Of a DNA stretch of 58,869 nt, positions 1 to 58,869 are shown piece by piece. The stretch is taken from the NCBI GenBank assembly GCA_017536765.1, contig JAFXGV010000009.1:1-58869 (forward strand), in the 5' to 3' direction. The stretch comes from Bacteroidaceae bacterium (GTDB taxonomy: Bacteria > Bacteroidota > Bacteroidia > Bacteroidales > Bacteroidaceae). Each line of letters opens with the position of its first letter. The stretch's first letter is position 1. Below the pieces are notes generated by a model. The model saw only the letters and a program-made list of their open reading frames with translations, searched no databases and was not told where the DNA came from. Both the position numbers and the translations under genes were made by a program.

Positions 1-110
1 GGTTGAACGAAAAGCTGTTTGCGCCAAACAACAGCCGAACGAAGGATGTCGCTTGCGACTCGTGAGCAGAAGGCTGTTGTGACTGATTTTTGCGCGTGCC
101 GGGCGCTTTG

Positions 111-133
111 GTTCTTTCACGCGATGAAAGAAC
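111..133. repeat. Short perfect inverted repeat in the left-edge intergenic region
   Basis: Two 9-base arms (GTTCTTTCA and TGAAAGAAC) flank a 5-base CGCGA loop. It lies downstream of the thioredoxin gene on the minus strand and could be its terminator or a dispersed intergenic element. Nothing else in positions 1-234 looks coding; the open frame on the plus strand here runs antisense into thioredoxin. Confidence 0.4.
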
Positions 134-234
134 GTATAAAAATAAGATTAAACAAAGAAAAACTCACGGGCCACCGAGAACTTTATAGCAAGTTAGAAAA
201 ACCTTGCAAGCAAGCATCTACCCAAACTATCGAA

Positions 235-588
235 TCAAAGCAGTTTGTTTATCTCATTTTTCAACTGCTCACGCAACAACGCACCGGTGTGGCGGCTCAT
301 TACCCCATCGGCCGTAATAAAGAGGATAGTGGGAATAGAACGTATGCCGAAATAGGCCGACAGCTCATTCTCCTCATCCACATCCACCTTGTAAAAATCA
401 ACCTTTTCATCGTACTCTTTGGACAAATCCTCCATAATGGGAGCAACCATATTGCAGGGGCCGCACCAGGGTGCATAAAAATCGACCACGGCAGGGCGCG
501 CACCAATGAACTTGAATTGCGAAAGGCCGGTACCCAAATGTGCCACACGCTTTGAAAAACTCTCTTTTGTCAAACTGATTGTTGCCAT
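235..588 (-). CDS. trxA: Thioredoxin
   Basis: This 117-residue protein is a cytoplasmic thiol-disulfide oxidoreductase that reduces protein disulfides using electrons from thioredoxin reductase. The WCGPC active site is at residues 41-45, after a VDFYAPW strand, and the cis-Pro segment (SIPT) lies near residue 85. The length is close to the usual 105-110, with a short N-terminal extension and no signal peptide. It is divergent from the transporter gene at 740, and the 150 bases between them must hold both promoters. The ATG at 588 is the first in frame and follows an A/T-rich leader typical of this group. Confidence 0.95.
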   Translation of the reverse strand: MATISLTKESFSKRVAHLGTGLSQFKFIGARPAVVDFYAPWCGPCNMVAPIMEDLSKEYDEKVDFYKVDVDEENELSAYFGIRSIPTILFITADGVMSRHTGALLREQLKNEINKLL

Positions 589-666
589 AACTATAACATT
601 TATTTATCGTTATAACAATTAAATTTGGGAATTTGCAGGCATAAAGCATAAAAGTGCCGCTGTTTT

Positions 667-698
667 TTTGATTCTTTGGATTCTTTCAAGTAATTTAG
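667..698 (+). promoter_or_regulatory. Candidate Bacteroidetes-type promoter for the DASS transporter
   Basis: TTTG at 667-670 is followed after 20 bases by TAATTTAG at 691-698, one base off TAnnTTTG. Transcription would start near 705, just before a perfect 12-base palindrome CCCGCGCGCGGG (708-719) that could be an operator or leader hairpin. A strong Shine-Dalgarno-like GGAGGAAA precedes the ATG at 740, which is unusual for this phylum. Confidence 0.35.
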
Positions 699-739
699 CA
701 AACGTTACCCGCGCGCGGGCGAAATAATGACGGAGGAAA

Positions 740-2221
740 ATGGAAACAGAACAGCGACAAAACAGCATTATCAGATTTTTCAAAAGGTATAACAGATATA
801 TCAAAGTGGGCCTTGTATCGCTACTCGGCCTCATTTTGGCAGTACTTCCAACCGAAAGTTTTGGCATAGAGGGGCTCACCGTGGTGCAGCAAAGGGTGAT
901 TGCTATTTTCATATGGGCAGCCCTTATGTGGATTGAAGAGGCGGTGCCTGCGTGGACCACCTCGCTGCTCATCATAGTTGTTTCGCTACTCACAATATCG
1001 AACAGCGCCATAACACCGCTCATAAGCGGGCTCGACGAGGTGAGCCGCAGCCAGTTGGTGAGCTACAAGGCCATAATGGGCACATTTGCCGACCAAACGG
1101 TGATGCTCTTCTTGGGTGGTTTCGTGCTGGCATTAGTGGCATCGAAAAGCGGTGTGGACATAACCCTTGCGCGCGCGATGCTCAAACCATTTGGCACCAA
1201 GCCCTACACCGTGCTCTTCGGCTTTATGCTTGTAACCGCAATATTCTCGATGTTTGTGAGCAACACCGCCACGGCGGCAATGATGCTCACATTCCTGGCA
1301 CCTGTGCTTAAATCGCTGCCCAAGGAGGAAAAGGGCTGTGCGGCGCTCGCACTTGCCATACCCATTGGAGCCAACATTGGCGGCATTGCCACACCAATAG
1401 GCACACCGCCCAACGGAATAGCATTAGGTTACCTTAACGACACTACAGGGCTTAACCTGGGTATAGGATTCGGCGACTGGATGATGGTGATGACGCCGCT
1501 TATGCTTGTGATTCTTGTCATCGCCTGGGTGCTTTTGCGAATATTCCACCCCTTTACAGCCAAGGAGATACACCTGCGCATTGACGGTGGCGCAAAAAAG
1601 GGGTGGAGGACAAATGTGATATATTTCACACTTGCCATAACCATTCTGCTGTGGATGTTTGAAAGACTTGTGGGAATAAACTCGTATGTAGTGGCACTCA
1701 TCCCCGTGGGTGTGTTCTCCATCACCCGCATCATAAAGTCGAAGGACCTAAAGGATATTGACTGGGCCTGCCTGTGGATGGTGGCCGGTGGTTTTGCGCT
1801 TGGCACTGCAATGAACAAGACCGGGCTCGCAAGCACATTGGTGAACGCAATACCATTTGGCAATTGGCCCGTGCTTGCCGTGCTGATTGGTGGCGGCGTA
1901 ATATGCTGGGTACTTTCGACCTTCATATCAAACTCGGCGGCAACAGCGCTTATGGTACCCATCTTAGCTGCCGTGGGGCGCGGGCTTGGCCCCTCGCTTG
2001 GCGAGTATGGCGGCATAGGTACACTGCTCATTGGAGTGGCGCTGTCGGCCTCGTTTGCAATGGCGTTGCCCATAAGCACACCGCCCAATGCCATAGCCCA
2101 CTCCACAGGACTCATAAAGTCGTCGCAGATGCTGCGTGTGGGAGTAATTTTAGGAGTTATCTCACTCGTAATAGGATATTCACTCATCATCTACGTGGGA
2201 AAAACAGGATTTTTTGAATAA
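740..2221 (+). CDS. DASS (SLC13) family anion/dicarboxylate transporter
   Basis: This 493-residue inner-membrane protein belongs to the divalent anion:Na+ symporter family, which imports C4-dicarboxylates, citrate or sulfate. The internal two-fold repeat is clear. SNTATAAMM (about residue 173) and SNSAATALM (about 401) are the paired SNT motifs. TPIGTPPN (about 219) and ISTPPNA (about 449) are the paired hairpin motifs that bind Na+ and substrate. About a dozen hydrophobic segments are visible. The start is fixed by GGAGGAAAATGG. The porin gene follows after only 41 bases without an obvious promoter, so the two are probably co-transcribed and may handle the same substrate. The exact substrate cannot be read from sequence. 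Confidence 0.88.
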   Translation: METEQRQNSIIRFFKRYNRYIKVGLVSLLGLILAVLPTESFGIEGLTVVQQRVIAIFIWAALMWIEEAVPAWTTSLLIIVVSLLTISNSAITPLISGLDEVSRSQLVSYKAIMGTFADQTVMLFLGGFVLALVASKSGVDITLARAMLKPFGTKPYTVLFGFMLVTAIFSMFVSNTATAAMMLTFLAPVLKSLPKEEKGCAALALAIPIGANIGGIATPIGTPPNGIALGYLNDTTGLNLGIGFGDWMMVMTPLMLVILVIAWVLLRIFHPFTAKEIHLRIDGGAKKGWRTNVIYFTLAITILLWMFERLVGINSYVVALIPVGVFSITRIIKSKDLKDIDWACLWMVAGGFALGTAMNKTGLASTLVNAIPFGNWPVLAVLIGGGVICWVLSTFISNSAATALMVPILAAVGRGLGPSLGEYGGIGTLLIGVALSASFAMALPISTPPNAIAHSTGLIKSSQMLRVGVILGVISLVIGYSLIIYVGKTGFFE

Positions 2222-2262
2222 ACCCGTTGGTGCCCGTGCACCCTTAACACACATAAAACACT

Positions 2263-3492
2263 ATGAAAAAGTTATTTTTGACTGCTGCCATTGCCGCATT
2301 TGCGCTTTGCAGCCACGCACAAGAGAAGGCTATAACCATAAAGCCTTACGGTTTCATCAGGAACTACGCCTGTTTCGACACTCGCGAGAGCTATACATCG
2401 AACAGCGAACAGTTCTACTATATGCCCAAGGACGAGAACCCGGACATAAATGGCGATGACCTGAACCAAAAGCCCAATATGATGCTGTTGAGCATTACCA
2501 CCCGACTGGGCCTCAACATCACAGGCCCCGAGTTCTTAGGTGCAAGCACATCGGCCAAGATTGAGGCCGACTTTGCAGGCTTCGGCACAAGCAACACGGT
2601 GCTGCGCATACGCCAGGCATATGCCAAAATGGCTTGGGAGAAACAGGATGTTCTTGTGGGCCAGGCCTGGCACCCTATGATGGGCGATATGATGCCCGAT
2701 GTGTTCACGCTTGAGACGGGTGCTCCGTTCACCCCCTTCAGCCGCAGCCCACAGGTGCGCTACAACTACTACCGTGGCAAATACACCCTCACGGGTACCA
2801 TACTGTACCAGTATCAGTACACATCGAGCGGCCCTGCCGGCAGCAAGTTCGACTATGCCCGCGATGCAGTGATTCCCGAAATTTATCTGCAAGCTATGTA
2901 CAAGGGCAGCAAATGGCAGGCCGGCGTGGGTGTGGATTTGCTCACACTGAAACCACGCACCGAGGCAAGCACTGCAAACGGCAAACTGAAGGTTGACGAG
3001 AACATCGTGTCAATCTCGCCCACAGCGTTTGCATCGTACAAGAACGGCAACTGGGGCATCAAAGGCCGTGTAACTTATGCCGAGAATGCCGCACACCTCT
3101 CTATGATAAGCGGCTACGGCGTTACAAAGATAAAAAGCAACGGCGAGCAGGAGTACAGCCCCCTGCGCAGCGTTGCCGGCTGGGTGGATATCACATACAA
3201 GCAGAAGATGAAGAAAGGACACCTCACATACTGCCTCTTTGCAGGCCTTGTAAAGAACCTTGGTTGCGAGGACGACATTGTGGGCGACATCTATATGCGT
3301 GGCGAAAAGAATGCCGCATATATATGGCGTGTGGCCCCCAGCGTACTATATACACACAACGCGATGCAGATAGGTGTGGAGTACAACCCCACCACAGTGG
3401 GCTACGGCACAGCCGACAGCCGCTACAAGATAGATGGCACGCACGCTGTCACAAACCACCGCATTTGCGCTATGCTGAAATATAACTTTTAA
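2263..3492 (+). CDS. Outer-membrane porin-like beta-barrel protein
   Basis: This 409-residue protein has a signal peptide (MKKLFLTAAIAAFALCSHA, cleaved before QEK) followed by alternating amphipathic strands rich in Tyr, Gly and Trp, and it ends in an aromatic residue (KYNF) as barrel proteins do. It resembles DcaP/OprP-type porins found across Bacteroidetes. It has no plug domain and no TonB box. Placed directly after the DASS transporter and 20 bases before the GH84 gene, it may provide outer-membrane passage for the anion taken up by the inner-membrane carrier. The family assignment is by overall look, not a diagnostic motif. Confidence 0.7.
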   Translation: MKKLFLTAAIAAFALCSHAQEKAITIKPYGFIRNYACFDTRESYTSNSEQFYYMPKDENPDINGDDLNQKPNMMLLSITTRLGLNITGPEFLGASTSAKIEADFAGFGTSNTVLRIRQAYAKMAWEKQDVLVGQAWHPMMGDMMPDVFTLETGAPFTPFSRSPQVRYNYYRGKYTLTGTILYQYQYTSSGPAGSKFDYARDAVIPEIYLQAMYKGSKWQAGVGVDLLTLKPRTEASTANGKLKVDENIVSISPTAFASYKNGNWGIKGRVTYAENAAHLSMISGYGVTKIKSNGEQEYSPLRSVAGWVDITYKQKMKKGHLTYCLFAGLVKNLGCEDDIVGDIYMRGEKNAAYIWRVAPSVLYTHNAMQIGVEYNPTTVGYGTADSRYKIDGTHAVTNHRICAMLKYNF

Positions 3493-3512
3493 TTAAACAT
3501 ACATTTACGACT

Positions 3513-5738
3513 ATGAACAAGAAAATTTTTACATTAGGCATTTTGCTTATAGCCGCATTATGCACTGTACAAGCAGGTTATTGGTCGCAGAACCCCCGAT
3601 ACAAAAAGATTTTGTGGGCTCCTGCCGAGGTGTGGTACGATGTTCCCGCACAGTGGAGCGTGGTGGCTGCCGACAAGTATATGAACGGCTACATAGGCGA
3701 GGCTATAAAACAGGCGAAGCCGCAGATTGCAGAAGGCCAAAAGTACACCGTCACTCTTGGTGTAAAGGGCGACAAGGAGGTGAAGAAGTACAAGAAATTC
3801 ATTCCCAAGCAGGCCGAGGGTTACTACCTTAAGGTATCGCAAGAGGGCGTGGTTGTTGCCGGTAGCGACGAGCGCGGACTATTCTATGGAATACAGTCGC
3901 TCATACGCGAAATGGAGAACGGCATATACGAGGAGGTAGCAGTTGCCGACTGGCCCGATGTACCCTTCCGTGGAACAGTAGAGGGCTTCTACGGCACCCC
4001 CTGGAGCCACGAGGCACGTTTGAGCCAGCTCGATTTCTATGGCAAGAACAAGATGAACGTATATATCTACGGCCCCAAAGACGATCCCTGGCACCGCGAC
4101 AAATGGCGTGTTCCCTACCCCGAGGCTGAGGCCAACCGCATTGCCGAGCTTGTGGAGGTTGCCAAGAAGAACTATGTAAACTTCTACTGGGCCATTCACC
4201 CGGGCGTTGATATCAAGTGGAACAACGAGGACCGCGATGCACTTGTAGCCAAGCTCGAGAAGATGTACGACCTTGGCGTGCGTGCATTCGCAGTGTTCTT
4301 CGACGATATTTGGGGCGAGGGCACAAAGGCCGACAAGCAGGCCGAACTGCTCAACTACGTGGATAACAATTTCATTCAGAAGAAAAAGGATGTGGCACCA
4401 CTCATTATGTGCCCCACAGAGTATAACCGCGGTTGGGCCAACGAGGAGAAGGGTTACCTGCGCACACTCGGCAGCACACTTAACAAGGGCATTGAGGTTA
4501 TGTGGACAGGAAACTCGGTTGTTGCCTGCATAGACAAGGCCACTATGGAGTGGATTAACGAGCGCATACAGCGCAAGGGATATATATGGTTGAACTTCCC
4601 CGTGAACGACTTTGTGCGCGACCATATGCTTATGGGCCCCCTCTATGGCAACGGCAAGGATATTGCACCCCTTGTATCGGGCTTTGTGAGCAACCCTATG
4701 GAGTATGCCGAAACATCTAAAATATCGCTCTACGGTATTGCCGACTACTGCTGGAATATGGATGCATACGAATTTGAGGCAAACTGGCACAAGAGCCTTC
4801 GCCGCATATTGCCAAGCAACTACAAGGCATTGGAGATATTTGCCCTTTATAACAAGGACCTCGGCCCCAACGGCCACGGATTCCGCCGCGAAGAGGGCGA
4901 GGAGCTGCAACCCACTGCAAAAGCGGCCATCGAGGGCGATGCCGCTGCATTAGAGGCCTTGAACCAGAAATGCAACGAGCTGAAGCTCGCCTGCGACCTG
5001 TTGCTCGTAGATGACACCAACCCCCAACTCATACACGAACTGCGCCCATGGTTGCTGCAAGGCAAGCTGCTTGCCGACTATGGCAATATTGTGTGCCAAA
5101 TGAAGAAGGTTGCCGAGAAGAAGACTAAAGAATACACATTCCTCAACTTTGAGAACCTCTATGCTCAGGCACGCTCAATACAGAAGCAGATGTATGACAA
5201 TGAGAACAACAAGGCTATGCTGCACCCCTATCAGACAGGTATAAAGCTTGGTACAAAGGTGCTGCTGCCCACTATACAGACACTCTTCACACAGGCTACC
5301 GAGAGCTACAACAAGCTCAACGGCAAGGCACTGGAGACCGCAGCCGACTACAACCCCTTCAAGGTGAAATCGACCGTTAAGCAGTTGGCACTCCTGCCCG
5401 TGAGTGTGCGCGGCAGCGACATTACCGTGGCATCGGCACTGGAGGTTATCAACTGGCAGGCCGGCGGCGAATTCGTTGTGGAGAGCGACCGCCCCATCAC
5501 ATTCCAGGGTATGGACTTTAACTTTGGAGTGAACGGTGTTGCCAAGAACTTCAAACTCGAACTGCTTGTAGATGGCAACTGGCGCGAGGTATCGTTGCTG
5601 CACTATGCCGACAACGACCCCGTTATACATACAGGAAACGAACTTGGCGGTATGACTGCAAGCGCACTGCGCATCACCAACATAAGCGGTACAGAGCAGC
5701 AGGTATATTTCAAGAACTTCAAGTTTATCAAGAGATAA
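3513..5738 (+). CDS. GH84 beta-N-acetylglucosaminidase (O-GlcNAcase-like)
   Basis: This 741-residue secreted protein hydrolyses terminal beta-linked GlcNAc, for example from host glycoproteins. It has a signal peptide (residues 1-21), an N-terminal alpha/beta domain (about 25-145), the catalytic barrel beginning at FRGTVEGFYGTPW, the paired catalytic aspartates D264-D265 in FFDDIWGEG, and a C-terminal helical plus beta-sandwich region. The double Asp is the signature of substrate-assisted catalysis in GH84, as in the well-studied Bacteroides thetaiotaomicron enzyme. Length and architecture match that protein. It follows the porin by 20 bases and ends in front of a very strong bidirectional terminator. 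Confidence 0.93.
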   Translation: MNKKIFTLGILLIAALCTVQAGYWSQNPRYKKILWAPAEVWYDVPAQWSVVAADKYMNGYIGEAIKQAKPQIAEGQKYTVTLGVKGDKEVKKYKKFIPKQAEGYYLKVSQEGVVVAGSDERGLFYGIQSLIREMENGIYEEVAVADWPDVPFRGTVEGFYGTPWSHEARLSQLDFYGKNKMNVYIYGPKDDPWHRDKWRVPYPEAEANRIAELVEVAKKNYVNFYWAIHPGVDIKWNNEDRDALVAKLEKMYDLGVRAFAVFFDDIWGEGTKADKQAELLNYVDNNFIQKKKDVAPLIMCPTEYNRGWANEEKGYLRTLGSTLNKGIEVMWTGNSVVACIDKATMEWINERIQRKGYIWLNFPVNDFVRDHMLMGPLYGNGKDIAPLVSGFVSNPMEYAETSKISLYGIADYCWNMDAYEFEANWHKSLRRILPSNYKALEIFALYNKDLGPNGHGFRREEGEELQPTAKAAIEGDAAALEALNQKCNELKLACDLLLVDDTNPQLIHELRPWLLQGKLLADYGNIVCQMKKVAEKKTKEYTFLNFENLYAQARSIQKQMYDNENNKAMLHPYQTGIKLGTKVLLPTIQTLFTQATESYNKLNGKALETAADYNPFKVKSTVKQLALLPVSVRGSDITVASALEVINWQAGGEFVVESDRPITFQGMDFNFGVNGVAKNFKLELLVDGNWREVSLLHYADNDPVIHTGNELGGMTASALRITNISGTEQQVYFKNFKFIKR

Positions 5739-5750
5739 ACCAAACCACAT

Positions 5751-5794
5751 ACATACAAAAATGGTCCACATTGATGTGGACCATTTTTGTATGT
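5751..5794. terminator. Bidirectional intrinsic terminator
   Basis: A perfect 21-base stem with a 2-base loop, carrying A-tract and T-tract arms (CAAAAATGGTCCACAT on the left), lies between two convergent genes, GH84 and the BASS-like transporter. It would terminate transcription from either side. Confidence 0.9.
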
Positions 5795-5796
5795 AT

Positions 5797-6753
5797 CTAT
5801 TTCCCGTGATTATGCCTGTACAATTGCCGCGTGTTCACTATATTATGCCACAGCGAGTAGAAGCCGCCCGCAATGGCTGTTACAGGAGTTAAAAATGTAT
5901 ATGCAAACCAAATGGCAAACACGGTGTTCTTTTGCCCTAATGCCTGCCCGCCCGTGATTCTCTCGCCGTAACGGGCTGCCACCGCACGCCCAATGGCAAA
6001 CTGCGCAAGGCAGCAGACAAGCGACACCACCGCAATGCCCGCCATAACAAGCCACGACAGGTTGCTGTGCGCTATGGCTCGCGCAGTCATAGCAATGGCA
6101 AGCGACAAGGCCACCAACCACAAATAGAAGGGCAGGTTGCGCCCACTTGTAACAAACAGACTATGCAGGCGCGGCATAAACTTGCGCAACAGTTCGGCAC
6201 ACAACAGCGGGAAGAGCAGCAAGGGAAACACCTTGCCCATTATGAGCATAAACGAGGAGAAGAACGAAAGCCCCTCCACGGGGTGCGATAAGGTTATGAG
6301 GAAGGGGGCGACCACGGCCACCGACACGTTTATGAGCATTGTGTATGTGATGAGCGATGCGGCACTGCCACCAAGCTTGGCGGTAATGACAGCCGCAGCC
6401 GTTGCCGTGGGGCAAAGCAGGCACAGCATAGCCGCCTCGAGCAGCACCTTCGCAGCGGGTGATATACCACGAAAACCCGCGATGAAAAGGGCGATTCCGG
6501 CAAAAGTGAGCAACTGAAAGGCAAGCAAAATGAAATGCCACTTGCAAGGCTTGAGTTCCGTGTAACGCACTTTGCAGAAGGTGACAAAAAGCATTGAAAA
6601 AATGAGCAACGGCTGCACCACCCCAATGACCTCGGCAGCCACGTGGTGAGTGTCGTCGAACAGGGGGATATTCACATATAGCAGATACATTGCCACGCCG
6701 CCTATCATAGCTATGGGAAGCGACCAATCTCTCAAAAATTGCCTGGGTGTCAT
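5797..6753 (-). CDS. BASS-like (bile acid:Na+ symporter family) membrane transporter
   Basis: This polytopic inner-membrane protein of about 318 residues has roughly ten hydrophobic segments. Features that suggest the BASS fold are the CPTATAAAVIT segment before LGG and the C-terminal GGQALGQKN motif, equivalent to the second crossover helix. Substrate is unknown; bile-acid transport should not be assumed. I chose the ATG at 6753 (MTPRQFL). An in-frame TTG at 6816 would lie upstream of the transcription start implied by the promoter at 6819-6849. The gene is convergent with GH84 and divergent from the Nudix gene. Confidence 0.65.
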   Translation of the reverse strand: MTPRQFLRDWSLPIAMIGGVAMYLLYVNIPLFDDTHHVAAEVIGVVQPLLIFSMLFVTFCKVRYTELKPCKWHFILLAFQLLTFAGIALFIAGFRGISPAAKVLLEAAMLCLLCPTATAAAVITAKLGGSAASLITYTMLINVSVAVVAPFLITLSHPVEGLSFFSSFMLIMGKVFPLLLFPLLCAELLRKFMPRLHSLFVTSGRNLPFYLWLVALSLAIAMTARAIAHSNLSWLVMAGIAVVSLVCCLAQFAIGRAVAARYGERITGGQALGQKNTVFAIWFAYTFLTPVTAIAGGFYSLWHNIVNTRQLYRHNHGK

Positions 6754-6818
6754 TTTTTCATCGGTTAACAACACTGCAGTGGCTGTAACACGCCGCCTGC
6801 AAGTGTATTTTTGCAATG

Positions 6819-6849
6819 CAAAGGTAGCACTTTATACGAAATTTGTCAA
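6819..6849 (-). promoter_or_regulatory. Promoter of the BASS-like transporter
   Basis: Reading the minus strand, TTG (6849-6847) is followed after 20 bases by TACCTTTG (6826-6819), a canonical Bacteroidetes -33/-7 pair. The implied start near 6812 rules out the upstream TTG start codon. Confidence 0.65.
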
Positions 6850-6898
6850 TAATTGAACTTAACACCTGTAATAAGGACAATGAAAAACAGCCAAACAC

Positions 6899-6929
6899 TT
6901 TGCCCTATCACACATTTTGGCTATTTTTG
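6899..6929 (+). promoter_or_regulatory. Promoter of the Nudix-TPR-barrel unit
   Basis: TTTG (6899-6902), 19 bases, then TATTTTTG (6922-6929) fits the Bacteroidetes consensus. Transcription would start near 6936, upstream of the ATG at 7001. Confidence 0.65.
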
Positions 6930-7000
6930 CACCGAAATATGCACGCGCGTATCGCGCACACCCGCATTTTATTTATTTAATATACAAAACAACAAGCAAA

Positions 7001-7546
7001 ATGTCCGCAGAGCAATACAAAGAACATCCGTTGGAGCTTTTCGGCTACTGCCCGCGATGTGGCAGCAGCCACTTTGGCATTAACGATTTTAAGTCGAAAA
7101 AATGCGGCGACTGCGGCTTTGTATTCTATTTCAACCCCATTGCAGCCACGGTGGCCGTCATTGTGAATGAAAAGAACGAACTTTTAGTGGCAAGGCGTGC
7201 AAAGGAGCCGGCAAAAGGCACGCTCGACCTGCCCGGAGGCTTCACCGATAGTTTTGAAACAGCCGAGGAGGGTGTTTCACGCGAGGTGGCCGAGGAGACG
7301 GGGCTTGCGGTAAAGGAGACACGCTATCTCTTTTCCCTGCCCAACAAATACATCTATTCGGGGTTCGAGGAGCACACGATGGACCTCTTTTTCCTGTGCA
7401 AGACCGATGGATGCACACTCACACCCGCCGACGATGTGGAGGAGCTGCGCTGGATACCTATGGAGGATGTCGTGCCCGAGGAGTTTGGCTTGCAATCCAT
7501 TCGCAAGGGCATTGAAAAACTGAAAACAATTTACAAAACGATATAA
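7001..7546 (+). CDS. Nudix hydrolase with N-terminal zinc ribbon
   Basis: This protein of about 181 residues has a CPRC...CGDC zinc ribbon near its N-terminus, followed by a Nudix fold. The Nudix box is intact: G-x5-E-x7-REV-x-EE-x-GL, in the stretch beginning GGFTDSFET. Such proteins cleave nucleoside diphosphate-linked compounds; the ribbon-plus-Nudix layout recalls NADH pyrophosphatase-like proteins, but substrate cannot be assigned. The start MSAEQYKE at 7001 is preferred over an upstream in-frame codon at 6917, which overlaps the promoter's -7 box. The stop is adjacent to the ATG of the TPR gene at 7548, so the two are co-transcribed. Confidence 0.85.
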   Translation: MSAEQYKEHPLELFGYCPRCGSSHFGINDFKSKKCGDCGFVFYFNPIAATVAVIVNEKNELLVARRAKEPAKGTLDLPGGFTDSFETAEEGVSREVAEETGLAVKETRYLFSLPNKYIYSGFEEHTMDLFFLCKTDGCTLTPADDVEELRWIPMEDVVPEEFGLQSIRKGIEKLKTIYKTI

Positions 7547-7547
7547 A

Positions 7548-10547
7548 ATGAGAAGAAGCATCTTTTTGATTATGCTTATGGCAGCGACAACTATGCTGCA
7601 CGCACAAAGCAACATCACAGGCGACGATTCAAGACACCTGATGAACGAGGGGCGCAGGCTGCACGCCGACGGCGACTATTCCGCCGCGCTCAATATCCTT
7701 AACAAGATTGACACAAGAGCGCTGCCGTCGGCCGAGCAACAGGAGATTGAGTTCCTGCGCGCATCGGCCACATTCGGCACCGACCATTTAGAAGGCCGTT
7801 CCCTGCTGCACCAGTACCTTGCCGACTACCCCGAAACAAGCCGCAGGGATATTGTTGCCGCACTTATAGCAGAGTCGTACTACTACAGCCATAGCTTTGA
7901 ACTTGCCAACAAATGGTTCAAGGAGGCCGATTTCAACCGCCTCGATGTATATTCGCGCGAACGTGCCGAACTCTATTATGCCCTCACCCTGCAGGAGTGC
8001 GGCGAGGAGCAGCTGGCGCGCAACCTTCTCACATCGCTCACCCTCACGGGTAAAAGACACGCCGAGGATGCACAGTTCCACCTCGCTGCAATACAGTACC
8101 ACGCAGGCGAGCTGCAACAGGCCTACGACGGGCTCAAGAAGGTGGAGATGAGCGACAAATACTATCTTGAAGTACCATACTACATTGCCGGCGTATATGT
8201 GAAACAGGGCAAATACGGGCAAGCACAGCAAGTGGCCGAGGCCTTCATTGCCGACCACAGCAAAAAGCCGCAGGGCATAGCAATGAACCAGATGCTTGGA
8301 GCAGCCCTCTTTGGGCAGGAGCAGTATGCCGATGCCATAGCCCCGCTTGAAACCTACATAAACGGCACGGCAACCGACAAACAGCAGCGCATTGCCATCT
8401 ACCAGCTCGCATTGAGCTATTACGAAACAGGGCAGGCCGAAAAGGCAAAACCCCTCCTCGAGCAGTGCAGCAACGGCAACGATGCCGTGGCACAGAACTC
8501 GCTGCTGCACCTTGGTATGATTGCCGTGGGCGAGAAGAATATGACCGCCGCGAGAATGGCGTTTGAGCAGGCCGCCAATATGGACTGCGACAACGCTCTG
8601 CGCGAGGATGCCCTCTACAACTATGCCCTTTGCCTGCACCAGACACGCTACTCACCCTTTGCCGAGAGCGTAAAGGTCTTTGAGCGTTTCCTCAACGAGT
8701 ACCCCCAATCGAAACACTCCGACCAGGTGAACAAATACCTTGTGGAGGTATATATGAACACACGCAACTATGACGTGGCATTGGAGTCGATAGAAAAGAT
8801 TACCACCCCGTCGCCTATGATTTACGAGGCAAAGCAGAAGGTTCTTTACCGTTTGGGTGTACAGGAGTATATCAACGGCAATATGGACAAGGCCATAGAG
8901 TATTTCAACCGCTCCATCGCCCTGTCGCAATACAACAGAACCACATACAGCGAAGCGCTCTACTGGCGAGGCGAGGCACTCTACAACAAAGGCGACTATG
9001 CCGCCGCTGCAAAGAGCTACAAGAGCGTTATATCCTTGGGCGATGCCAACAGCAGCAAAGCCACATACGGCCTTGCATATACTTATTTCCAGAGCGGCGA
9101 TATGAGCAGTGCCGAGGCCGAATTCCAACGATTCGTAAAGCAGGCAGGCAGCAACGAGGCCGAGCTGCGCAGCGATGCGTACAACCGCATAGCCGACTGC
9201 TATTTCTACAAGCGCAACTACGGCAAGGCCGACGAATACTATCGCAAGGCGGGTGAGACACACAGCGGCAATGCCGATTATGCCCTCTACCGCAGCGCCA
9301 TCACACAAGGCCTTAAAAAGGACTATCGCGGTAAGGTGACCACGCTCAACAGCCTTGTGAGCAGCTACCCCGAAAGCAGCCACGCACAACAGGCCTATTA
9401 CGAAATGGCACGTGCCTACATTGAGCTGGAGGAGAACGCTAAAGCCATAGAGGCATTTGAGCAGATAACAGCCCGCTACCCCCACAGCGACCTTGCACGC
9501 CGCGCCGCAGTGGAGAAGGCTATGCTTTACAACAACGACGGCAATTATGCAAAAGCCATTGAGGCGTACAAGAGCATAATAACGCGATACCCCGGCAGCG
9601 CCGAGGCGCAGGTGGCGGCACAGGACCTCAAAAACATCTATGTGGAGAGCGGCGACATTGAGGGATATACCCAATTTGCCGCAAACACCAAGGGTATAAA
9701 GGCGGTGGAGAGCAGCGAGGCAGACACCCTCACATTCATCGCAGCCGAAAAGATATATGGCCGCGGCAACATAGACGAGGCCAAGGAGAAATTCAACGGC
9801 TACATAAACAAATTCCCCAATGGAGCGTTTGCAACAGACAGCCACTACTACCTTGGTGTGATAAACTACAACCGGGGCAACAAGAGCGAGGCGCTCGCAC
9901 ATCTAAAGCAGGTGATAGCATTGCCCGACAACAAATACAGCGAGGAGGCTATGGCATACGCATCGGAAATATACCTTGCCAACGGCGAGTGGAACAAGGC
10001 CAAAGAGCTGTACCAAAGAATTATTGAAAAGAGCAGCGACGAGGAGCGACGCACTGCCTGCCGCTTCAACCTTATGCAATGCACACACAATTTAGGCGAC
10101 AATACCGCAACAATAACAGTTGCCAATGAGGCATTGAAAAGCGGCCTCAACCCCGAGCGCAAACGCACAGCGCTATACTACCGCGCAAAAGCACTCCTTG
10201 CCACCGCCGACGGCAAGGCTGCCGAAAAGGACCTTGCACAGCTTGCCAAGGATACACGCACAACAGAGGGTGCCGAGGCCAAATATCTGCTTGCACAGCT
10301 TATGTTCGACCAAGAGCGCAGCAGCGAGTGCGAAAAGGAGATTATGGAGTACATAGACGAAAGCACCCCGCACGCCTACTGGCTTGCACGCAGTTTCGTG
10401 CTTCTTGCCGACCTCTACGCATCGCAGGGGCGCAATGCCGAGGCAAAGCAATACCTCCTGTCGCTCCAAAGCAACTACAGTGCCGACGATGATATAAAAA
10501 CGCTCATAGAGGAGCGCCTGAACAGCCTCTCAACCGAAAACCAATAA
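7548..10547 (+). CDS. Large periplasmic TPR-repeat protein
   Basis: This 999-residue exported protein has a signal peptide (cleaved near LHAQ, residue 20), and the remainder is a solenoid of tetratricopeptide repeats, recognisable from many copies of the A-LY--G-Y--A---Y pattern. Repeats such as these form protein-protein scaffolds, and several resemble the outer-membrane assembly scaffold type (YfiO/BamD-like spacing YPxSxxAxxA). It lies 1 base after the Nudix gene and 13 bases before an outer-membrane barrel gene, so the TPR and barrel products probably work together at the outer membrane. Its partners are not identifiable from sequence. Confidence 0.85.
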   Translation: MRRSIFLIMLMAATTMLHAQSNITGDDSRHLMNEGRRLHADGDYSAALNILNKIDTRALPSAEQQEIEFLRASATFGTDHLEGRSLLHQYLADYPETSRRDIVAALIAESYYYSHSFELANKWFKEADFNRLDVYSRERAELYYALTLQECGEEQLARNLLTSLTLTGKRHAEDAQFHLAAIQYHAGELQQAYDGLKKVEMSDKYYLEVPYYIAGVYVKQGKYGQAQQVAEAFIADHSKKPQGIAMNQMLGAALFGQEQYADAIAPLETYINGTATDKQQRIAIYQLALSYYETGQAEKAKPLLEQCSNGNDAVAQNSLLHLGMIAVGEKNMTAARMAFEQAANMDCDNALREDALYNYALCLHQTRYSPFAESVKVFERFLNEYPQSKHSDQVNKYLVEVYMNTRNYDVALESIEKITTPSPMIYEAKQKVLYRLGVQEYINGNMDKAIEYFNRSIALSQYNRTTYSEALYWRGEALYNKGDYAAAAKSYKSVISLGDANSSKATYGLAYTYFQSGDMSSAEAEFQRFVKQAGSNEAELRSDAYNRIADCYFYKRNYGKADEYYRKAGETHSGNADYALYRSAITQGLKKDYRGKVTTLNSLVSSYPESSHAQQAYYEMARAYIELEENAKAIEAFEQITARYPHSDLARRAAVEKAMLYNNDGNYAKAIEAYKSIITRYPGSAEAQVAAQDLKNIYVESGDIEGYTQFAANTKGIKAVESSEADTLTFIAAEKIYGRGNIDEAKEKFNGYINKFPNGAFATDSHYYLGVINYNRGNKSEALAHLKQVIALPDNKYSEEAMAYASEIYLANGEWNKAKELYQRIIEKSSDEERRTACRFNLMQCTHNLGDNTATITVANEALKSGLNPERKRTALYYRAKALLATADGKAAEKDLAQLAKDTRTTEGAEAKYLLAQLMFDQERSSECEKEIMEYIDESTPHAYWLARSFVLLADLYASQGRNAEAKQYLLSLQSNYSADDDIKTLIEERLNSLSTENQ

Positions 10548-10560
10548 TAAGCATATACAT

Positions 10561-12171
10561 ATGAAGAAGAGTATTATTTTAGCAGCGGCAATGGCAATAT
10601 CGTGCACATTGTTTGCACAAAAGGATTCATTGAACGCTGTAATAAATGTGGAGAACGACTATGCCCCCGTGGTTACAAAAGCCACCAAAAAGGGATTTAC
10701 ACCGCAAACCGAGCAGAACACGGGCTACACCCCGTTAGAGCTTGAATTCTCGCAGAAAGCAAACCCGTTCAAAGGATTCACAAGCGAAAGGGATGTAACG
10801 GAACTGCTGCCCGGACAAAAAAAGAGCCTCCCGGGATATGCACGATTGGGCTATGGCACAGGCAATAATGTAGATGGAAAGATTTCTTACCAATACGACA
10901 TTACCAAAAGGGATAACATAAAGGCTATGGCATCCATCGAGGGGTTCAGCAGCGAGATTGACGGCCCCGTGCAGAAGTGGGATTCACGTATGTTCAATTC
11001 GTGGGTGAGCGCCGACTATAAGCACCGCTTCGACTATCTTATTTTAGGAGCAAGCGGCAATTTAGAGAACAACGTGTTCAACTATCAGGGCGAGAACATC
11101 CCCGACAAGCAGAACAATCAAAAATTCAATGCCGAGGTAAACGGAGTGTCGCAGCTGACAGGCCCGTTTGCTTATAAGTTCAGCGTCGGCTTTGCCCGCA
11201 ACCACTACAAATACAGCGATGGCATAAAAAACAGTCGCTGGCAGAACCGTATGTATGTTAAGGGATTGATAAGCCATGAGATTGACGACCGGGATTTAAG
11301 CAACATAAACCTGGGAATGGATATAAGCAATTACACCTATGGCGGCCCCGCAACATTGAAAAACTTCATTTCGGCCGACTTTAACCCATATACCGACATA
11401 TACTTCAAGCACGCCAAGCTGCACATCGGAGCCAATGTGAGCCTCTTGAGCGACAACGGCAGCCGCTTTGCCATTGCACCCGACCTGGGTATTGAGAGTG
11501 CCGTCACCAAGACACTTACCCTTTATGCCAACATAACAGGCGGCAGAACAGCCGGTACATTCGATGCTATGGAGCAGTTGTCTTCATACTGGATAAACAT
11601 ACTCCCCAAGCCCGCGTATAACATAGCTGATATTATTGCAGGCGCACGCATAGCGCACGAAAGCCTCTCTGTGGATATGTATGCGGGATATGCCTATACA
11701 AAGGATGATTTCCTCAACTATGCAGTAGAAGTAATTGATGTTTTCAATGACAAATTCGAGGTAATAAGCTATATGGGCCAGGAGAACACCGCCCGCATAT
11801 ATGTGGGAGCAAATGCCGCATACGACTACGAGGGGTGGCTGAAACTATCGGCAAACAGCCGTTACACACATTGGAAGTGCGACGAGAAATATCTCCTTGC
11901 CACAAAGCCCGAGTTTGAACTTGGTCTTAATGCCGAGAGCCGTTTCCTCGACGATTTCTACATCACCCTGGCATACAATTTCGCAACATACGGCAACGAC
12001 GCCCCCTCGAAGAACAAGAACGAGCTGAACCTGCGCACAAGCTACAGGTTTATGGACCGCATAGGTGCATTCATCGAGGGTAATAACCTGCTCAACCGCG
12101 AATATGTGAAGTATGCAGGATACTACGAACAGGGTATAAACATACTTTTGGGACTTAGCGCCACTTTCTAA
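10561..12171 (+). CDS. Outer-membrane beta-barrel protein (TonB-receptor-like barrel without plug)
   Basis: This 536-residue protein has a signal peptide (MKKSIILAAAMAISCTLFAQ) and then a long run of alternating amphipathic strands, ending in LGLSATF with the C-terminal Phe typical of barrels. The start resembles a TonB-dependent receptor barrel, but no plug domain is present, so it is not an ordinary siderophore or SusC-type receptor. It is the last gene of the Nudix-TPR-barrel unit. A plausible role is as the membrane anchor for the TPR scaffold encoded just upstream. Function unknown. Confidence 0.75.
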   Translation: MKKSIILAAAMAISCTLFAQKDSLNAVINVENDYAPVVTKATKKGFTPQTEQNTGYTPLELEFSQKANPFKGFTSERDVTELLPGQKKSLPGYARLGYGTGNNVDGKISYQYDITKRDNIKAMASIEGFSSEIDGPVQKWDSRMFNSWVSADYKHRFDYLILGASGNLENNVFNYQGENIPDKQNNQKFNAEVNGVSQLTGPFAYKFSVGFARNHYKYSDGIKNSRWQNRMYVKGLISHEIDDRDLSNINLGMDISNYTYGGPATLKNFISADFNPYTDIYFKHAKLHIGANVSLLSDNGSRFAIAPDLGIESAVTKTLTLYANITGGRTAGTFDAMEQLSSYWINILPKPAYNIADIIAGARIAHESLSVDMYAGYAYTKDDFLNYAVEVIDVFNDKFEVISYMGQENTARIYVGANAAYDYEGWLKLSANSRYTHWKCDEKYLLATKPEFELGLNAESRFLDDFYITLAYNFATYGNDAPSKNKNELNLRTSYRFMDRIGAFIEGNNLLNREYVKYAGYYEQGINILLGLSATF

Positions 12172-12219
12172 CAGAAGAGGAGCGCGTTACCCGAAGAAAA
12201 GAAAAAATTTACACCTATA

Positions 12220-12239
12220 TAAAATAATATATTATTTTA
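12220..12239. repeat. Perfect 20-base AT palindrome
   Basis: TAAAATAATATATTATTTTA reads the same on both strands. It sits 48 bases after the barrel gene and about 100 bases before topA. It could be a weak terminator, a protein-binding site for the topA promoter, or a supercoiling-sensitive cruciform. Confidence 0.5.
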
Positions 12240-12307
12240 AGGTGAAACGCTTGTTTTTCTTTTTGTTTTTTTTGGATTTTTTGAACCGATAATACAGGAA
12301 ACTTTAA

Positions 12308-12315
12308 TACTTTTG
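12308..12315 (+). promoter_or_regulatory. Candidate topA -7 element
   Basis: TACTTTTG matches TAnnTTTG, 27 bases before the topA ATG. The nearest TTG lies 24 bases upstream, longer than the usual 19-21, so the -33 part is weak. Confidence 0.4.
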
Positions 12316-12342
12316 CCGCAAATTTGAAAAAAGGCAAGCATT

Positions 12343-14679
12343 ATGCAGAAGAATTTAGTTATAGTTGAGTCGCCCGCTAAAGCCAAGACAATTGAGAAAT
12401 TCCTGGGCAAGGACTACAAAGTGATGTCGAGCTACGGGCACATTTGCGACCTTAAGAAGAAAGAGTTCAGCATAGACACCGACACATTTGAGCCGGTGTA
12501 CGAGATTCCCGCAGAGAAGGAGAAACTTGTGAGCTCGCTAAAGAACGAAGCAAAGAAGGCCGACACCGTGTGGCTTGCATCCGATGAAGACCGCGAGGGA
12601 GAGGCCATCAGCTGGCACCTTTATACCGTGTTAGGTTTGCAACCCGAAAAGACCAAGCGCATTGTGTTCCACGAGATTACGAAGAACGCTATTCTGAATG
12701 CCATTGAAAACCCGCGCAGTATAGACACCAACCTTGTTTATGCCCAGCAGGCACGCCGCGTACTCGACCGCATTGTGGGATTCAAGCTCTCGCCCGTGCT
12801 GTGGCGCAAGGTGAAGCCCGCCCTCTCGGCAGGCCGTGTGCAGTCGGTTACGGTGCGCCTCATTGTGGAGCGCGAGCGCGAGATTAACAAATTTGTGAGC
12901 GAGGCGGGGTTCCGCGTAACGGCACAGTTCGAACTGCCTGCCGACGGCGGTGAGAAACGTGTTCTGAACACTGAACTGTCCAAGCGATTCAAGACCAAAG
13001 AGGAGGCCGAATCCTTCCTTGATTCCTGCAAGAATGCCACATTCATCATTGATGATGTAAGCACCAAACCTTTGAAGAAATACCCGGCTGCGCCGTTTAC
13101 CACATCCACACTGCAACAGGAGGCAGCCCGCAAGTTAGGCTTCACCGTGTCGCAGACAATGATGGTGGCACAAAGACTCTACGAGGCCGGTTTCATCACC
13201 TATATGCGTACCGACTCGGTGAACCTCTCGTCGCTGTGCATAGGTTCCTGCAAGAGCGTGGTTACCGACACCTATGGTGCCGAATATCTCAAGAGCCGCA
13301 ACTATTCCACAAATTCAAAGGGAGCGCAGGAGGCACACGAGGCCATACGCCCCACATATATGAGCAACGCCACAATAGACGGCACAATGCCCGAGAAACG
13401 CCTCTACGAGCTTATATGGAAACGCACCATAGCCTCGCAAATGGCCGATGCGCTTGTTGAAAAGACAACCGTGAACATAGCCATAAGCGGACACGAGGAG
13501 AGTTTTGTGGCAACAGGCGAAGTTACCGTATTCGACGGTTTCCTGCACGTGTATCGCGAATCGACCGACGAGGAGAGTGGCAACGACACCACATCAATAC
13601 CCGCCGTGAACAAAGGTGAGCAGCTTGTTGCGTGCGAGATTACCGCTACCGAGCGCTTCACGCAGCATCCGCCACGCTACACCGAGGCAAGCCTTGTGCG
13701 CAAGCTCGAGGAACTTGGTATAGGCCGCCCATCCACATATGCCCCCACCATAAGCACCATACAGCAGCGCGGATATGTGGAGAAGGGCAACAAGGCGGGT
13801 GAAAGCCGCAAATACAGCATCCTCACACTTAAGAACAAGAAGATAACGACAAAAGAGGGCAAAGAGAACATCGGAGCAGAAAAGGGCAAACTGCTGCCCA
13901 CCGACATAGGAATCGTTGTAAACGACTTCCTGCTCGAGTTCTTCCCCGAGATTATGGATTACAATTTCACCGCCACCGTGGAAAAGGACTTTGACGAGAT
14001 TGCCGATGGCAAGAAGCCCTGGGTGAACCTCATAAAGGACTTTTATGCCGACTTTGAACCGCAGATAGAGAACATCGTGCAGACAAAGAGCGAGCACAAG
14101 GTGGGCGAGCGCGTGCTTGGCACCGACCCCGCAAGCGGCAAGCCCGTGTCGGTGAAAATCGGCCGCTTCGGCCCCATCGTGCAGATAGGTTCGGCAAGCG
14201 ACGAGGAGAAGCCCCGCTTCGCACAGATGAAGCCCGGGCAGACACTGGAGACCATCACACTCGAGGAGGCATTGGGGCTCTTCAGCCTGCCACGTGCATT
14301 GGGCGAGTTCGAGGGCGAGGGAGTTACCATTGGTGCAGGCCGTTTCGGCCCATACATAAAGTATGGTGCTGCATATGTCACACTACCCAAGACATACGAT
14401 CCCTTGACAATATCATACGACGAGGCAACAGCCCTCATATTGGAGAAACGCAAAGCCGAGGCCGAGCGCATAATAAAAACTTTTGACAACGAGCCCGCGC
14501 TGCAGGTACTTAACGGCCGTTTCGGCCCATACATAGCCTACAACGGCAGCAACTACAAACTACCCAAGAATGTGACACCCGCCGAGCTGTCGCTCGAGGA
14601 GTGCTTGGATATTGTGAAAAAGCAGCAAGAGGGTGGCAAGCCCGCAGCCAAAGGGCGCCGATACACAAAGAAGAAGTAA
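12343..14679 (+). CDS. topA: DNA topoisomerase I (type IA)
   Basis: This 778-residue protein relaxes negatively supercoiled DNA by cutting and rejoining one strand. It starts with the Toprim domain (IVESPAKAKT, then SDEDREGEAISW), followed by the type IA core with the catalytic tyrosine Y287 in FITYMRTDS. The C-terminal third has repeats of the GRFGPYI type (about residues 605-770) in place of the classical four-Cys zinc fingers, and ends in a Lys-rich tail. Length and order match Bacteroidetes TopA. The start ATG at 12343 follows a single clear leader. It heads a tight housekeeping unit (aroK begins 3 bases after its stop). Confidence 0.96.
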   Translation: MQKNLVIVESPAKAKTIEKFLGKDYKVMSSYGHICDLKKKEFSIDTDTFEPVYEIPAEKEKLVSSLKNEAKKADTVWLASDEDREGEAISWHLYTVLGLQPEKTKRIVFHEITKNAILNAIENPRSIDTNLVYAQQARRVLDRIVGFKLSPVLWRKVKPALSAGRVQSVTVRLIVEREREINKFVSEAGFRVTAQFELPADGGEKRVLNTELSKRFKTKEEAESFLDSCKNATFIIDDVSTKPLKKYPAAPFTTSTLQQEAARKLGFTVSQTMMVAQRLYEAGFITYMRTDSVNLSSLCIGSCKSVVTDTYGAEYLKSRNYSTNSKGAQEAHEAIRPTYMSNATIDGTMPEKRLYELIWKRTIASQMADALVEKTTVNIAISGHEESFVATGEVTVFDGFLHVYRESTDEESGNDTTSIPAVNKGEQLVACEITATERFTQHPPRYTEASLVRKLEELGIGRPSTYAPTISTIQQRGYVEKGNKAGESRKYSILTLKNKKITTKEGKENIGAEKGKLLPTDIGIVVNDFLLEFFPEIMDYNFTATVEKDFDEIADGKKPWVNLIKDFYADFEPQIENIVQTKSEHKVGERVLGTDPASGKPVSVKIGRFGPIVQIGSASDEEKPRFAQMKPGQTLETITLEEALGLFSLPRALGEFEGEGVTIGAGRFGPYIKYGAAYVTLPKTYDPLTISYDEATALILEKRKAEAERIIKTFDNEPALQVLNGRFGPYIAYNGSNYKLPKNVTPAELSLEECLDIVKKQQEGGKPAAKGRRYTKKK

Positions 14680-14682
14680 CAT

Positions 14683-15213
14683 ATGACACGAATACTGCTC
14701 ACCGGATATATGGGAGCCGGCAAAACCACACTTGGGCGTGCTCTTGCAGCCAAGCTGGGGCTCACATTCATAGACCTCGACTGCTACATCGAGGAGCGTT
14801 TCCGCAAGACCATCTCGCAGATTTTTGCCGAGAAGGGCGAGGAGGGGTTCCGCGACATCGAGCGCCGTATGCTGCACGAGGTGGCCGAGTTCGAGGATGT
14901 GATAATATCCACAGGCGGTGGCACACCTTGTTTCTTCGACAACATAGACTATATGAACAGCAAGGGCATCACCGTGTATCTGCAGGTACCGGTTGAGAGG
15001 CTCTTCATACGCCTGAGCATAGCCCGCAAGCAGCGACCGCTCATAAAGGAGAAGAACGACGAGGAACTACGCGCGTTCATTATCGAGCAGCTTGCAAAGC
15101 GCGAGCCTCACTACGCAAAGGCGCAATACACATTTGCAGCCGACAAATTAGAGGACCGCAAACAGATAGAATCATCGGTTGAGGCTTTCTGCGAGCAGTT
15201 CAACCTACCGTAA
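14683..15213 (+). CDS. aroK: Shikimate kinase
   Basis: This 176-residue cytoplasmic enzyme phosphorylates shikimate at O3 using ATP, a step of chorismate and aromatic amino-acid synthesis. The Walker A loop GYMGAGKTT is at residues 8-16. The DLDCYIE segment (about 31-37) carries the shikimate and Mg2+ contacts, FRDIERRML follows, and STGGGTP forms the phosphate-binding loop near residue 79. The lid arginine segment (SIARKQRPL) is present. The length is normal for the family. It begins 3 bases after topA and is 32 bases before speA. Confidence 0.95.
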   Translation: MTRILLTGYMGAGKTTLGRALAAKLGLTFIDLDCYIEERFRKTISQIFAEKGEEGFRDIERRMLHEVAEFEDVIISTGGGTPCFFDNIDYMNSKGITVYLQVPVERLFIRLSIARKQRPLIKEKNDEELRAFIIEQLAKREPHYAKAQYTFAADKLEDRKQIESSVEAFCEQFNLP

Positions 15214-15245
15214 ACGATATTTTATAACAGCTAATACCACAAGAA

Positions 15246-17141
15246 ATGAGAAGATGGCGCATTGAAGACTCCGAGGAACTCTACAACATCAACGGCTGGG
15301 GAGCTTCCTATTTCAGTATCAATGAGGAGGGTAACGTAGCAGTTACCCCCAAGAAGGATGGCGTAAAAGTCGATTTGAAGCAGTTGATGGACGAACTGCA
15401 ACTGCGCGACGTAGCCGCACCTGTTCTTATTCGTTTCCCCGACATTTTGGACAACCGCATCGAAAAGATTTCGGGCTGTTTCAAAATAGCATCGGAGGAG
15501 TACAATTACAAAGGAGAACACTTTATAGTATACCCCATAAAGGTAAACCAGATGCGTCCTGTGGTAGAGGAGATTATGAGCCACGGCAAAAAGTACAATA
15601 TGGGCTTGGAGGCCGGCTCAAAGCCCGAGCTGCACGAGGTTATCGCAATGAACACCGACAGCAACTCGCTCATCATCTGCAACGGCTACAAGGACGACAG
15701 CTACATTGAGATGGCGCTACTGGCACAGAAGATGGGGCGCAGCATATTCCTGGTGGCAGAGAAGTTGAACGAGCTGAAACGCATTGCCAAGATTGGTAAA
15801 AGACTTGGTGTGCGCCCCAACATAGGCATACGCATAAAACTGGCATCGGAAGGCAGCGGCAAATGGGAAGAGAGCGGCGGCGATGCAAGCAAATTCGGCC
15901 TCACATCGAGTGAACTGCTCGAGGCGCTGGAACTGCTCGACAAGTACGACATACGCGACTGCCTGCGCCTCATACATTTCCACATAGGCAGCCAGGTAAC
16001 CAAGATACGCCACATAAAGACCGCCTTGCGCGAGGCTTCGCAGTTCTATGTGCAGCTGCATAAAATGGGCTTCAAGGTGGAGTTCACCGATATAGGTGGC
16101 GGCTTGGGAGTGGACTACGACGGTACACGCTCGTCGAGTAGCGAGAGCAGTGTTAACTACTCCATTCAGGAGTATGTGAACGATGCCGTTTACACAATGG
16201 TGGATGCTGCCGACAAGAATGGTATACCCCACCCCAACATCATCACAGAGAGCGGTCGCTCGGTATCGGCACACCACGCCGTGCTCATTTTCGAGATTCT
16301 GGAAACCGCAGCCCTGCCGCAGATGGATGAGAACTGGGAGGTGGGCCCCGAGGACCACGACCTCGTGAAGGAGCTATACAAAATTTGGGACGACCTGGAC
16401 CAGCGCACTATGCTCGAGGCCTTCCACGATGCGCAGCAGATACGCGAGGAAGCATTGGAGCTCTTCAGCCACGGTATTGTGGACCTTAAAACCCGCGCAC
16501 AGATTGAGAGTATGTTCTGGTCGGTTACACGCGAAATCCTCTCCATTGCCAAGACTATGAAGCACGTGCCCGAGGACTTCCGCAAACTGCCCAAGCTCAT
16601 TGCCGACAAGTATTTCGGAAACTTCTCGCTCTTCCAGAGCCTCCCCGACACCTGGGCCATAGACCAGTTCTTCCCCATAATGCCCATTCACAGGCTTGAC
16701 GAACGCCCCGACCGCACCTGCACCATTCAGGATATGACCTGCGACAGCGACGGCAAAATTACCGAGTTCATAAACTACAACGGCAAGGCCAACTCGCTGT
16801 GCGTGCACCGCGTGAAGAACAACGAGCCATACTACATAGGTGTGTTCCTTGTGGGTGCATACCAGGAGATTTTAGGCGATATGCACAACCTCTTCGGCGA
16901 CACCAACGCCGTGCACATAAGCGTGGACAAGGATGGCTATCACATAGACAAGATTATAGACGGCGAAACCATTGCCGACGTGCTCGACTATGTGCAGTTC
17001 GATGCCAAACGCCTTGTGCGCACATTGGAGACTTGGGTGACAAAGTCGGTGAAGCAGGGCAAGATTTCGCTCGAGGAGGGCAAGGAGTTCCTTGCCAACT
17101 ACCGTTCGGGCCTCTATGGCTACACCTATCTTGAACCTTGA
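15246..17141 (+). CDS. speA: Biosynthetic arginine decarboxylase
   Basis: This 631-residue PLP enzyme converts arginine to agmatine, the first step toward putrescine and spermidine. The PLP-binding lysine is K99 in FIVYPIKVNQ, at the start of the fold-III barrel. The glycine-rich phosphate site (DIGGGLGVDYDG) is near residue 285 and the substrate-binding ESGR segment is near 340. The C-terminal extension typical of SpeA is present, and the length matches Bacteroides homologues. It sits between aroK and argB, so arginine synthesis and arginine consumption are encoded side by side. Confidence 0.95.
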   Translation: MRRWRIEDSEELYNINGWGASYFSINEEGNVAVTPKKDGVKVDLKQLMDELQLRDVAAPVLIRFPDILDNRIEKISGCFKIASEEYNYKGEHFIVYPIKVNQMRPVVEEIMSHGKKYNMGLEAGSKPELHEVIAMNTDSNSLIICNGYKDDSYIEMALLAQKMGRSIFLVAEKLNELKRIAKIGKRLGVRPNIGIRIKLASEGSGKWEESGGDASKFGLTSSELLEALELLDKYDIRDCLRLIHFHIGSQVTKIRHIKTALREASQFYVQLHKMGFKVEFTDIGGGLGVDYDGTRSSSSESSVNYSIQEYVNDAVYTMVDAADKNGIPHPNIITESGRSVSAHHAVLIFEILETAALPQMDENWEVGPEDHDLVKELYKIWDDLDQRTMLEAFHDAQQIREEALELFSHGIVDLKTRAQIESMFWSVTREILSIAKTMKHVPEDFRKLPKLIADKYFGNFSLFQSLPDTWAIDQFFPIMPIHRLDERPDRTCTIQDMTCDSDGKITEFINYNGKANSLCVHRVKNNEPYYIGVFLVGAYQEILGDMHNLFGDTNAVHISVDKDGYHIDKIIDGETIADVLDYVQFDAKRLVRTLETWVTKSVKQGKISLEEGKEFLANYRSGLYGYTYLEP

Positions 17142-17158
17142 TTCTAAGATACCGTAAA

Positions 17159-17938
17159 ATGGAGAACAAAAAGAAGATTACAGTTATAAAGGTGGGCGGC
17201 AAGATTGTGGAGGAACCCGCATCGCTTGCCGACCTGCTCGACCGCTTCACGGCCATTGAGGGGGCGAAGGTACTCATTCACGGCGGTGGCCGTTCGGCCA
17301 CCAAAATAGCCGAGCGATTGGGCATTGAGAGTAAGATGGTGGGCGGCCGCCGCATAACCGATGCCGACACCTTACAGGTAGTTACAATGGTATATGGCGG
17401 GCTTGTGAACAAAAACATCGTTGCCGGCCTGCAGGCACGCGGAGTGAACGCCTTGGGCCTCACCGGTGCCGACTGCAATATCATCAGAGCGCACAAACGC
17501 CCTGTGGGCGACGTTGATTATGGTTTTGTGGGCGACGTTGATTATGCCGACGGGCAGATGTTAGGCAAGCTCATAGAGCAAGGCATTGTGCCCATAGTGG
17601 CACCCCTCACACACGACGGCAACGGCAACCTGCTCAACACCAATGCCGACACTATGGCGGCAGAGACCGCCAAAGGGCTTGCAAAACTATATGATGTGAC
17701 ACTCACATACTGTTTTGAATTCCCCGGCGTTATGCGCAACCCCAACGATGCCGACAGCCTCATCGCCACAATAGACAAAGCAAGCTACAAGGAACTGCTT
17801 GCCGACGGCACCGTGAACGGTGGTATGATACCCAAGATAGACAACGCCTTCAACGCGATAGACAACGGTGTGTCGCAGGTGGTGATAACACGTGCCGATG
17901 CCATAGATGGCAAGAGCGGCACACACATAGTAGCCTGA
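17159..17938 (+). CDS. argB: Acetylglutamate kinase
   Basis: This protein of about 259 residues phosphorylates N-acetylglutamate, the second step of arginine synthesis. The amino-acid kinase signatures are present: VIKVGGKIVE at the N-terminus, LIHGGGRSA, and a DGNGNLLNTNADT segment near the middle. The ATG at 17159 (MENKKKI) is preferred; an in-frame TTG at 17138 would overlap speA by 4 bases and gives a non-conserved N-terminus. A 21-base direct repetition (GGGCGACGTTGATTATG units, 17508-17548) duplicates the residues VGDVDYGF/VGDVDYAD. The ygjP-like gene begins 1 base after its stop. Confidence 0.94.
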   Translation: MENKKKITVIKVGGKIVEEPASLADLLDRFTAIEGAKVLIHGGGRSATKIAERLGIESKMVGGRRITDADTLQVVTMVYGGLVNKNIVAGLQARGVNALGLTGADCNIIRAHKRPVGDVDYGFVGDVDYADGQMLGKLIEQGIVPIVAPLTHDGNGNLLNTNADTMAAETAKGLAKLYDVTLTYCFEFPGVMRNPNDADSLIATIDKASYKELLADGTVNGGMIPKIDNAFNAIDNGVSQVVITRADAIDGKSGTHIVA

Positions 17939-17939
17939 T

Positions 17940-18647
17940 ATGCTCAAAAAAAGCCTTATCGCACACCCCCAATATGGTAACATCGAGATTACCCGTAACC
18001 CACGGGCGCGCCGCATAATATTGCGTGCGCGCCCCAATCTTTTATGCATCACACTGCCCACATTTGCAACCGGCAAGGACCTTGAGAGGGCTTTAGAGAT
18101 GTACGGCAAGAAACTGCTTGCGCAGCAGGATGCCATACAACCGGAAACTATTGATGTCGCCTACCGCATAGACACCCCGCAATTTGCATTCGAACTGCAA
18201 CCACACAACGGGGATAAATTCCTCATAAGGTACAATGGCAGGCACAACACCTTGCTCTACCCTGCCGCCACCAACCTACACAGCCCCGAGCGGCAAGCCT
18301 GGATACGCAACGTCATTAAAATGCGCCTACGCAGCAGAGCAAAAGAAATTCTGCCCGGGCGCCTGCAACAACTTGCAACGCAGCACGGCTTTGCATTCAG
18401 CAGTGTGAGCCTGCGCGACTGCCACACCCGTTGGGGTAGCTGCAGCAGTCGCGGCAGCATAAACCTCAGCATATATTTAGTGTTGCTACCCGATGAACTG
18501 ATAGACTACGTGCTGATGCATGAACTGTGCCACACCGTGGAGATGAACCACAGCGACCGGTTTTGGGCACTGCTCGACAAAGCGTGCCAATGCGACTCGC
18601 GCACCCTGCGGCAGGCGTTGAAAAAGCATAAATGCGATATTTTGTAA
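17940..18647 (+). CDS. YgjP-family (DUF45) predicted zinc metallopeptidase
   Basis: This 235-residue protein has the family signature: RWGSCSSRGSINLS, then the zinc motif HELCH at residues 194-198, then HSDRFW about 11 residues later, which supplies the third ligand. The N-terminal region (GNIEITRNPRARRIILR) matches the strand-rich domain of YgjP/WLM-type proteins. These are predicted proteases, in some genomes linked to restriction or DNA repair; the physiological substrate is unknown. It is the last gene of the topA unit, following argB by 1 base. Confidence 0.85.
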   Translation: MLKKSLIAHPQYGNIEITRNPRARRIILRARPNLLCITLPTFATGKDLERALEMYGKKLLAQQDAIQPETIDVAYRIDTPQFAFELQPHNGDKFLIRYNGRHNTLLYPAATNLHSPERQAWIRNVIKMRLRSRAKEILPGRLQQLATQHGFAFSSVSLRDCHTRWGSCSSRGSINLSIYLVLLPDELIDYVLMHELCHTVEMNHSDRFWALLDKACQCDSRTLRQALKKHKCDIL

Positions 18648-18682
18648 TCACACGCCCTATATTATTTTGGAATATTTATTTT

Positions 18683-18713
18683 GGAGATGGCTAAAAACTT
18701 TTTAGCCATCTCC
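18683..18713. terminator. Terminator-like perfect inverted repeat after the topA-ygjP unit
   Basis: Two 15-base complementary arms (GGAGATGGCTAAAAA on the left) meet at a single central base. It lies 36 bases after the last gene of the unit. There is no T-tract after the stem, so it may act as an RNA-stabilising end or as a terminator through its internal T run. Confidence 0.6.
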
Positions 18714-18730
18714 GCATAGCCCCCTTTAAC

Positions 18731-18742
18731 ATCTATATAGAT
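18731..18742. promoter_or_regulatory. Palindrome upstream of the TonB receptor
   Basis: ATCTATATAGAT is a perfect 12-base palindrome about 50 bases before the receptor ATG, near a poor -7 candidate (TATCTTCG, 18764-18771). It may be an operator. No known regulator site is recognised. Confidence 0.3.
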
Positions 18743-18791
18743 AATAATCCATATTTTTTTCGTATCTTCGCGCGAATCACAAACTAAGGGT

Positions 18792-20963
18792 ATGACATTT
18801 ATTGCTGCATTTATTTCACTATTCATCACCACATTTGCCGAAACGGCCGATACCATTATGCTTGCAGGCATAGATGTGGTGTCGTCGGTAAAATTGTCCG
18901 ACGATGCAGACAAGCAGCCATACTCCGTAACCACCATAGGCCGTGCCGATATTGAGAACAGGCACATAAACAGCATAAAAGAGCTCACGGCCACAGCACC
19001 GAATTTCTATCAGCCCGACTACGGTTCGCGAATGACCTCTTCGATTTATGTACGCGGCTTCGGCTCGCGCATAGACCAGCCCGTTGTGGGGATGAACATA
19101 GACCAGCAGCCCGTGATGAACAAGAACAACTACGATTTTGAGCTGTTCGACATTGACAAGGTGCAGATTATACGCGGTGCGCAAAGCACCCTGTTCGGGC
19201 GCAATACATCGGGCGGAACAATAAACATAACCACCCTGTCACCCCTTAATTTCCAAGGCAAAAGACTATCGGTGGAGTATGGCAACGAGAACAACATACG
19301 CATAAAGGCTGCGCACTACGAGGCAGCAAGTAAGCGTTTCGGTTGGTCGGTGGGTACATACTACAACCACAGCGACGGCTTTTTCACAAACAACTACACG
19401 GGAGATAATTGCGATGGTGGCGACAATGCCGCCGTGCGTGCACGCTTCCAATGGTTGCCTGCCGACAGATGGAGCATAGACAACACCTTCACAGTGGGCT
19501 ACACCGACGAGGGAGGCTGGGGGTACCGCCTGTACGACGGCGCGAGCGGCACACTCGCCCCAATAGCCTACAACGAGGAGTGCTACTACCGCCGCTTCAA
19601 CCTATCCGACGGCTTGGTGGTGAAACGTTTCTTTGACAATTTCACAATATCGTCGGCCACGGGCTACCAATATACCGACGATAAGATGCACTTGGACAAC
19701 GACTTCCTTGCCAGCGACTATTTCACTATGGAACAGGCACAGCGCGAGCACTCAATTACACAGGAGTTTGTAATAAAATCGCGCGACGACAAGGCCTTCA
19801 GATGGACAGGCGGTCTTTTCGCCTTTTACAAGTACCTGCAGATGGAGGCCCCCGTGCATTTTCGCGAGGTGGGTATAAGGGAGCTCATTGCCAAACGCCT
19901 GCCTTCGTGGTTCACCATAGACGAGAGCGCATTCGACATTACCGATGACTTTACAATTCCCACATACGGAGTTGCAGCCTACCTGCAAGGCGGCTATACC
20001 GTGGGAGCGTTTGATATCGAGGCAGGCCTGCGAGTGGATTATGAGAACTCGTCGATGGACTATTACAGCCACTCGCTCATTCACTACAATGTGCCCGGCA
20101 AGGCACACGAACCACTGCCCACAACGTTCAAAGGCACAGAGAAGGTAGATGCTCTTGAACTGCTGCCCGGTTTCTCGATAACCTACCGCCACCGCTTGGG
20201 CAACATCTATGCATCGGTGCGCAAAGGATTCAAGGCAGGCGGATTCAACACGCAGATATTTTCCGATATTCTGCAAAACAAGATGATAAGGAATATGCAG
20301 GGAATAGGCGATGATACCGATGCATCGGCCACCAAATACAAGCCCGAGGAGAGCCTGAACTATGAGATTGGCGGCAACCTGTCGCTGCTCGACGACAGAT
20401 TGAGCCTCGCGGCATCGCTCTTCTACATAGATTGTACCAACCAGCAGCTGACCATACACCCCACAACGGGCACAGGCCGAATAATGTCCAACGCAGGCGA
20501 GTCGCGCAGCTATGGTTGCGAAGTGGCAGCAAGATACGACATAGGCCATTTTACGATAAACGCGGCATACGGCTACACCAATGCCAAATTCGAAAAATTC
20601 ACAAACGAGGGCATAAGCTACAAAGGCAAGCAGTTGCCATATGCTCCGCGGGAGACTGCATCGCTTAATGTAGCATATAAGATACCCGTTGCACGCACCA
20701 TTGCCAACCACCTGATACTGAACATAGGTTGGAACGGCATAGGCAGCATATATTGGAACGAGGCCAACACCCTTTCGCAGTCGTTCTACGGCCTGTGGCA
20801 GGCATCATTGTCGTGGGAAAAAGGACATTTCGGAGCATCGCTTTGGGGCAAGAACCTGCTTGACGAGAAATATCACACATTCTACTTCCGCTCTATTAGT
20901 AACGACTTTTTTGCCGAAGGCAAACCTTTGCAGGCGGGAGTATCCTTCCACATAAATTTATAA
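18792..20963 (+). CDS. TonB-dependent outer-membrane receptor
   Basis: This 723-residue protein has a signal sequence, a plug domain (about residues 45-160, with IYVRGFGSR and VQIIRGAQSTLFGRNTSGG, the usual TonB-plug motifs), and a barrel ending in LQAGVSFHINL. It lacks the N-terminal carboxypeptidase-like domain of SusC proteins, so it looks like a receptor for a metal chelate, haem or small molecule and not a polysaccharide transporter. Three genes follow at 6-18 base spacing (calycin-like lipoprotein, DUF4091 hydrolase, flavodiiron protein), so it heads a four-gene unit. Its ligand is unknown. Confidence 0.88.
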   Translation: MTFIAAFISLFITTFAETADTIMLAGIDVVSSVKLSDDADKQPYSVTTIGRADIENRHINSIKELTATAPNFYQPDYGSRMTSSIYVRGFGSRIDQPVVGMNIDQQPVMNKNNYDFELFDIDKVQIIRGAQSTLFGRNTSGGTINITTLSPLNFQGKRLSVEYGNENNIRIKAAHYEAASKRFGWSVGTYYNHSDGFFTNNYTGDNCDGGDNAAVRARFQWLPADRWSIDNTFTVGYTDEGGWGYRLYDGASGTLAPIAYNEECYYRRFNLSDGLVVKRFFDNFTISSATGYQYTDDKMHLDNDFLASDYFTMEQAQREHSITQEFVIKSRDDKAFRWTGGLFAFYKYLQMEAPVHFREVGIRELIAKRLPSWFTIDESAFDITDDFTIPTYGVAAYLQGGYTVGAFDIEAGLRVDYENSSMDYYSHSLIHYNVPGKAHEPLPTTFKGTEKVDALELLPGFSITYRHRLGNIYASVRKGFKAGGFNTQIFSDILQNKMIRNMQGIGDDTDASATKYKPEESLNYEIGGNLSLLDDRLSLAASLFYIDCTNQQLTIHPTTGTGRIMSNAGESRSYGCEVAARYDIGHFTINAAYGYTNAKFEKFTNEGISYKGKQLPYAPRETASLNVAYKIPVARTIANHLILNIGWNGIGSIYWNEANTLSQSFYGLWQASLSWEKGHFGASLWGKNLLDEKYHTFYFRSISNDFFAEGKPLQAGVSFHINL

Positions 20964-20981
20964 ACAATTAAATATAGAATT

Positions 20982-21836
20982 ATGAAAAAATTTCAATTAC
21001 TATCACTCTTTATGGCAATAGCACTGTTTGCCGCCTGTTCCGATGACGACAGCACCACTCCCCCACCACCGGTGCCCGATAATGTATATCAGGTAGAGGG
21101 TACCGTGTGCGAGGTTACCGACAACGGCGATGCCACCGTAACAATCATAATGAAGAGCGCCAAATTTGCAAGCAAAATGCCTGCAATGGATATTCACCTG
21201 CCCAACATACCCCATTTCATAGAGGGCGGCAGCAAGCAGCTGCTTGCAGGCACCGTTATCCCCGAGGTGATGTTTGGCGGCGTAATGGGCCCATACGACA
21301 ACTACACCATAAATAACTTCTCGGGCAGCATAACTGCCGAAGGCGAGCTTACCTTCCAAGGATTTATGCACCTGGGCAAGATAGAATTCGCAGGCAGCCA
21401 AGAGGGCGATACCTACAAAGGCACAACCACAACCACCTACCCCGAGGGCGAGGCATCCACCGATGTACCCACCGTGGATATAACGGAGTATGAAAACACC
21501 ACAAGCAGTGCCGAAAAGGGAGAGGGCGCAGCCACCATCACATTGAACAACATTTCATTTGCACCAGGAATGCCCGCGATGAACATTCGCATCCCCGACA
21601 TTGCACAGGCCGAGGGCAACAGTTACTATAGCGCAGTGATTATCCCCACGGTATCGATGCGTGGCAGCGCATATATGCCTATGGAGCAATACACAATGAC
21701 CGATGTTACCTGCACCATCACAGACGAGGCCCTGCAACTGACGCTCAAATTCCCTATGGGATATTTGCGATACACCGCAACAGCCACCGATGAGGGATAC
21801 ACCGGCACTATGAGTTTTACAAAAATAACGGAATAA
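20982..21836 (+). CDS. Calycin-like lipoprotein with two tandem half-repeats
   Basis: This 284-residue lipoprotein has a lipobox (LFAAC, Cys20), then a Pro/Thr linker and two similar beta-rich repeats of about 115 residues. The first contains FASKMPAMDIHLPNI and the second FAPGMPAMNIRIPDI. Such Bacteroidetes calycin-like proteins are predicted ligand-binding surface proteins. Position 18 bases after the TonB receptor suggests it is the cell-surface partner that captures the ligand, as SusD-type proteins do for SusC. This role is an inference; no ligand residue can be named. Confidence 0.7.
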   Translation: MKKFQLLSLFMAIALFAACSDDDSTTPPPPVPDNVYQVEGTVCEVTDNGDATVTIIMKSAKFASKMPAMDIHLPNIPHFIEGGSKQLLAGTVIPEVMFGGVMGPYDNYTINNFSGSITAEGELTFQGFMHLGKIEFAGSQEGDTYKGTTTTTYPEGEASTDVPTVDITEYENTTSSAEKGEGAATITLNNISFAPGMPAMNIRIPDIAQAEGNSYYSAVIIPTVSMRGSAYMPMEQYTMTDVTCTITDEALQLTLKFPMGYLRYTATATDEGYTGTMSFTKITE

Positions 21837-21848
21837 CATTATCACACT

Positions 21849-23537
21849 ATGACAACACGACTATATTCACTTGCAATAATAGCAATAATAGCTCTGCAAT
21901 CGTTGAGCGCGGCATCCCCCAAAAATATCATAGACAAAGATATTACTGTAAAGTGGGGCAACACCGACACCCGCTACCCCCACACAAGTGCCAAGGATAT
22001 TTCCACAACCGCGGCTAATAGCACCGCTGCGTGGCGTGGCGAGCGCGTGAACTTTCAGCTGTTGGTAGCCTGCAAGAATAAAGCCCACACGGTTGAATAC
22101 AGTTTTGGCGACCTCAAGTGTGGCAAGCACACCATAAGCAGCAGCAACGTAGTGGGCGGTTTTGTGGAGGACATCATTACCGACCGCTTTACAGGCTGCG
22201 GCAAGCACGCCGTGGATGCCCACGGCGAGAACTTTTCGGCCGACAAGATAACCGATACTAACCCTGTAGAACTAACAGCCGACACATACAACGGCCTATG
22301 GCTCACGGTGAACATACCCGCCGATGCCGCACCCGGTAAATACAAAGGAACGGTGACCATAAGCAGCAACGGGGAGAGCACCACAATGAACTACACCGTG
22401 AAGGTTATCGACCGCACACTGCCAGCACCCAAGGAGTGGAAATTCCACCTCGACCTGTGGCAGAACCCATACGCCGTGGCCCGCGTGCACGGTGTGGAGC
22501 CCTGGTCGGCCGAGCATTTCCACAAACTGCGCCCTTATATGACCAAACTGGCAAGCGCAGGACAGAAGGCCATCACCGCTACACTCATAGACCGCCCCTG
22601 GAACGGACAGACATATGATCCCTTTGGCAGTATGATAACCTGGATGCGCAAGGCCGACGGCAACTGGTACTACGACTTCACCATCTTCGATAAATGGGTG
22701 GAATTTATGATGGACTGCGGCATAGACAAGGAGATTACCTGCTTCTCTATGATTCCCTGGAAGCTGTCGTTCCGCTACTACGACCAGGCAACGCACAGCC
22801 ACAAATACATACAGTGCGCCCCGGGCGAGAAGGCCTACGAGCAATTCTGGGGCGGTATGCTGCAAGCCTTTGCACAGCATCTGAAGGAGAAGGGGTGGTT
22901 CGAAAATACCTTTATATCGATGGATGAGCGCAGCTTGCCGCAGATGCAGGCCGCCATTGCCGTCATCAAGAAATATGCGCCCGGTATGAAGATTTCAATG
23001 GCAGGCAACTACCACCCCGAGATTGAGGCCGACATCACAGACTACTGCCTGGATATTTTCGCCTACACAGCATATACCCCCGAGCTGCTTGCACGCCGCC
23101 GCAGCGAGGGCAAGGTATCCACCTACTACACCTGCTGCTCGGCCGAATACCCCAACCTGTTTACCTTCACCGCCCCTGCCGATGCCGAGTTCATAGCTCT
23201 TGAGGCGCTTGCAAAAGACCTCGACGGCTACCTGCGCTGGGCATACAACAGCTGGACCGTGGAGCCCGAGAAGGATTCACGCTTCACAGCCTGGCCTGCA
23301 GGCGACACATATGTGATATACCCGCACAGCATAAGTTCTGTGCGCTGGGAACGACTTGTGCAGGGCATACAGCAGTTCGAAAAATACAAGATACTGCTTG
23401 CCGAGGCCGCAGAGAAGGGCGACAAACAGACCATCAAGAGCCTTGAAAAGCTGTTGAAAACAGTTGACGTTAACAAGATTGAGAAAGAGAGCGCGAAGAT
23501 TGTAAACAACTTCCGCAACCAATTAAATAAGTATTAA
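21849..23537 (+). CDS. DUF4091 glycoside-hydrolase-like secreted protein
   Basis: This 562-residue protein has a signal peptide (about 1-22) and a beta-rich N-terminal domain (about 30-185), followed by a TIM-barrel-like domain and the C-terminal DUF4091 region (LRWAYNSW and following) seen in Bacteroidetes hydrolases. Acidic residues suitable for catalysis are visible in FISMDERSLPQM (about 356-367). Activity is not established for this family as far as I know. It is the third gene of the TonB receptor unit, which suggests a glycosylated ligand or host glycan. Confidence 0.75.
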   Translation: MTTRLYSLAIIAIIALQSLSAASPKNIIDKDITVKWGNTDTRYPHTSAKDISTTAANSTAAWRGERVNFQLLVACKNKAHTVEYSFGDLKCGKHTISSSNVVGGFVEDIITDRFTGCGKHAVDAHGENFSADKITDTNPVELTADTYNGLWLTVNIPADAAPGKYKGTVTISSNGESTTMNYTVKVIDRTLPAPKEWKFHLDLWQNPYAVARVHGVEPWSAEHFHKLRPYMTKLASAGQKAITATLIDRPWNGQTYDPFGSMITWMRKADGNWYYDFTIFDKWVEFMMDCGIDKEITCFSMIPWKLSFRYYDQATHSHKYIQCAPGEKAYEQFWGGMLQAFAQHLKEKGWFENTFISMDERSLPQMQAAIAVIKKYAPGMKISMAGNYHPEIEADITDYCLDIFAYTAYTPELLARRRSEGKVSTYYTCCSAEYPNLFTFTAPADAEFIALEALAKDLDGYLRWAYNSWTVEPEKDSRFTAWPAGDTYVIYPHSISSVRWERLVQGIQQFEKYKILLAEAAEKGDKQTIKSLEKLLKTVDVNKIEKESAKIVNNFRNQLNKY

Positions 23538-23543
23538 AACGCT

Positions 23544-24707
23544 ATGATAAAGAATATTACGGACAGCATTAAATACATAGGGGTTGACGACTACGACATA
23601 GACCTCTTTGAGAGCCAATACATTGTGCCCAATGGTATGGCCTATAATTCATATATAATAGAGGACGAACAGATAACTATACTGGACACAGCCGATGCAC
23701 GCAAGGGCGAAGAGTGGTGGCAGAACCTCACCACTGCGCTCGACGGACGCGAGCCTTCGTATCTTATTGTTCACCACGCCGAGCCCGACCACAGCTCGCT
23801 CATTGCCGAGGCTATGAAGAAATACCCCGCAATGCGCATTGTGGCCACCCCTAAGGCAATACAGATGATGCCGCAATTCTTTGAAGGAATAGACTTTGCA
23901 TCACGCTCCATAGCCGTGAAGGAGGGTGACACGCTCACCACCGGCAAGCACACATTGCAGTTCCTGCACGCACCTATGGTGCACTGGCCCGAGGTAATGG
24001 TAACATTTGACACCACCGACAAGGTACTTTTCTCGGCCGATGCATTTGGCAAGTTCGGTGCTCTTGCTACCGACGAGCCCTGGGCCTGCGAAGCACGCCG
24101 TTACTATTTTAACATTTGTGGTAAATATGGCGTTCAGGTACAGACACTGCTGAAGAAAGTGGCTGCACTCCCCGTGGAGATTATATGCCCGCTGCACGGC
24201 CCCGTGCTCACCGAGAATCTGGATTATTATGTGGGGCTGTATGACACCTGGAGCAAGTATGAACCCGAGACCGAGGGCGTGTTTGTGGCCTATGCATCGA
24301 TACACGGCGGCACAGGCGTGGCAGCACGCAAACTTGCCGAGATGCTCACGGCAGCAGGCGCTTCCAAAGTGGCCGTGACCGACCTGTCGCGTTGCGACCT
24401 TGCCGAGGCCGTTGAAGATGCCTTCAGATACAGCCATATGGTGCTGTGTGCATCGTCATACGATGCGGGAGTGTTCACCCCTATGGCAGATTTCCTACAC
24501 CACCTGAAGAGCAAGAATTTCCAACGCCGCAAGGTAGCGCTGCTTGAGAACGGTTCGTGGGCGCCCACTGCCGGGCGCGTAATGCGTTCTATGCTCGAGG
24601 AGATGAAGGCGATTGAGATTGTGGAGCCTATGGTTACCATACGCTCGCGTATGAAGGATAGCGACCTGCCTGCAATGCAGCAGCTTGCCGAGGAGTTGTT
24701 GAAATAA
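23544..24707 (+). CDS. Flavodiiron protein (FprA/A-type flavoprotein)
   Basis: This 387-residue cytoplasmic protein reduces O2 to water or NO to N2O in anaerobes. The N-terminal metallo-beta-lactamase fold carries the di-iron ligands H-x-E-x-D-H (HAEPDH, about residues 78-83), HWPEV near 148, and FSADAFG near 166. The C-terminal flavodoxin domain has the FMN loop YASIHGGTG (about 251-259). Length matches the family. It lies 6 bases after the DUF4091 gene, a likely accidental passenger in the unit or an oxygen-protection module for it. Confidence 0.92.
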   Translation: MIKNITDSIKYIGVDDYDIDLFESQYIVPNGMAYNSYIIEDEQITILDTADARKGEEWWQNLTTALDGREPSYLIVHHAEPDHSSLIAEAMKKYPAMRIVATPKAIQMMPQFFEGIDFASRSIAVKEGDTLTTGKHTLQFLHAPMVHWPEVMVTFDTTDKVLFSADAFGKFGALATDEPWACEARRYYFNICGKYGVQVQTLLKKVAALPVEIICPLHGPVLTENLDYYVGLYDTWSKYEPETEGVFVAYASIHGGTGVAARKLAEMLTAAGASKVAVTDLSRCDLAEAVEDAFRYSHMVLCASSYDAGVFTPMADFLHHLKSKNFQRRKVALLENGSWAPTAGRVMRSMLEEMKAIEIVEPMVTIRSRMKDSDLPAMQQLAEELLK

Positions 24708-24730
24708 CCATCAATAGAACAGTAAATAAT

Positions 24731-24766
24731 AAAAAGCTCGCTCCTCGAATGAGAAGCGAGCTTTTT
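24731..24766. terminator. Bidirectional intrinsic terminator
   Basis: Arms AAAAAGCTCGCT and AGCGAGCTTTTT enclose a small additional CTC/GAG stem. It lies between the convergent flavodiiron and GH95 genes and serves both. Confidence 0.9.
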
Positions 24767-24783
24767 ATGCATTCATTGCAGAA

Positions 24784-27700
24784 TTACTCTGCAATGAATT
24801 TTTTATTGTCCTGAATATATACACGTCCTTTTTCGGGAACAAGCACCTTGCGGCCCATAAGGTCATATACGGGGCCTGTGCTCGCTGCATCGGCAACAGT
24901 ATTTTCAATCCCTGTAGGCACCTCGCCAAAGAAGATGTTAATCTTGTCGGCAGCCTTGCTGGGGATAGAATATACATTGTCGTTCACCTTTTCGGGAGTA
25001 ACCACGGCACCGTTCACATAGATTGTAGCCTGGCCGAGGCCTGCATAGTTCACATAGAGGGGCCGGCCCTGATTATTGCTTATGGTTATCTGTGTAGCCT
25101 TGCCCTCGGCCCACTTGGCACCAACGGTGAAGTCGCCCACAGCCTTGAGGCCGGTGTACTCACCTGTAGCCCATTCGGTAGGCAGTGCGGGGAGAATCTG
25201 CAATGTGTCGCTGTGACTCTGCAACATCATCTCGGCAACACCCGAGCAAGCACCAAAGTTACCGTCAATCTGGAAGGGTGCGTGTGAGTCGTAGAGGTTG
25301 TAATATATACCACCTGCATACTGGTTGGTTCCGTATGATGTAGAGTGCTTCAACGCCTTGCGCAAAATTGCGTGTGAGCGGTCGCCCATAAGAGCACGTG
25401 CCCAAAGGTTTATCTTCCAGCCCATCGACCAACCTGTAGATTCGTCGCCACGCAGCTTCATTGAGTTGATGGCAGGCTCGAAAAACTCGCTCGAGGGAGT
25501 AATCTGGCCGAAGGGATAGAGAGCCATCAGGTGCGACATATGACGGTGACCGCGGTCGCTCGATGCTGTGAATGGGCTGTATTTCCACTCACGGATGAGC
25601 TTGGCACCGGTGGGAACATCGTTGTATGTTGCGCCCCAGTCGCCTGTATAGGTTTCTGTGGCAAGGCCCTTATCCATCTTTGCAAAGCGGTCGGTAATGA
25701 GGTTGTAGTCGGCCTCGGTAATTACACCGGCCTCAACGCCACCAAGGATATCGGCAGCCTTGATTGTGTTGTCGAGTACCTCCCAAACAATCTGCTGTGC
25801 GTGGGCAACGGCATTCTGGCTGCCGGGGCCGTGCTCGGGCGAGTACTCATTGGGGCACTCGTATGTGCCGTCGGCCGCAAGCACCATACGGTCGGCCCAG
25901 AATTGTGCAGCGCCAAGCATTGCGGGGAAGGCCTTTGCAAGATACTCCTTGTCGAGGGTGTAACGGTAGTGCTGCCACAGGTGTGTGCCATACCAAGCGT
26001 TGGCAATTACATAGTTGGGGGCAAAGCCACTTATGCCACCGAAGATATTGTTCTCGGTGAGGCAGGTCCAACCACGGCTCTCGCCTGCGATGTTCGCTCT
26101 GTTCTGCCACTCGGGCTGTGCAGCCTCGTTAATAATATAATTGAGGAAGGGAACGTGCATTTCGGTGAGGTTGGTGGGCTCTGCAGGCCAGTAGTTCATC
26201 TGCACGTTGATGTTGGCGTGGATATCGGAGTGCCAGGGAGCATCGGAACGGTTATTCCATATTCCCTGCAGGTTGCTGGGGAGGTCCACACCGCGAGAAG
26301 ATGAAATCTCAAGATAGCGACCATAGTGGAAATAGAGCTGCTCGAGCATAAGGTTGCCGGTCATTGAGCCTGCATTGTAGGCATCAATCATCTCATTTGT
26401 GGGCATTACATTTTCGGTGCCTGCAATCTCGAACGACACGCGGTCGTAGTACTGCTTAAAGTCGGCAACGTGCTTGCTGTAGAGTGCCTCCCAGCCCTGT
26501 GAAGCTGCGGCATCGGCTTGTGCAGCAGCATCGGCAGGAAGGTCGGCTTTGCGGCCCGACACGTGAGATACCTGGTCGGCAACAAAGTCGGTGATACCCA
26601 CAAGAACAACCAATACCGAATTAGCACCCTCAACAACCACTCCATTAGAGGTGGTCTTCATTGTACCACCCTCGGGCACAACCTTCAAATGGGCTGCGTA
26701 ACTGATTGTCTGCAACGAACCGCTGAACGATGCTGTTCCGTCGCTGTAGGTAGTTGTGGCAACAATACCGGGGGCACCGCTTGCCATTGAGAAGCGCAGG
26801 CTTATCTTGCCCTCCTCGCTTGCTGTGTAGCGCCATATAACCGCCTTGTCGGGGTAGCTGGCAATATACTCACGCTTGTATGTAACACTCTTGTCGGCGT
26901 TCTTGTAGCATACGGTTCCTGTTGCGTTCTCAATATCAAGCTGGCGATAGTAATCGGTTATACCGTTGTCGGCACCATAACCGAACTCATAGCTCATATC
27001 ATCCACAAACACACTACCGAAGTTCTCGTAGATACCATATTGCGATGGGCCACCACTCCACAATGTTTTGTCGTTGAACTGAATCTCGTCGGTCTGCACA
27101 CCACCGAAGAGCGATGCGCCGAACTGGCCGTTACCAATGGGCAGCGAGTACTCCATCCAAGTATTTGAAACACCTGTGAGTGTAGCGGGCTTGGTATACC
27201 ACAAGGTGTGCTTGTGTTCGGGGGTGTAGCCCTCGATGCCTGCTACATAGAAATCGTCGTAATTCTCCTTTATATCATCGGGTGACATAAACACCACAGG
27301 GTAGTAACCGCTTCTTGATGTGCTTGCAAGAGCAAGATCCTTTATCTCACCCTTTGCTTTTCCCAGTTGCAGTTTATATTTCGACAAAGCAGCATCGGCC
27401 GAATGAATTTCCCACTTATAGGGGTTTGTATTGTAGTTTGTTTCAACCAATTTGAAACCTGCTGCATATGCCTCGTTTGAAAGCACGGGTGCACCATCGA
27501 CAATGCTCAGATACTTGCCGCTATTGCTTATAATCTGCATATTCTCCTTTGTTCCTGTGAATTTCCAAAGAGTGGTTTTCTTCACGATGGGATCGACGTG
27601 GCCGGGAACAGCGCCCACCTCACCGTCACAAAGATATTGGTCAACACCCATATAGTGAATTACATACCAATGCTCGTTCTCGGTGTCGCTCATTGCGGGA

Positions 27701-28602
27701 ACGGGAGGAACGCAAGAATTTATTGTAAGGGGATTGTTGGCATCGCCGGCATTCCACTCGCAAATGGTTACGCCGGTGGCGGTACCACCATTCTGGTTCA
27801 TAGACTTATTGGAGGCTGTGCGCTGTATCTCGTAACATTCGGGATATGTGGCGTTGCCTGTTGTGACAAGGCGCAACGGTGTGCGGCTTGTAGATGATGT
27901 GGTAAAGAGGCTTTTACTCTCGTCATAATATAACCAATAGCCGGCGTAGCTCTTCATATAGAACATAGAGGGGCTACCCATCATCATCCATCGGTTCTTT
28001 GTTTCGTTCATAACCAATGCTGTTGTAACATTCGCGCCATCGCCATTATCAACGAGAAGATTCTCGCCGTTGGCAAACTGTATGTAGTAGTATTCGGGAG
28101 CATCCTCGTAGCTGAAGAAATCGGGCACGGGAGCGGGCATTTCGGTAACGAAAGAGATGGGGTTGTTCACATCGCCCGCGTTCCACTCGCCAAGCTCTTT
28201 ACCGGCACCGGAGCCGCCCCACTGGTTCATACTCTGTGAAGCAGTTGTACGCTGAATTTCGTAATAGCCATTGTTACCTGGGCTGGAAATAAGTTTAAGC
28301 GCAGTCTTGTTGGTGGAACTTGATGCAAACCTGCTATTGGTGTAATAGACATAATTACCCCAACGGCTTTTGAGGTAGAAATTGTCGGCATCTCCGATGA
28401 GTGCCCACTGGTTGGGGCTGTCGGCACCCTTCATTGTGAGAAGGTTGTTGCCATCACCCTGGTCGCCAAGAATTGCCTCACCTGTCTTGAACTGGATATA
28501 ATACCATACAGGCGCCTCCTCGGTAGAGAAGGAAGGCGTTTGCGCTTTAACCATAGCAAACGCACAAAGAGCAATTAAAAGGGTAGAAATTCTTTTAATC
28601 AT
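24784..28602 (-). CDS. GH95 alpha-L-fucosidase with tandem lectin-like modules
   Basis: This 1272-residue secreted enzyme should release alpha-1,2-linked fucose from host glycans such as mucin O-glycans. It has a signal peptide (1-20), two very similar lectin-like modules (about 28-155 and 165-300, both containing YYIQF, EIQRT and EWNAGD), a third diverged module (about 305-455), then the GH95 domain from LWYTKPA (about 480). Candidate catalytic residues are E919 in NEYSPEHGP and D1113 in QIDGNFG, with the polarising Asn residues in HANINVQMNYWP. The C-terminus (VYDLMGRKV...KGRVYIQ) resembles a secretion-tail domain. It is longer than single-module GH95 enzymes because of the N-terminal modules. 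Confidence 0.92.
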   Translation of the reverse strand: MIKRISTLLIALCAFAMVKAQTPSFSTEEAPVWYYIQFKTGEAILGDQGDGNNLLTMKGADSPNQWALIGDADNFYLKSRWGNYVYYTNSRFASSSTNKTALKLISSPGNNGYYEIQRTTASQSMNQWGGSGAGKELGEWNAGDVNNPISFVTEMPAPVPDFFSYEDAPEYYYIQFANGENLLVDNGDGANVTTALVMNETKNRWMMMGSPSMFYMKSYAGYWLYYDESKSLFTTSSTSRTPLRLVTTGNATYPECYEIQRTASNKSMNQNGGTATGVTICEWNAGDANNPLTINSCVPPVPAMSDTENEHWYVIHYMGVDQYLCDGEVGAVPGHVDPIVKKTTLWKFTGTKENMQIISNSGKYLSIVDGAPVLSNEAYAAGFKLVETNYNTNPYKWEIHSADAALSKYKLQLGKAKGEIKDLALASTSRSGYYPVVFMSPDDIKENYDDFYVAGIEGYTPEHKHTLWYTKPATLTGVSNTWMEYSLPIGNGQFGASLFGGVQTDEIQFNDKTLWSGGPSQYGIYENFGSVFVDDMSYEFGYGADNGITDYYRQLDIENATGTVCYKNADKSVTYKREYIASYPDKAVIWRYTASEEGKISLRFSMASGAPGIVATTTYSDGTASFSGSLQTISYAAHLKVVPEGGTMKTTSNGVVVEGANSVLVVLVGITDFVADQVSHVSGRKADLPADAAAQADAAASQGWEALYSKHVADFKQYYDRVSFEIAGTENVMPTNEMIDAYNAGSMTGNLMLEQLYFHYGRYLEISSSRGVDLPSNLQGIWNNRSDAPWHSDIHANINVQMNYWPAEPTNLTEMHVPFLNYIINEAAQPEWQNRANIAGESRGWTCLTENNIFGGISGFAPNYVIANAWYGTHLWQHYRYTLDKEYLAKAFPAMLGAAQFWADRMVLAADGTYECPNEYSPEHGPGSQNAVAHAQQIVWEVLDNTIKAADILGGVEAGVITEADYNLITDRFAKMDKGLATETYTGDWGATYNDVPTGAKLIREWKYSPFTASSDRGHRHMSHLMALYPFGQITPSSEFFEPAINSMKLRGDESTGWSMGWKINLWARALMGDRSHAILRKALKHSTSYGTNQYAGGIYYNLYDSHAPFQIDGNFGACSGVAEMMLQSHSDTLQILPALPTEWATGEYTGLKAVGDFTVGAKWAEGKATQITISNNQGRPLYVNYAGLGQATIYVNGAVVTPEKVNDNVYSIPSKAADKINIFFGEVPTGIENTVADAASTGPVYDLMGRKVLVPEKGRVYIQDNKKFIAE

Positions 28603-28650
28603 AATGTTGATATTTAGTTAGTTAATAATTATTTGCAGTCACAACCAAAC

Positions 28651-28684
28651 GTGCATAAGCGTGTAGTTTACGCTACGTTATGCA
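28651..28684. promoter_or_regulatory. Imperfect dyad in the GH95 leader
   Basis: TGCATAA and TTATGCA bracket partly complementary inner arms (CGTGTAG and CGCTACG). It lies 49-82 bases upstream of the fucosidase ATG. It may be an operator or a leader hairpin. The intergenic region 28603-28857 is otherwise very AT-rich and must carry the promoters of both divergent genes; no convincing -33/-7 pair could be fixed. Confidence 0.35.
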
Positions 28685-28857
28685 AAATCTTTGTAAAAAT
28701 GATAAAATTTTATGATTTATACAAATTAGTTCTATTAAATTTAATATTTAGGCAATACAAGGGGGTAAATTCCCAAATGCGAACTTTTTGCAAAGCCACA
28801 CCATATGGATTTACAAGCGATATTGTATAAATTTGCCACAAACATAAACCGTATGCG

Positions 28858-29889
28858 ATGAAAATTACAAACATAACCCTATTGCTTATTGTCACTACCC
28901 TGCTTTGCAGTTGCAGCAGCAGCGGCGACAGGGATGCCGAAGAGTTCACAATGACAGGAGTGTGGGCCTTGCAAAAGGTTACGTTCCCCACAGGATACAC
29001 ATACACCTATCCCGACAAGCAGGGCTACACCCGCTGCAAGATTTATGAACCCGACAGCACGTTCTACCACGTGGAACTGCTATCGACAGGGAGCGAAATG
29101 GTTGTCATTCCACAGGAGATGGCCGAATACACCTTTGTGTATGACAACAGCGACACCCTTATGGTGGAAAACGGGCGGTTTATGATGCATATGAATTTTG
29201 TGAACGACACCACTTACACCATATACAATAACCTGGAGCTGGAAACGTGGGTAAAGATAAAGACGATGAGCAGCAAGCGCCGAAACGAAATCATAAATAC
29301 AGTTAAACAAAACATAGACAAACGTGACAGCACCACCACCAATTTTGTGCTATCCACATCGGAACGGGAGCTGCGGCGCACCAACAACGAACTCATATAT
29401 CTACTTGCAATTTCTCTCCTTTTCATCGGTATTCTTGCCATCTACGGGTGGCAAACCTTCAAGAAAAACAGGGCCATAAAACTGGAGTTAGAGCAGATAC
29501 GTGAGCAGAACAACGCGCTGCCGCAACCTGTGGCAATGGCTATGCGGCAGGTGGAACAGGATTTCTATGGTTCGGAATACTACAGAGTGCTGCAGGGGCG
29601 CATAGAGCGCGGCGAAACACTCAAGGAGGAGGACTTTGAGGAACTTGAACAGAGGCTCAAGACCGTTTACCCGAACTTTGCAAGCCGTTTGCGCCACGTG
29701 TGCCATATGTCGTCCCACGAATTCCGCGTGTGCCTGCTGCTGAAGATAGGTATTTCGCCATCGCAGATAGCAACCATACTGTGCAAAGAGGCAAGTAGCA
29801 TAAGCAGCACCCGCAGCCGCCTCTACAGCAAGGTGTTCGGGAAAAAAGGAAGTTCAAAAGAGTGGGACAATTTCATTGCAACGTTATAA
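28858..29889 (+). CDS. Membrane-tethered HTH regulator with lipoprotein-type N-terminus
   Basis: This 343-residue protein has an unusual order: a signal peptide with Cys17/Cys19 (LLCSCSSS), a lipocalin-like beta domain outside the membrane (about 30-135, starting TGVWALQK), one membrane helix (about 181-201), a coiled-coil and Glu-rich linker, and a C-terminal LuxR-like helix-turn-helix (about 283-335, ISPSQIATILCKE and RSRLYSKVF). This looks like a one-piece transmembrane signal receptor and DNA-binding protein. A lipobox on a protein whose C-terminus is cytoplasmic is odd, so the cysteines may not be lipidated. The next gene encodes a free protein resembling its sensor domain. Confidence 0.75.
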   Translation: MKITNITLLLIVTTLLCSCSSSGDRDAEEFTMTGVWALQKVTFPTGYTYTYPDKQGYTRCKIYEPDSTFYHVELLSTGSEMVVIPQEMAEYTFVYDNSDTLMVENGRFMMHMNFVNDTTYTIYNNLELETWVKIKTMSSKRRNEIINTVKQNIDKRDSTTTNFVLSTSERELRRTNNELIYLLAISLLFIGILAIYGWQTFKKNRAIKLELEQIREQNNALPQPVAMAMRQVEQDFYGSEYYRVLQGRIERGETLKEEDFEELEQRLKTVYPNFASRLRHVCHMSSHEFRVCLLLKIGISPSQIATILCKEASSISSTRSRLYSKVFGKKGSSKEWDNFIATL

Positions 29890-29929
29890 CAAAAACAGGA
29901 TTTTTTATTAGCTATTAAATGGGACAATT

Positions 29930-30424
29930 ATGAAAAGAGACATCATTAAACATTGTTTGTTGCTATGCACTTTTACGCTTATCGTTGCTTGCGCACAGGC
30001 GCAGGCAGTACCTGCCGATGCGCTCAAAGGGGTGTGGGTATACAAGTCGTACAGCGTGGGCGACCGCTACTTTGACAACGATTTTGCATCTATAAAGATT
30101 TTTGGCGACGACGGCAAATACTACAGTGCCCAGGTGAGCAAATTGCGTTGCGGCGCATACAAGATTATACCCTACCTGTACTGTACATATATATACCGCG
30201 ACGGGGAATATACCGAGTGCGGGCGGAAAGGAGAACTGATACTGACCAGCGACACCACCTTCCAAGGCTCGTGGATGGGGCGCATAGAGTATTGGGAGAA
30301 GGCCACGGATTTCCCTGCCGAGCTGCGCGACTACATAATGGAGGAGTGCAAAAAAATGCAGCTCGGAGACCCTGCCGAGCTGCAACCGCTTATAGACAAA
30401 CATTGGGTTAATAGGTGGAAGTGA
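29930..30424 (+). CDS. Small secreted lipocalin-like protein
   Basis: This 164-residue exported protein (signal peptide to about residue 25) is a single beta-rich domain beginning LKGVWVYKSY and continuing with strands similar in order to the sensor domain of the preceding regulator (GVW start, paired Tyr-rich strands, Glu/Trp-containing end). It lies 40 bases after that gene on the same strand and may be its ligand-binding partner or a diverged copy of the sensor. Its 3' end overlaps the 3' end of the convergent aminopeptidase gene by 17 bases. Function unknown. Confidence 0.65.
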   Translation: MKRDIIKHCLLLCTFTLIVACAQAQAVPADALKGVWVYKSYSVGDRYFDNDFASIKIFGDDGKYYSAQVSKLRCGAYKIIPYLYCTYIYRDGEYTECGRKGELILTSDTTFQGSWMGRIEYWEKATDFPAELRDYIMEECKKMQLGDPAELQPLIDKHWVNRWK

Positions 30425-32924
30425 TGCCCTGTGCCCTGTAGAGCAACCAGGCAGCCTGCAATATCTTGCTTTTGAGCAGTTTCGGGTAGGCCGGGTTGTC
30501 GCTCAAAAAGCCGTTAAGGGCGGCAGCAGCCTCGGCGCTTCTGCAGGGGCGCAGCAGAGCCCTTGTCCAACGGGCGGGGAAGAAGATATCGTTGGTGCGC
30601 TGTATCCCCTGCAAGGCATCGAGCGCAGGTCGTACATATTTTACCGCCTGCTTCTCGCGCAACGGGTGACACAGGAGCGAGAGGGCTTTTATGGCCCACG
30701 GCTCGGTGCGGCGGCCTTCGGGCGTGAGCAGATGGTTGAACAGGCGCTCCTGCTCGGCCGGCGATGGGTTCACGGCTTGCGATATGAAGGCAAACTGCCG
30801 AGCACGGTCGGGGTTCTTTATTCGGGCAGCCTGCTTCTCCACAATATATTCATATTTATCGGGGTAGCGCAGGGCAAGCTCGTAGGCCATATTCATATAA
30901 TCGCTCTCACTTGCCAAGGGGTGCGCACCACCCTCCCACACAGTGTATATATAGTTGCACACGTCAGACGAATGAGCCGACGATACCAAGGTGCGCAGCA
31001 GCTGAAGACGACACGATGGCAGGCTGTGATTCAGCGACAACGCCCGCAGGCGCTGTTCCACGGCGCTGTCGCCCAGCTCGCTCAACGGCAACGAGAGGTA
31101 GCTGCACAGGGTGGATGCCACAAGAGCATCGCCCTCCACCGCAAGCCCGTCGATAACGGAATTTATCCACTCTGCGGCACCCACAACGCCCTGCTGGTAG
31201 CACTCGTGCAGGTTTATCAACTGAGCCTGGCGGCACACCTCGTCATCTATTTTCCACCAATTGGAGAGTAGCCACGCTATGCTGCCGTCGCAGGGGCGGA
31301 AATAGCCGTAGCCGCGCCCGTCGCTGTTGGGCAACAGATATTGAGCCTTGCACGGCAGTGGCACCACCTGCAGGGTATCGGTAATGTTCACCTCCACATT
31401 GCACACGGTGTCGCCCACCAAGCGCACATCAAAGCGTTGCGGCCACACAAGCCCGCGACCTAAAGGGTCGCTCTGGCGCACTACAAGATTCTGCCCGTCG
31501 AGCGAGAAGGATATGTGCGGCATACCGCGCTCGTGCACCCACGCATTGCTGAAGGCACGCAGGTCGGCACTGCACTTGGAGTCGAAAATATCTATCAACC
31601 CCTCCCAAGTGGCGTTGCCATAGGAGTAGCGCAGCAGATAGTCGCGCACCCCTTGGCGGAAGGCATCCTCGCCCATTATCTCCACAAGTTTTTCGAGCAT
31701 CACAGGCGCCTTGTCATATATTATATTGCTATAGACAAGCCCCGCATCGTTCAAATTGCCAAGCGGCTGCTTTATGGGTGTAGTGCCCATTGTGCGGTCC
31801 TCGCTCATTGCCGACACTACCACACGGCGCAACCGTTCAAGGCGGTGATTCACCTGCGGGAAGAGAGGCTCGGTCATACGCGCCTCGAAGTAGTTGGCAA
31901 AGACCTCCTTGGTCCACACATCGTCGAACCACTCCATTGTAACCAAGTCGCCAAACCACATATGCGCAGTTTCGTGGGCAATTATTTGGGCACGGGAGAG
32001 CACTTCGTCGGGTGTGGGATGTGGGCCAAGGAACAGGGCAGCATCGTTGTAGAGCGTAGCGCCCGTGTGCTCCATACCACCATATTGGAAGCCGGGGAGG
32101 ATGACAAAGTCGTATTTTGCAAATGGGTAGGCAATGCCGGTGTACTCCTCGAGCCAGTCGAGCGATGCCACCACCTGATTGAATATCACAGGCAACTGTG
32201 CAATGCGTGCCTCGTCGGTCTCGCGATGGTAGGCTGTGATGGTGCGCCCCTTGCCGTTATATGTGCTGTGGCTGAACCTGCCCGCCACAAACGAGAAGAG
32301 ATAGGTGCTCAACGGCTCGGTGCGGCCAAAGGATATAACCCTTCTGTCGCCCGCAACGCTATCGGCAACCACAGCGGTGTTGGACACCGCCACCCAATCG
32401 GCAGGCACCTCGAGCGTGAGTTCAAAAAGCGCCTTCATCGACGGCTGGTCGAAGCAGGGGAAGGCCGTGCGGGCACGGTCGGGCACAAAAAGAGTGTAGA
32501 GGAACTCCTCGTTCCTGTTGAGCGACTGGTTGCCCGCCACAAAGGAGAGCGAAACGCTGTTATCGCCTGCCACCATTGCCGCAGCGGGCAGAATTATATG
32601 TTCGTTGCGCAAAAGAGGCTGCACAGCCGTGCCATTCACAGCCACGCCGTTCACACCCTGCAAATCCCTGAAATCGAGGACAACCTCCTGCGGGGCATCT
32701 ATCTTAAAAGATATTTCGGCCCTGCCCACCACCGCACTATCCTTTTCGTGCGGGATGGAGAAAGAGAGCGAATAATGCACATCAGAAATGTTCTGCGCAC
32801 GATGCACGGCAAGCTGCAACGGCACACCCGCATCGTAGAGAGCCGCATCGCCACTCTGCCCCGCACACGCCGCATACACCGCGCAAAGCAGCACTAAAGC
32901 CATTGTCTTTACTATGTTTTTCAT
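30408..32924 (-). CDS. M1-family zinc aminopeptidase, lipoprotein
   Basis: This protein of about 838 residues trims N-terminal amino acids from peptides. It has a lipobox (VYAAC, Cys20), the N-terminal saddle domain, the substrate motif GGMEH (about residue 283, in place of the classical GAMEN), and the zinc site H317-E-T-A-H321 followed by the third ligand Glu in WTKEVFANYFEARM. A HEAT-like C-terminal region follows. I chose the ATG at 32924 because MKNIVKTMALVLL gives a clean signal sequence; an upstream in-frame start at 32963 would disrupt it. It is likely exported and anchored at the periplasmic or surface side. Confidence 0.9.
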   Translation of the reverse strand: MKNIVKTMALVLLCAVYAACAGQSGDAALYDAGVPLQLAVHRAQNISDVHYSLSFSIPHEKDSAVVGRAEISFKIDAPQEVVLDFRDLQGVNGVAVNGTAVQPLLRNEHIILPAAAMVAGDNSVSLSFVAGNQSLNRNEEFLYTLFVPDRARTAFPCFDQPSMKALFELTLEVPADWVAVSNTAVVADSVAGDRRVISFGRTEPLSTYLFSFVAGRFSHSTYNGKGRTITAYHRETDEARIAQLPVIFNQVVASLDWLEEYTGIAYPFAKYDFVILPGFQYGGMEHTGATLYNDAALFLGPHPTPDEVLSRAQIIAHETAHMWFGDLVTMEWFDDVWTKEVFANYFEARMTEPLFPQVNHRLERLRRVVVSAMSEDRTMGTTPIKQPLGNLNDAGLVYSNIIYDKAPVMLEKLVEIMGEDAFRQGVRDYLLRYSYGNATWEGLIDIFDSKCSADLRAFSNAWVHERGMPHISFSLDGQNLVVRQSDPLGRGLVWPQRFDVRLVGDTVCNVEVNITDTLQVVPLPCKAQYLLPNSDGRGYGYFRPCDGSIAWLLSNWWKIDDEVCRQAQLINLHECYQQGVVGAAEWINSVIDGLAVEGDALVASTLCSYLSLPLSELGDSAVEQRLRALSLNHSLPSCRLQLLRTLVSSAHSSDVCNYIYTVWEGGAHPLASESDYMNMAYELALRYPDKYEYIVEKQAARIKNPDRARQFAFISQAVNPSPAEQERLFNHLLTPEGRRTEPWAIKALSLLCHPLREKQAVKYVRPALDALQGIQRTNDIFFPARWTRALLRPCRSAEAAAALNGFLSDNPAYPKLLKSKILQAAWLLYRAQGITSTY

Positions 32925-33127
32925 AACACCACTGTCAATAAAAAAGGGAAAGGAGCAACGCACCCCTGTGCCCCTTGAATTACGGCCCTAAAATAGTAAA
33001 AAAAGAGTTACAAACCGCCATTTGCAGCAAGGATAAAAAATATTTGGCTGCAATGATAGAAACAGACAACCCACATACTCATTAAAAGCAGAAGAGAAAA
33101 ACAAAATTTAACCCACAGACAAGCTAT
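32925..33127. other. Divergent intergenic region
   Basis: This 203-base AT-rich gap separates the M1 peptidase from the Sel1 lipoprotein gene. It contains AATATTTG (about 33046-33053, one mismatch to the -7 consensus on the plus strand) and TATCCTTG on the minus strand (about 33030-33037). No confident promoter pair or hairpin was found. Confidence 0.3.
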
Positions 33128-33973
33128 ATGAGAAAATTTATTACTATGGTACTTTGTGCCGGAGTATTAGTACTGAACACATCGTGCAACGACGACCTCA
33201 CAGAGATGAACACCTCAAGTGCAACAATGCAGACACGTGCCCGGGAACAAAGGGTTGAGAGCCTCATCCAACAGGCGCGCGCAGGCGACAGCGAAGCATA
33301 CAAAGCCCTTGCACTATGCTACCGCGATGGTGACGGGGTGGGAAAAAGCTGGTGCAATATGTTGTTCAGCTACTTTATCTATTGCGATAAAACGGGCAAG
33401 GACCTCAAAAACTTCGAGGAGATAGTGAGCGAAGGGCACCCCTACCTGTTCATCATAAGGACAATAGACAAGCCGATATCGCGCCTGACGGCAAAAGACA
33501 GGATAGCCGAACTGGCACAAGTTGCGCCGGCAGAGGCCAAGGCAATAGAAGCCGTAAAAGAATTAAGAAAAATAGAAGATGCGATTAACAGGCCCGACAT
33601 TCACAAAGCTCTGCGCCAGGCCGAGGAAGAGGGCAGCGAAGCAGCAGCGATGCTGCAGGCATTTGTTCTCATAAGCAAAGAGAGGAGCGAGGAAGAGAAA
33701 GCCGAGCTCATACGCATAGCCGACAAATACCCTTATCTATATCAGCTTTTCGACCGCGGGTACATCGACGATTGTATGGAGAGCTGCGACATAGACAAGC
33801 TGCAGGAGATAGTCGATTACTATTACCGGGCCGATGCACACGCAATGCTCACCCCTGCGCACGCCGGCAAGCTATGCGTTATGCGTAAACGACTTGAGAA
33901 AGCGGACATCATAGCACCCGACGAGGTAGAAACAGCACGCCTGTGGAGTATAATGGAGAGAAACAGAGAATAA
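33128..33973 (+). CDS. Sel1-like repeat lipoprotein
   Basis: This 281-residue lipoprotein (NTSC, Cys20) has at least one Sel1-type repeat (DSEAYKALALCYRDGDGVGKS, about residues 58-78) and a mostly helical, charged remainder with repeated EEG/EEKAE segments. Sel1 repeats are helical scaffolds that mediate protein interactions. The WG-repeat gene begins 15 bases after its stop; the spacer is a copy of the gene's last 12 bases (ACAGAGAATAAA twice, 33962-33985), a small local duplication. Function unknown; likely acts with its neighbour. Confidence 0.6.
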   Translation: MRKFITMVLCAGVLVLNTSCNDDLTEMNTSSATMQTRAREQRVESLIQQARAGDSEAYKALALCYRDGDGVGKSWCNMLFSYFIYCDKTGKDLKNFEEIVSEGHPYLFIIRTIDKPISRLTAKDRIAELAQVAPAEAKAIEAVKELRKIEDAINRPDIHKALRQAEEEGSEAAAMLQAFVLISKERSEEEKAELIRIADKYPYLYQLFDRGYIDDCMESCDIDKLQEIVDYYYRADAHAMLTPAHAGKLCVMRKRLEKADIIAPDEVETARLWSIMERNRE

Positions 33974-33988
33974 AAACAGAGAATAAAA

Positions 33989-35137
33989 ATGAAACGACTG
34001 ACTAAAATTTTTCAGGCACTTATAGGTGCCGCCGTGTTGATTGCAACAGTACTCATTGCAGCAGGGCGTAGCACACTGCGCATAATAAAGAATAGGTGGA
34101 AGAACCGCCCCCGATGGGTGCGCCGCACAATAACCGCCACGCTCATCGTCATAGCCGCGTGGTATGTGATGAAGATTCCCATATGCATATACGACCACTA
34201 CTACGGCCGTTTCGAATGGTGCGACCGCCACTTGGCAGGCGACATTTTTGTACACGAGATGAAGGACCGTTCGATACGCCTGTACGACAATAAGCGCCAC
34301 AAATACACCACCCCCAGGCTCGACTGGATATCCGAAACCGCCCCGGGCGACTCGCTCATAGTATATTCGCGCCGCTGCAAACGAGGATTCATAAATGTGA
34401 ATACCGGCGAAATAATAATAGACGACAAGGAGAACAACTATCAAAAAGCGTGGGTATTCTCCGAGGGGCTGGCAGCCGTAATGCAAAACAAGAAGATAGG
34501 TTTCATAAACGCAAACAACGAAATAGTGATACCATTTGTGTTCGACTACTCACACACGCTTGAAGATCGCGATAACGGCTACCTGTTCCACAACGGATAT
34601 TGCGCAATGACAACAGCCGACGGCAAGATAGGCCTCATCGACAAAAATGGAGAATGGGCCGTGGAACCCATATACGACCAGCTATGGGCGCCACAAGAGC
34701 GAGGATACCGGGTAGTGATAAAGGAAGATAAATACGGCCTTTTAGGGCCACAGCTGCAGATGATATACAGGCCCGTTTACGACTATGTGGGCAACCACTC
34801 ACAAGAGGGCGGCTTCATACTTATGAAGGATGGCCGTATGTGGCAAGAGGACTACGAAGGCAACATAGTGCACCCATTTATGTACGAGTGGAGCGATATT
34901 CTGCACTACCCCGTAGAAGCAGGAGACGCTTACAGCACGGAATACCATATGTCGGACTACTCCAAATACCAAGTTTCGCAAAAGTACGGCATCCTGAACC
35001 GCCACACCGGCAAACCACTCACACCCGCCATATACGAAAGCATAGATATGATATCACCCACAATCTTTGAGGTGCGCCCCGCCAACAACTACGGGCTACA
35101 CCTGATAGACATAAACGGGAATGCAGTAAAGGGATAG
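33989..35137 (+). CDS. Membrane-anchored WG-repeat protein
   Basis: This 382-residue protein has two N-terminal hydrophobic segments (about 10-27 and 48-63) separated by a basic loop, then a periplasmic or cytoplasmic region of beta-rich WG-type repeats (KIGFINANNEIVIPFVFDY, KIGLIDKNGEWAVEPIYDQ, KYGILNRHTGKPLTPAIYE). WG repeats are a common Bacteroidetes accessory domain without a well-defined role. It is co-transcribed with the Sel1 lipoprotein and followed by a strong terminator. It is the last gene before the AT-rich minus-strand block. Confidence 0.75.
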   Translation: MKRLTKIFQALIGAAVLIATVLIAAGRSTLRIIKNRWKNRPRWVRRTITATLIVIAAWYVMKIPICIYDHYYGRFEWCDRHLAGDIFVHEMKDRSIRLYDNKRHKYTTPRLDWISETAPGDSLIVYSRRCKRGFINVNTGEIIIDDKENNYQKAWVFSEGLAAVMQNKKIGFINANNEIVIPFVFDYSHTLEDRDNGYLFHNGYCAMTTADGKIGLIDKNGEWAVEPIYDQLWAPQERGYRVVIKEDKYGLLGPQLQMIYRPVYDYVGNHSQEGGFILMKDGRMWQEDYEGNIVHPFMYEWSDILHYPVEAGDAYSTEYHMSDYSKYQVSQKYGILNRHTGKPLTPAIYESIDMISPTIFEVRPANNYGLHLIDINGNAVKG

Positions 35138-35162
35138 CAAACGGCTGATAGATAATGCTAAG

Positions 35163-35198
35163 AGATGCCGAATCAAAAACACTTTTGATTCGGCATCT
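35163..35198 (+). terminator. Intrinsic terminator after the WG-repeat gene
   Basis: Perfect 16-base arms (AGATGCCGAATCAAAA on the left) with a 4-base ACAC loop, followed by TTGGTTTT. It separates the Sel1/WG pair from the convergent minus-strand block. Confidence 0.85.
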
Positions 35199-35289
35199 TG
35201 GTTTTATGAAACAGGCATCGGCCAATGGCAGAGTCCTTTACAAACGTTACAAATACCGGTTTAAGAGATTTATTCTTGATAAATATATA

Positions 35290-35946
35290 TTAGAAAAGAG
35301 AAACAATCGTTCCTATGAAACTATCATACATTTGCAAATATGCATCAACAATGTCCGACCTAACCGATAACAGAACTATCATTGTGTTAAACAGCCAAAA
35401 AGAAAAAATGTATAAATATGAAAAGCTCAAAGGATACTGATTGATATCGGGCTGCCCTCTACCCATCAATGGCCATTCACCGAAATCCGATTTTATGCAT
35501 AACAGATGAAAGAAATAAGCTATTCCCAAAATCAACGCATATACAGAGGACATATCATTGGCAAAAAAATAACCAAATACCATTACAATATACGCAGCCA
35601 GCGGAAAGCAATATGGCGACAAGGACACAGCCTCCAGCATCCATTTGCTGCGGCCCATAGACGATACCAACCCACCATCGGCATCAACCCTCAACATCAA
35701 TATTTGCCTGAAGGTTATAAGGTTGAAAAGAAGATGGGTATTCTCGTGGTGATACGTCTTCAGCCATTGATTGTTTGTCGATGTGTATTTATCCACTACA
35801 AACATAATAAGGCAGCCACCCAAAAAGTAAGCATATGGTTCCGGATTGTCACAAAACACCTTAAACACTTCGCCCACATTCATAAGAGTGAATATAAGGA
35901 AAATGCACAAACAAGCCATCCAGATTATGAAACCTTTGACACTCAT
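35290..35946 (-). CDS. Polytopic membrane protein with HExxH motif (possible metalloprotease)
   Basis: This 218-residue protein has about five hydrophobic segments and the zinc-protease signature HENTH at residues 67-71, at the start of a membrane segment (HHENTHLLFNLI). A conserved-looking DFGEWPLMGRGQPD follows near residue 155. The layout, HExxH at the membrane with an Asp-containing later segment, resembles M50-type intramembrane proteases, but I cannot confirm the third ligand. It is the last gene of the eleven-gene minus-strand block, 2 bases after its upstream neighbour, so the two are certainly co-transcribed. Confidence 0.55.
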   Translation of the reverse strand: MSVKGFIIWMACLCIFLIFTLMNVGEVFKVFCDNPEPYAYFLGGCLIMFVVDKYTSTNNQWLKTYHHENTHLLFNLITFRQILMLRVDADGGLVSSMGRSKWMLEAVSLSPYCFPLAAYIVMVFGYFFANDMSSVYALILGIAYFFHLLCIKSDFGEWPLMGRGQPDINQYPLSFSYLYIFSFWLFNTMIVLLSVRSDIVDAYLQMYDSFIGTIVSLF

Positions 35947-35948
35947 AA

Positions 35949-36518
35949 TTAATTCTCTTTTTTAGTTCTTGGTTTAAGAATAATTATTATCAAGAAAACA
36001 ACGACCACCGCTATAAATAGCCACCATTTTTGCATATCATCATTTTTAATTATCTCTTCATTTGTGTCTATGACACCGTTATCAACAAGTAACGATACAA
36101 GCCACACCGGTGTGATGACATAATCCTCATTCCATCCTTTTTCACGTGGCAGTGAAAAATAATTACCCTGTTCATCTTCTCCCCATTCGAAGCCATAGCC
36201 TTCGAACTCGCGAATGGTAAGGTTTGCAAGCATTTTAAGTTTGGAGGCAAACTTGGCCGAATCCGAAACATATAGTTGCAGTTTTTTCTTACTGCTGTCA
36301 ACAACCTTTAACAAGGTTTTGTCTTCACCCTTTTCCTGTTCATTTACTACAGAGGTGAATACTTTGTCGTTCATATATACAAGATATTCATCCGCATTCT
36401 TGTTCGGCGTTTTGCCATCCTTATATTCATTGTTAAAGACAAATATATAAGCTATAATCGCGAATAAGAATAATACTAACGTAAATATTTTCGTCGGGCT
36501 TATTTCTTCGGGTTTCAT
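35949..36518 (-). CDS. Small bitopic membrane protein of unknown function
   Basis: This 189-residue protein has an N-terminal membrane helix (about 10-29) and a C-terminal one (about 166-182), with a soluble domain of about 135 residues between them. That domain holds a GFEWGEDEQGNYFSLPREKGW stretch split by Gly and aromatic residues, and a Lys-rich cytoplasmic tail. I recognise no family. It lies between the giant SEDS/PBP-like gene (95-base gap) and the HExxH membrane protein (2-base gap), so it probably assembles with one of them, for example as an accessory subunit or protease substrate. Confidence 0.6.
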   Translation of the reverse strand: MKPEEISPTKIFTLVLFLFAIIAYIFVFNNEYKDGKTPNKNADEYLVYMNDKVFTSVVNEQEKGEDKTLLKVVDSSKKKLQLYVSDSAKFASKLKMLANLTIREFEGYGFEWGEDEQGNYFSLPREKGWNEDYVITPVWLVSLLVDNGVIDTNEEIIKNDDMQKWWLFIAVVVVFLIIIILKPRTKKEN

Positions 36519-36613
36519 CTGCTATCTTCAATTATCTAAATTACACTTCTTCTTTTATGCAAATATTTGCACTATACACATTAACCACGGATTACACTCT
36601 TTGAGCATTGGCA

Positions 36614-39600
36614 TTAATTTCTTAGCTGTGCTTCACTGTTCATATATGCACTAAAGGCATCGGACGCTATGACTTCTGCAATGCATTCATATACTGTAGA
36701 AAGGAAATTCTCCTTGTAGTAGTCAATCGCAAAATACATAATGATGAATTTGGCATCTTCATTGTCGGCACATAACTGCCTGTCTGAAATTATAATAGCC
36801 ATTCTACGTAAATCCGGTCTTTCTATAACACCTCCTTGGCTGCCGGTACTATACCTTACATTGTTTCTGACGTAGAACACTTCATTTGTAGTTCCGGTCT
36901 TGGCATATATGTAATAATTTTTATTGTTATATACGATGCTGCAGCTATCAGAATTATAAGGCATTCCTTTTTTGCGTAGATTATTTTTCCCATCCTTGCT
37001 ATGAGCTGTTCCATTATTGAAACATTGACTCATTCCAAGATACTTAATCGGCTCTGCATTGATAAACGCTGCATTGCCCACACCAATGTCTTTAACGGCT
37101 GTGGTCTTGGCCACCTTTGGGATAAAGGAAAAGTTGTACATAGAGCTCAAGCGGACCATTTTACCATACATTTCGGCCATTGACAATGGGGTTACTTCCC
37201 ACGCCGATTGTTGGCCGATGGCAATTGCCCTTACCGTATTGTTTTCTTTATCATTCTTAAATAGATTAAAATTCAATACCGAAGCCTGAGGTATAATAAA
37301 TTGGTTGCGGACAATAGTATCCATATTGGGATACAGTTGTTTTGCATCCCTGTTTATTCTATTTTTCACATATTCAACACCTAAACCAAACTTTTCCGAC
37401 ATTTGATGGTAAAGCACACTTTTATCCAGTTCGTCTTTATTTATTTTCTTGTCGAGCGTGTATATACCACCGTTTTTATCTTTGAAGAATGGGAAATGGT
37501 CGCGATATTCATTTTTTTCACTTCTACCGAGTTTTGGATACTTACGGAACAATCTCAATTCTTTGTCATCGTAGGCTTGTTTTGTAAAATCCTTACTATC
37601 ATACAAATCCCTATTGTGCAAGCCTATATATACCATAGCCGCATTGTAATAATTGCTTGACATTTTCAGGAATTTATCAAGTGTCACATCCTCTATACCT
37701 TTTAGCTCATCTGAAAGAAGGCTCTTAAACTCATATACTGCATCACCATTAAACTTATATGTGTAAAAATCAACAGCGCTTTTGAATTCTTTATTAACCT
37801 TCTGTTTTAATTCTTTACCAACCTTCTCAAGCTTAAAGTTGCTCCAATCAATGTTGTCGATAGCCGAAGCAACAGCTGTCCACACAATAGGTTTCTGGCT
37901 TGAACCCGGACCGGCATCCATACGTACAAAGTTCTTATTCTCGAAATATTGACTTTCTCTAATATACCTGTCGCCATCGACATTCATATACAATTTCTCC
38001 ACTATCTCGTTAATGCGTTTGGTATCATTGGGATTCACCTCATAACCGGGTTTGGAATCAACAATAGCCAATATTTGTCCGTCTCCATCTGCTACAATTA
38101 CAGAATACGCAATCAGGTCCTTAAGGTACTCTTTAGCCTTCTGCTGGCCCTCAGTTGCCTTTGTCTTAAGCCTGCTGTATAGTTCTTTCGACAATGCGCC
38201 ATTAAGAGTTATTTCCACATCGGAGTTAATGATGCTGTCCTTGTCACCACCCTTATATTGGGCAATTTCGTTATTTTTGCTCGTCTTCACTATTTTTTCG
38301 GCAAAATCCTTTATCCAATACAAAGATTCGCCATAAGGATAGATAAACTGCGGTTTTCCATTCACCATTACGCTGCGTGCCCAATATGTAGGTTTAGGCG
38401 TGAATGACGATTCCACCAACCGACCGTTATATCTTATTGTATTACCCTTATTCCAGACCTTGACATTCTCCATTCTGTATATACTATCTGCGCCACCCTT
38501 CACAATGCAACGCGCCTCACCTTCTGCTACCCAATCCTTGTTCAAGATATAGAATTTTACATCATCCTTAGGAAATACGGTATCTTGCTCGCACAACGAT
38601 ACAGCGCGCTCCACGATGTTACCTCGCCAATCGTCTTTTATGCTTAGCGGCAATGAAAGTTCGTAATAGTTGGTGCGCATTGCTATTACAAGAGAGTCTT
38701 TCTTTGCGTTATGCAGGTGCACAAGATTGCTATACTTGTTATCATAAGAGCCATACTTCACATAGTTCTCCCATATTCGTAACGGGAAATTGTATGCCGT
38801 AGTGTCTTCCAGATTTAGACAAAGTTCTCCCCTACACTTCGGACACAGGCCTGGCAATTCGTGCCTCAGGAGCGTGGTATCACACTCATTGCATATATAT
38901 CTATTTGTAGCCTCTTCCCAAGCCTTTTCCTTGAATTTCTTTCTTATCCAATCATTTATGGTAATATACGAAGAGGCCGTTGCTGAGGGTGTATCGAGCA
39001 TTATCTTGTTATTCAGCGTGTCATATTTTGCTTCTGTAAACGCGACAATGTCGGGGTGCATATTGTTCTTCAACTTTATCGGATGCATATTGTTCTTCAG
39101 CATTACCGAATCCTTCTGATACTCAGCAAACAACTTGTTAATAATAGGAATATATGAATCGTTTGCACGTTTAATGAGCGGTTCCATTCCGTATTTGTCA
39201 CTTCTATTGGCACCGATATGAGGTTGTATGAATGTGATTACGGAAAGAAAGACAATAAGCAAGAATGATGCTGTTTTGGCAAGCCCCTCGTTATAATGGC
39301 TTATTCCCTCATAGTTGTCATCTTCATTGTAGGCTTTGTACATAAACGACTCTATTATAGCAGCCAATATCCAAATACATATCAGCGCAATAGAATATAT
39401 AACCATTATCTTAGCTGTTATCGAAAGCAATGGGAAATCCTGACCAAAGAAAATAAAACGTCCCGTATTGGCCAGCCATATCAACGCGCTTTGTGTAAAC
39501 AGCAACAAAGGTATTTGCACCAGCAACGACTTTGTGAAACGGTAATATGTTGTTTTCCTCAAGCCAAAATATACCATAAGCAAAAGCAGTGCGATGAAAA

Positions 39601-42600
39601 TTACAGGCAGGATTCTCGAGTGTTCCGTTATGACATATCTCAATATGACAATGTCTGTCACCTGCGCATTCCACATAGCGCCAAGTTTGCTCTGCGGTTG
39701 CATTTTGAAATAGCCGTTACCTTTTTCGCCAAGAATCTCCACGTTTTCACTTCTCTTTTTATACTGGTTCAGTATCCAGTGATTATGAGAAGCCTGGAGA
39801 AAACGTTTTTCATCGTTATTGTTGTCTATTCTTGCCAGAGCCTCGTGTGGTTCATTTATCAGCACGTTTATGCGTTGAACAGTGTGGTTTCCTTTACGTC
39901 CTATAATATCAACCACACTAATACCTCTTGAAAAGGTCAGTATTCCGGACACGAATAAGACAAGCAGTACAACCCAAGTTATAAGAGGCGCCCACGCTCC
40001 CGACTTTACACTTTCATACAAAACTATAGGCACGCATACCTTGCTTAAGATAAATGCGTTTACAGGTACTATAACAATCAACAAGAGTAGAGCTACCGGC
40101 TTATTGATTACCATATTTGAAAATACCGGCATAGTCACTCCCTCGGAGAATAGTACCGCAATCAACGCAAGCACACACGCACACAAAAGTGCAATTCCAA
40201 TCTTTCCGCGATAAGTCTTTAGGACTATTAGCAGCGCTACCACTATTTCAATAGCAAAAATCGCTATTACACGTTTCAAATCACTGCAACAAAGTGATGC
40301 CACATAAGCAGTGAGACAGAGAGAAACCAAAACAAATAATAATGAAAATATCGCACTTTTTATGTTAATTACTCTACCCTCTTCATTTTTCACTTCGTCA
40401 CACGGCACCGCTTTATCACATTGGTTTCTCAGTGCAAATACAGGTATTCTCATTTCTCTGCACAATATAAAAAATACGCCTATTAATATCAGCGAGAAAC
40501 TTATTATAAATGACGTTGAATAGAATGCGTTTATAATGATAGTCCTGTATAATATAAGTACAATGACAACTAATATTAACAGTAAAATAGCAGCGTAATA
40601 TATTCTGTGCCCATTATCTCTATAAACCTTGGTGTACAGGTCGAGCAGCTTAAAACAGAATGTAATGAGACAGAAGGTGGCGAACATAATCATAAATCCA
40701 CTGTCGGGTTTCACCAAAAAAGCAGTTGTCAGTGCCATATTAAGGAAAGTCAAGAACAGGGGAGTCACTACCCTCAACCTCACACGCTCATTGATTACAA
40801 TGTTCTCACTCTTGAATGTGGGATAGTATTTTGTATTGATTAAAATATCAATCAGGAAGTATAATATTACAAACAAGGCAATTCCTATTCTGGTAGTAGT
40901 AGTAGAACCGGAATACATCAAAATAAGAGAAACCAAATATAATATCGATAATACCCCTACTGACAATATTAAACGTTTTTTTCCTCCACCTAAAACAAAC
41001 AATTCATTCTTAAAAAGCCTGTCAGATATAGAGTACCTGTCCATTCTTGATATTATGAACTTTGCTCCGTTGATTAAGACGAAGAAGAGAATCAACGCGC
41101 CTATCATCCATTTGTAATGAGCGGTTTCATAAAAAATAGTATTCATTTCAAAACTCGAAACGTTTTCCAACGGATGAAATACCGATGTACGCCAAAGCAG
41201 GAAACAACGGAATGCAATAAAAAAGATGAGAACTATGTAGGCTATATATTCTACATAGGTGAATGTATCGGGACGATTATCTCTACCGGGCACATTGATC
41301 AAAATATGGAAAACTATAGAAAGTACCGATGCCAAGGCAACAAATAGTACAGTCCACATCATCTTTTGCGAATTGAAGGGGGTTGACTCCCTTAAATTTT
41401 CGACACACATTTCCCAAGTAACATTACCGGTTTCTTCTTGTGTATCAATTGAAATTACCAAATTTTCATTCTGTCTGAAAATTGACTTTTTGCTGCAAAC
41501 GGCAGAACAGCTATAGTCATTACTGATGCTATCGTACTTTTGACACAGGAAACTCATCCTTTCTCTTGTATCTCCCACTGCAAAAGAGAGGTGAAAAGGC
41601 TTGAACAGATACTTGTTGTCATTATGGTCGAAGATGTCAAACACAACCATATTACTCGGAGCTTTTTCGATAACAAGCAAAGAATCCCGCGAGCCATTAT
41701 CACCAACGTTGTTGTTCATCAGTGAGTTTGCAACAAGAACCGTTTCCGTTATATTACCTTCATAGTTGTTCAAAGGACGGTAATACGGCATATCAAATTC
41801 AATGAATATCCTACCGTCGCCTTTACTTACGAACCTGAATGGGGATGACTTGGTTTCGCCATATCCTATTGTGATGCATCGCGATGCACACACACTATCG
41901 ATTTCGTTCTTTTCCATTTTTATGGATATGACGTCTTCCTTGCCCGATTGGGCCAGGTCATATTCAATCCCCTTATGTATGATTCGGCTTATATATCTAT
42001 TGTCCTTGTCAAACGCCTTATTGTTTATATTAAGTACGAAATTCGTACCACCGGCATCGGAAATTTCATCATTGTTGGCTCTTTGATTAGGTTTCACACG
42101 TACAATATCAATTCCATTGAAATTGAAGCTTGTAAACGGTATTCCCGCAAGAAGGCTGTTCATATCATATCCGACCTTGAATAATGTCTTCACATTGGAT
42201 ATGGCTGTATTCCCGTTATATCTGAAATAATAGTCGGCACTGTCCTTCTCAGCATTATCGTACTCGTTAAACCAGAATTCGATTTCCTCCTCAACACCTT
42301 GTCCGTTATGTTTGACAAATGTAATCGTATCATTCTCTTTGAATACGATAAAGTTTCTCTTGTTAAGCAATTCCTTTCGTATCTTGTCCCCATATACAGT
42401 ATCTATGTATATAGGATGAGTGAATCCCTTGGCAACAAGAGTTATGGTTGAATCATTTGAATTGTAATTCCTTATTACAACACTTCCATTGAAGTCCTTA
42501 TTATCAAAAATGGCCGTATTATCATTTTTGGCAAGTACCACGCTGTCGGGGTTATTTATGGAAAACCCGTCAAGACGCAATGCGTGATGCATATTATTTG

Positions 42601-42919
42601 AATATACCGACTTATCGGCATAAAAATAATTACGAAGCGTAGCGATTGTAAATCCCGAGAATATCAATAGGAAGATGCCGGCATATATACTTATCAGAGC
42701 ATCCTTGTCGGGTGTTTTATAGAAATCATTGAATAATGAATCTTCGCTCTCATCTTCGGAGTATTTACGTAGTAACAAGATGGTCAACCCAAGAACGATA
42801 CCTATTACTCCTAAAATTGTAAAGTTCAGGGTGGTTTCCCTCCACATATATGCAACAAAGCAAAACAATGATATGAAGAATAATGCTATGACTATTTTTT
42901 TATATAAAGACCTTATCAT
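36614..42919 (-). CDS. Giant membrane protein: SEDS-like polymerase region fused to a penicillin-binding transpeptidase
   Basis: This is a 2101-residue polytopic protein. Three N-terminal helices (to about 95) and a large beta-rich extracytoplasmic domain (about 95-530) precede some fifteen membrane helices (about 530-1210). Within these are SEDS-like (RodA/FtsW) signatures in the right order: PDSG at 738-741, QRINVLINEP from about 1015, an external loop with QVTD ending at D1089 (the position of the essential SEDS Asp), and FFGQDFPLLS at about 1157-1166. A CxxC-x12-CxxC zinc ribbon follows (C1343, C1346, C1359, C1362). The C-terminal domain has all three penicillin-binding motifs: S1673-S-Q-K1676, S1754-S-N1756 and K2007-T-G. 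I infer a fused glycan polymerase and transpeptidase; the transpeptidase part is solid, the SEDS part is probable. Spacing between PDSG and D1089 is about 250 residues longer than in RodA. Confidence 0.8.
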   Translation of the reverse strand: MIRSLYKKIVIALFFISLFCFVAYMWRETTLNFTILGVIGIVLGLTILLLRKYSEDESEDSLFNDFYKTPDKDALISIYAGIFLLIFSGFTIATLRNYFYADKSVYSNNMHHALRLDGFSINNPDSVVLAKNDNTAIFDNKDFNGSVVIRNYNSNDSTITLVAKGFTHPIYIDTVYGDKIRKELLNKRNFIVFKENDTITFVKHNGQGVEEEIEFWFNEYDNAEKDSADYYFRYNGNTAISNVKTLFKVGYDMNSLLAGIPFTSFNFNGIDIVRVKPNQRANNDEISDAGGTNFVLNINNKAFDKDNRYISRIIHKGIEYDLAQSGKEDVISIKMEKNEIDSVCASRCITIGYGETKSSPFRFVSKGDGRIFIEFDMPYYRPLNNYEGNITETVLVANSLMNNNVGDNGSRDSLLVIEKAPSNMVVFDIFDHNDNKYLFKPFHLSFAVGDTRERMSFLCQKYDSISNDYSCSAVCSKKSIFRQNENLVISIDTQEETGNVTWEMCVENLRESTPFNSQKMMWTVLFVALASVLSIVFHILINVPGRDNRPDTFTYVEYIAYIVLIFFIAFRCFLLWRTSVFHPLENVSSFEMNTIFYETAHYKWMIGALILFFVLINGAKFIISRMDRYSISDRLFKNELFVLGGGKKRLILSVGVLSILYLVSLILMYSGSTTTTRIGIALFVILYFLIDILINTKYYPTFKSENIVINERVRLRVVTPLFLTFLNMALTTAFLVKPDSGFMIMFATFCLITFCFKLLDLYTKVYRDNGHRIYYAAILLLILVVIVLILYRTIIINAFYSTSFIISFSLILIGVFFILCREMRIPVFALRNQCDKAVPCDEVKNEEGRVINIKSAIFSLLFVLVSLCLTAYVASLCCSDLKRVIAIFAIEIVVALLIVLKTYRGKIGIALLCACVLALIAVLFSEGVTMPVFSNMVINKPVALLLLIVIVPVNAFILSKVCVPIVLYESVKSGAWAPLITWVVLLVLFVSGILTFSRGISVVDIIGRKGNHTVQRINVLINEPHEALARIDNNNDEKRFLQASHNHWILNQYKKRSENVEILGEKGNGYFKMQPQSKLGAMWNAQVTDIVILRYVITEHSRILPVIFIALLLLMVYFGLRKTTYYRFTKSLLVQIPLLLFTQSALIWLANTGRFIFFGQDFPLLSITAKIMVIYSIALICIWILAAIIESFMYKAYNEDDNYEGISHYNEGLAKTASFLLIVFLSVITFIQPHIGANRSDKYGMEPLIKRANDSYIPIINKLFAEYQKDSVMLKNNMHPIKLKNNMHPDIVAFTEAKYDTLNNKIMLDTPSATASSYITINDWIRKKFKEKAWEEATNRYICNECDTTLLRHELPGLCPKCRGELCLNLEDTTAYNFPLRIWENYVKYGSYDNKYSNLVHLHNAKKDSLVIAMRTNYYELSLPLSIKDDWRGNIVERAVSLCEQDTVFPKDDVKFYILNKDWVAEGEARCIVKGGADSIYRMENVKVWNKGNTIRYNGRLVESSFTPKPTYWARSVMVNGKPQFIYPYGESLYWIKDFAEKIVKTSKNNEIAQYKGGDKDSIINSDVEITLNGALSKELYSRLKTKATEGQQKAKEYLKDLIAYSVIVADGDGQILAIVDSKPGYEVNPNDTKRINEIVEKLYMNVDGDRYIRESQYFENKNFVRMDAGPGSSQKPIVWTAVASAIDNIDWSNFKLEKVGKELKQKVNKEFKSAVDFYTYKFNGDAVYEFKSLLSDELKGIEDVTLDKFLKMSSNYYNAAMVYIGLHNRDLYDSKDFTKQAYDDKELRLFRKYPKLGRSEKNEYRDHFPFFKDKNGGIYTLDKKINKDELDKSVLYHQMSEKFGLGVEYVKNRINRDAKQLYPNMDTIVRNQFIIPQASVLNFNLFKNDKENNTVRAIAIGQQSAWEVTPLSMAEMYGKMVRLSSMYNFSFIPKVAKTTAVKDIGVGNAAFINAEPIKYLGMSQCFNNGTAHSKDGKNNLRKKGMPYNSDSCSIVYNNKNYYIYAKTGTTNEVFYVRNNVRYSTGSQGGVIERPDLRRMAIIISDRQLCADNEDAKFIIMYFAIDYYKENFLSTVYECIAEVIASDAFSAYMNSEAQLRN
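39054..39107. repeat. 27-base tandem repeat inside the SEDS/PBP-like gene
   Basis: Two adjacent 27-base units differ at a few bases and duplicate nine residues, LKNNMHPIK then LKNNMHPDI, in the extracytoplasmic region between the membrane part and the zinc ribbon. The reading frame is kept. Confidence 0.75.
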
Positions 42920-42968
42920 ATATTTAGTTTCTTATGAAATTTGGAATTACTATTTTTGTAAGGCTGTT

Positions 42969-43733
42969 TCAAGAGAGTTTGTAACCCGAACATATAACAT
43001 TGGAGCGGTTAATCCCCTTGCTTGCAAGCATTTTCTTCAATACTACAGCCCACGAATCCGTCTCATACTGATTATCGGTTATAAGCTTGGCTTGCGACAG
43101 GGCATCTTCCCTTGTAATATTATTCTTCAAAAGCTTGACATTAAGTTCCTGCCCCGATAATGCATTAGGGTTGTTGAATGCCGTTGTAACAACGTCATAA
43201 GTAGTCATTGCAGCATCAAGTATCTGCTCAAGAATCATATTATAGTCGGCAGTTTTTACCGAATCGGCCTGCAGTCCTTTAAGGCACGTCATCAGCGGGC
43301 GCATTTTCTTGTCACGCAAAAGAAGTATCAAACAATATGCTTCGGCACCTTGACGAAGCACATTAAAGAAGTTCATATACTGTTGCCGTTCGTTTTCATC
43401 GGGTATTTTTTCAACAAGCTGGCACACGATGAAATCTATCAATGCCTCGAGTCTTTCTTGAAAGCCCGTTACTTTTTTAAAATTGGGCAAAGACCTATAA
43501 ATAGCATTCAAGGCGCTCTCTTTCTCCTTAAGGGCCTTAATACGCTCCACACTTGGAAGACCGGCGGATTTTTCCTCAAGCTCATTCTTGAGTCCTTTTA
43601 TCGTTTCCTGTTGTGTCGATATATCCCCTTTAAGCACTTTAATTGTTTTGCGCGCTTTTATATATAAAAATAGAACAATTGAAGCCGCTATAACAAAAAA
43701 GAACAGCAATAATAATACAATCAAATCACTCAT
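42969..43733 (-). CDS. Membrane-anchored coiled-coil protein of unknown function
   Basis: This 254-residue protein starts with one long membrane helix (about 4-25), followed by a heptad-rich coiled coil (about 30-70) and a helical C-terminal domain with no recognised family. The topology (short N-terminus, single helix, coiled coil) resembles the small scaffold proteins that accompany SEDS-PBP pairs, such as FtsL/FtsB or MreC, though orientation is not certain and there is no sequence match to these. It lies between the second ATPase gene (77-base gap containing a hairpin) and the giant SEDS/PBP-like gene (49-base gap). Confidence 0.65.
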   Translation of the reverse strand: MSDLIVLLLLFFFVIAASIVLFLYIKARKTIKVLKGDISTQQETIKGLKNELEEKSAGLPSVERIKALKEKESALNAIYRSLPNFKKVTGFQERLEALIDFIVCQLVEKIPDENERQQYMNFFNVLRQGAEAYCLILLLRDKKMRPLMTCLKGLQADSVKTADYNMILEQILDAAMTTYDVVTTAFNNPNALSGQELNVKLLKNNITREDALSQAKLITDNQYETDSWAVVLKKMLASKGINRSNVICSGYKLS

Positions 43734-43764
43734 TTCTCATTCAATATTAATCAGTTTCTAAACA

Positions 43765-43790
43765 GGTAATGGAGGCAGCCCTCCATTACC
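43765..43790 (-). other. Intercistronic hairpin
   Basis: GGTAATGGAGG and CCTCCATTACC form a perfect 11-base stem with a 4-base loop region between the second ATPase and the coiled-coil gene. There is no long T-tract, so it more likely sets mRNA stability or partial termination within the block. Confidence 0.6.
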
Positions 43791-43810
43791 ACATATAATG
43801 CAATTGGCTA

Positions 43811-46501
43811 TTAGCGACCGGCCCAGGGGTCGTCATTGTCGTTGCCGTTGTTCGGGCTCTGAGGCTTTGCAGCATCTTTCTCGGCTTGTATTTGTTCTTC
43901 GGCATCTTTTGTATTGTTCTCACGTTCTGCCCAAGGGTTATCATCGCCATCGTTTTCATTTGTCGCGGTTCCCGCATTAGACGGAGTTTGCTCCGATGAT
44001 TTTACAGGAGTGTTTCCGGTTTTATTTTCGTTCGACGCATTTCCGTCATCCGACATATCCGTTAATTCGGGGATGTATATATTATTGGTGGAACAATCAG
44101 GGAACAACGAAGGGAAAGCAAGGGCTACGTCAACGTTGCCAAGTTCTTGTGGCTCGTTTACTACACCATTTCCATCACGTAGATATATTTTCCCATTAGC
44201 TATAAACATCTGAACCGGACTATTCACACCATAAGGCATATTATAAGTTGTTCCGGCAATCGATATACGGTCATCATTTACCACGTTGCTAAACTTATAT
44301 CCCTTTACAAAAGGACTATCCACATTTCCTATTTGATGTTGAGGTTGTCTTTGCATTCTTCTGTCCGGAATTTCATTCCTTGTAATCACATTTTTGAAAA
44401 TCTTCTTCCAAGGAATCTTTCCGATAAACTTACAATAATCCTTTATGTAACTGTTTTTTTTACTATCGGGCTCAAATGCCAACGACGTTTTCTTGTCTTC
44501 TTTTTTGCCTGCCGGCTGTTGGGGCGCAACACCGTTGTGCAGATAGACATCGGGGAGCGTTCTATAGTTATAACGTCCCTCTGTAATGAATCGACATATA
44601 TACAGACACAAATTCTTATAACCAACAGCATTGTTCCTGTCGAGTTCTATCATTTTGGCTTTGGGATTTATTTTCTGAATACTTTGCGACATTGCGGTTT
44701 TTAAACCTTCATACAGGAATCCACGACCGGCAAATATCACATTATCAATATTATATTTGTCTCGTTTTTCTGATAAGTCCTCTTTTACATTGGTTACAAT
44801 TATGTCAATTATTTTATTTACATACCTGCTGTCAACTTTGTAATTCAGCTTTTCAATCCACTCCACAAACGCATCATAGTCAAAAATTTTATCGGCCGAG
44901 GGATCGGCAACAACATTGGGGATTTCGGCATTAAGGCCGCAATATCTGATTTTATAATCATCGACAGCTGCCATCAACTTGTGTAGCAGTTTTGGGGTAC
45001 CCTCCATAATTGCTTTAACACCATCCCTTAAGCTGGCAGGCCCGATATTAGAGCCGCATTCAGTATTTCTCTTATGTATGTATCTATTCAACAAATCCAG
45101 GACAAAGCCATAACTGATTGCTGCAGAAGCACCTACAATACCCCCTTTCATAATATTTACATACTTGCCGTCCTGTTTCCTTGTAAGACTATAGTCGAGC
45201 GTGCCCTTACCTGCATCCATTATAAGGTAAATACCATCGTTGAGAGGTCTTTCGCCACTAAGTGTATCTGCTCCTATAAGTGAAGCGTCACTCTCGGAAA
45301 TTGCATTTACCGTAAACCCGAGAATATTTTTTTTGAATTCTTCGTTCAGCTCAATCATTCTATTAATGTCCTTAACCATATCGTCAAGACATTTCTGCAC
45401 TTTTGCCGGTGAATACACATTGGGCATCAGCATATAGAGAGAAAGAAACTTGGGCCTAACACCCTGATTGGGGTCTTCTGCTATCCCATTGAACTTTGAG
45501 AGCACTATGTGCAGAAACTCATTCAAATATCTTCTATAGAAATAGTTATCTCCGATATTTGTTACATATGTTTGGTGTCCACCATAATTTATCTCTCTCT
45601 GAGTCACTCCACCAAATGCCGATACCTTCATATTGCACAACTTGATATAAGAGCCGTTTAAATCGCCATTCTCCAGAGCTTCCCTCTTTACAAGAATCTT
45701 AATAGGGCTATCTTCAAAAGACACATTATCAAGAATGTATCGAGGGCTATCTTCACCCTCATCGGTCACCGAACAATAGTTAGGAGTAAGGTTGTTTATC
45801 TCTTTCGGTGCTATTTCATTTTTCACATAGAATAATGAGCGGAACAAATGATCGCTATGCTCGTCGTTTTGTATATAATCCCCGTCTGCCGTTTCGTTAC
45901 CAGGGTATCTCTCGTCAAGTATGCCCTTGAGAACATTTACACGCACATTCACATTTGCCCCCTCGTCCTGGCGCTGAAATGATATTTGCGTTGCTTCGGA
46001 GCCGCAATCTATCACAGACTCGTAAACTTCTGCTCTATTCCCATAGAAATAAAACATCAGTGTCTTTCTTAATATAGTATTATCATTGACCTTGTAAACT
46101 ATCTCAACCTCCAGACAAATGGGGAGATTGTTCTGAGCAGGGACATAGGACAATGTTTGAGTTTTCACATTAAAACTGTATCTTCCTTTAACTATTATCC
46201 CGGGGTTGTCGGCGTTGTTCTGCTCTGGTCTATCTAACAACTCAATAGTCAACTTTTCGCGACATACTCCATTGGCTTCTGTTTGTTCAACATCATTCCT
46301 GAAAGTTACGTATTTATTACTGCAGCCCCTATCACCCTGCACAAATATACTACCCTCTGGTGTATTTTTATTATTATAGAAATGAATGAAATCAACTTTA
46401 TTGCCGGCATATATAAGAAAAGAGTCATTTACTTCACGGTTGCTTTGAAGGTCAACCATATAATCTGTGTTGGAGTTTATCAAAATTGGTATGAGTAGCA
46501 T
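43811..46501 (-). CDS. Hsp70/actin-superfamily ATPase B
   Basis: This 896-residue protein carries the actin/Hsp70 nucleotide-binding signatures spaced as in the family: phosphate-1 loop VIDCGSEATQ (D165), phosphate-2 loop LIMDAGKGTLDYS (D429) and adenosine loop NVIFAGRGF (G592-R-G594). An N-terminal beta-rich region (1-160) precedes the ATPase. After about residue 680 comes a beta-rich segment and an unusual acidic, Asn/Pro-rich tail with two similar motifs, DDNPWAER and DDPWAGR, the latter at the very C-terminus. It has no canonical Hsp70 substrate-binding domain. Large SrfB-like ATPases are a possible comparison. It is encoded between the GrpE-like and coiled-coil genes. Confidence 0.75.
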   Translation of the reverse strand: MLLIPILINSNTDYMVDLQSNREVNDSFLIYAGNKVDFIHFYNNKNTPEGSIFVQGDRGCSNKYVTFRNDVEQTEANGVCREKLTIELLDRPEQNNADNPGIIVKGRYSFNVKTQTLSYVPAQNNLPICLEVEIVYKVNDNTILRKTLMFYFYGNRAEVYESVIDCGSEATQISFQRQDEGANVNVRVNVLKGILDERYPGNETADGDYIQNDEHSDHLFRSLFYVKNEIAPKEINNLTPNYCSVTDEGEDSPRYILDNVSFEDSPIKILVKREALENGDLNGSYIKLCNMKVSAFGGVTQREINYGGHQTYVTNIGDNYFYRRYLNEFLHIVLSKFNGIAEDPNQGVRPKFLSLYMLMPNVYSPAKVQKCLDDMVKDINRMIELNEEFKKNILGFTVNAISESDASLIGADTLSGERPLNDGIYLIMDAGKGTLDYSLTRKQDGKYVNIMKGGIVGASAAISYGFVLDLLNRYIHKRNTECGSNIGPASLRDGVKAIMEGTPKLLHKLMAAVDDYKIRYCGLNAEIPNVVADPSADKIFDYDAFVEWIEKLNYKVDSRYVNKIIDIIVTNVKEDLSEKRDKYNIDNVIFAGRGFLYEGLKTAMSQSIQKINPKAKMIELDRNNAVGYKNLCLYICRFITEGRYNYRTLPDVYLHNGVAPQQPAGKKEDKKTSLAFEPDSKKNSYIKDYCKFIGKIPWKKIFKNVITRNEIPDRRMQRQPQHQIGNVDSPFVKGYKFSNVVNDDRISIAGTTYNMPYGVNSPVQMFIANGKIYLRDGNGVVNEPQELGNVDVALAFPSLFPDCSTNNIYIPELTDMSDDGNASNENKTGNTPVKSSEQTPSNAGTATNENDGDDNPWAERENNTKDAEEQIQAEKDAAKPQSPNNGNDNDDPWAGR

Positions 46502-46542
46502 AGTAATAGTATTTTTCTAAAAATTATAATCTCGGTTCAATA

Positions 46543-47595
46543 TTATACTGAATATACTTTTGGTTTTACAAAACCGACTTCTGGTTTTATATAGCCAACC
46601 TGCACAAGGTCGTACACTCTATTTTTATAATCTCTTTGTTCCAAATCGCAATATTTGTTAATCCATATTGTACCATTGTTGTCATAGTCAAAACGCTCTT
46701 CGTCAAATTCATCAATCAACAATGTAGGAATAACAATCTCTATATTATAACGAGAGTACATAGACCTTAGCATCTCTCCCATCTCCTTCAAACAATCTGT
46801 CAAACTCAAAACAATATTACACTTCTCAATCTTCGCATACTCGCTTAAACGAAATATAGTGTTTACCCAATTATTGCTGCTATTGTCTTGTAAATACTTT
46901 TCAAGTATTTCGGTTATATCCGATTCAATATTCGGTTCTCCTTTTTCCAAAATCTCACTCAACTGGTTGCAAAAGAGCTTATACCCATCCTTTATATTCT
47001 CGGCATCGCGGTAGATAACGTGCTGGTCCTCTACGTAGCACTCCATAACATTGCCGACAAAGTTATTTATAGGCTCGGCTATAGCATTTACCTCGCGCAA
47101 AAGCAACGACTCGCATATGGCCTTATACTTATTTAGGTTTAATGTTTCAAGTTTTTTCTTAAGCTTGGCAATTTCATTTTGATATTGCTCTTCTTTTGTT
47201 TTATATTCTTTTTCCTTTTCATTGAACTTGTTAATCATATCCGCGAGCTGTGCCTCAAGAGCCTTGTAGTCCTCGGTTTCGTTTACCGGAATTATTTGTG
47301 TTTCGGTTTGTTCCGCAACCACCTGAACCGGTTCATCAACAGGCTGCCCCGACGAGATTGCGCCCTGCGTTTCGACAAAGGACTCGGAATTCACAGGCTC
47401 GACAGGCAGTTCGGGCTGCATTTCCACACAATCTTCACAACTATTGTCGGTGTTGCCTGTATGAGACACGCCTGCTTGTTTCTCGATAATGCCATACACT
47501 GCTTTTACGTCGTCGGCTGTTTTTTGCAAATTATCTGCAATATTCTTAATTATCTGCTGGAGTGTATCCAAAATTGTTTTATTATTTTCACTCAT
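46543..47595 (-). CDS. GrpE-like protein with long N-terminal coiled coil
   Basis: This 350-residue protein has an N-terminal helix (1-45), an acidic Gln/Pro/Val-rich linker (about 46-105), a coiled coil (about 108-155) and a C-terminal domain. The end of that domain matches the GrpE beta-wing pattern: DEFDEERFDYDNNG (about 292-305), then RVYDLVQVGYIKPEVGFVKP and VYSV at the end, as in GrpE's VLQKGYxLxDRVLRPAxVxV. GrpE exchanges nucleotide on Hsp70. Being encoded between two Hsp70-like ATPases, it is probably their dedicated exchange factor. It is longer than GrpE (about 190 residues), so it is a diverged form, not the housekeeping protein. Confidence 0.65.
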   Translation of the reverse strand: MSENNKTILDTLQQIIKNIADNLQKTADDVKAVYGIIEKQAGVSHTGNTDNSCEDCVEMQPELPVEPVNSESFVETQGAISSGQPVDEPVQVVAEQTETQIIPVNETEDYKALEAQLADMINKFNEKEKEYKTKEEQYQNEIAKLKKKLETLNLNKYKAICESLLLREVNAIAEPINNFVGNVMECYVEDQHVIYRDAENIKDGYKLFCNQLSEILEKGEPNIESDITEILEKYLQDNSSNNWVNTIFRLSEYAKIEKCNIVLSLTDCLKEMGEMLRSMYSRYNIEIVIPTLLIDEFDEERFDYDNNGTIWINKYCDLEQRDYKNRVYDLVQVGYIKPEVGFVKPKVYSV

Positions 47596-47695
47596 ATGTA
47601 CACGATTTATGTTTTATTTTCAATTGTTAAATATTTTCTCTTTTCAAATATAGAGATTATTTGGTAAACTTTTACATTATCAAAGGCTTATTCTT

Positions 47696-50600
47696 TTAAT
47701 TCTGATAAACTATTGGCCACAGGCTCTTACGCAGATTCTCATTACTATAATCGTCGTGATAATTTATCGTCAGTATTCTGTTACCCGCTTTGTAAGTTAC
47801 CTTATTGTCACTTATTGAGAGATTAAATGCCATTCTATTCACGGGTGCGTTCAAAACGTATCGGTCCAGCACAGTTGTCATATCCATATCATACGCAGGA
47901 GTTGTACTATATGTATGGCAAAGATGTATGGCGGTGACACCATTCATTGGCAATTCTTGTGTGTAATCTTGCACGCCTTTGTTTGTATCTATAAAACTTG
48001 TCCATTCTCTTTGACCTGTTGCCATAATCTTGATAATTCCATATGAGCCATAATTCTCTCTTTTGGTAATTGTAAAGCCGTCGGAATTATACTGAGTAAA
48101 CAGCATATAATCGAGAGCACCACACGCCACAACTGTTTTTAAAGGAGTGATGTTGTCTTGACTTTCTTTGTGCCCGTTTATAAGTATATCATCCATACTA
48201 AATGGAGAATACCCTCCTGTTATATTATAGCATCTTCTGTCAGAGTTTCTCGCCACCGCATTTCCGTTGTTTACAGCTTCGACAAGTCCGTCTCTTATGA
48301 CATTAAGCGATGCACCTCTACCGGAAATAATAACCGTGTCTATCTTTAACAGATTCTTGTTGACGGTGTTCCGTCTTTTAATTCCATCGATTATATCGGA
48401 TGTGCAGCTCCTAACGAAATCTTTGAACTTTTCGTGCCCGACAATGTCCCCCATACTGATATCCTTGAATACATCCACGTCAATGCCACCTAATCTCCAT
48501 ACGGGGCTATTGTTGTTTACTTCCGGAGCAGGCAATATTGTTGAGGCCTCTTTATTAAGCAATGGTTTTACTATATTACGCAAATAATCCTTAAATTGAT
48601 TGTTCATTGCGTAATTAACAATGTTTGTATCATAAGAAATAAGTGCTCTTAAATTTTTATATACAGGGTCGTCTTCTTTATTATCTTTTAGGAACAACAC
48701 CAAATCGCAGATGATTTCGCCAAGCAGATAATCAATATAATTTCCGGCTTTATTGACACCGACTCTATCCTTGATATCCAATTTGTACTTACCATCTTTA
48801 TTACGCGACACCAATGCATACGAGATATCCAATGTGCCGGCTCCCATATCAAACACAAGAACATATTCACCTTGTCGGCCGGTCACATTATACAAACGCT
48901 CTTTTTTCGCTTGGTCGTCATCAATTGTTTTCTTGACATAGGAACACAATACAGCATCGCTCTCGCTCACAAAAGTAAGTTTATCCTTGCGCAAAGTAGG
49001 TATGGTAGAAAGAACAATCTCTTTTATCTTCTCTATTTGAACCGGTGTGAATGTATTTGGAACAGTGAGCAACAAGGTTTCTATTTCGTATTCTTTAAGA
49101 TAGTAATTACATAGTTGCTTATACGCTGTTTCGAACACGCTGTCCACCGCCATTTTTCCAATTTGGCAATCAACGATATTGGGAATATATTGATGCCCTA
49201 TCATATTCTTAAGACAGGGCAATTGGTCACTTGGGGTAACCATACCGGTTGATGGGGAGAGCCATATTTCCTCATCCTTGAACCCTTTACCTTCAACCTC
49301 TACATCTTTCTTATAAGCAGAGTTTGCATATATTGATGAAGCAATAAGCGGCGAAGGTACCTTGCGGTCCTGGAGTTTGTGCCTTTCTTTCGCAGCAAAA
49401 TTCTCCATAAGAAGCCTTTTCTTTATTACATCCAATGGTACAAAGTCTGGTTTGAACTCGCCATTATCGTTCTGCCACGCTTTATACACAGCTATTGCCG
49501 ATGTTCCAAAATCGAGGCTATACCAATACTTAGGGGGCTTGCGATACAACTTAAAAGAAATGTTACAACTGAAGTTTTCTTTTATACTCTTCTTATCATC
49601 GATTTCAACGGACTTATTTCCCATCTTATCGGTAACCTCTTTATAATGCGGTTCTTCATAAGTAAACTCTATATTTTGAGACCATAGCATAAATCCGCTG
49701 TTACCCTTTACAGCAATATTTTCAATGGCATTGAAATCGAGTATTATCGGGATTTCTATTGAATTGTGTTGAACAGTCAACTCCTTATTTGCTACAGTAG
49801 AAGACCAATCACTTGAACAGTTACCTGTTATGCGTTTTTCATCACCCGTAAACAGGGTTCTGATATCTTCAATTTTTATACCACGATCTATCTGCCCGGG
49901 GATAGTTTCAGTTGCAACATTCTTTATGACAACCGTTTTGGTAACATATCCATCGTCCGACAAATGCACCTCCTGAAGTTCATAGGCTGCAGATTTCCCA
50001 TTTTCAAGACGAGTTTTCTTTTCGCCTCCGGTTATGTCTGTTTCCAAGACCTCTACACACAAATGGTTATAGCGTGGATCGAAATCATATTTGGCAGATA
50101 CAGCCTCTATTACATTTTGCTTTTTGCACGTCTCGTAACTACAAGAGGCTTCGATTTTTATTCTATCACCGGGATTAGGAAATGGCAGTCCGTTTTTACA
50201 AACAAAAACAGGAAGTGTTCTTTTTTCACCATCAAGCGAGAAAGTTGCCTTATTATTGCCACCGGTTTCTCCAAGAACGCAATCATATTCATTATTGCCA
50301 TATTTTGCCTTTACGGTTACTTCCGCATCTCTATCACCGATTTTTATACCAGGCATCGGATTTATTACCAATTCTGCACATTTAAATCTATCCTCCGTAA
50401 AATCGGTATAATCTACCGATACGGCTTTTAAGGAGATGATTTTATCTTTTAAGCAACTGTTGCACAGATTGTTGACTTGCATCTCGAAAACAGATGATTC
50501 GCAAATGATATTTCCGTTTCGCTTCAGCAATAACTTATAGGCTATTGAACCGTCAATCTCGCACCCTGCAACAGGAACAACGGCGGCAGTAATATCGAAA

Positions 50601-50824
50601 GTACCCGGTTTTTCTATTTTGAATTGCGTTTTGCTCAAAACAACATCGAAACAACCTGGATTAGCTGTTTTCTTAACCTCTATAGTATAATACTTACTGT
50701 AGAAGAATTTCTCAAAGAAACCTATAGAATCGATTTGAAGTTGCCACATATTCTGCAACTCTTTATTAATAGCCTTGCAATAGTTTCTCTGTTCGGTTCC
50801 GGGAGACAAAAAATGACATTTCAT
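47696..50824 (-). CDS. Hsp70/actin-superfamily ATPase A
   Basis: This 1042-residue protein has a beta-rich N-terminal half (1-430, repeated sandwich-like segments) and then an Hsp70-like ATPase: YSLDFGTSAIAVYKAW (D438, phosphate 1), LLTVPNTFTPVQI (the Hsp70 VP-F segment), LVFDMGAGTLDIS (D659, phosphate 2) and IISGRGASL (G835-R-G837, adenosine). A C-terminal beta-rich domain of about 140 residues follows in place of the Hsp70 substrate-binding domain. All loops look functional. It may use its N-terminal domains to bind a client such as the membrane polymerase. It follows the Ca2+ ATPase by 74 bases, which include a hairpin. Confidence 0.78.
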   Translation of the reverse strand: MKCHFLSPGTEQRNYCKAINKELQNMWQLQIDSIGFFEKFFYSKYYTIEVKKTANPGCFDVVLSKTQFKIEKPGTFDITAAVVPVAGCEIDGSIAYKLLLKRNGNIICESSVFEMQVNNLCNSCLKDKIISLKAVSVDYTDFTEDRFKCAELVINPMPGIKIGDRDAEVTVKAKYGNNEYDCVLGETGGNNKATFSLDGEKRTLPVFVCKNGLPFPNPGDRIKIEASCSYETCKKQNVIEAVSAKYDFDPRYNHLCVEVLETDITGGEKKTRLENGKSAAYELQEVHLSDDGYVTKTVVIKNVATETIPGQIDRGIKIEDIRTLFTGDEKRITGNCSSDWSSTVANKELTVQHNSIEIPIILDFNAIENIAVKGNSGFMLWSQNIEFTYEEPHYKEVTDKMGNKSVEIDDKKSIKENFSCNISFKLYRKPPKYWYSLDFGTSAIAVYKAWQNDNGEFKPDFVPLDVIKKRLLMENFAAKERHKLQDRKVPSPLIASSIYANSAYKKDVEVEGKGFKDEEIWLSPSTGMVTPSDQLPCLKNMIGHQYIPNIVDCQIGKMAVDSVFETAYKQLCNYYLKEYEIETLLLTVPNTFTPVQIEKIKEIVLSTIPTLRKDKLTFVSESDAVLCSYVKKTIDDDQAKKERLYNVTGRQGEYVLVFDMGAGTLDISYALVSRNKDGKYKLDIKDRVGVNKAGNYIDYLLGEIICDLVLFLKDNKEDDPVYKNLRALISYDTNIVNYAMNNQFKDYLRNIVKPLLNKEASTILPAPEVNNNSPVWRLGGIDVDVFKDISMGDIVGHEKFKDFVRSCTSDIIDGIKRRNTVNKNLLKIDTVIISGRGASLNVIRDGLVEAVNNGNAVARNSDRRCYNITGGYSPFSMDDILINGHKESQDNITPLKTVVACGALDYMLFTQYNSDGFTITKRENYGSYGIIKIMATGQREWTSFIDTNKGVQDYTQELPMNGVTAIHLCHTYSTTPAYDMDMTTVLDRYVLNAPVNRMAFNLSISDNKVTYKAGNRILTINYHDDYSNENLRKSLWPIVYQN

Positions 50825-50850
50825 ATTAATAATCGTATATCACTCTTAAT

Positions 50851-50884
50851 TATAGGCCTGTTGTAAGGCTACAACAGTCCTATA
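50851..50884 (-). other. Intercistronic hairpin
   Basis: TATAGGCCTGTTGTA and TACAACAGTCCTATA form a 15-base stem with one mismatch and a 4-base loop. It lies between the stop of the Ca2+ ATPase (50899) and the start of ATPase A (50824). No T-tract follows, so partial termination or processing is more likely than full termination. Confidence 0.6.
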
Positions 50885-50898
50885 AGGATTATAAACAT

Positions 50899-53763
50899 TT
50901 ATCTTATTTTATTCCACACTTCTCGCACCCATAACACAAGCGAGGAAGCGGCTACGATAACCAGCCAATCGATACATCCGCCGGGATTGAACTGCCAATC
51001 AACGGTATGGAACATAGGCTCTACATTAAAGAAGTTGTACAGCAACTCGACAATCACAATCTGGCCCAACACGATAACAGCAACTATTGTCTTAAAGCCT
51101 GAACTCTGCTTAAGGGCAAAGTAGCTCTTTCCTGTCTCAAAAGAACGGGCATTGAACATATACCAGAAGTGAGTCCACACAAATATTGAGAACAGGAGCG
51201 TCTGCTCATAGGGCGTCACCTTGTTTGCTGCACCCAGTTCAAGAGAGAGCAAATCGGTTATGCTTGTAATCTCGGCGTGCTGGAATATATACAAGAAGCC
51301 TAATGTGAGAACGAAGAAGAACAATCCTACACCCCAGATATCGACACTCATAGCTTTGCTGAGGATAAATGCCTTGCGATCACGTGGTTTGCTGTTCATA
51401 ACCTCGGGCGAAGGAGGCAGTGATGCCAGCGCCATTGCTCCAAACGTATCCATTATAAGGTTTACCCAAAGCATTTGCGTAACGGTGAGCGGCGACTCGG
51501 TACCCATAAATGCACCAAACAGCACAATGAAGCAGGCTGCAACGTTTACCGTCAGCTGGAACAGCAGGAATCTCTGGATATTCTGGTAGAGCGAACGGCC
51601 CCACATTACAGCTCTTCCTATGCTACTGAAGGAGTTGTCAATAATAGTTATGTCACTTGCCTCCTTGGCAACAGAGGTTCCGTCACCCATTGACAAGCCC
51701 ACGTGGGCTGCCTTCAACGCAGGAGCATCATTGGTACCGTCACCAGTTACAGAAACCACCTGATTCTTCTTCATAAGAGCCTCTACCAGACGTTTCTTGT
51801 CCATTGGACGCGCACGGGCAATAATCTTCAGGTCGAGTATCACATCATCGAGCCGGCTGTCGCTAAGAGCAGCAAATTCGGGACCTGTTATGATATTCTT
51901 GTCACTATCCACGGATGTCCAAAGACCTATCTGGCGGCCAATCTCCTTTGCCGTGCCCGGTGTGTCACCGGTGACAATCTTAACTGCAATGCCGGCCTTG
52001 ACACACTCCTCCACAGCTGCCGGAACATCTTCGCGCACGGGGTCCGATATTGCAACAATACCCAGGAAGGTGAGATTATCGGCAACAACCTTATTGTCTT
52101 TAATAGCATCGTCGTTTGTGTCCAGGATTTGGTATGCAAAACCAAGAGTACGCATCGCCTGTTCCTGGTATCGGCACAGCTGCCGGTCAATACTTGCCTT
52201 ATCTGCATTTCCACAAGTGTGCTTACACAATGAATGCACTATTTCGGGAGCGCCCTTTACATATAGAATCTTTTTACCAAGAGACGAGTTGACTATTGTT
52301 GCCATATACTTTCTCTCTGTCGAGAATGGCAACTCCTCAATCAATGTGGTACCCTCCTTCAACGTTTTGTAATCAATTCCTTGCTCCTTGAGCCACAGCA
52401 GCAACGCGCCTTCGGTAGGATTGCCAAGAACTTTAACCTTGCTTGCATCGGATATATCCAACGAAGCTGTTGAGTTTACCGCGATACCCTCTTTTACCAG
52501 CACACTCACCTCGTCATCGGCCAACTGTTGGTTGTTCAATGAGTAAAAGTTTGTACTGTAAATCTTCATCTGGTTCTGCGTGAGGGTACCGGTCTTGTCG
52601 GTACATATGACTGTGGTTGCACCCATAGTTTCGCAGGCGTGCATCTTGCGCACCAGGTTATTTGTCTTGAGCATTCTACGCATACTGTATGCCAAGCTCA
52701 ATGTAACGGCCATAGGAAGACCTTCGGGCACGGCAACCACAATAAGGGTTACTGCAATCATCAGTGTCTGCATTGTGTATGTAAGCAACTCGGCAAGCTC
52801 CATACTGGAATGCAAATAGTAGAATAGACCTAAAACCATTGCCAAGAATATTGCAAAGAACCCAACAATGGTCAGAATACATTGCGCCTTGCTGAAATCT
52901 TCAAACTTCTTGATAACCAGGTAGAAGAACAATGCTGTGGGAAGCAACAACGAAAGAGCCATCCAGTTCCAATCGAAAAAGACCAAAAGTCGGCCTATTA
53001 TCACAAGGCCCGCAAACAGATAACTCAGGTTGGTAATCAAATCACTCAAACCATCCAGTTGCTCATTTAGGGGAGTCTTAACGCTGTCATCAATCTGCGC
53101 AGCCTCGAACACCTTGCCGGCCTCAGTCTTGTCGCCTACGGCAAAAACGCGGCACACACCGTGTCCTTCCATAACTTTGGTTCCCCTCATCACGTGGTTA
53201 GAGGGGTAAGTGGCTTCTTTTTCAAAATCGGCCTCTATCACTGTTTTACTACGTAGCGGTTCGCCGGTGAGTGTCGACTCATCTACCTCCAACATTACCG
53301 CCTCAAGCAATTCCGCATCGGCAGGGACCTCATCACCTGTTGAAAGAATTACTATGTCGCCCACCACCACATCTTTTTTGGGAACCTCTATAGTATTGCC
53401 ATCACGAATAACCTTTACCGGTTCGTCGTCGTTAACCTGGTTCAGAATAGAGAACTCCTTGTCGGCTATCATCTCAAAATAGAATGACAACCCTGTAGCA
53501 AGCAGGATTGCGACAAAAATTCCAATTGGTTCAAAGAATACCGTGGCATTATGTCCAAGGCCCCAAAACTCATAGCAGGATATTCCTATGGACAACAACC
53601 CAGCCACCAATAATATGCGGATTAAGGGATCGTCGAATTTTTCCAAGAATTTAGACCACAAAGACTCTTTCTCGGGCGGTGTGAGGATATTCACACCATA
53701 CTTTTCTCTACTTTCTAAAATTTCGGCTTCACTCAAGCCCTGATAACGTTCTTTTTTACTCAT
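50899..53763 (-). CDS. PMCA-type calcium-translocating P-type ATPase
   Basis: This protein of about 954 residues exports Ca2+ from the cytoplasm using ATP. It has the actuator motif TGEP, the phosphorylation site D389 in DKTGTLT, the hinge TGDGTNDAPALK and ten or so membrane helices. The type IIB Ca2+ ligands are present: Glu in VPEGLP of helix 4 and Asn/Asp in WVNLIMD of helix 6. I chose ATG 53763 (MSKKERYQGL), the usual N-terminus in this group; an in-frame ATG at 53784 is also possible. Its GC content is somewhat higher than its neighbours. A hairpin in front of it suggests partly separate expression. Confidence 0.93.
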   Translation of the reverse strand: MSKKERYQGLSEAEILESREKYGVNILTPPEKESLWSKFLEKFDDPLIRILLVAGLLSIGISCYEFWGLGHNATVFFEPIGIFVAILLATGLSFYFEMIADKEFSILNQVNDDEPVKVIRDGNTIEVPKKDVVVGDIVILSTGDEVPADAELLEAVMLEVDESTLTGEPLRSKTVIEADFEKEATYPSNHVMRGTKVMEGHGVCRVFAVGDKTEAGKVFEAAQIDDSVKTPLNEQLDGLSDLITNLSYLFAGLVIIGRLLVFFDWNWMALSLLLPTALFFYLVIKKFEDFSKAQCILTIVGFFAIFLAMVLGLFYYLHSSMELAELLTYTMQTLMIAVTLIVVAVPEGLPMAVTLSLAYSMRRMLKTNNLVRKMHACETMGATTVICTDKTGTLTQNQMKIYSTNFYSLNNQQLADDEVSVLVKEGIAVNSTASLDISDASKVKVLGNPTEGALLLWLKEQGIDYKTLKEGTTLIEELPFSTERKYMATIVNSSLGKKILYVKGAPEIVHSLCKHTCGNADKASIDRQLCRYQEQAMRTLGFAYQILDTNDDAIKDNKVVADNLTFLGIVAISDPVREDVPAAVEECVKAGIAVKIVTGDTPGTAKEIGRQIGLWTSVDSDKNIITGPEFAALSDSRLDDVILDLKIIARARPMDKKRLVEALMKKNQVVSVTGDGTNDAPALKAAHVGLSMGDGTSVAKEASDITIIDNSFSSIGRAVMWGRSLYQNIQRFLLFQLTVNVAACFIVLFGAFMGTESPLTVTQMLWVNLIMDTFGAMALASLPPSPEVMNSKPRDRKAFILSKAMSVDIWGVGLFFFVLTLGFLYIFQHAEITSITDLLSLELGAANKVTPYEQTLLFSIFVWTHFWYMFNARSFETGKSYFALKQSSGFKTIVAVIVLGQIVIVELLYNFFNVEPMFHTVDWQFNPGGCIDWLVIVAASSLVLWVREVWNKIR

Positions 53764-53822
53764 CACTATTATTTTTTCTTGCATCTATACTACTGCGAAC
53801 GACAAAGCGCCGCACCTTTACA

Positions 53823-53870
53823 ACCATTTAATGAGGGCAATCCTGCACGGAATACCCTCATTAAAATGGT
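53823..53870 (-). other. Hairpin between the Cpl-7-like and Ca2+ ATPase genes
   Basis: Arms ACCATTTAATGAGGG and CCCTCATTAAAATGGT (15 pairs, one bulge) enclose an 18-base loop. On the minus strand it lies 12 bases after the upstream gene's stop. Only a weak T-run follows, so it may reduce but not stop read-through into the Ca2+ ATPase gene. Confidence 0.6.
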
Positions 53871-53881
53871 CAATATTCGCA

Positions 53882-54418
53882 TTACCAATAAAGATCGCCT
53901 TTACTGTAATTGAGATTCACCTGGTTCTGGATAGCCTGATAATTGTCTTTCAAGGCCATCTTTCTTTCATCGCCATTTCCATAGTCGCCACGGATAACCC
54001 GCTTTGCCATCAGAAGAACATCAACATCGCCACGACGCCCTGTATCGGCAACCGGTTTAGCAGCACCGGAAGCAACAGTTCTTCCACTCTCCAAAGATGA
54101 AGCGGCGTTGTCACTCGTTGCAGCCGCAGAGGTTCCCGATTGTTCCGCAGCCAAAGAAGAGGTTTCCGCCGCAGCACCGGCTACGGTCTCGGCCTCTGTG
54201 GCTACAGGACTATTTATTACAGCCTCTACCGTATTAACAATGGGGGTGTGGGGAGTAGTTCTTTCTTTGTCGCATGTATGTAAACATATCAAAGCTACAA
54301 TGGCGGCAACAATGAGCAGGAGCAAAACCCAGAGCCAACTTTTTTTCTTGGCAGGCTCTTTCCCCATTTTTTCGAAATCCTTGTTCGTAAAAAGTTGAAC
54401 ATTTCTTTCATTCCTCAT
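53882..54418 (-). CDS. Membrane-anchored protein with C-terminal Cpl-7-like cell-wall-binding domain
   Basis: This 178-residue protein has a basic cytoplasmic N-terminus, one membrane helix (about 27-46), a long Ala/Ser/Thr-rich linker (about 50-128) and a small C-terminal domain (about 130-170) reading VLLMAKRVIRGDYGNGDER and then QAIQNQVN. That pattern matches the Cpl-7/CW_7 repeat (ARxVIxGxWGNGxxR...YxxVQxxVN), which in phage endolysins binds the GlcNAc-MurNAc-dipeptide unit. Topology would put the domain in the periplasm. It lies 37 bases after terD copy 1, with no hairpin between, and probably tethers the complex to peptidoglycan. Confidence 0.7.
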   Translation of the reverse strand: MRNERNVQLFTNKDFEKMGKEPAKKKSWLWVLLLLIVAAIVALICLHTCDKERTTPHTPIVNTVEAVINSPVATEAETVAGAAAETSSLAAEQSGTSAAATSDNAASSLESGRTVASGAAKPVADTGRRGDVDVLLMAKRVIRGDYGNGDERKMALKDNYQAIQNQVNLNYSKGDLYW

Positions 54419-54455
54419 AATAAAGCACTTTTACATTGAACATTTAGAAGCCTAA

Positions 54456-55271
54456 TCAAAAAAAGCTATTGGCAATCGTCACAATTGGCACTACCACAAC
54501 ATCTCTACCAATCTCATCTCTTATATGCTCAAGTTTGTATCCCTTTGCTGTTGCTTCAAAACGCCACTCACCGTCCTCGTCACATTTAATAAATCCCAAA
54601 CATATACCCGTACATTCCCCTCTGGATAGACCATTGTCACAAAGTTCATTGTTATTCAGCAAGTATGGGCCGGCAATCACTTTATTGTCCATACCATCGG
54701 CATCCGGCTCAACGAACTCAACCATAGGATTCGAGATATGTACAAACTTCTTTCCTTCTTTCGCATCCTCTAAAGAGATGGTTGCAACTATTGCCACAGA
54801 CGAATATTGAGACATATCAATCTTTTCAACTCTAATATAAATCTCTTCCTCGTGTATATCATCCGCCGAGTCACCTTCTTGGCCTTGTTCGTCGTGCGAA
54901 CCTATTACACCACCACAGAGAGATAACGGATAACAACGTTCCATATATTCTTTTTTAGTCTTGCAAACTCCATCCTTTACAGCCTCTAATACATTGTGGT
55001 AGATTTTACCCTCAAACATATTGTCATCAGAAACGGGCTTCCACCTTATTGAAGAACGGAAACAGACAACATCGTCAATACGGGCTTTATCGCCTTTAAC
55101 AAATATCATTCCGTTCTTATCAAGCATTATTGCAGAGAGGTCCAAATCGGTGTGACCACCCCAGCTTAATCGCACTTTAATGATTTTCTCATCTTTATCA
55201 AAACTATCGGAGCTGATTTTTACCACATCACCGCTCTTCATAAACTGTTCGTTCGTAAATTTCGTTGGCAT
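54456..55271 (-). CDS. TerD-family protein, copy 1
   Basis: This 271-residue cytoplasmic protein has the TerD fold, a Ca2+-binding beta sandwich. The signatures are VRLSWGGHTDLDLSA (residues 33-47, with the D42-L-D44 calcium motif), then CGGVIGSHDEQGQEGDSADD, equivalent to the GAVxHSGDNxxGEGDGDDE segment of TerD, and VAIVATISLEDA. TerD proteins act in Ter stress systems linked to metal, phage and colicin resistance; the other Ter genes (terC, terB, telA) are absent here. The protein is about 80 residues longer than TerD because of an insert (about 70-110). It has its own promoter and leader and is about 78% identical to copy 2. Confidence 0.83.
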   Translation of the reverse strand: MPTKFTNEQFMKSGDVVKISSDSFDKDEKIIKVRLSWGGHTDLDLSAIMLDKNGMIFVKGDKARIDDVVCFRSSIRWKPVSDDNMFEGKIYHNVLEAVKDGVCKTKKEYMERCYPLSLCGGVIGSHDEQGQEGDSADDIHEEEIYIRVEKIDMSQYSSVAIVATISLEDAKEGKKFVHISNPMVEFVEPDADGMDNKVIAGPYLLNNNELCDNGLSRGECTGICLGFIKCDEDGEWRFEATAKGYKLEHIRDEIGRDVVVVPIVTIANSFF

Positions 55272-55321
55272 AATATAAACTTTTAATTATTAATAAATTC
55301 ATTCAAATTCCGGCAAATGGC

Positions 55322-55399
55322 TCACCGGTAAATACAGCTGTCATCTGCCACCATACATTGATCGTCACTCAAGAGAATCGTCTTGTTGGCACAATCCAT
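55322..55399 (-). CDS. Candidate 25-codon leader ORF, copy 1
   Basis: An ATG at 55399 opens a 25-residue frame with three Cys and several Asp (MDCANKTILL... ending DSCIYR), stopping at 55322, 50 bases before the terD ATG. Copy 2 encodes exactly the same peptide; the only base difference within the frame is a silent AGC/AGT. It could be a regulatory leader peptide. No Shine-Dalgarno site is evident, so translation is unproven. Confidence 0.4.
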   Translation of the reverse strand: MDCANKTILLSDDQCMVADDSCIYR

Positions 55400-55440
55400 C
55401 AATCCACTACCATTATTTATGTGCAATCGCCTGAAACAAC

Positions 55441-55471
55441 AAAAAAAGGAAAAGCAACCTTTGACTTTTCC
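55441..55471 (-). terminator. Leader hairpin with T-tract, copy 1
   Basis: On the minus strand GGAAAAG-T-CAA and TTGCTTTTCC make a 10-base stem with one bulged T and a 3-base AGG loop, followed at once by seven T. It starts about 10 bases after the predicted transcription start, so it can act as an attenuator for terD. Confidence 0.7.
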
Positions 55472-55486
55472 AAAAGCGAATCCTTG

Positions 55487-55517
55487 CAAATATATAAACA
55501 TTTATTAACTTGCCAAA
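55487..55517 (-). promoter_or_regulatory. Promoter of terD copy 1
   Basis: On the minus strand TTTG (55517-55514), 19 bases, then TATATTTG (55494-55487) is an ideal Bacteroidetes promoter. Transcription would begin near 55480, leaving a leader of about 210 bases. Confidence 0.8.
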
Positions 55518-55613
55518 AAAAACATTAATTTTTTCTAAAGACAGGTCAAAAGATGGTCCTAACATAAAGAGTAACAATGAGGCTCAAAGATAAAGGCCGT
55601 GAGAGCAGAACAA

Positions 55614-56429
55614 TCATACAAAGATTTTTGCAATCGTCACAATTGGCGATACCGCAACCTCTTTACCATTGTCATCTTTTATATGCTCAAGTTCGTATCC
55701 CTTTACTGTTGCTTCAAAACGCCACTCACCGTCCTCGTCACATTTAATAAATCCCAAACATATACCCGTACATCCCCCTCTGGATATACCATTGTCACAA
55801 AGTTCATTGTTATTCAGCAAGTATGGGCCCGCAATCACTTTATTATCCATACCATCGGCAGCCGGCTCAACGAACTCAACCATAAGATTCGAGAAATCTT
55901 CAAACCGTTCTCCTCTTTTCGCATCCTCTAAAGAGATGGTTGCTACTATTGCCACAGACGAATATTGAGACATATCAATCTTGTCAACTCTAATATAAAT
56001 CGCTTCCTCGTTTATATCATCCGCCGAGTCACCTTCTTGGCCTAGTTCGTCGTGCGAACCTATTACACCACCACAGATAGATGACGGATAACAACGTAGC
56101 ATATATTCTATTCTATTCCTGCAAACTCTATCCCTTACAGCCTCTGATACATCGGAGTAGATTTTACCCTCAAACATATTGTCATCAGAAACGGGTTTCC
56201 ACCTTATTGTGGAACGAAAACAGACGATGTCGTCAATACGGGGTCTGTTATTTTCCATGCATATTCTTCCATTCTCATCAAGCATTATGGCAGAGAGGTC
56301 CAAATAGGTGTAACCACCCCAGCTTAATCGCACTTTAATGATTTTCTCCTCTTTTTCAAAACTATTGGAGCTGATTCTTACCACATCACCACTATTCATA
56401 AACCGTTCGTTCGCAAATCTCCTTGGCAT
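55614..56429 (-). CDS. TerD-family protein, copy 2
   Basis: This 271-residue paralogue of copy 1 has the same length with no gaps in alignment; by eye about 211 of 271 residues are identical. Differences cluster at the N-terminus, at residues 52-63, 92-116 and 173-185, and at the C-terminus, while the core (SAIMLD, DGMDNKVIAGPYLLNNNELCDNG, FIKCDEDGEWRFEAT) is unchanged. The calcium motif is altered: residue 42 is Tyr, leaving Y-L-D-L in place of D-L-D-L. The gene is the first of the block and has its own promoter, so it may set expression of everything downstream. Confidence 0.83.
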   Translation of the reverse strand: MPRRFANERFMNSGDVVRISSNSFEKEEKIIKVRLSWGGYTYLDLSAIMLDENGRICMENNRPRIDDIVCFRSTIRWKPVSDDNMFEGKIYSDVSEAVRDRVCRNRIEYMLRCYPSSICGGVIGSHDELGQEGDSADDINEEAIYIRVDKIDMSQYSSVAIVATISLEDAKRGERFEDFSNLMVEFVEPAADGMDNKVIAGPYLLNNNELCDNGISRGGCTGICLGFIKCDEDGEWRFEATVKGYELEHIKDDNGKEVAVSPIVTIAKIFV

Positions 56430-56479
56430 AATATAAACTTTTAATTATTAATAAATTCATTCAAATTCCGGCAAATGGC

Positions 56480-56557
56480 TCACCGGTAAATACAACTGTC
56501 ATCTGCCACCATACATTGATCGTCACTCAAGAGAATCGTCTTGTTGGCACAATCCAT
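56480..56557 (-). CDS. Candidate 25-codon leader ORF, copy 2
   Basis: Same 25-residue peptide as in the copy-1 leader, from ATG at 56557 to a stop at 56480, with one silent difference. A single-base insertion lies just upstream of its ATG, so the frame before the ATG differs between copies while the ORF itself is preserved. Confidence 0.4.
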   Translation of the reverse strand: MDCANKTILLSDDQCMVADDSCIYR

Positions 56558-56599
56558 CAATCCACGACCATTATTTTATGTGCAATCGCCTGAAACAAC

Positions 56600-56630
56600 A
56601 AAAAAAGGAAAAGCAACCTTTGACTTTTCC
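56600..56630 (-). terminator. Leader hairpin with T-tract, copy 2
   Basis: Identical to the copy-1 hairpin: a 10-base stem with one bulge, 3-base loop and seven T, about 10 bases after the predicted start of transcription. Confidence 0.7.
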
Positions 56631-56645
56631 AAAAGCGAATCCTTG

Positions 56646-56675
56646 CAAATATATAAACATTTATTAACTTGCAAA
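56646..56675 (-). promoter_or_regulatory. Promoter of terD copy 2 and probably of the whole block
   Basis: On the minus strand TTTG (56675-56672), 18 bases, then TATATTTG (56653-56646). One base has been lost from the spacer relative to copy 1, which may change promoter strength. Confidence 0.78.
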
Positions 56676-56778
56676 AAAAACATTAATTTTTTCTAAAGAC
56701 AGGTCAAAAGATGGTCCTAACATAAAGAGTAACAATGAGGCCACGGTTATTAGACTTTCCCGGAATAGACAGTTCAAT

Positions 56779-57150
56779 TTAACCATCATCAATAGTAGAA
56801 CTTAAGTAACCCATTCTAAAGAACAAAAAATCTTGGATTAACCCACGGGTACCCCTGCACCCGGAAACACTCAAAACAAGGCAGAGTGGACAAAAGAGCA
56901 AAATGGTTCTGCTCTGAAAATCTAAAGAGAGAATGACATCATCGAGTTGCAGGGCATATAGTACACGAAAATATATACCAATCGCCACTGTTGGTGTACC
57001 TTTCTCTATGCGTGATACCGTAAGTGGGGAACAAGTAGCACGCTCTGCCACCTGCGCTACACTCAGATTACGACACAAGCGAGCAAGCTTTATTTGCTCA
57101 CCAACAACCTGCATTTTCTGCTCCAACTTTCGGGGTAATTTAGTTCCCAT
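56779..57150 (-). pseudogene. HipB-like Xre-family HTH regulator, C-terminus replaced
   Basis: The frame MGTKLPRKLEQKM...GEQIKLARLCRNLSVAQVAE...CSPLTVSRIEKG encodes a typical Xre/HipB-type DNA-binding domain (about residues 12-70). The sequence stays regular to LYALQLDDVILSL and then runs into unrelated, Cys/Phe-rich residues, so the normal C-terminal end is lost, by frameshift or recombination. No hipA-like kinase gene is nearby. The start at 57150 is chosen; an in-frame start at 57177 adds nine residues with no support. It is likely a decayed antitoxin whose DNA-binding part could still work. Confidence 0.55.
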
Positions 57151-57221
57151 TATACTCTTTGCAGCAGAGAAACACATTTAACGAAACAGTCAAGTTTATA
57201 TTTGATGGTTGTAGAGATTAA

Positions 57222-57407
57222 AGAGCCGAAATCAAAGAAGGAACTCTTGATGACTCATTCGAGTATGTCATTAATTTAGAGAAAGTAAAGTTGTATCTTC
57301 AAGACCTTTCTAAACATGAACGAGAAAGAAAGGCTAATCAAATAGAGTTGGACTACAAGGCAAGAAGGGAATGGTTCAAAACAAGCATGCTGACGGAAAA
57401 ACGGTAG
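57222..57407 (+). pseudogene. Remnant of an unidentified coding region
   Basis: After an in-frame stop at 57219-57221, an open frame of 61 codons without a good start reads as ordinary charged helical protein (GTLDDSFEYVINLEKVKLYL, then KARREWFKTSMLTEKR) and stops at 57405-57407. In-frame sequence before the stop (ETVKFIFDGCRD) looks coding too, so this is probably the broken C-terminal end of a gene. Family not recognised. Confidence 0.35.
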
Positions 57408-57467
57408 CGAGTGAATTAACACGACTATTCGTGGTAGTTTTGGGATACCCAAGAATTTAAGGCAAAC

Positions 57468-57527
57468 TATACCCTAATGGGTATAAAAGGCATATACGCA
57501 AGATGGATTATACCCGATAAGGTATAA
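57468..57527. promoter_or_regulatory. Pair of TATACC-N6-GGTATA operators
   Basis: TATACCCTAATGGGTATA (57468-57485) and TTATACC-N6-GGTATAA (57508-57527) share the same inverted half-sites and the same 6-base spacing. Their centres are 41 bases apart, about four helical turns. Paired operators of this form are expected for Xre/HipB-type repressors; the truncated HTH gene lies about 320 bases away. Confidence 0.65.
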
Positions 57528-57670
57528 ATTAGCGAAGAGTAAAATTTTTCTTTTCAGATTGGCGGAATTGCATACCGGGGCATAAATTCCTTTAGGACTT
57601 TTACGTTGTGCACCGCAAAAACCGCCACACAACACTTCCATACAGCTATTTTTGGTTTAACTCACGGTTT

Positions 57671-57702
57671 AACCAGGCTCAACGTAAAAAGTTGAGCCGG
57701 TT
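57671..57702. terminator. Hairpin GGCTCAAC/GTTGAGCC
   Basis: An 8-base perfect stem extended by AACC/GGTT across a single A bulge, with a 7-base GTAAAAA loop. It is terminator-like, followed by TTTACC. It belongs to the gene-poor region. Confidence 0.5.
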
Positions 57703-57738
57703 TACCTCATAAGACAAAGTATTTTTAGGTTTAACGAA

Positions 57739-57768
57739 AAAAGACAGCCAAAAAATTGATTGTCTTTT
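57739..57768 (+). terminator. Terminator-like inverted repeat
   Basis: AAAAGACA and TGTCTTTT with a 14-base loop, the right arm ending in four T. No gene is seen immediately upstream on either strand; it may be left from a lost gene. Confidence 0.4.
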
Positions 57769-57919
57769 CAAGTGGTGCCACCAGAAAATGAGTTCTATTT
57801 CTAAATGGCTCTATATCTTTGTGTTAAAGAATCGCAACAAACGTAATCTCCCGCTATTGCTCCACCTAAATTCTGCACCATTTTACAGTGTCTCGCAGAG
57901 TCGAGTTCCTACTCTGATG

Positions 57920-57949
57920 CAAAGGTAGTGAAAATATTTGAAACAGAAA
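57920..57949 (-). promoter_or_regulatory. Candidate promoter without a gene
   Basis: On the minus strand TTTC (57949-57946), 18 bases, then TACCTTTG (57927-57920), a good -7 box. The transcript would run toward the truncated HTH gene through about 770 non-coding bases, so it may be a relic or drive an RNA. Confidence 0.4.
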
Positions 57950-58051
57950 TAGGTACGCAAAAATTTTACTCCACCTCAGTTCGTAATCCCTACTTCGCAT
58001 ATTATACTATCAGTGATAATTGCATATTTGGGTTAATGTTGCGCACGCCTT

Positions 58052-58105
58052 AACCTATCATATAATATGCAAAAACAGCACTTTTTCTATATTTTATGAT
58101 AGGTT
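58052..58105. repeat. Inverted repeat with 32-base loop
   Basis: AACCTATCATA (58052-58062) and TATGATAGGTT (58095-58105) are perfect complements. Position directly before the tandem repeats suggests a joint replication, transfer or regulatory site. Confidence 0.5.
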
Positions 58106-58108
58106 GAG

Positions 58109-58144
58109 CACTTGCATGGTGACTTGCATAGTCACTTGCATGGT
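58109..58144. repeat. Three tandem 12-base repeats
   Basis: CACTTGCATGGT, GACTTGCATAGT and CACTTGCATGGT follow one another without gaps, sharing ACTTGCAT. They look like iterons or phased protein-binding sites. Confidence 0.75.
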
Positions 58145-58202
58145 AGTATCATTAAATTAGCTTATACACAACTTATGCACTAACTTGTACTCCCTTATAT
58201 CA

Positions 58203-58268
58203 ACTGGGTGCCAACTAGGTGCCGACTGGGTGCCAACTTAGTTCTATCTTAGTGCCTACTTGGTGCCA
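58203..58268. repeat. Six tandem 11-base repeats
   Basis: Units ACTGGGTGCCA, ACTAGGTGCCG, ACTGGGTGCCA, ACTTAGTTCTA, TCTTAGTGCCT and ACTTGGTGCCA are contiguous, with an exact 11-base period close to one helical turn. All three frames on each strand are interrupted by stops nearby, so a coding origin is unlikely. Confidence 0.75.
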
Positions 58269-58404
58269 TCATGGACACTATCATGAGCAGTTCATGAGCA
58301 CTTATAGTATTATACACTCACAAAAAATCAAGTCTAATTAAGCTACGAGGGCTATTCTCTTTTGTATTCTACGCGGTTTGTTTCTGATATATACTCGTAT
58401 TATT

Positions 58405-58869
58405 TTAATGGTTTTTATTAATTATATTGTCATCTTGAATATATGGGTACTTTGAGAAATCATAATACTTAGGTTCATTATCCACAATGTAACACATATC
58501 TCCATCATAGTTAGCACTACCGAACGCAGCTCTTGCTGTTAATTTAATATTTTCTATTCTGAAATCTTGAGAGGATATGGCCTCACATTTTTCGTAATTA
58601 AATATAGTAAGATTTACTCCTCCTGAATGAATAGAACTATTAAATCTAATGCCATCATATCCAAGGCTTTTTATATATTCGGCAATAACTTGAGTTGGAA
58701 TATAGTCATCAGTGTTGTTCGTAGGTTTTGAAAAAGCCCCTTGTATCATTCCCATTACATGCATATCTACAGTGGTATCTTTGTCGTTGGATAAATCAAG
58801 ATCTACAGCAATGTTAGCTACTTTTAAAAGTTCAGTTGTTTGTATTTTGGCAATATTCACAGCATCATA
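58405..58869 (-). CDS. RES-domain protein, C-terminal part (runs off the right edge)
   Basis: The frame is open to the last base of the window, so the N-terminus is missing; a GTG at 58860 is not a convincing start. Visible residues contain the RES-type C-terminal signature: YIPTQVIAEYIKSLGYDGIRFNSS, then GGVNLTIF and a cysteine-containing tail. RES domains bind NAD+, and in RES-Xre toxin-antitoxin pairs they degrade it; RES-like proteins in other contexts also exist. The Ser and Asn expected near the active site are present in NSS and VNL. About 45 extra residues follow the domain. Whether a cognate antitoxin lies outside the window cannot be seen. Confidence 0.7.
   Translation of the reverse strand, partial: YDAVNIAKIQTTELLKVANIAVDLDLSNDKDTTVDMHVMGMIQGAFSKPTNNTDDYIPTQVIAEYIKSLGYDGIRFNSSIHSGGVNLTIFNYEKCEAISSQDFRIENIKLTARAAFGSANYDGDMCYIVDNEPKYYDFSKYPYIQDDNIINKNH

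Follow-up and report, generated by a model that had tools for sequence, protein, structure and literature searches.

The analysed window, a stretch of 58,869 nucleotides from a Bacteroidaceae bacterium, contains a block of eleven consecutive ORFs without internal stops on the minus strand (35290-56429). From left to right they are separated by gaps of 2, 95, 49, 77, 41, 100, 74, 97, 37 and 342 bases, the last being the gap between two TerD copies. These coordinates bear out the gene run and spacing described in a first-pass annotation of the same DNA. The detected features, with the basis of each assignment, are as follows.

35290..35946, minus strand: putative M50B-like membrane metallopeptidase, 218 aa, HExxH motif (HHENTH) (Pfam below cut-off, orthologs)
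35949..36518, minus strand: small membrane protein, 189 aa, core gene 4 (TM prediction, G996 ortholog, position)
36614..42919, minus strand: predicted SEDS glycosyltransferase and class B PBP transpeptidase fusion, 2101 aa, core gene 3 (hhalign, motifs)
42969..43733, minus strand: predicted membrane-anchored coiled-coil protein, 254 aa, core gene 2 (TM prediction, G996 ortholog)
43811..46501, minus strand: Hsp70-like ATPase B, 896 aa, core gene 1 (homologs, PDB profile, motifs)
46543..47595, minus strand: GrpE-like coiled-coil protein, 350 aa, no predicted TM helix (G996 ortholog, GrpE profile)
47696..50824, minus strand: Hsp70-like ATPase A, 1042 aa (G996 ortholog, motifs, match to the 896-aa protein)
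50899..53784, minus strand: P-type Ca2+ ATPase, 961 aa, neighbour outside the conserved operon (Pfam)
53882..54418, minus strand: bitopic protein, 178 aa, with Cpl-7 (CW_7) cell-wall-binding domain, neighbour (Pfam, TM prediction)
54456..55271, minus strand: divergent TerD protein, copy a, 271 aa, neighbour (Pfam)
55487..55517, minus strand: perfect match to the presumed Bacteroidota promoter consensus, upstream of TerD copy a (pattern search)
55614..56429, minus strand: divergent TerD protein, copy b, 271 aa, tandem-duplication product, neighbour (Pfam, DNA identity)

The block consists of two things, a conserved seven-gene operon (35290-50824) and four neighbour genes. All seven genes occur in the same order in a second genome of the genus (G996), at another site and between different flanks, with about 30-53% protein identity. 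The fusion gene was found in 2 of 44 genomes of the genus, and both members carrying the seven-gene operon have it in a low-GC island of atypical base composition (38.5% GC for the operon in the window vs 46.5% for the Ca2+ pump gene). Four of the genes (ATPase B, coiled-coil protein, fusion, small membrane protein) make up a core that is found again in other Bacteroidia, further families among them. Ten genomes are testable, i.e. their contigs extend far enough to show the flank of the fusion gene (G000, G996, G077, G311, G908, G882, G790, G911, G1034 and G1070); in all ten an ATPase-B homolog (E 1e-100 to 8e-12) flanks the fusion with at most the coiled-coil gene or genes in between, apart from one extra ORF in G1070 described below. 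Literature searches returned no account of an operon combining Hsp70-like ATPases with a SEDS/PBP enzyme, and the seven-gene operon of some Bacteroidota is apparently undescribed.

No significant sequence match to the fusion protein was obtained in Pfam, NCBIfam or PDB: Pfam yields a transpeptidase trace only (E 0.035), with the SEDS family undetected at E 0.1, and the best PDB match has E 0.31 (PBP1B 1.8). Using profile-profile comparison (hhalign), the fusion family was matched to 26 FtsW/RodA sequences over 271 columns (E 6.2e-5, probability 65%); the controls gave 0.011 for the reversed profile (about 180-fold weaker), 0.17 for the best of 20 shuffles, 0.67 for MraY and 0.61 for a P-type ATPase. 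The same family matches nine PBP2/FtsI sequences at residues 1895-2017 (E 2.3e-6, probability 89%; reversed 0.48, best of 20 shuffles 0.44). A three-row fusion profile also matches FtsI genes in G814 (E 3.5e-5) and G825 (2e-4), which by reading are placed within division clusters.

The protein is predicted to start with TM helices and a long non-membrane region, followed by the SEDS-aligned part (745-1204), a TM helix (1213-1231) and the transpeptidase part. In the SEDS part, D1089 is placed by hhalign on FtsW D297, described in a passage of PMC8765783 as putative catalytic residue; this and RodA D262 are the SEDS catalytic aspartates of extracellular loop 4 (passages of PMC8765783 and PMC10449877). 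The transpeptidase part contains S1673xxK1676, S1754xN1756 and K2007TG. The PBP alignment consists of 102 columns around KTG, and SxxK and SxN, which lie outside it, were assigned by pattern and order. All three motifs and the loop-4 aspartate are kept in 11 of 11 fusion sequences examined. The fusion thus retains residues required for peptidoglycan polymerisation and cross-linking. The 2101-aa protein is, by profile and motif, SEDS-like and PBP-like, as the first-pass annotation had proposed.

SEDS loop-5 YGG residues are absent from the fusion family, which has FFGQD[FM]PxxS in their place, with P and S kept. Since FtsW Y379A and G380A are dominant-negative according to a passage of PMC8765783, this loss lowers the claim of SEDS membership. 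Hydropathy reveals three helices after the Asp loop, as SEDS predicts, and 17 entries between 523 and 1189, more than SEDS needs. AlphaFold models of operon proteins (two jobs) had mean pLDDT of 30 and 37, that of the fusion being too poor for fold reading. Fusion proteins are 1668 to 2391 aa overall, with long extra regions. Comparison of G311 with G908 gave dN/dS of 0.014 for the fusion and 0.028 for the Hsp70, i.e. purifying selection in this one genus. The G1070 fusion is spread over two contigs and has an in-frame stop near its end; a 182-aa opposite-strand ORF also lies between it and the ATPase-B homolog.

Neither ATPase of the window is fitted at full length by any Pfam, PADLOC or NCBIfam family. 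Top PDB matches of the 896-aa family profile (7 sequences) are Hsp70 nucleotide-binding domains (whole-sequence E 6e-4, best single stretch 0.024); MreB, FtsA and actin are not among the 60 matches listed out of 74. The 1042-aa profile retrieves DnaK only, and more weakly (E 0.41), and ATPase A matches ATPase B in a 12-protein database (E 6e-6). Both had been called Hsp70-like at first; the profile agrees for ATPase B, while the Hsp70 identity of ATPase A is not strong. Weak single-sequence matches of the ATPases include MamK (E 0.022), diol-dehydratase reactivase (0.04) and FtsA (0.079). ATPase A has a long N-terminal region, ASKHA-type motifs (LDFGTSA, FDMGAGTLD, ISGRG) and a C-terminal SLWP motif; ATPase B carries IDCGSEA, MDAGKGTLD and FAGRG, with an SLFP motif at 798 and a polar tail after it. 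By pattern, the phosphate-1, phosphate-2 and adenosine motifs are all present in 9 of 12 ATPase sequences, including both from the window, the patterns being missed or misplaced in G911, G1034 and partial G1070. The SLFP/SLWP motif is likewise present in 9 of 12. Pfam and PDB profiles gave no match to the Hsp70 C-terminal substrate-binding domain or lid in either family. The ATPase A ortholog in G996 is 31% identical over 1149 columns (E 6.6e-120).

The 350-aa protein has an ortholog in G996 (E 2.5e-26). Compared with 18 GrpE sequences, the last 260 aa of this pair match at E 5.9e-4 over 20 columns only (reversed 0.2), and the full-length pair at E 0.0022 (reversed 0.44); the likeness to GrpE is weak and concerns a short C-terminal stretch. 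Kinship of the 254-aa group with GrpE is not significant (E 0.07-0.15, reversed 0.1-0.3). The 254-aa protein has one N-terminal TM helix, a GYKLS end and a G996 ortholog (E 3e-21); the 189-aa protein has a short domain between two TM helices (G996 ortholog E 1.3e-33). Outside G996, genes 2 and 4 were matched mostly by position: 6 of the 8 gene 2 counterparts listed have Gly-Tyr close to their C-terminal end, and a small gene occupies the gene 4 position in 11 of 11 testable loci, with weak sequence similarity. The 218-aa protein matches Pfam Peptidase_M50B below cut-off (E 2e-4). Its G996 ortholog is 53% identical (E 1e-83), and another ortholog follows the core downstream in G911 (E 1.3e-6); HExxH is kept in all three.

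Bacterial wall growth relies largely on pairs of SEDS and class B PBP proteins, the familiar examples of which are directed by actin-like or tubulin-like proteins. We consider it probable, from gene content and motifs, that the seven-gene operon specifies an accessory peptidoglycan synthase that sits in the membrane, is run by Hsp70-class ATPases and has a Rod-like organisation. Its SEDS part would polymerise lipid II and the class B PBP part of the same polypeptide would cross-link the product. The ATPases would drive the synthase from the cytoplasm, and the membrane proteins of genes 2 and 4 would form the transmembrane link between the two, a part similar to that of MreC/MreD/RodZ between MreB and RodA-PBP2 or of FtsQLB between FtsA and FtsW-FtsI. 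Resetting the ATPase would fall to the GrpE-like protein, acting as a GrpE, and the M50B-like peptidase may be a regulatory add-on. We infer that the fusion enzymes act on peptidoglycan, that the operon proteins assemble into one complex and that control runs from the ATPases to the synthase. The host genome retains its own FtsW and RodA; the fusion machine would therefore be additional, and its pairing with chaperone-type ATPases suggests that it is not driven by the actin-like or tubulin-like proteins that usually do so. It might serve in repair, in growth at a special site or in withstanding attack.

On a more tentative view, the operon could represent a third type of SEDS-class B PBP machine, next to the divisome and the elongasome: a self-contained polymerase-transpeptidase would be switched or positioned by the ATPase cycle of an Hsp70-class protein and its GrpE-like exchange factor, in place of actin/tubulin-type filaments. 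If true, wall synthesis could also be driven or gated through Hsp70-type ATPases, peptidoglycan building would be linked to a type of chaperone module known otherwise from predicted conflict systems, and structural work would gain a natural single-chain SEDS-PBP. The operon also offers a direct test case, with one fusion enzyme with predicted active-site residues and one adjoining ATPase.

We compared the operon with known systems. The order in the mre operon is ATPase, coiled-coil membrane protein, synthase, and the window operon has the same order; both encode together an ASKHA-type cytoplasmic ATPase, a membrane coiled-coil protein, a SEDS polymerase and a class B PBP. The abstract of PMC13327600 reports interaction of MreB with RodA and PBP2. 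On the contrary, the window ATPase is Hsp70-type in appearance, not MreB-type, and SEDS and PBP are on one polypeptide with large extra regions. Pfam and NCBIfam gave no match to MreB, MreC, MreD or RodZ in the operon; it is not a Rod system, though it may work like one. In the divisome (FtsA-FtsQLB-FtsW-FtsI), an ATPase and small membrane proteins activate the SEDS-bPBP pair. The fusion profile matches FtsI genes, but the window operon is sporadic and outside the division cluster, with no match to FtsQLB and only the weak one to FtsA. The operon resembles the DnaK-GrpE pair in the nucleotide-binding domain of its ATPases and, weakly, in the C-terminal end of GrpE; the ATPases differ in the long N-terminal region before the ATPase domain and in the SLFP/SLWP C terminus, and there is no DnaJ gene in the operon. 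Single-ORF SEDS-PBP fusions are stated to exist in a passage of PMC10449877, which names no Hsp70 partner; we set them beside the window fusion by description only.

Alternatively, the operon might be a conflict system, defensive or self-limiting, with the Hsp70/GrpE-like module as the sensor of invasion or of damage to the envelope and the fusion as an effector reinforcing or wrecking the wall. Such sensing has been proposed for GTPase-Hsp70-tubulin conflict systems; the GTPase-centric systems of PMC7159879 also combine an Hsp70-like protein, a GrpE-like partner and membrane and wall-facing parts. Among 295 genomes of the order, G010 is the sole other one with a (distant) relative of ATPase A. 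Its gene run includes a ParA-like protein that has a double-GTPase-like stretch (PF19975, E 7e-5, below Pfam cut-off) and matches PADLOC PDC-M28B (E 1.9e-18). The run also encodes a trypsin-like protease (E 3e-17), a tubulin-like protein (PF13809, E 2.4e-7) and, judged by reading, a vWA-like protein and another Hsp70-like one, the assortment described in PMC7159879. Moreover, 76 residues of ATPase A match the PADLOC candidate-defence model PDC-M61B (E 1.5e-7; G996 ortholog E 6e-6), and the patchy occurrence and the low-GC islands in the genus are consistent with such a role. However, the G010 match concerns the ATPase part alone, with no fusion match on its contig, and in the window operon no gene was recognised for a GTPase, a GAP1, a tubulin, a vWA or a trypsin-like protein, nor any nuclease, toxin, pore or known defence protein. 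Apart from PDC-M61B, PADLOC gave no system match in the operon beyond a weak resemblance of the coiled-coil protein to DndD/PbeC (E 0.006-0.017). The terms FtsW and transpeptidase have 0 occurrences each in PMC7159879. In G311, G908 and G882 the core lies in a common chromosomal context, with host-like GC in G311, unlike an island. We therefore regard the conflict system as rather unlikely.

It is less probable still, and quite doubtful, that a SEDS-like glycosyltransferase and PBP-like acyltransferase have been turned to another polymer or to surface-layer anchoring. Extreme divergence of the fusion, its altered loop 5 and its long extra regions would suit such an envelope machine; yet the PBP motifs and the SEDS aspartate are invariant, which counts against it because a machine with another substrate need not keep them.

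The first-pass annotation had joined all eleven genes into one peptidoglycan machine under calcium gating; in such a machine the P-type pump and TerD would do the gating and the Cpl-7 protein would sense the wall. Its domain calls agree with Pfam: P-type cation ATPase (E 6e-35), CW_7 (E 1.1e-9, with TM helix 28-46 and a PHROG endolysin match over the same part) and TerD (E 7e-6 and 9e-6, barely above cut-off). All eleven genes are co-directional with short gaps. With what we take to be the Bacteroidota promoter consensus, perfect matches on the minus strand lie upstream of both TerD genes. Matches with up to two mismatches are common by chance (108 found vs 89 expected); none lies in the 74-base gap before ATPase A, and a two-mismatch one precedes the 350-aa gene. 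Since perfect matches precede the TerD genes and none lies in that gap, a single transcript is possible, with 55487..55517 as its putative start. In G996, on the contrary, the seven genes occur without the other four and have their own promoter-like site (one mismatch, 20-base spacer). The pump, with one match in its own genome, was found in 11 of 12 congeners searched, in another context in 8 of 8 examined, whereas the fusion is rare in the genus; 247 sampled genomes of the order gave no relative of the TerD variant outside the genome of the window. As pump, Cpl-7 and TerD genes were also unseen beside the core in stretches fetched elsewhere, calcium gating loses its basis and the eleven-gene machine is very improbable. 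What stands of it is that Hsp70-like ATPases, coiled-coil and membrane proteins and the fusion belong together, by G996 synteny and the core elsewhere. Adjacency of unrelated genes by chance, raised in the first-pass annotation itself, fits the pump, Cpl-7 gene and TerD pair but is rejected for the seven linked genes, which are syntenic at a site in G996 unrelated to this one and whose core recurs in further families, so that its probability is next to nil.

The TerD pair arose by a 1.1-kb tandem duplication (54454-55583 and 55612-56741, 92% identical DNA over 1134 columns). The block end given in the first-pass annotation, 56738, lies beyond the last ORF, 3 bases before the end of this duplication.

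Eleven co-oriented minus-strand genes extend from 35290 to 56429, and ORF coordinates bear out this arrangement with the gaps described in the first-pass annotation, which regarded all eleven as one unit. Comparison within the genus supports unity for seven of them. When a three-row profile of the fusion (predicted SEDS glycosyltransferase joined to class B PBP) was searched against 44 genomes of the genus, the fusion was found in two, the window's own genome and G996. All seven homologs are present in G996, on a single strand and in the window's gene order, so that these genes are conserved as a unit, but pump, Cpl-7 and TerD genes do not adjoin the G996 operon.

Homologs of the seven operon genes in G996
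ATPase A: 1042 aa in the window, 1113 aa in G996 (E 7e-120)
GrpE-like protein: 350 aa in the window, 598 aa in G996 (E 3e-26)
ATPase B: 896 aa in the window, 909 aa in G996 (E 1e-100)
Coiled-coil protein: 254 aa in the window, 257 aa in G996 (E 3e-21); a second G996 gene there encodes 212 aa
Fusion: 2101 aa in the window, 2391 aa in G996 (E 2e-145)
Small membrane protein: 189 aa in the window, 187 aa in G996 (E 1e-33)
M50B-like protein: 218 aa in the window, 233 aa in G996 (E 1e-83)

Flanks of the G996 operon are unlike those of the window: PBP1A-like, KdsB-like and pyrimidine genes lie on one side and a patatin-like gene on the other (identified by reading). The operon forms a low-GC island in G996 (39.1% vs 49.2 and 49.9% in the flanks); in the window its GC content is 38.5% vs 51.4% in the 35-kb left flank. 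Since the same operon occupies different sites in two congeners, the simplest reading is that it reached both genomes separately. The window is one complete contig (58869 bases) of a 2.36 Mb draft genome in 84 contigs. Genes of its left flank are ordinary, encoding a citrate/sulfate-type transporter, GH84, a TPR protein, topoisomerase, shikimate kinase, arginine decarboxylase, a TonB receptor, GH123, GH95 and an M1 peptidase. No RNA family was matched by Rfam in 30000-58869. Two further genes, 1.2 kb from each other, were observed towards the contig end:
56779-57177, minus strand: short HTH gene with weak HipB/Xre-antitoxin-like matches and an odd-looking tail
58405-58869, minus strand: RES-domain gene (E 2.9e-8), possible NAD-cleaving toxin, truncated by the contig end

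The outer four genes differ in GC content (46.5% for the Ca2+ pump, 41.2% for the Cpl-7/TerD genes). The pump occurs in 11 of 12 congeners searched, in other gene context in all eight examined. The TerD pair is the product of a 1.1-kb tandem duplication (54454-55583 and 55612-56741, 92% identity). The Pfam TerD model retrieved nothing at E 0.001 from the window's own genome, though two TerD genes are present, and is thus too blunt for this variant; with the protein itself as query, no relative was detected among 247 sampled genomes from its order. Perfect matches to the Bacteroidota promoter consensus precede both TerD copies, and none precedes ATPase A. Judging by these promoter-like sites, the outer four genes may be transcribed together with the operon in the window genome, which would still not prove them to be components of the machine. 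The duplication includes the promoter-like site and a leader hairpin with a trailing T run (55471-55448, 56630-56607), a possible attenuator. Both kinds of protein encoded at 53882-55271 resemble phage families: the TerD variant phrog_5698, of unknown function (E 1.2e-7), and the Cpl-7 protein phrog_7698, an endolysin family (E 3.6e-9); these neighbours may therefore have a phage past. A weak SrfA match of the Cpl-7 protein (E 0.012) raised a SrfA/SrfB/SrfC reading, which was rejected as the ATPases have no SrfB match.

Distribution of the fusion was further examined by screens with the protein or profiles, which are overlapping samples and not censuses. Among 247 genomes of the window's order three matched (own, G077 and G240), among 395 of the phylum two (own and G311), and among 298 of G311's order nine, comprising seven fusions and two FtsI. 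Screening 20 genomes of G790's family gave three fusion matches, all previously found, and 150 genomes of G911's family gave three (G911 and, newly, G1034 and G1070). Match G240 (E 4e-4) was dropped as chance, its ORF reading as a TrkA-type potassium-transport protein with no cassette gene adjoining; G814 and G825, FtsI genes within division clusters (by reading), were excluded from the fusion counts. Twelve genomes thus carry the fusion: G000 (the window's own), G996, G077, G311, G908, G882, G790, G809, G813, G911, G1034 and G1070. Some relatives of the 2101-aa window protein are shorter (1785-1828 aa).

The co-occurrence search proposed in the first-pass annotation was positive for ATPase B, a homolog of which flanks the fusion gene in all ten genomes where the contig reaches (G809 and G813 cannot be judged). 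Nine of them share the arrangement Hsp70, coiled-coil, fusion; G077 and G996 have two coiled-coil genes, and G1070 has an extra 182-aa opposite-strand ORF ahead of its fusion gene. G911 departs from this arrangement, its Hsp70 gene diverging from the fusion gene, with the coiled-coil gene beyond. All 11 judgeable loci have a small gene after the fusion (G790 ends with its contig; that of G1070 is on a second contig), so that a core of four genes recurs in other Bacteroidia. Coiled-coil and small genes outside G996 were paired mainly by position. An M50B-like gene stands beside this four-gene core also in G996 and G911. For the ATPase A and 350-aa families co-occurrence holds in G996 but not in five judgeable loci (G311, G908, G882, G911, G1034), where the pair is not beside the core; remaining loci are limited by contig ends.

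The core lies in a common chromosomal context in G311, G908 and G882, and its GC content is in line with that of its surroundings in G311, G077, G911 and G1034. Values of dN/dS between G311 and G908 are 0.014 (fusion) and 0.028 (Hsp70); between G311 and G882 synonymous sites are saturated, making three of four genes unusable, and the small gene gives 0.075. On these sequence comparisons, the core is a maintained gene set. In the fusion tree the window and G996 are joined firmly (100/100). Because branches are long and the placement of G077 and G911 is left open by the tree, we claim no transfer between orders. The G1070 fusion is split over two contigs with an in-frame stop near its end, so tree and motif table cover 11 of the 12 fusion genomes. 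Two paralogous proteins with a common N-terminal part are encoded 3' of the core in G311 (L025:10533-12573), with counterparts in G908 and G882; no Pfam family matches this pair above cut-off.

Pfam and NCBIfam models gave only traces of transpeptidase in the fusion (E 0.035 and 0.0048, respectively), and PDB sequences searched with a nine-row HMM yielded no significant match. In profile-profile comparison, ten fusion sequences, nine after filtering, were compared with 26 FtsW/RodA sequences (E 6.2e-5, probability 65%, 271 columns) and nine PBP2/FtsI sequences, some fragmentary (E 2.3e-6, probability 89%, 102 columns). As controls, reversed profiles gave E 0.011 and 0.48, the lowest values from 20 column shuffles were 0.17 and 0.44, respectively, and the MraY and P-type ATPase families gave 0.67 and 0.61. 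In the SEDS alignment, fusion VTDIVILRYVITEHS lies opposite the TD-motif stretch of FtsW, which makes D1089 the counterpart of FtsW D297, a putative catalytic residue (PMC8765783), and of RodA D262 (PMC10449877). Fusion FFGQDFPLLS aligns with the loop-5 region, where the YGG residues are lost. Residues 1895-2017, KTG among them, make up the fusion's part of the PBP alignment; SxxK (1673) and SxN (1754), assigned by pattern, precede them. All 11 fusions keep SxxK, SxN, KTG, the Asp, a loop-4 Arg and FFGQD[FM]PxxS. By hydropathy, the Asp loop is followed by three helices, and a further helix at 1213-1231 precedes the transpeptidase; this pattern is to be expected where a SEDS domain gives way to the membrane anchor of a PBP. 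Upstream of the Asp loop, the number of helices exceeds what a SEDS requires. AlphaFold models from two-row alignments (mean pLDDT 30 for the 602-aa PBP part, 37 for the 726-aa SEDS part) are too low in confidence for fold inference. That SEDS and PBP occur naturally fused in a single ORF is stated in PMC10449877.

With a 7-row profile of ATPase B, the best PDB matches are Hsp70 nucleotide-binding domains (E 6e-4; best single stretch 0.024), and MreB, FtsA and actin are absent among the best 60 of 74 matches. ATPase A gives a weaker PDB match on its own profile and matches ATPase B (E 6e-6). Single ATPase sequences weakly match MamK, FtsA and a reactivase, so the assignment of each protein to one exact branch of the superfamily is tentative. 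Nine of 12 ATPase sequences have phosphate and adenosine motifs, and the same nine an SLFP/SLWP motif toward the C terminus. Being common to both Hsp70-like families (43811-46501 and 47696-50824, minus strand), SLFP/SLWP is a possible docking site. At its C terminus the 350-aa protein is GrpE-like (E 5.9e-4, 20 columns only; reversed control 0.2); the 254-aa group has no significant likeness to GrpE.

Elongasome and divisome share a design in which an ATPase in the cytoplasm is linked through a membrane coiled-coil protein to a SEDS polymerase and a class B transpeptidase. An interaction of MreB with RodA and PBP2 has been reported (PMC13327600). By analogy, the fused synthase is most likely controlled by the Hsp70-like proteins via the coiled-coil membrane protein: ATP- and partner-driven changes in the former would most likely be the starting signal, the coiled-coil protein would pass them on, and the synthase would thereby be switched on or placed. 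As the host genome has its own FtsW and RodA, the operon would encode an accessory machine. The claim that no described system has these parts agrees with our searches of open-access literature, which gave no report of an Hsp70-type ATPase joined to a SEDS-PBP enzyme, nor of TerD, SEDS and Hsp70 combined; judged on that literature, the operon is undescribed so far.

A defence function is an unlikely alternative to such a synthase, lent some weight by kinship of ATPase A. In 295 genomes from the order, a relative of it was found in one other than the window's own, G010, as a giant protein of ~2,200 residues. The operon-like G010 run (L003/L004, G010:C184) also encodes a ParA-like protein with a below-cut-off double-GTPase match, a tubulin-like protein, a trypsin-like protease, a second Hsp70-like protein, a vWA-like protein and membrane coiled-coil proteins. 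Some of these were identified by reading alone, the second Hsp70-like and the vWA-like protein among them. PADLOC model PDC-M28B is matched by the ParA-like protein (E 1.9e-18). ATPase A has a short match to another PADLOC model, PDC-M61B, and none of the open-access papers found carries the name PDC-M61. Such a gene assortment characterises GTPase-centric conflict systems, in which Hsp70 with GrpE is one theme (PMC7159879), and the run is a candidate new variant of these in Bacteroidales. Against a defence reading, neither a GTPase nor any known effector could be identified among the genes of the window operon. Since the ATPase A relative lies inside this conflict-type run, a chaperone-type module seems to be common to predicted conflict systems and the predicted synthase.

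Outside these genomes, nothing was found in plasmids (searched with ATPase A and the G311 fusion), phages (ATPase A, ATPase B, fusion) or viral contigs (profiles of the same three). A scan of genome contigs gave no relative with the single ATPase A protein and, with the fusion pair, one match (L022), at the same match position as on G077's contig. At another locus (L093), a 220-aa ORF adjoining the pump matches the fusion (E 9.5e-5).
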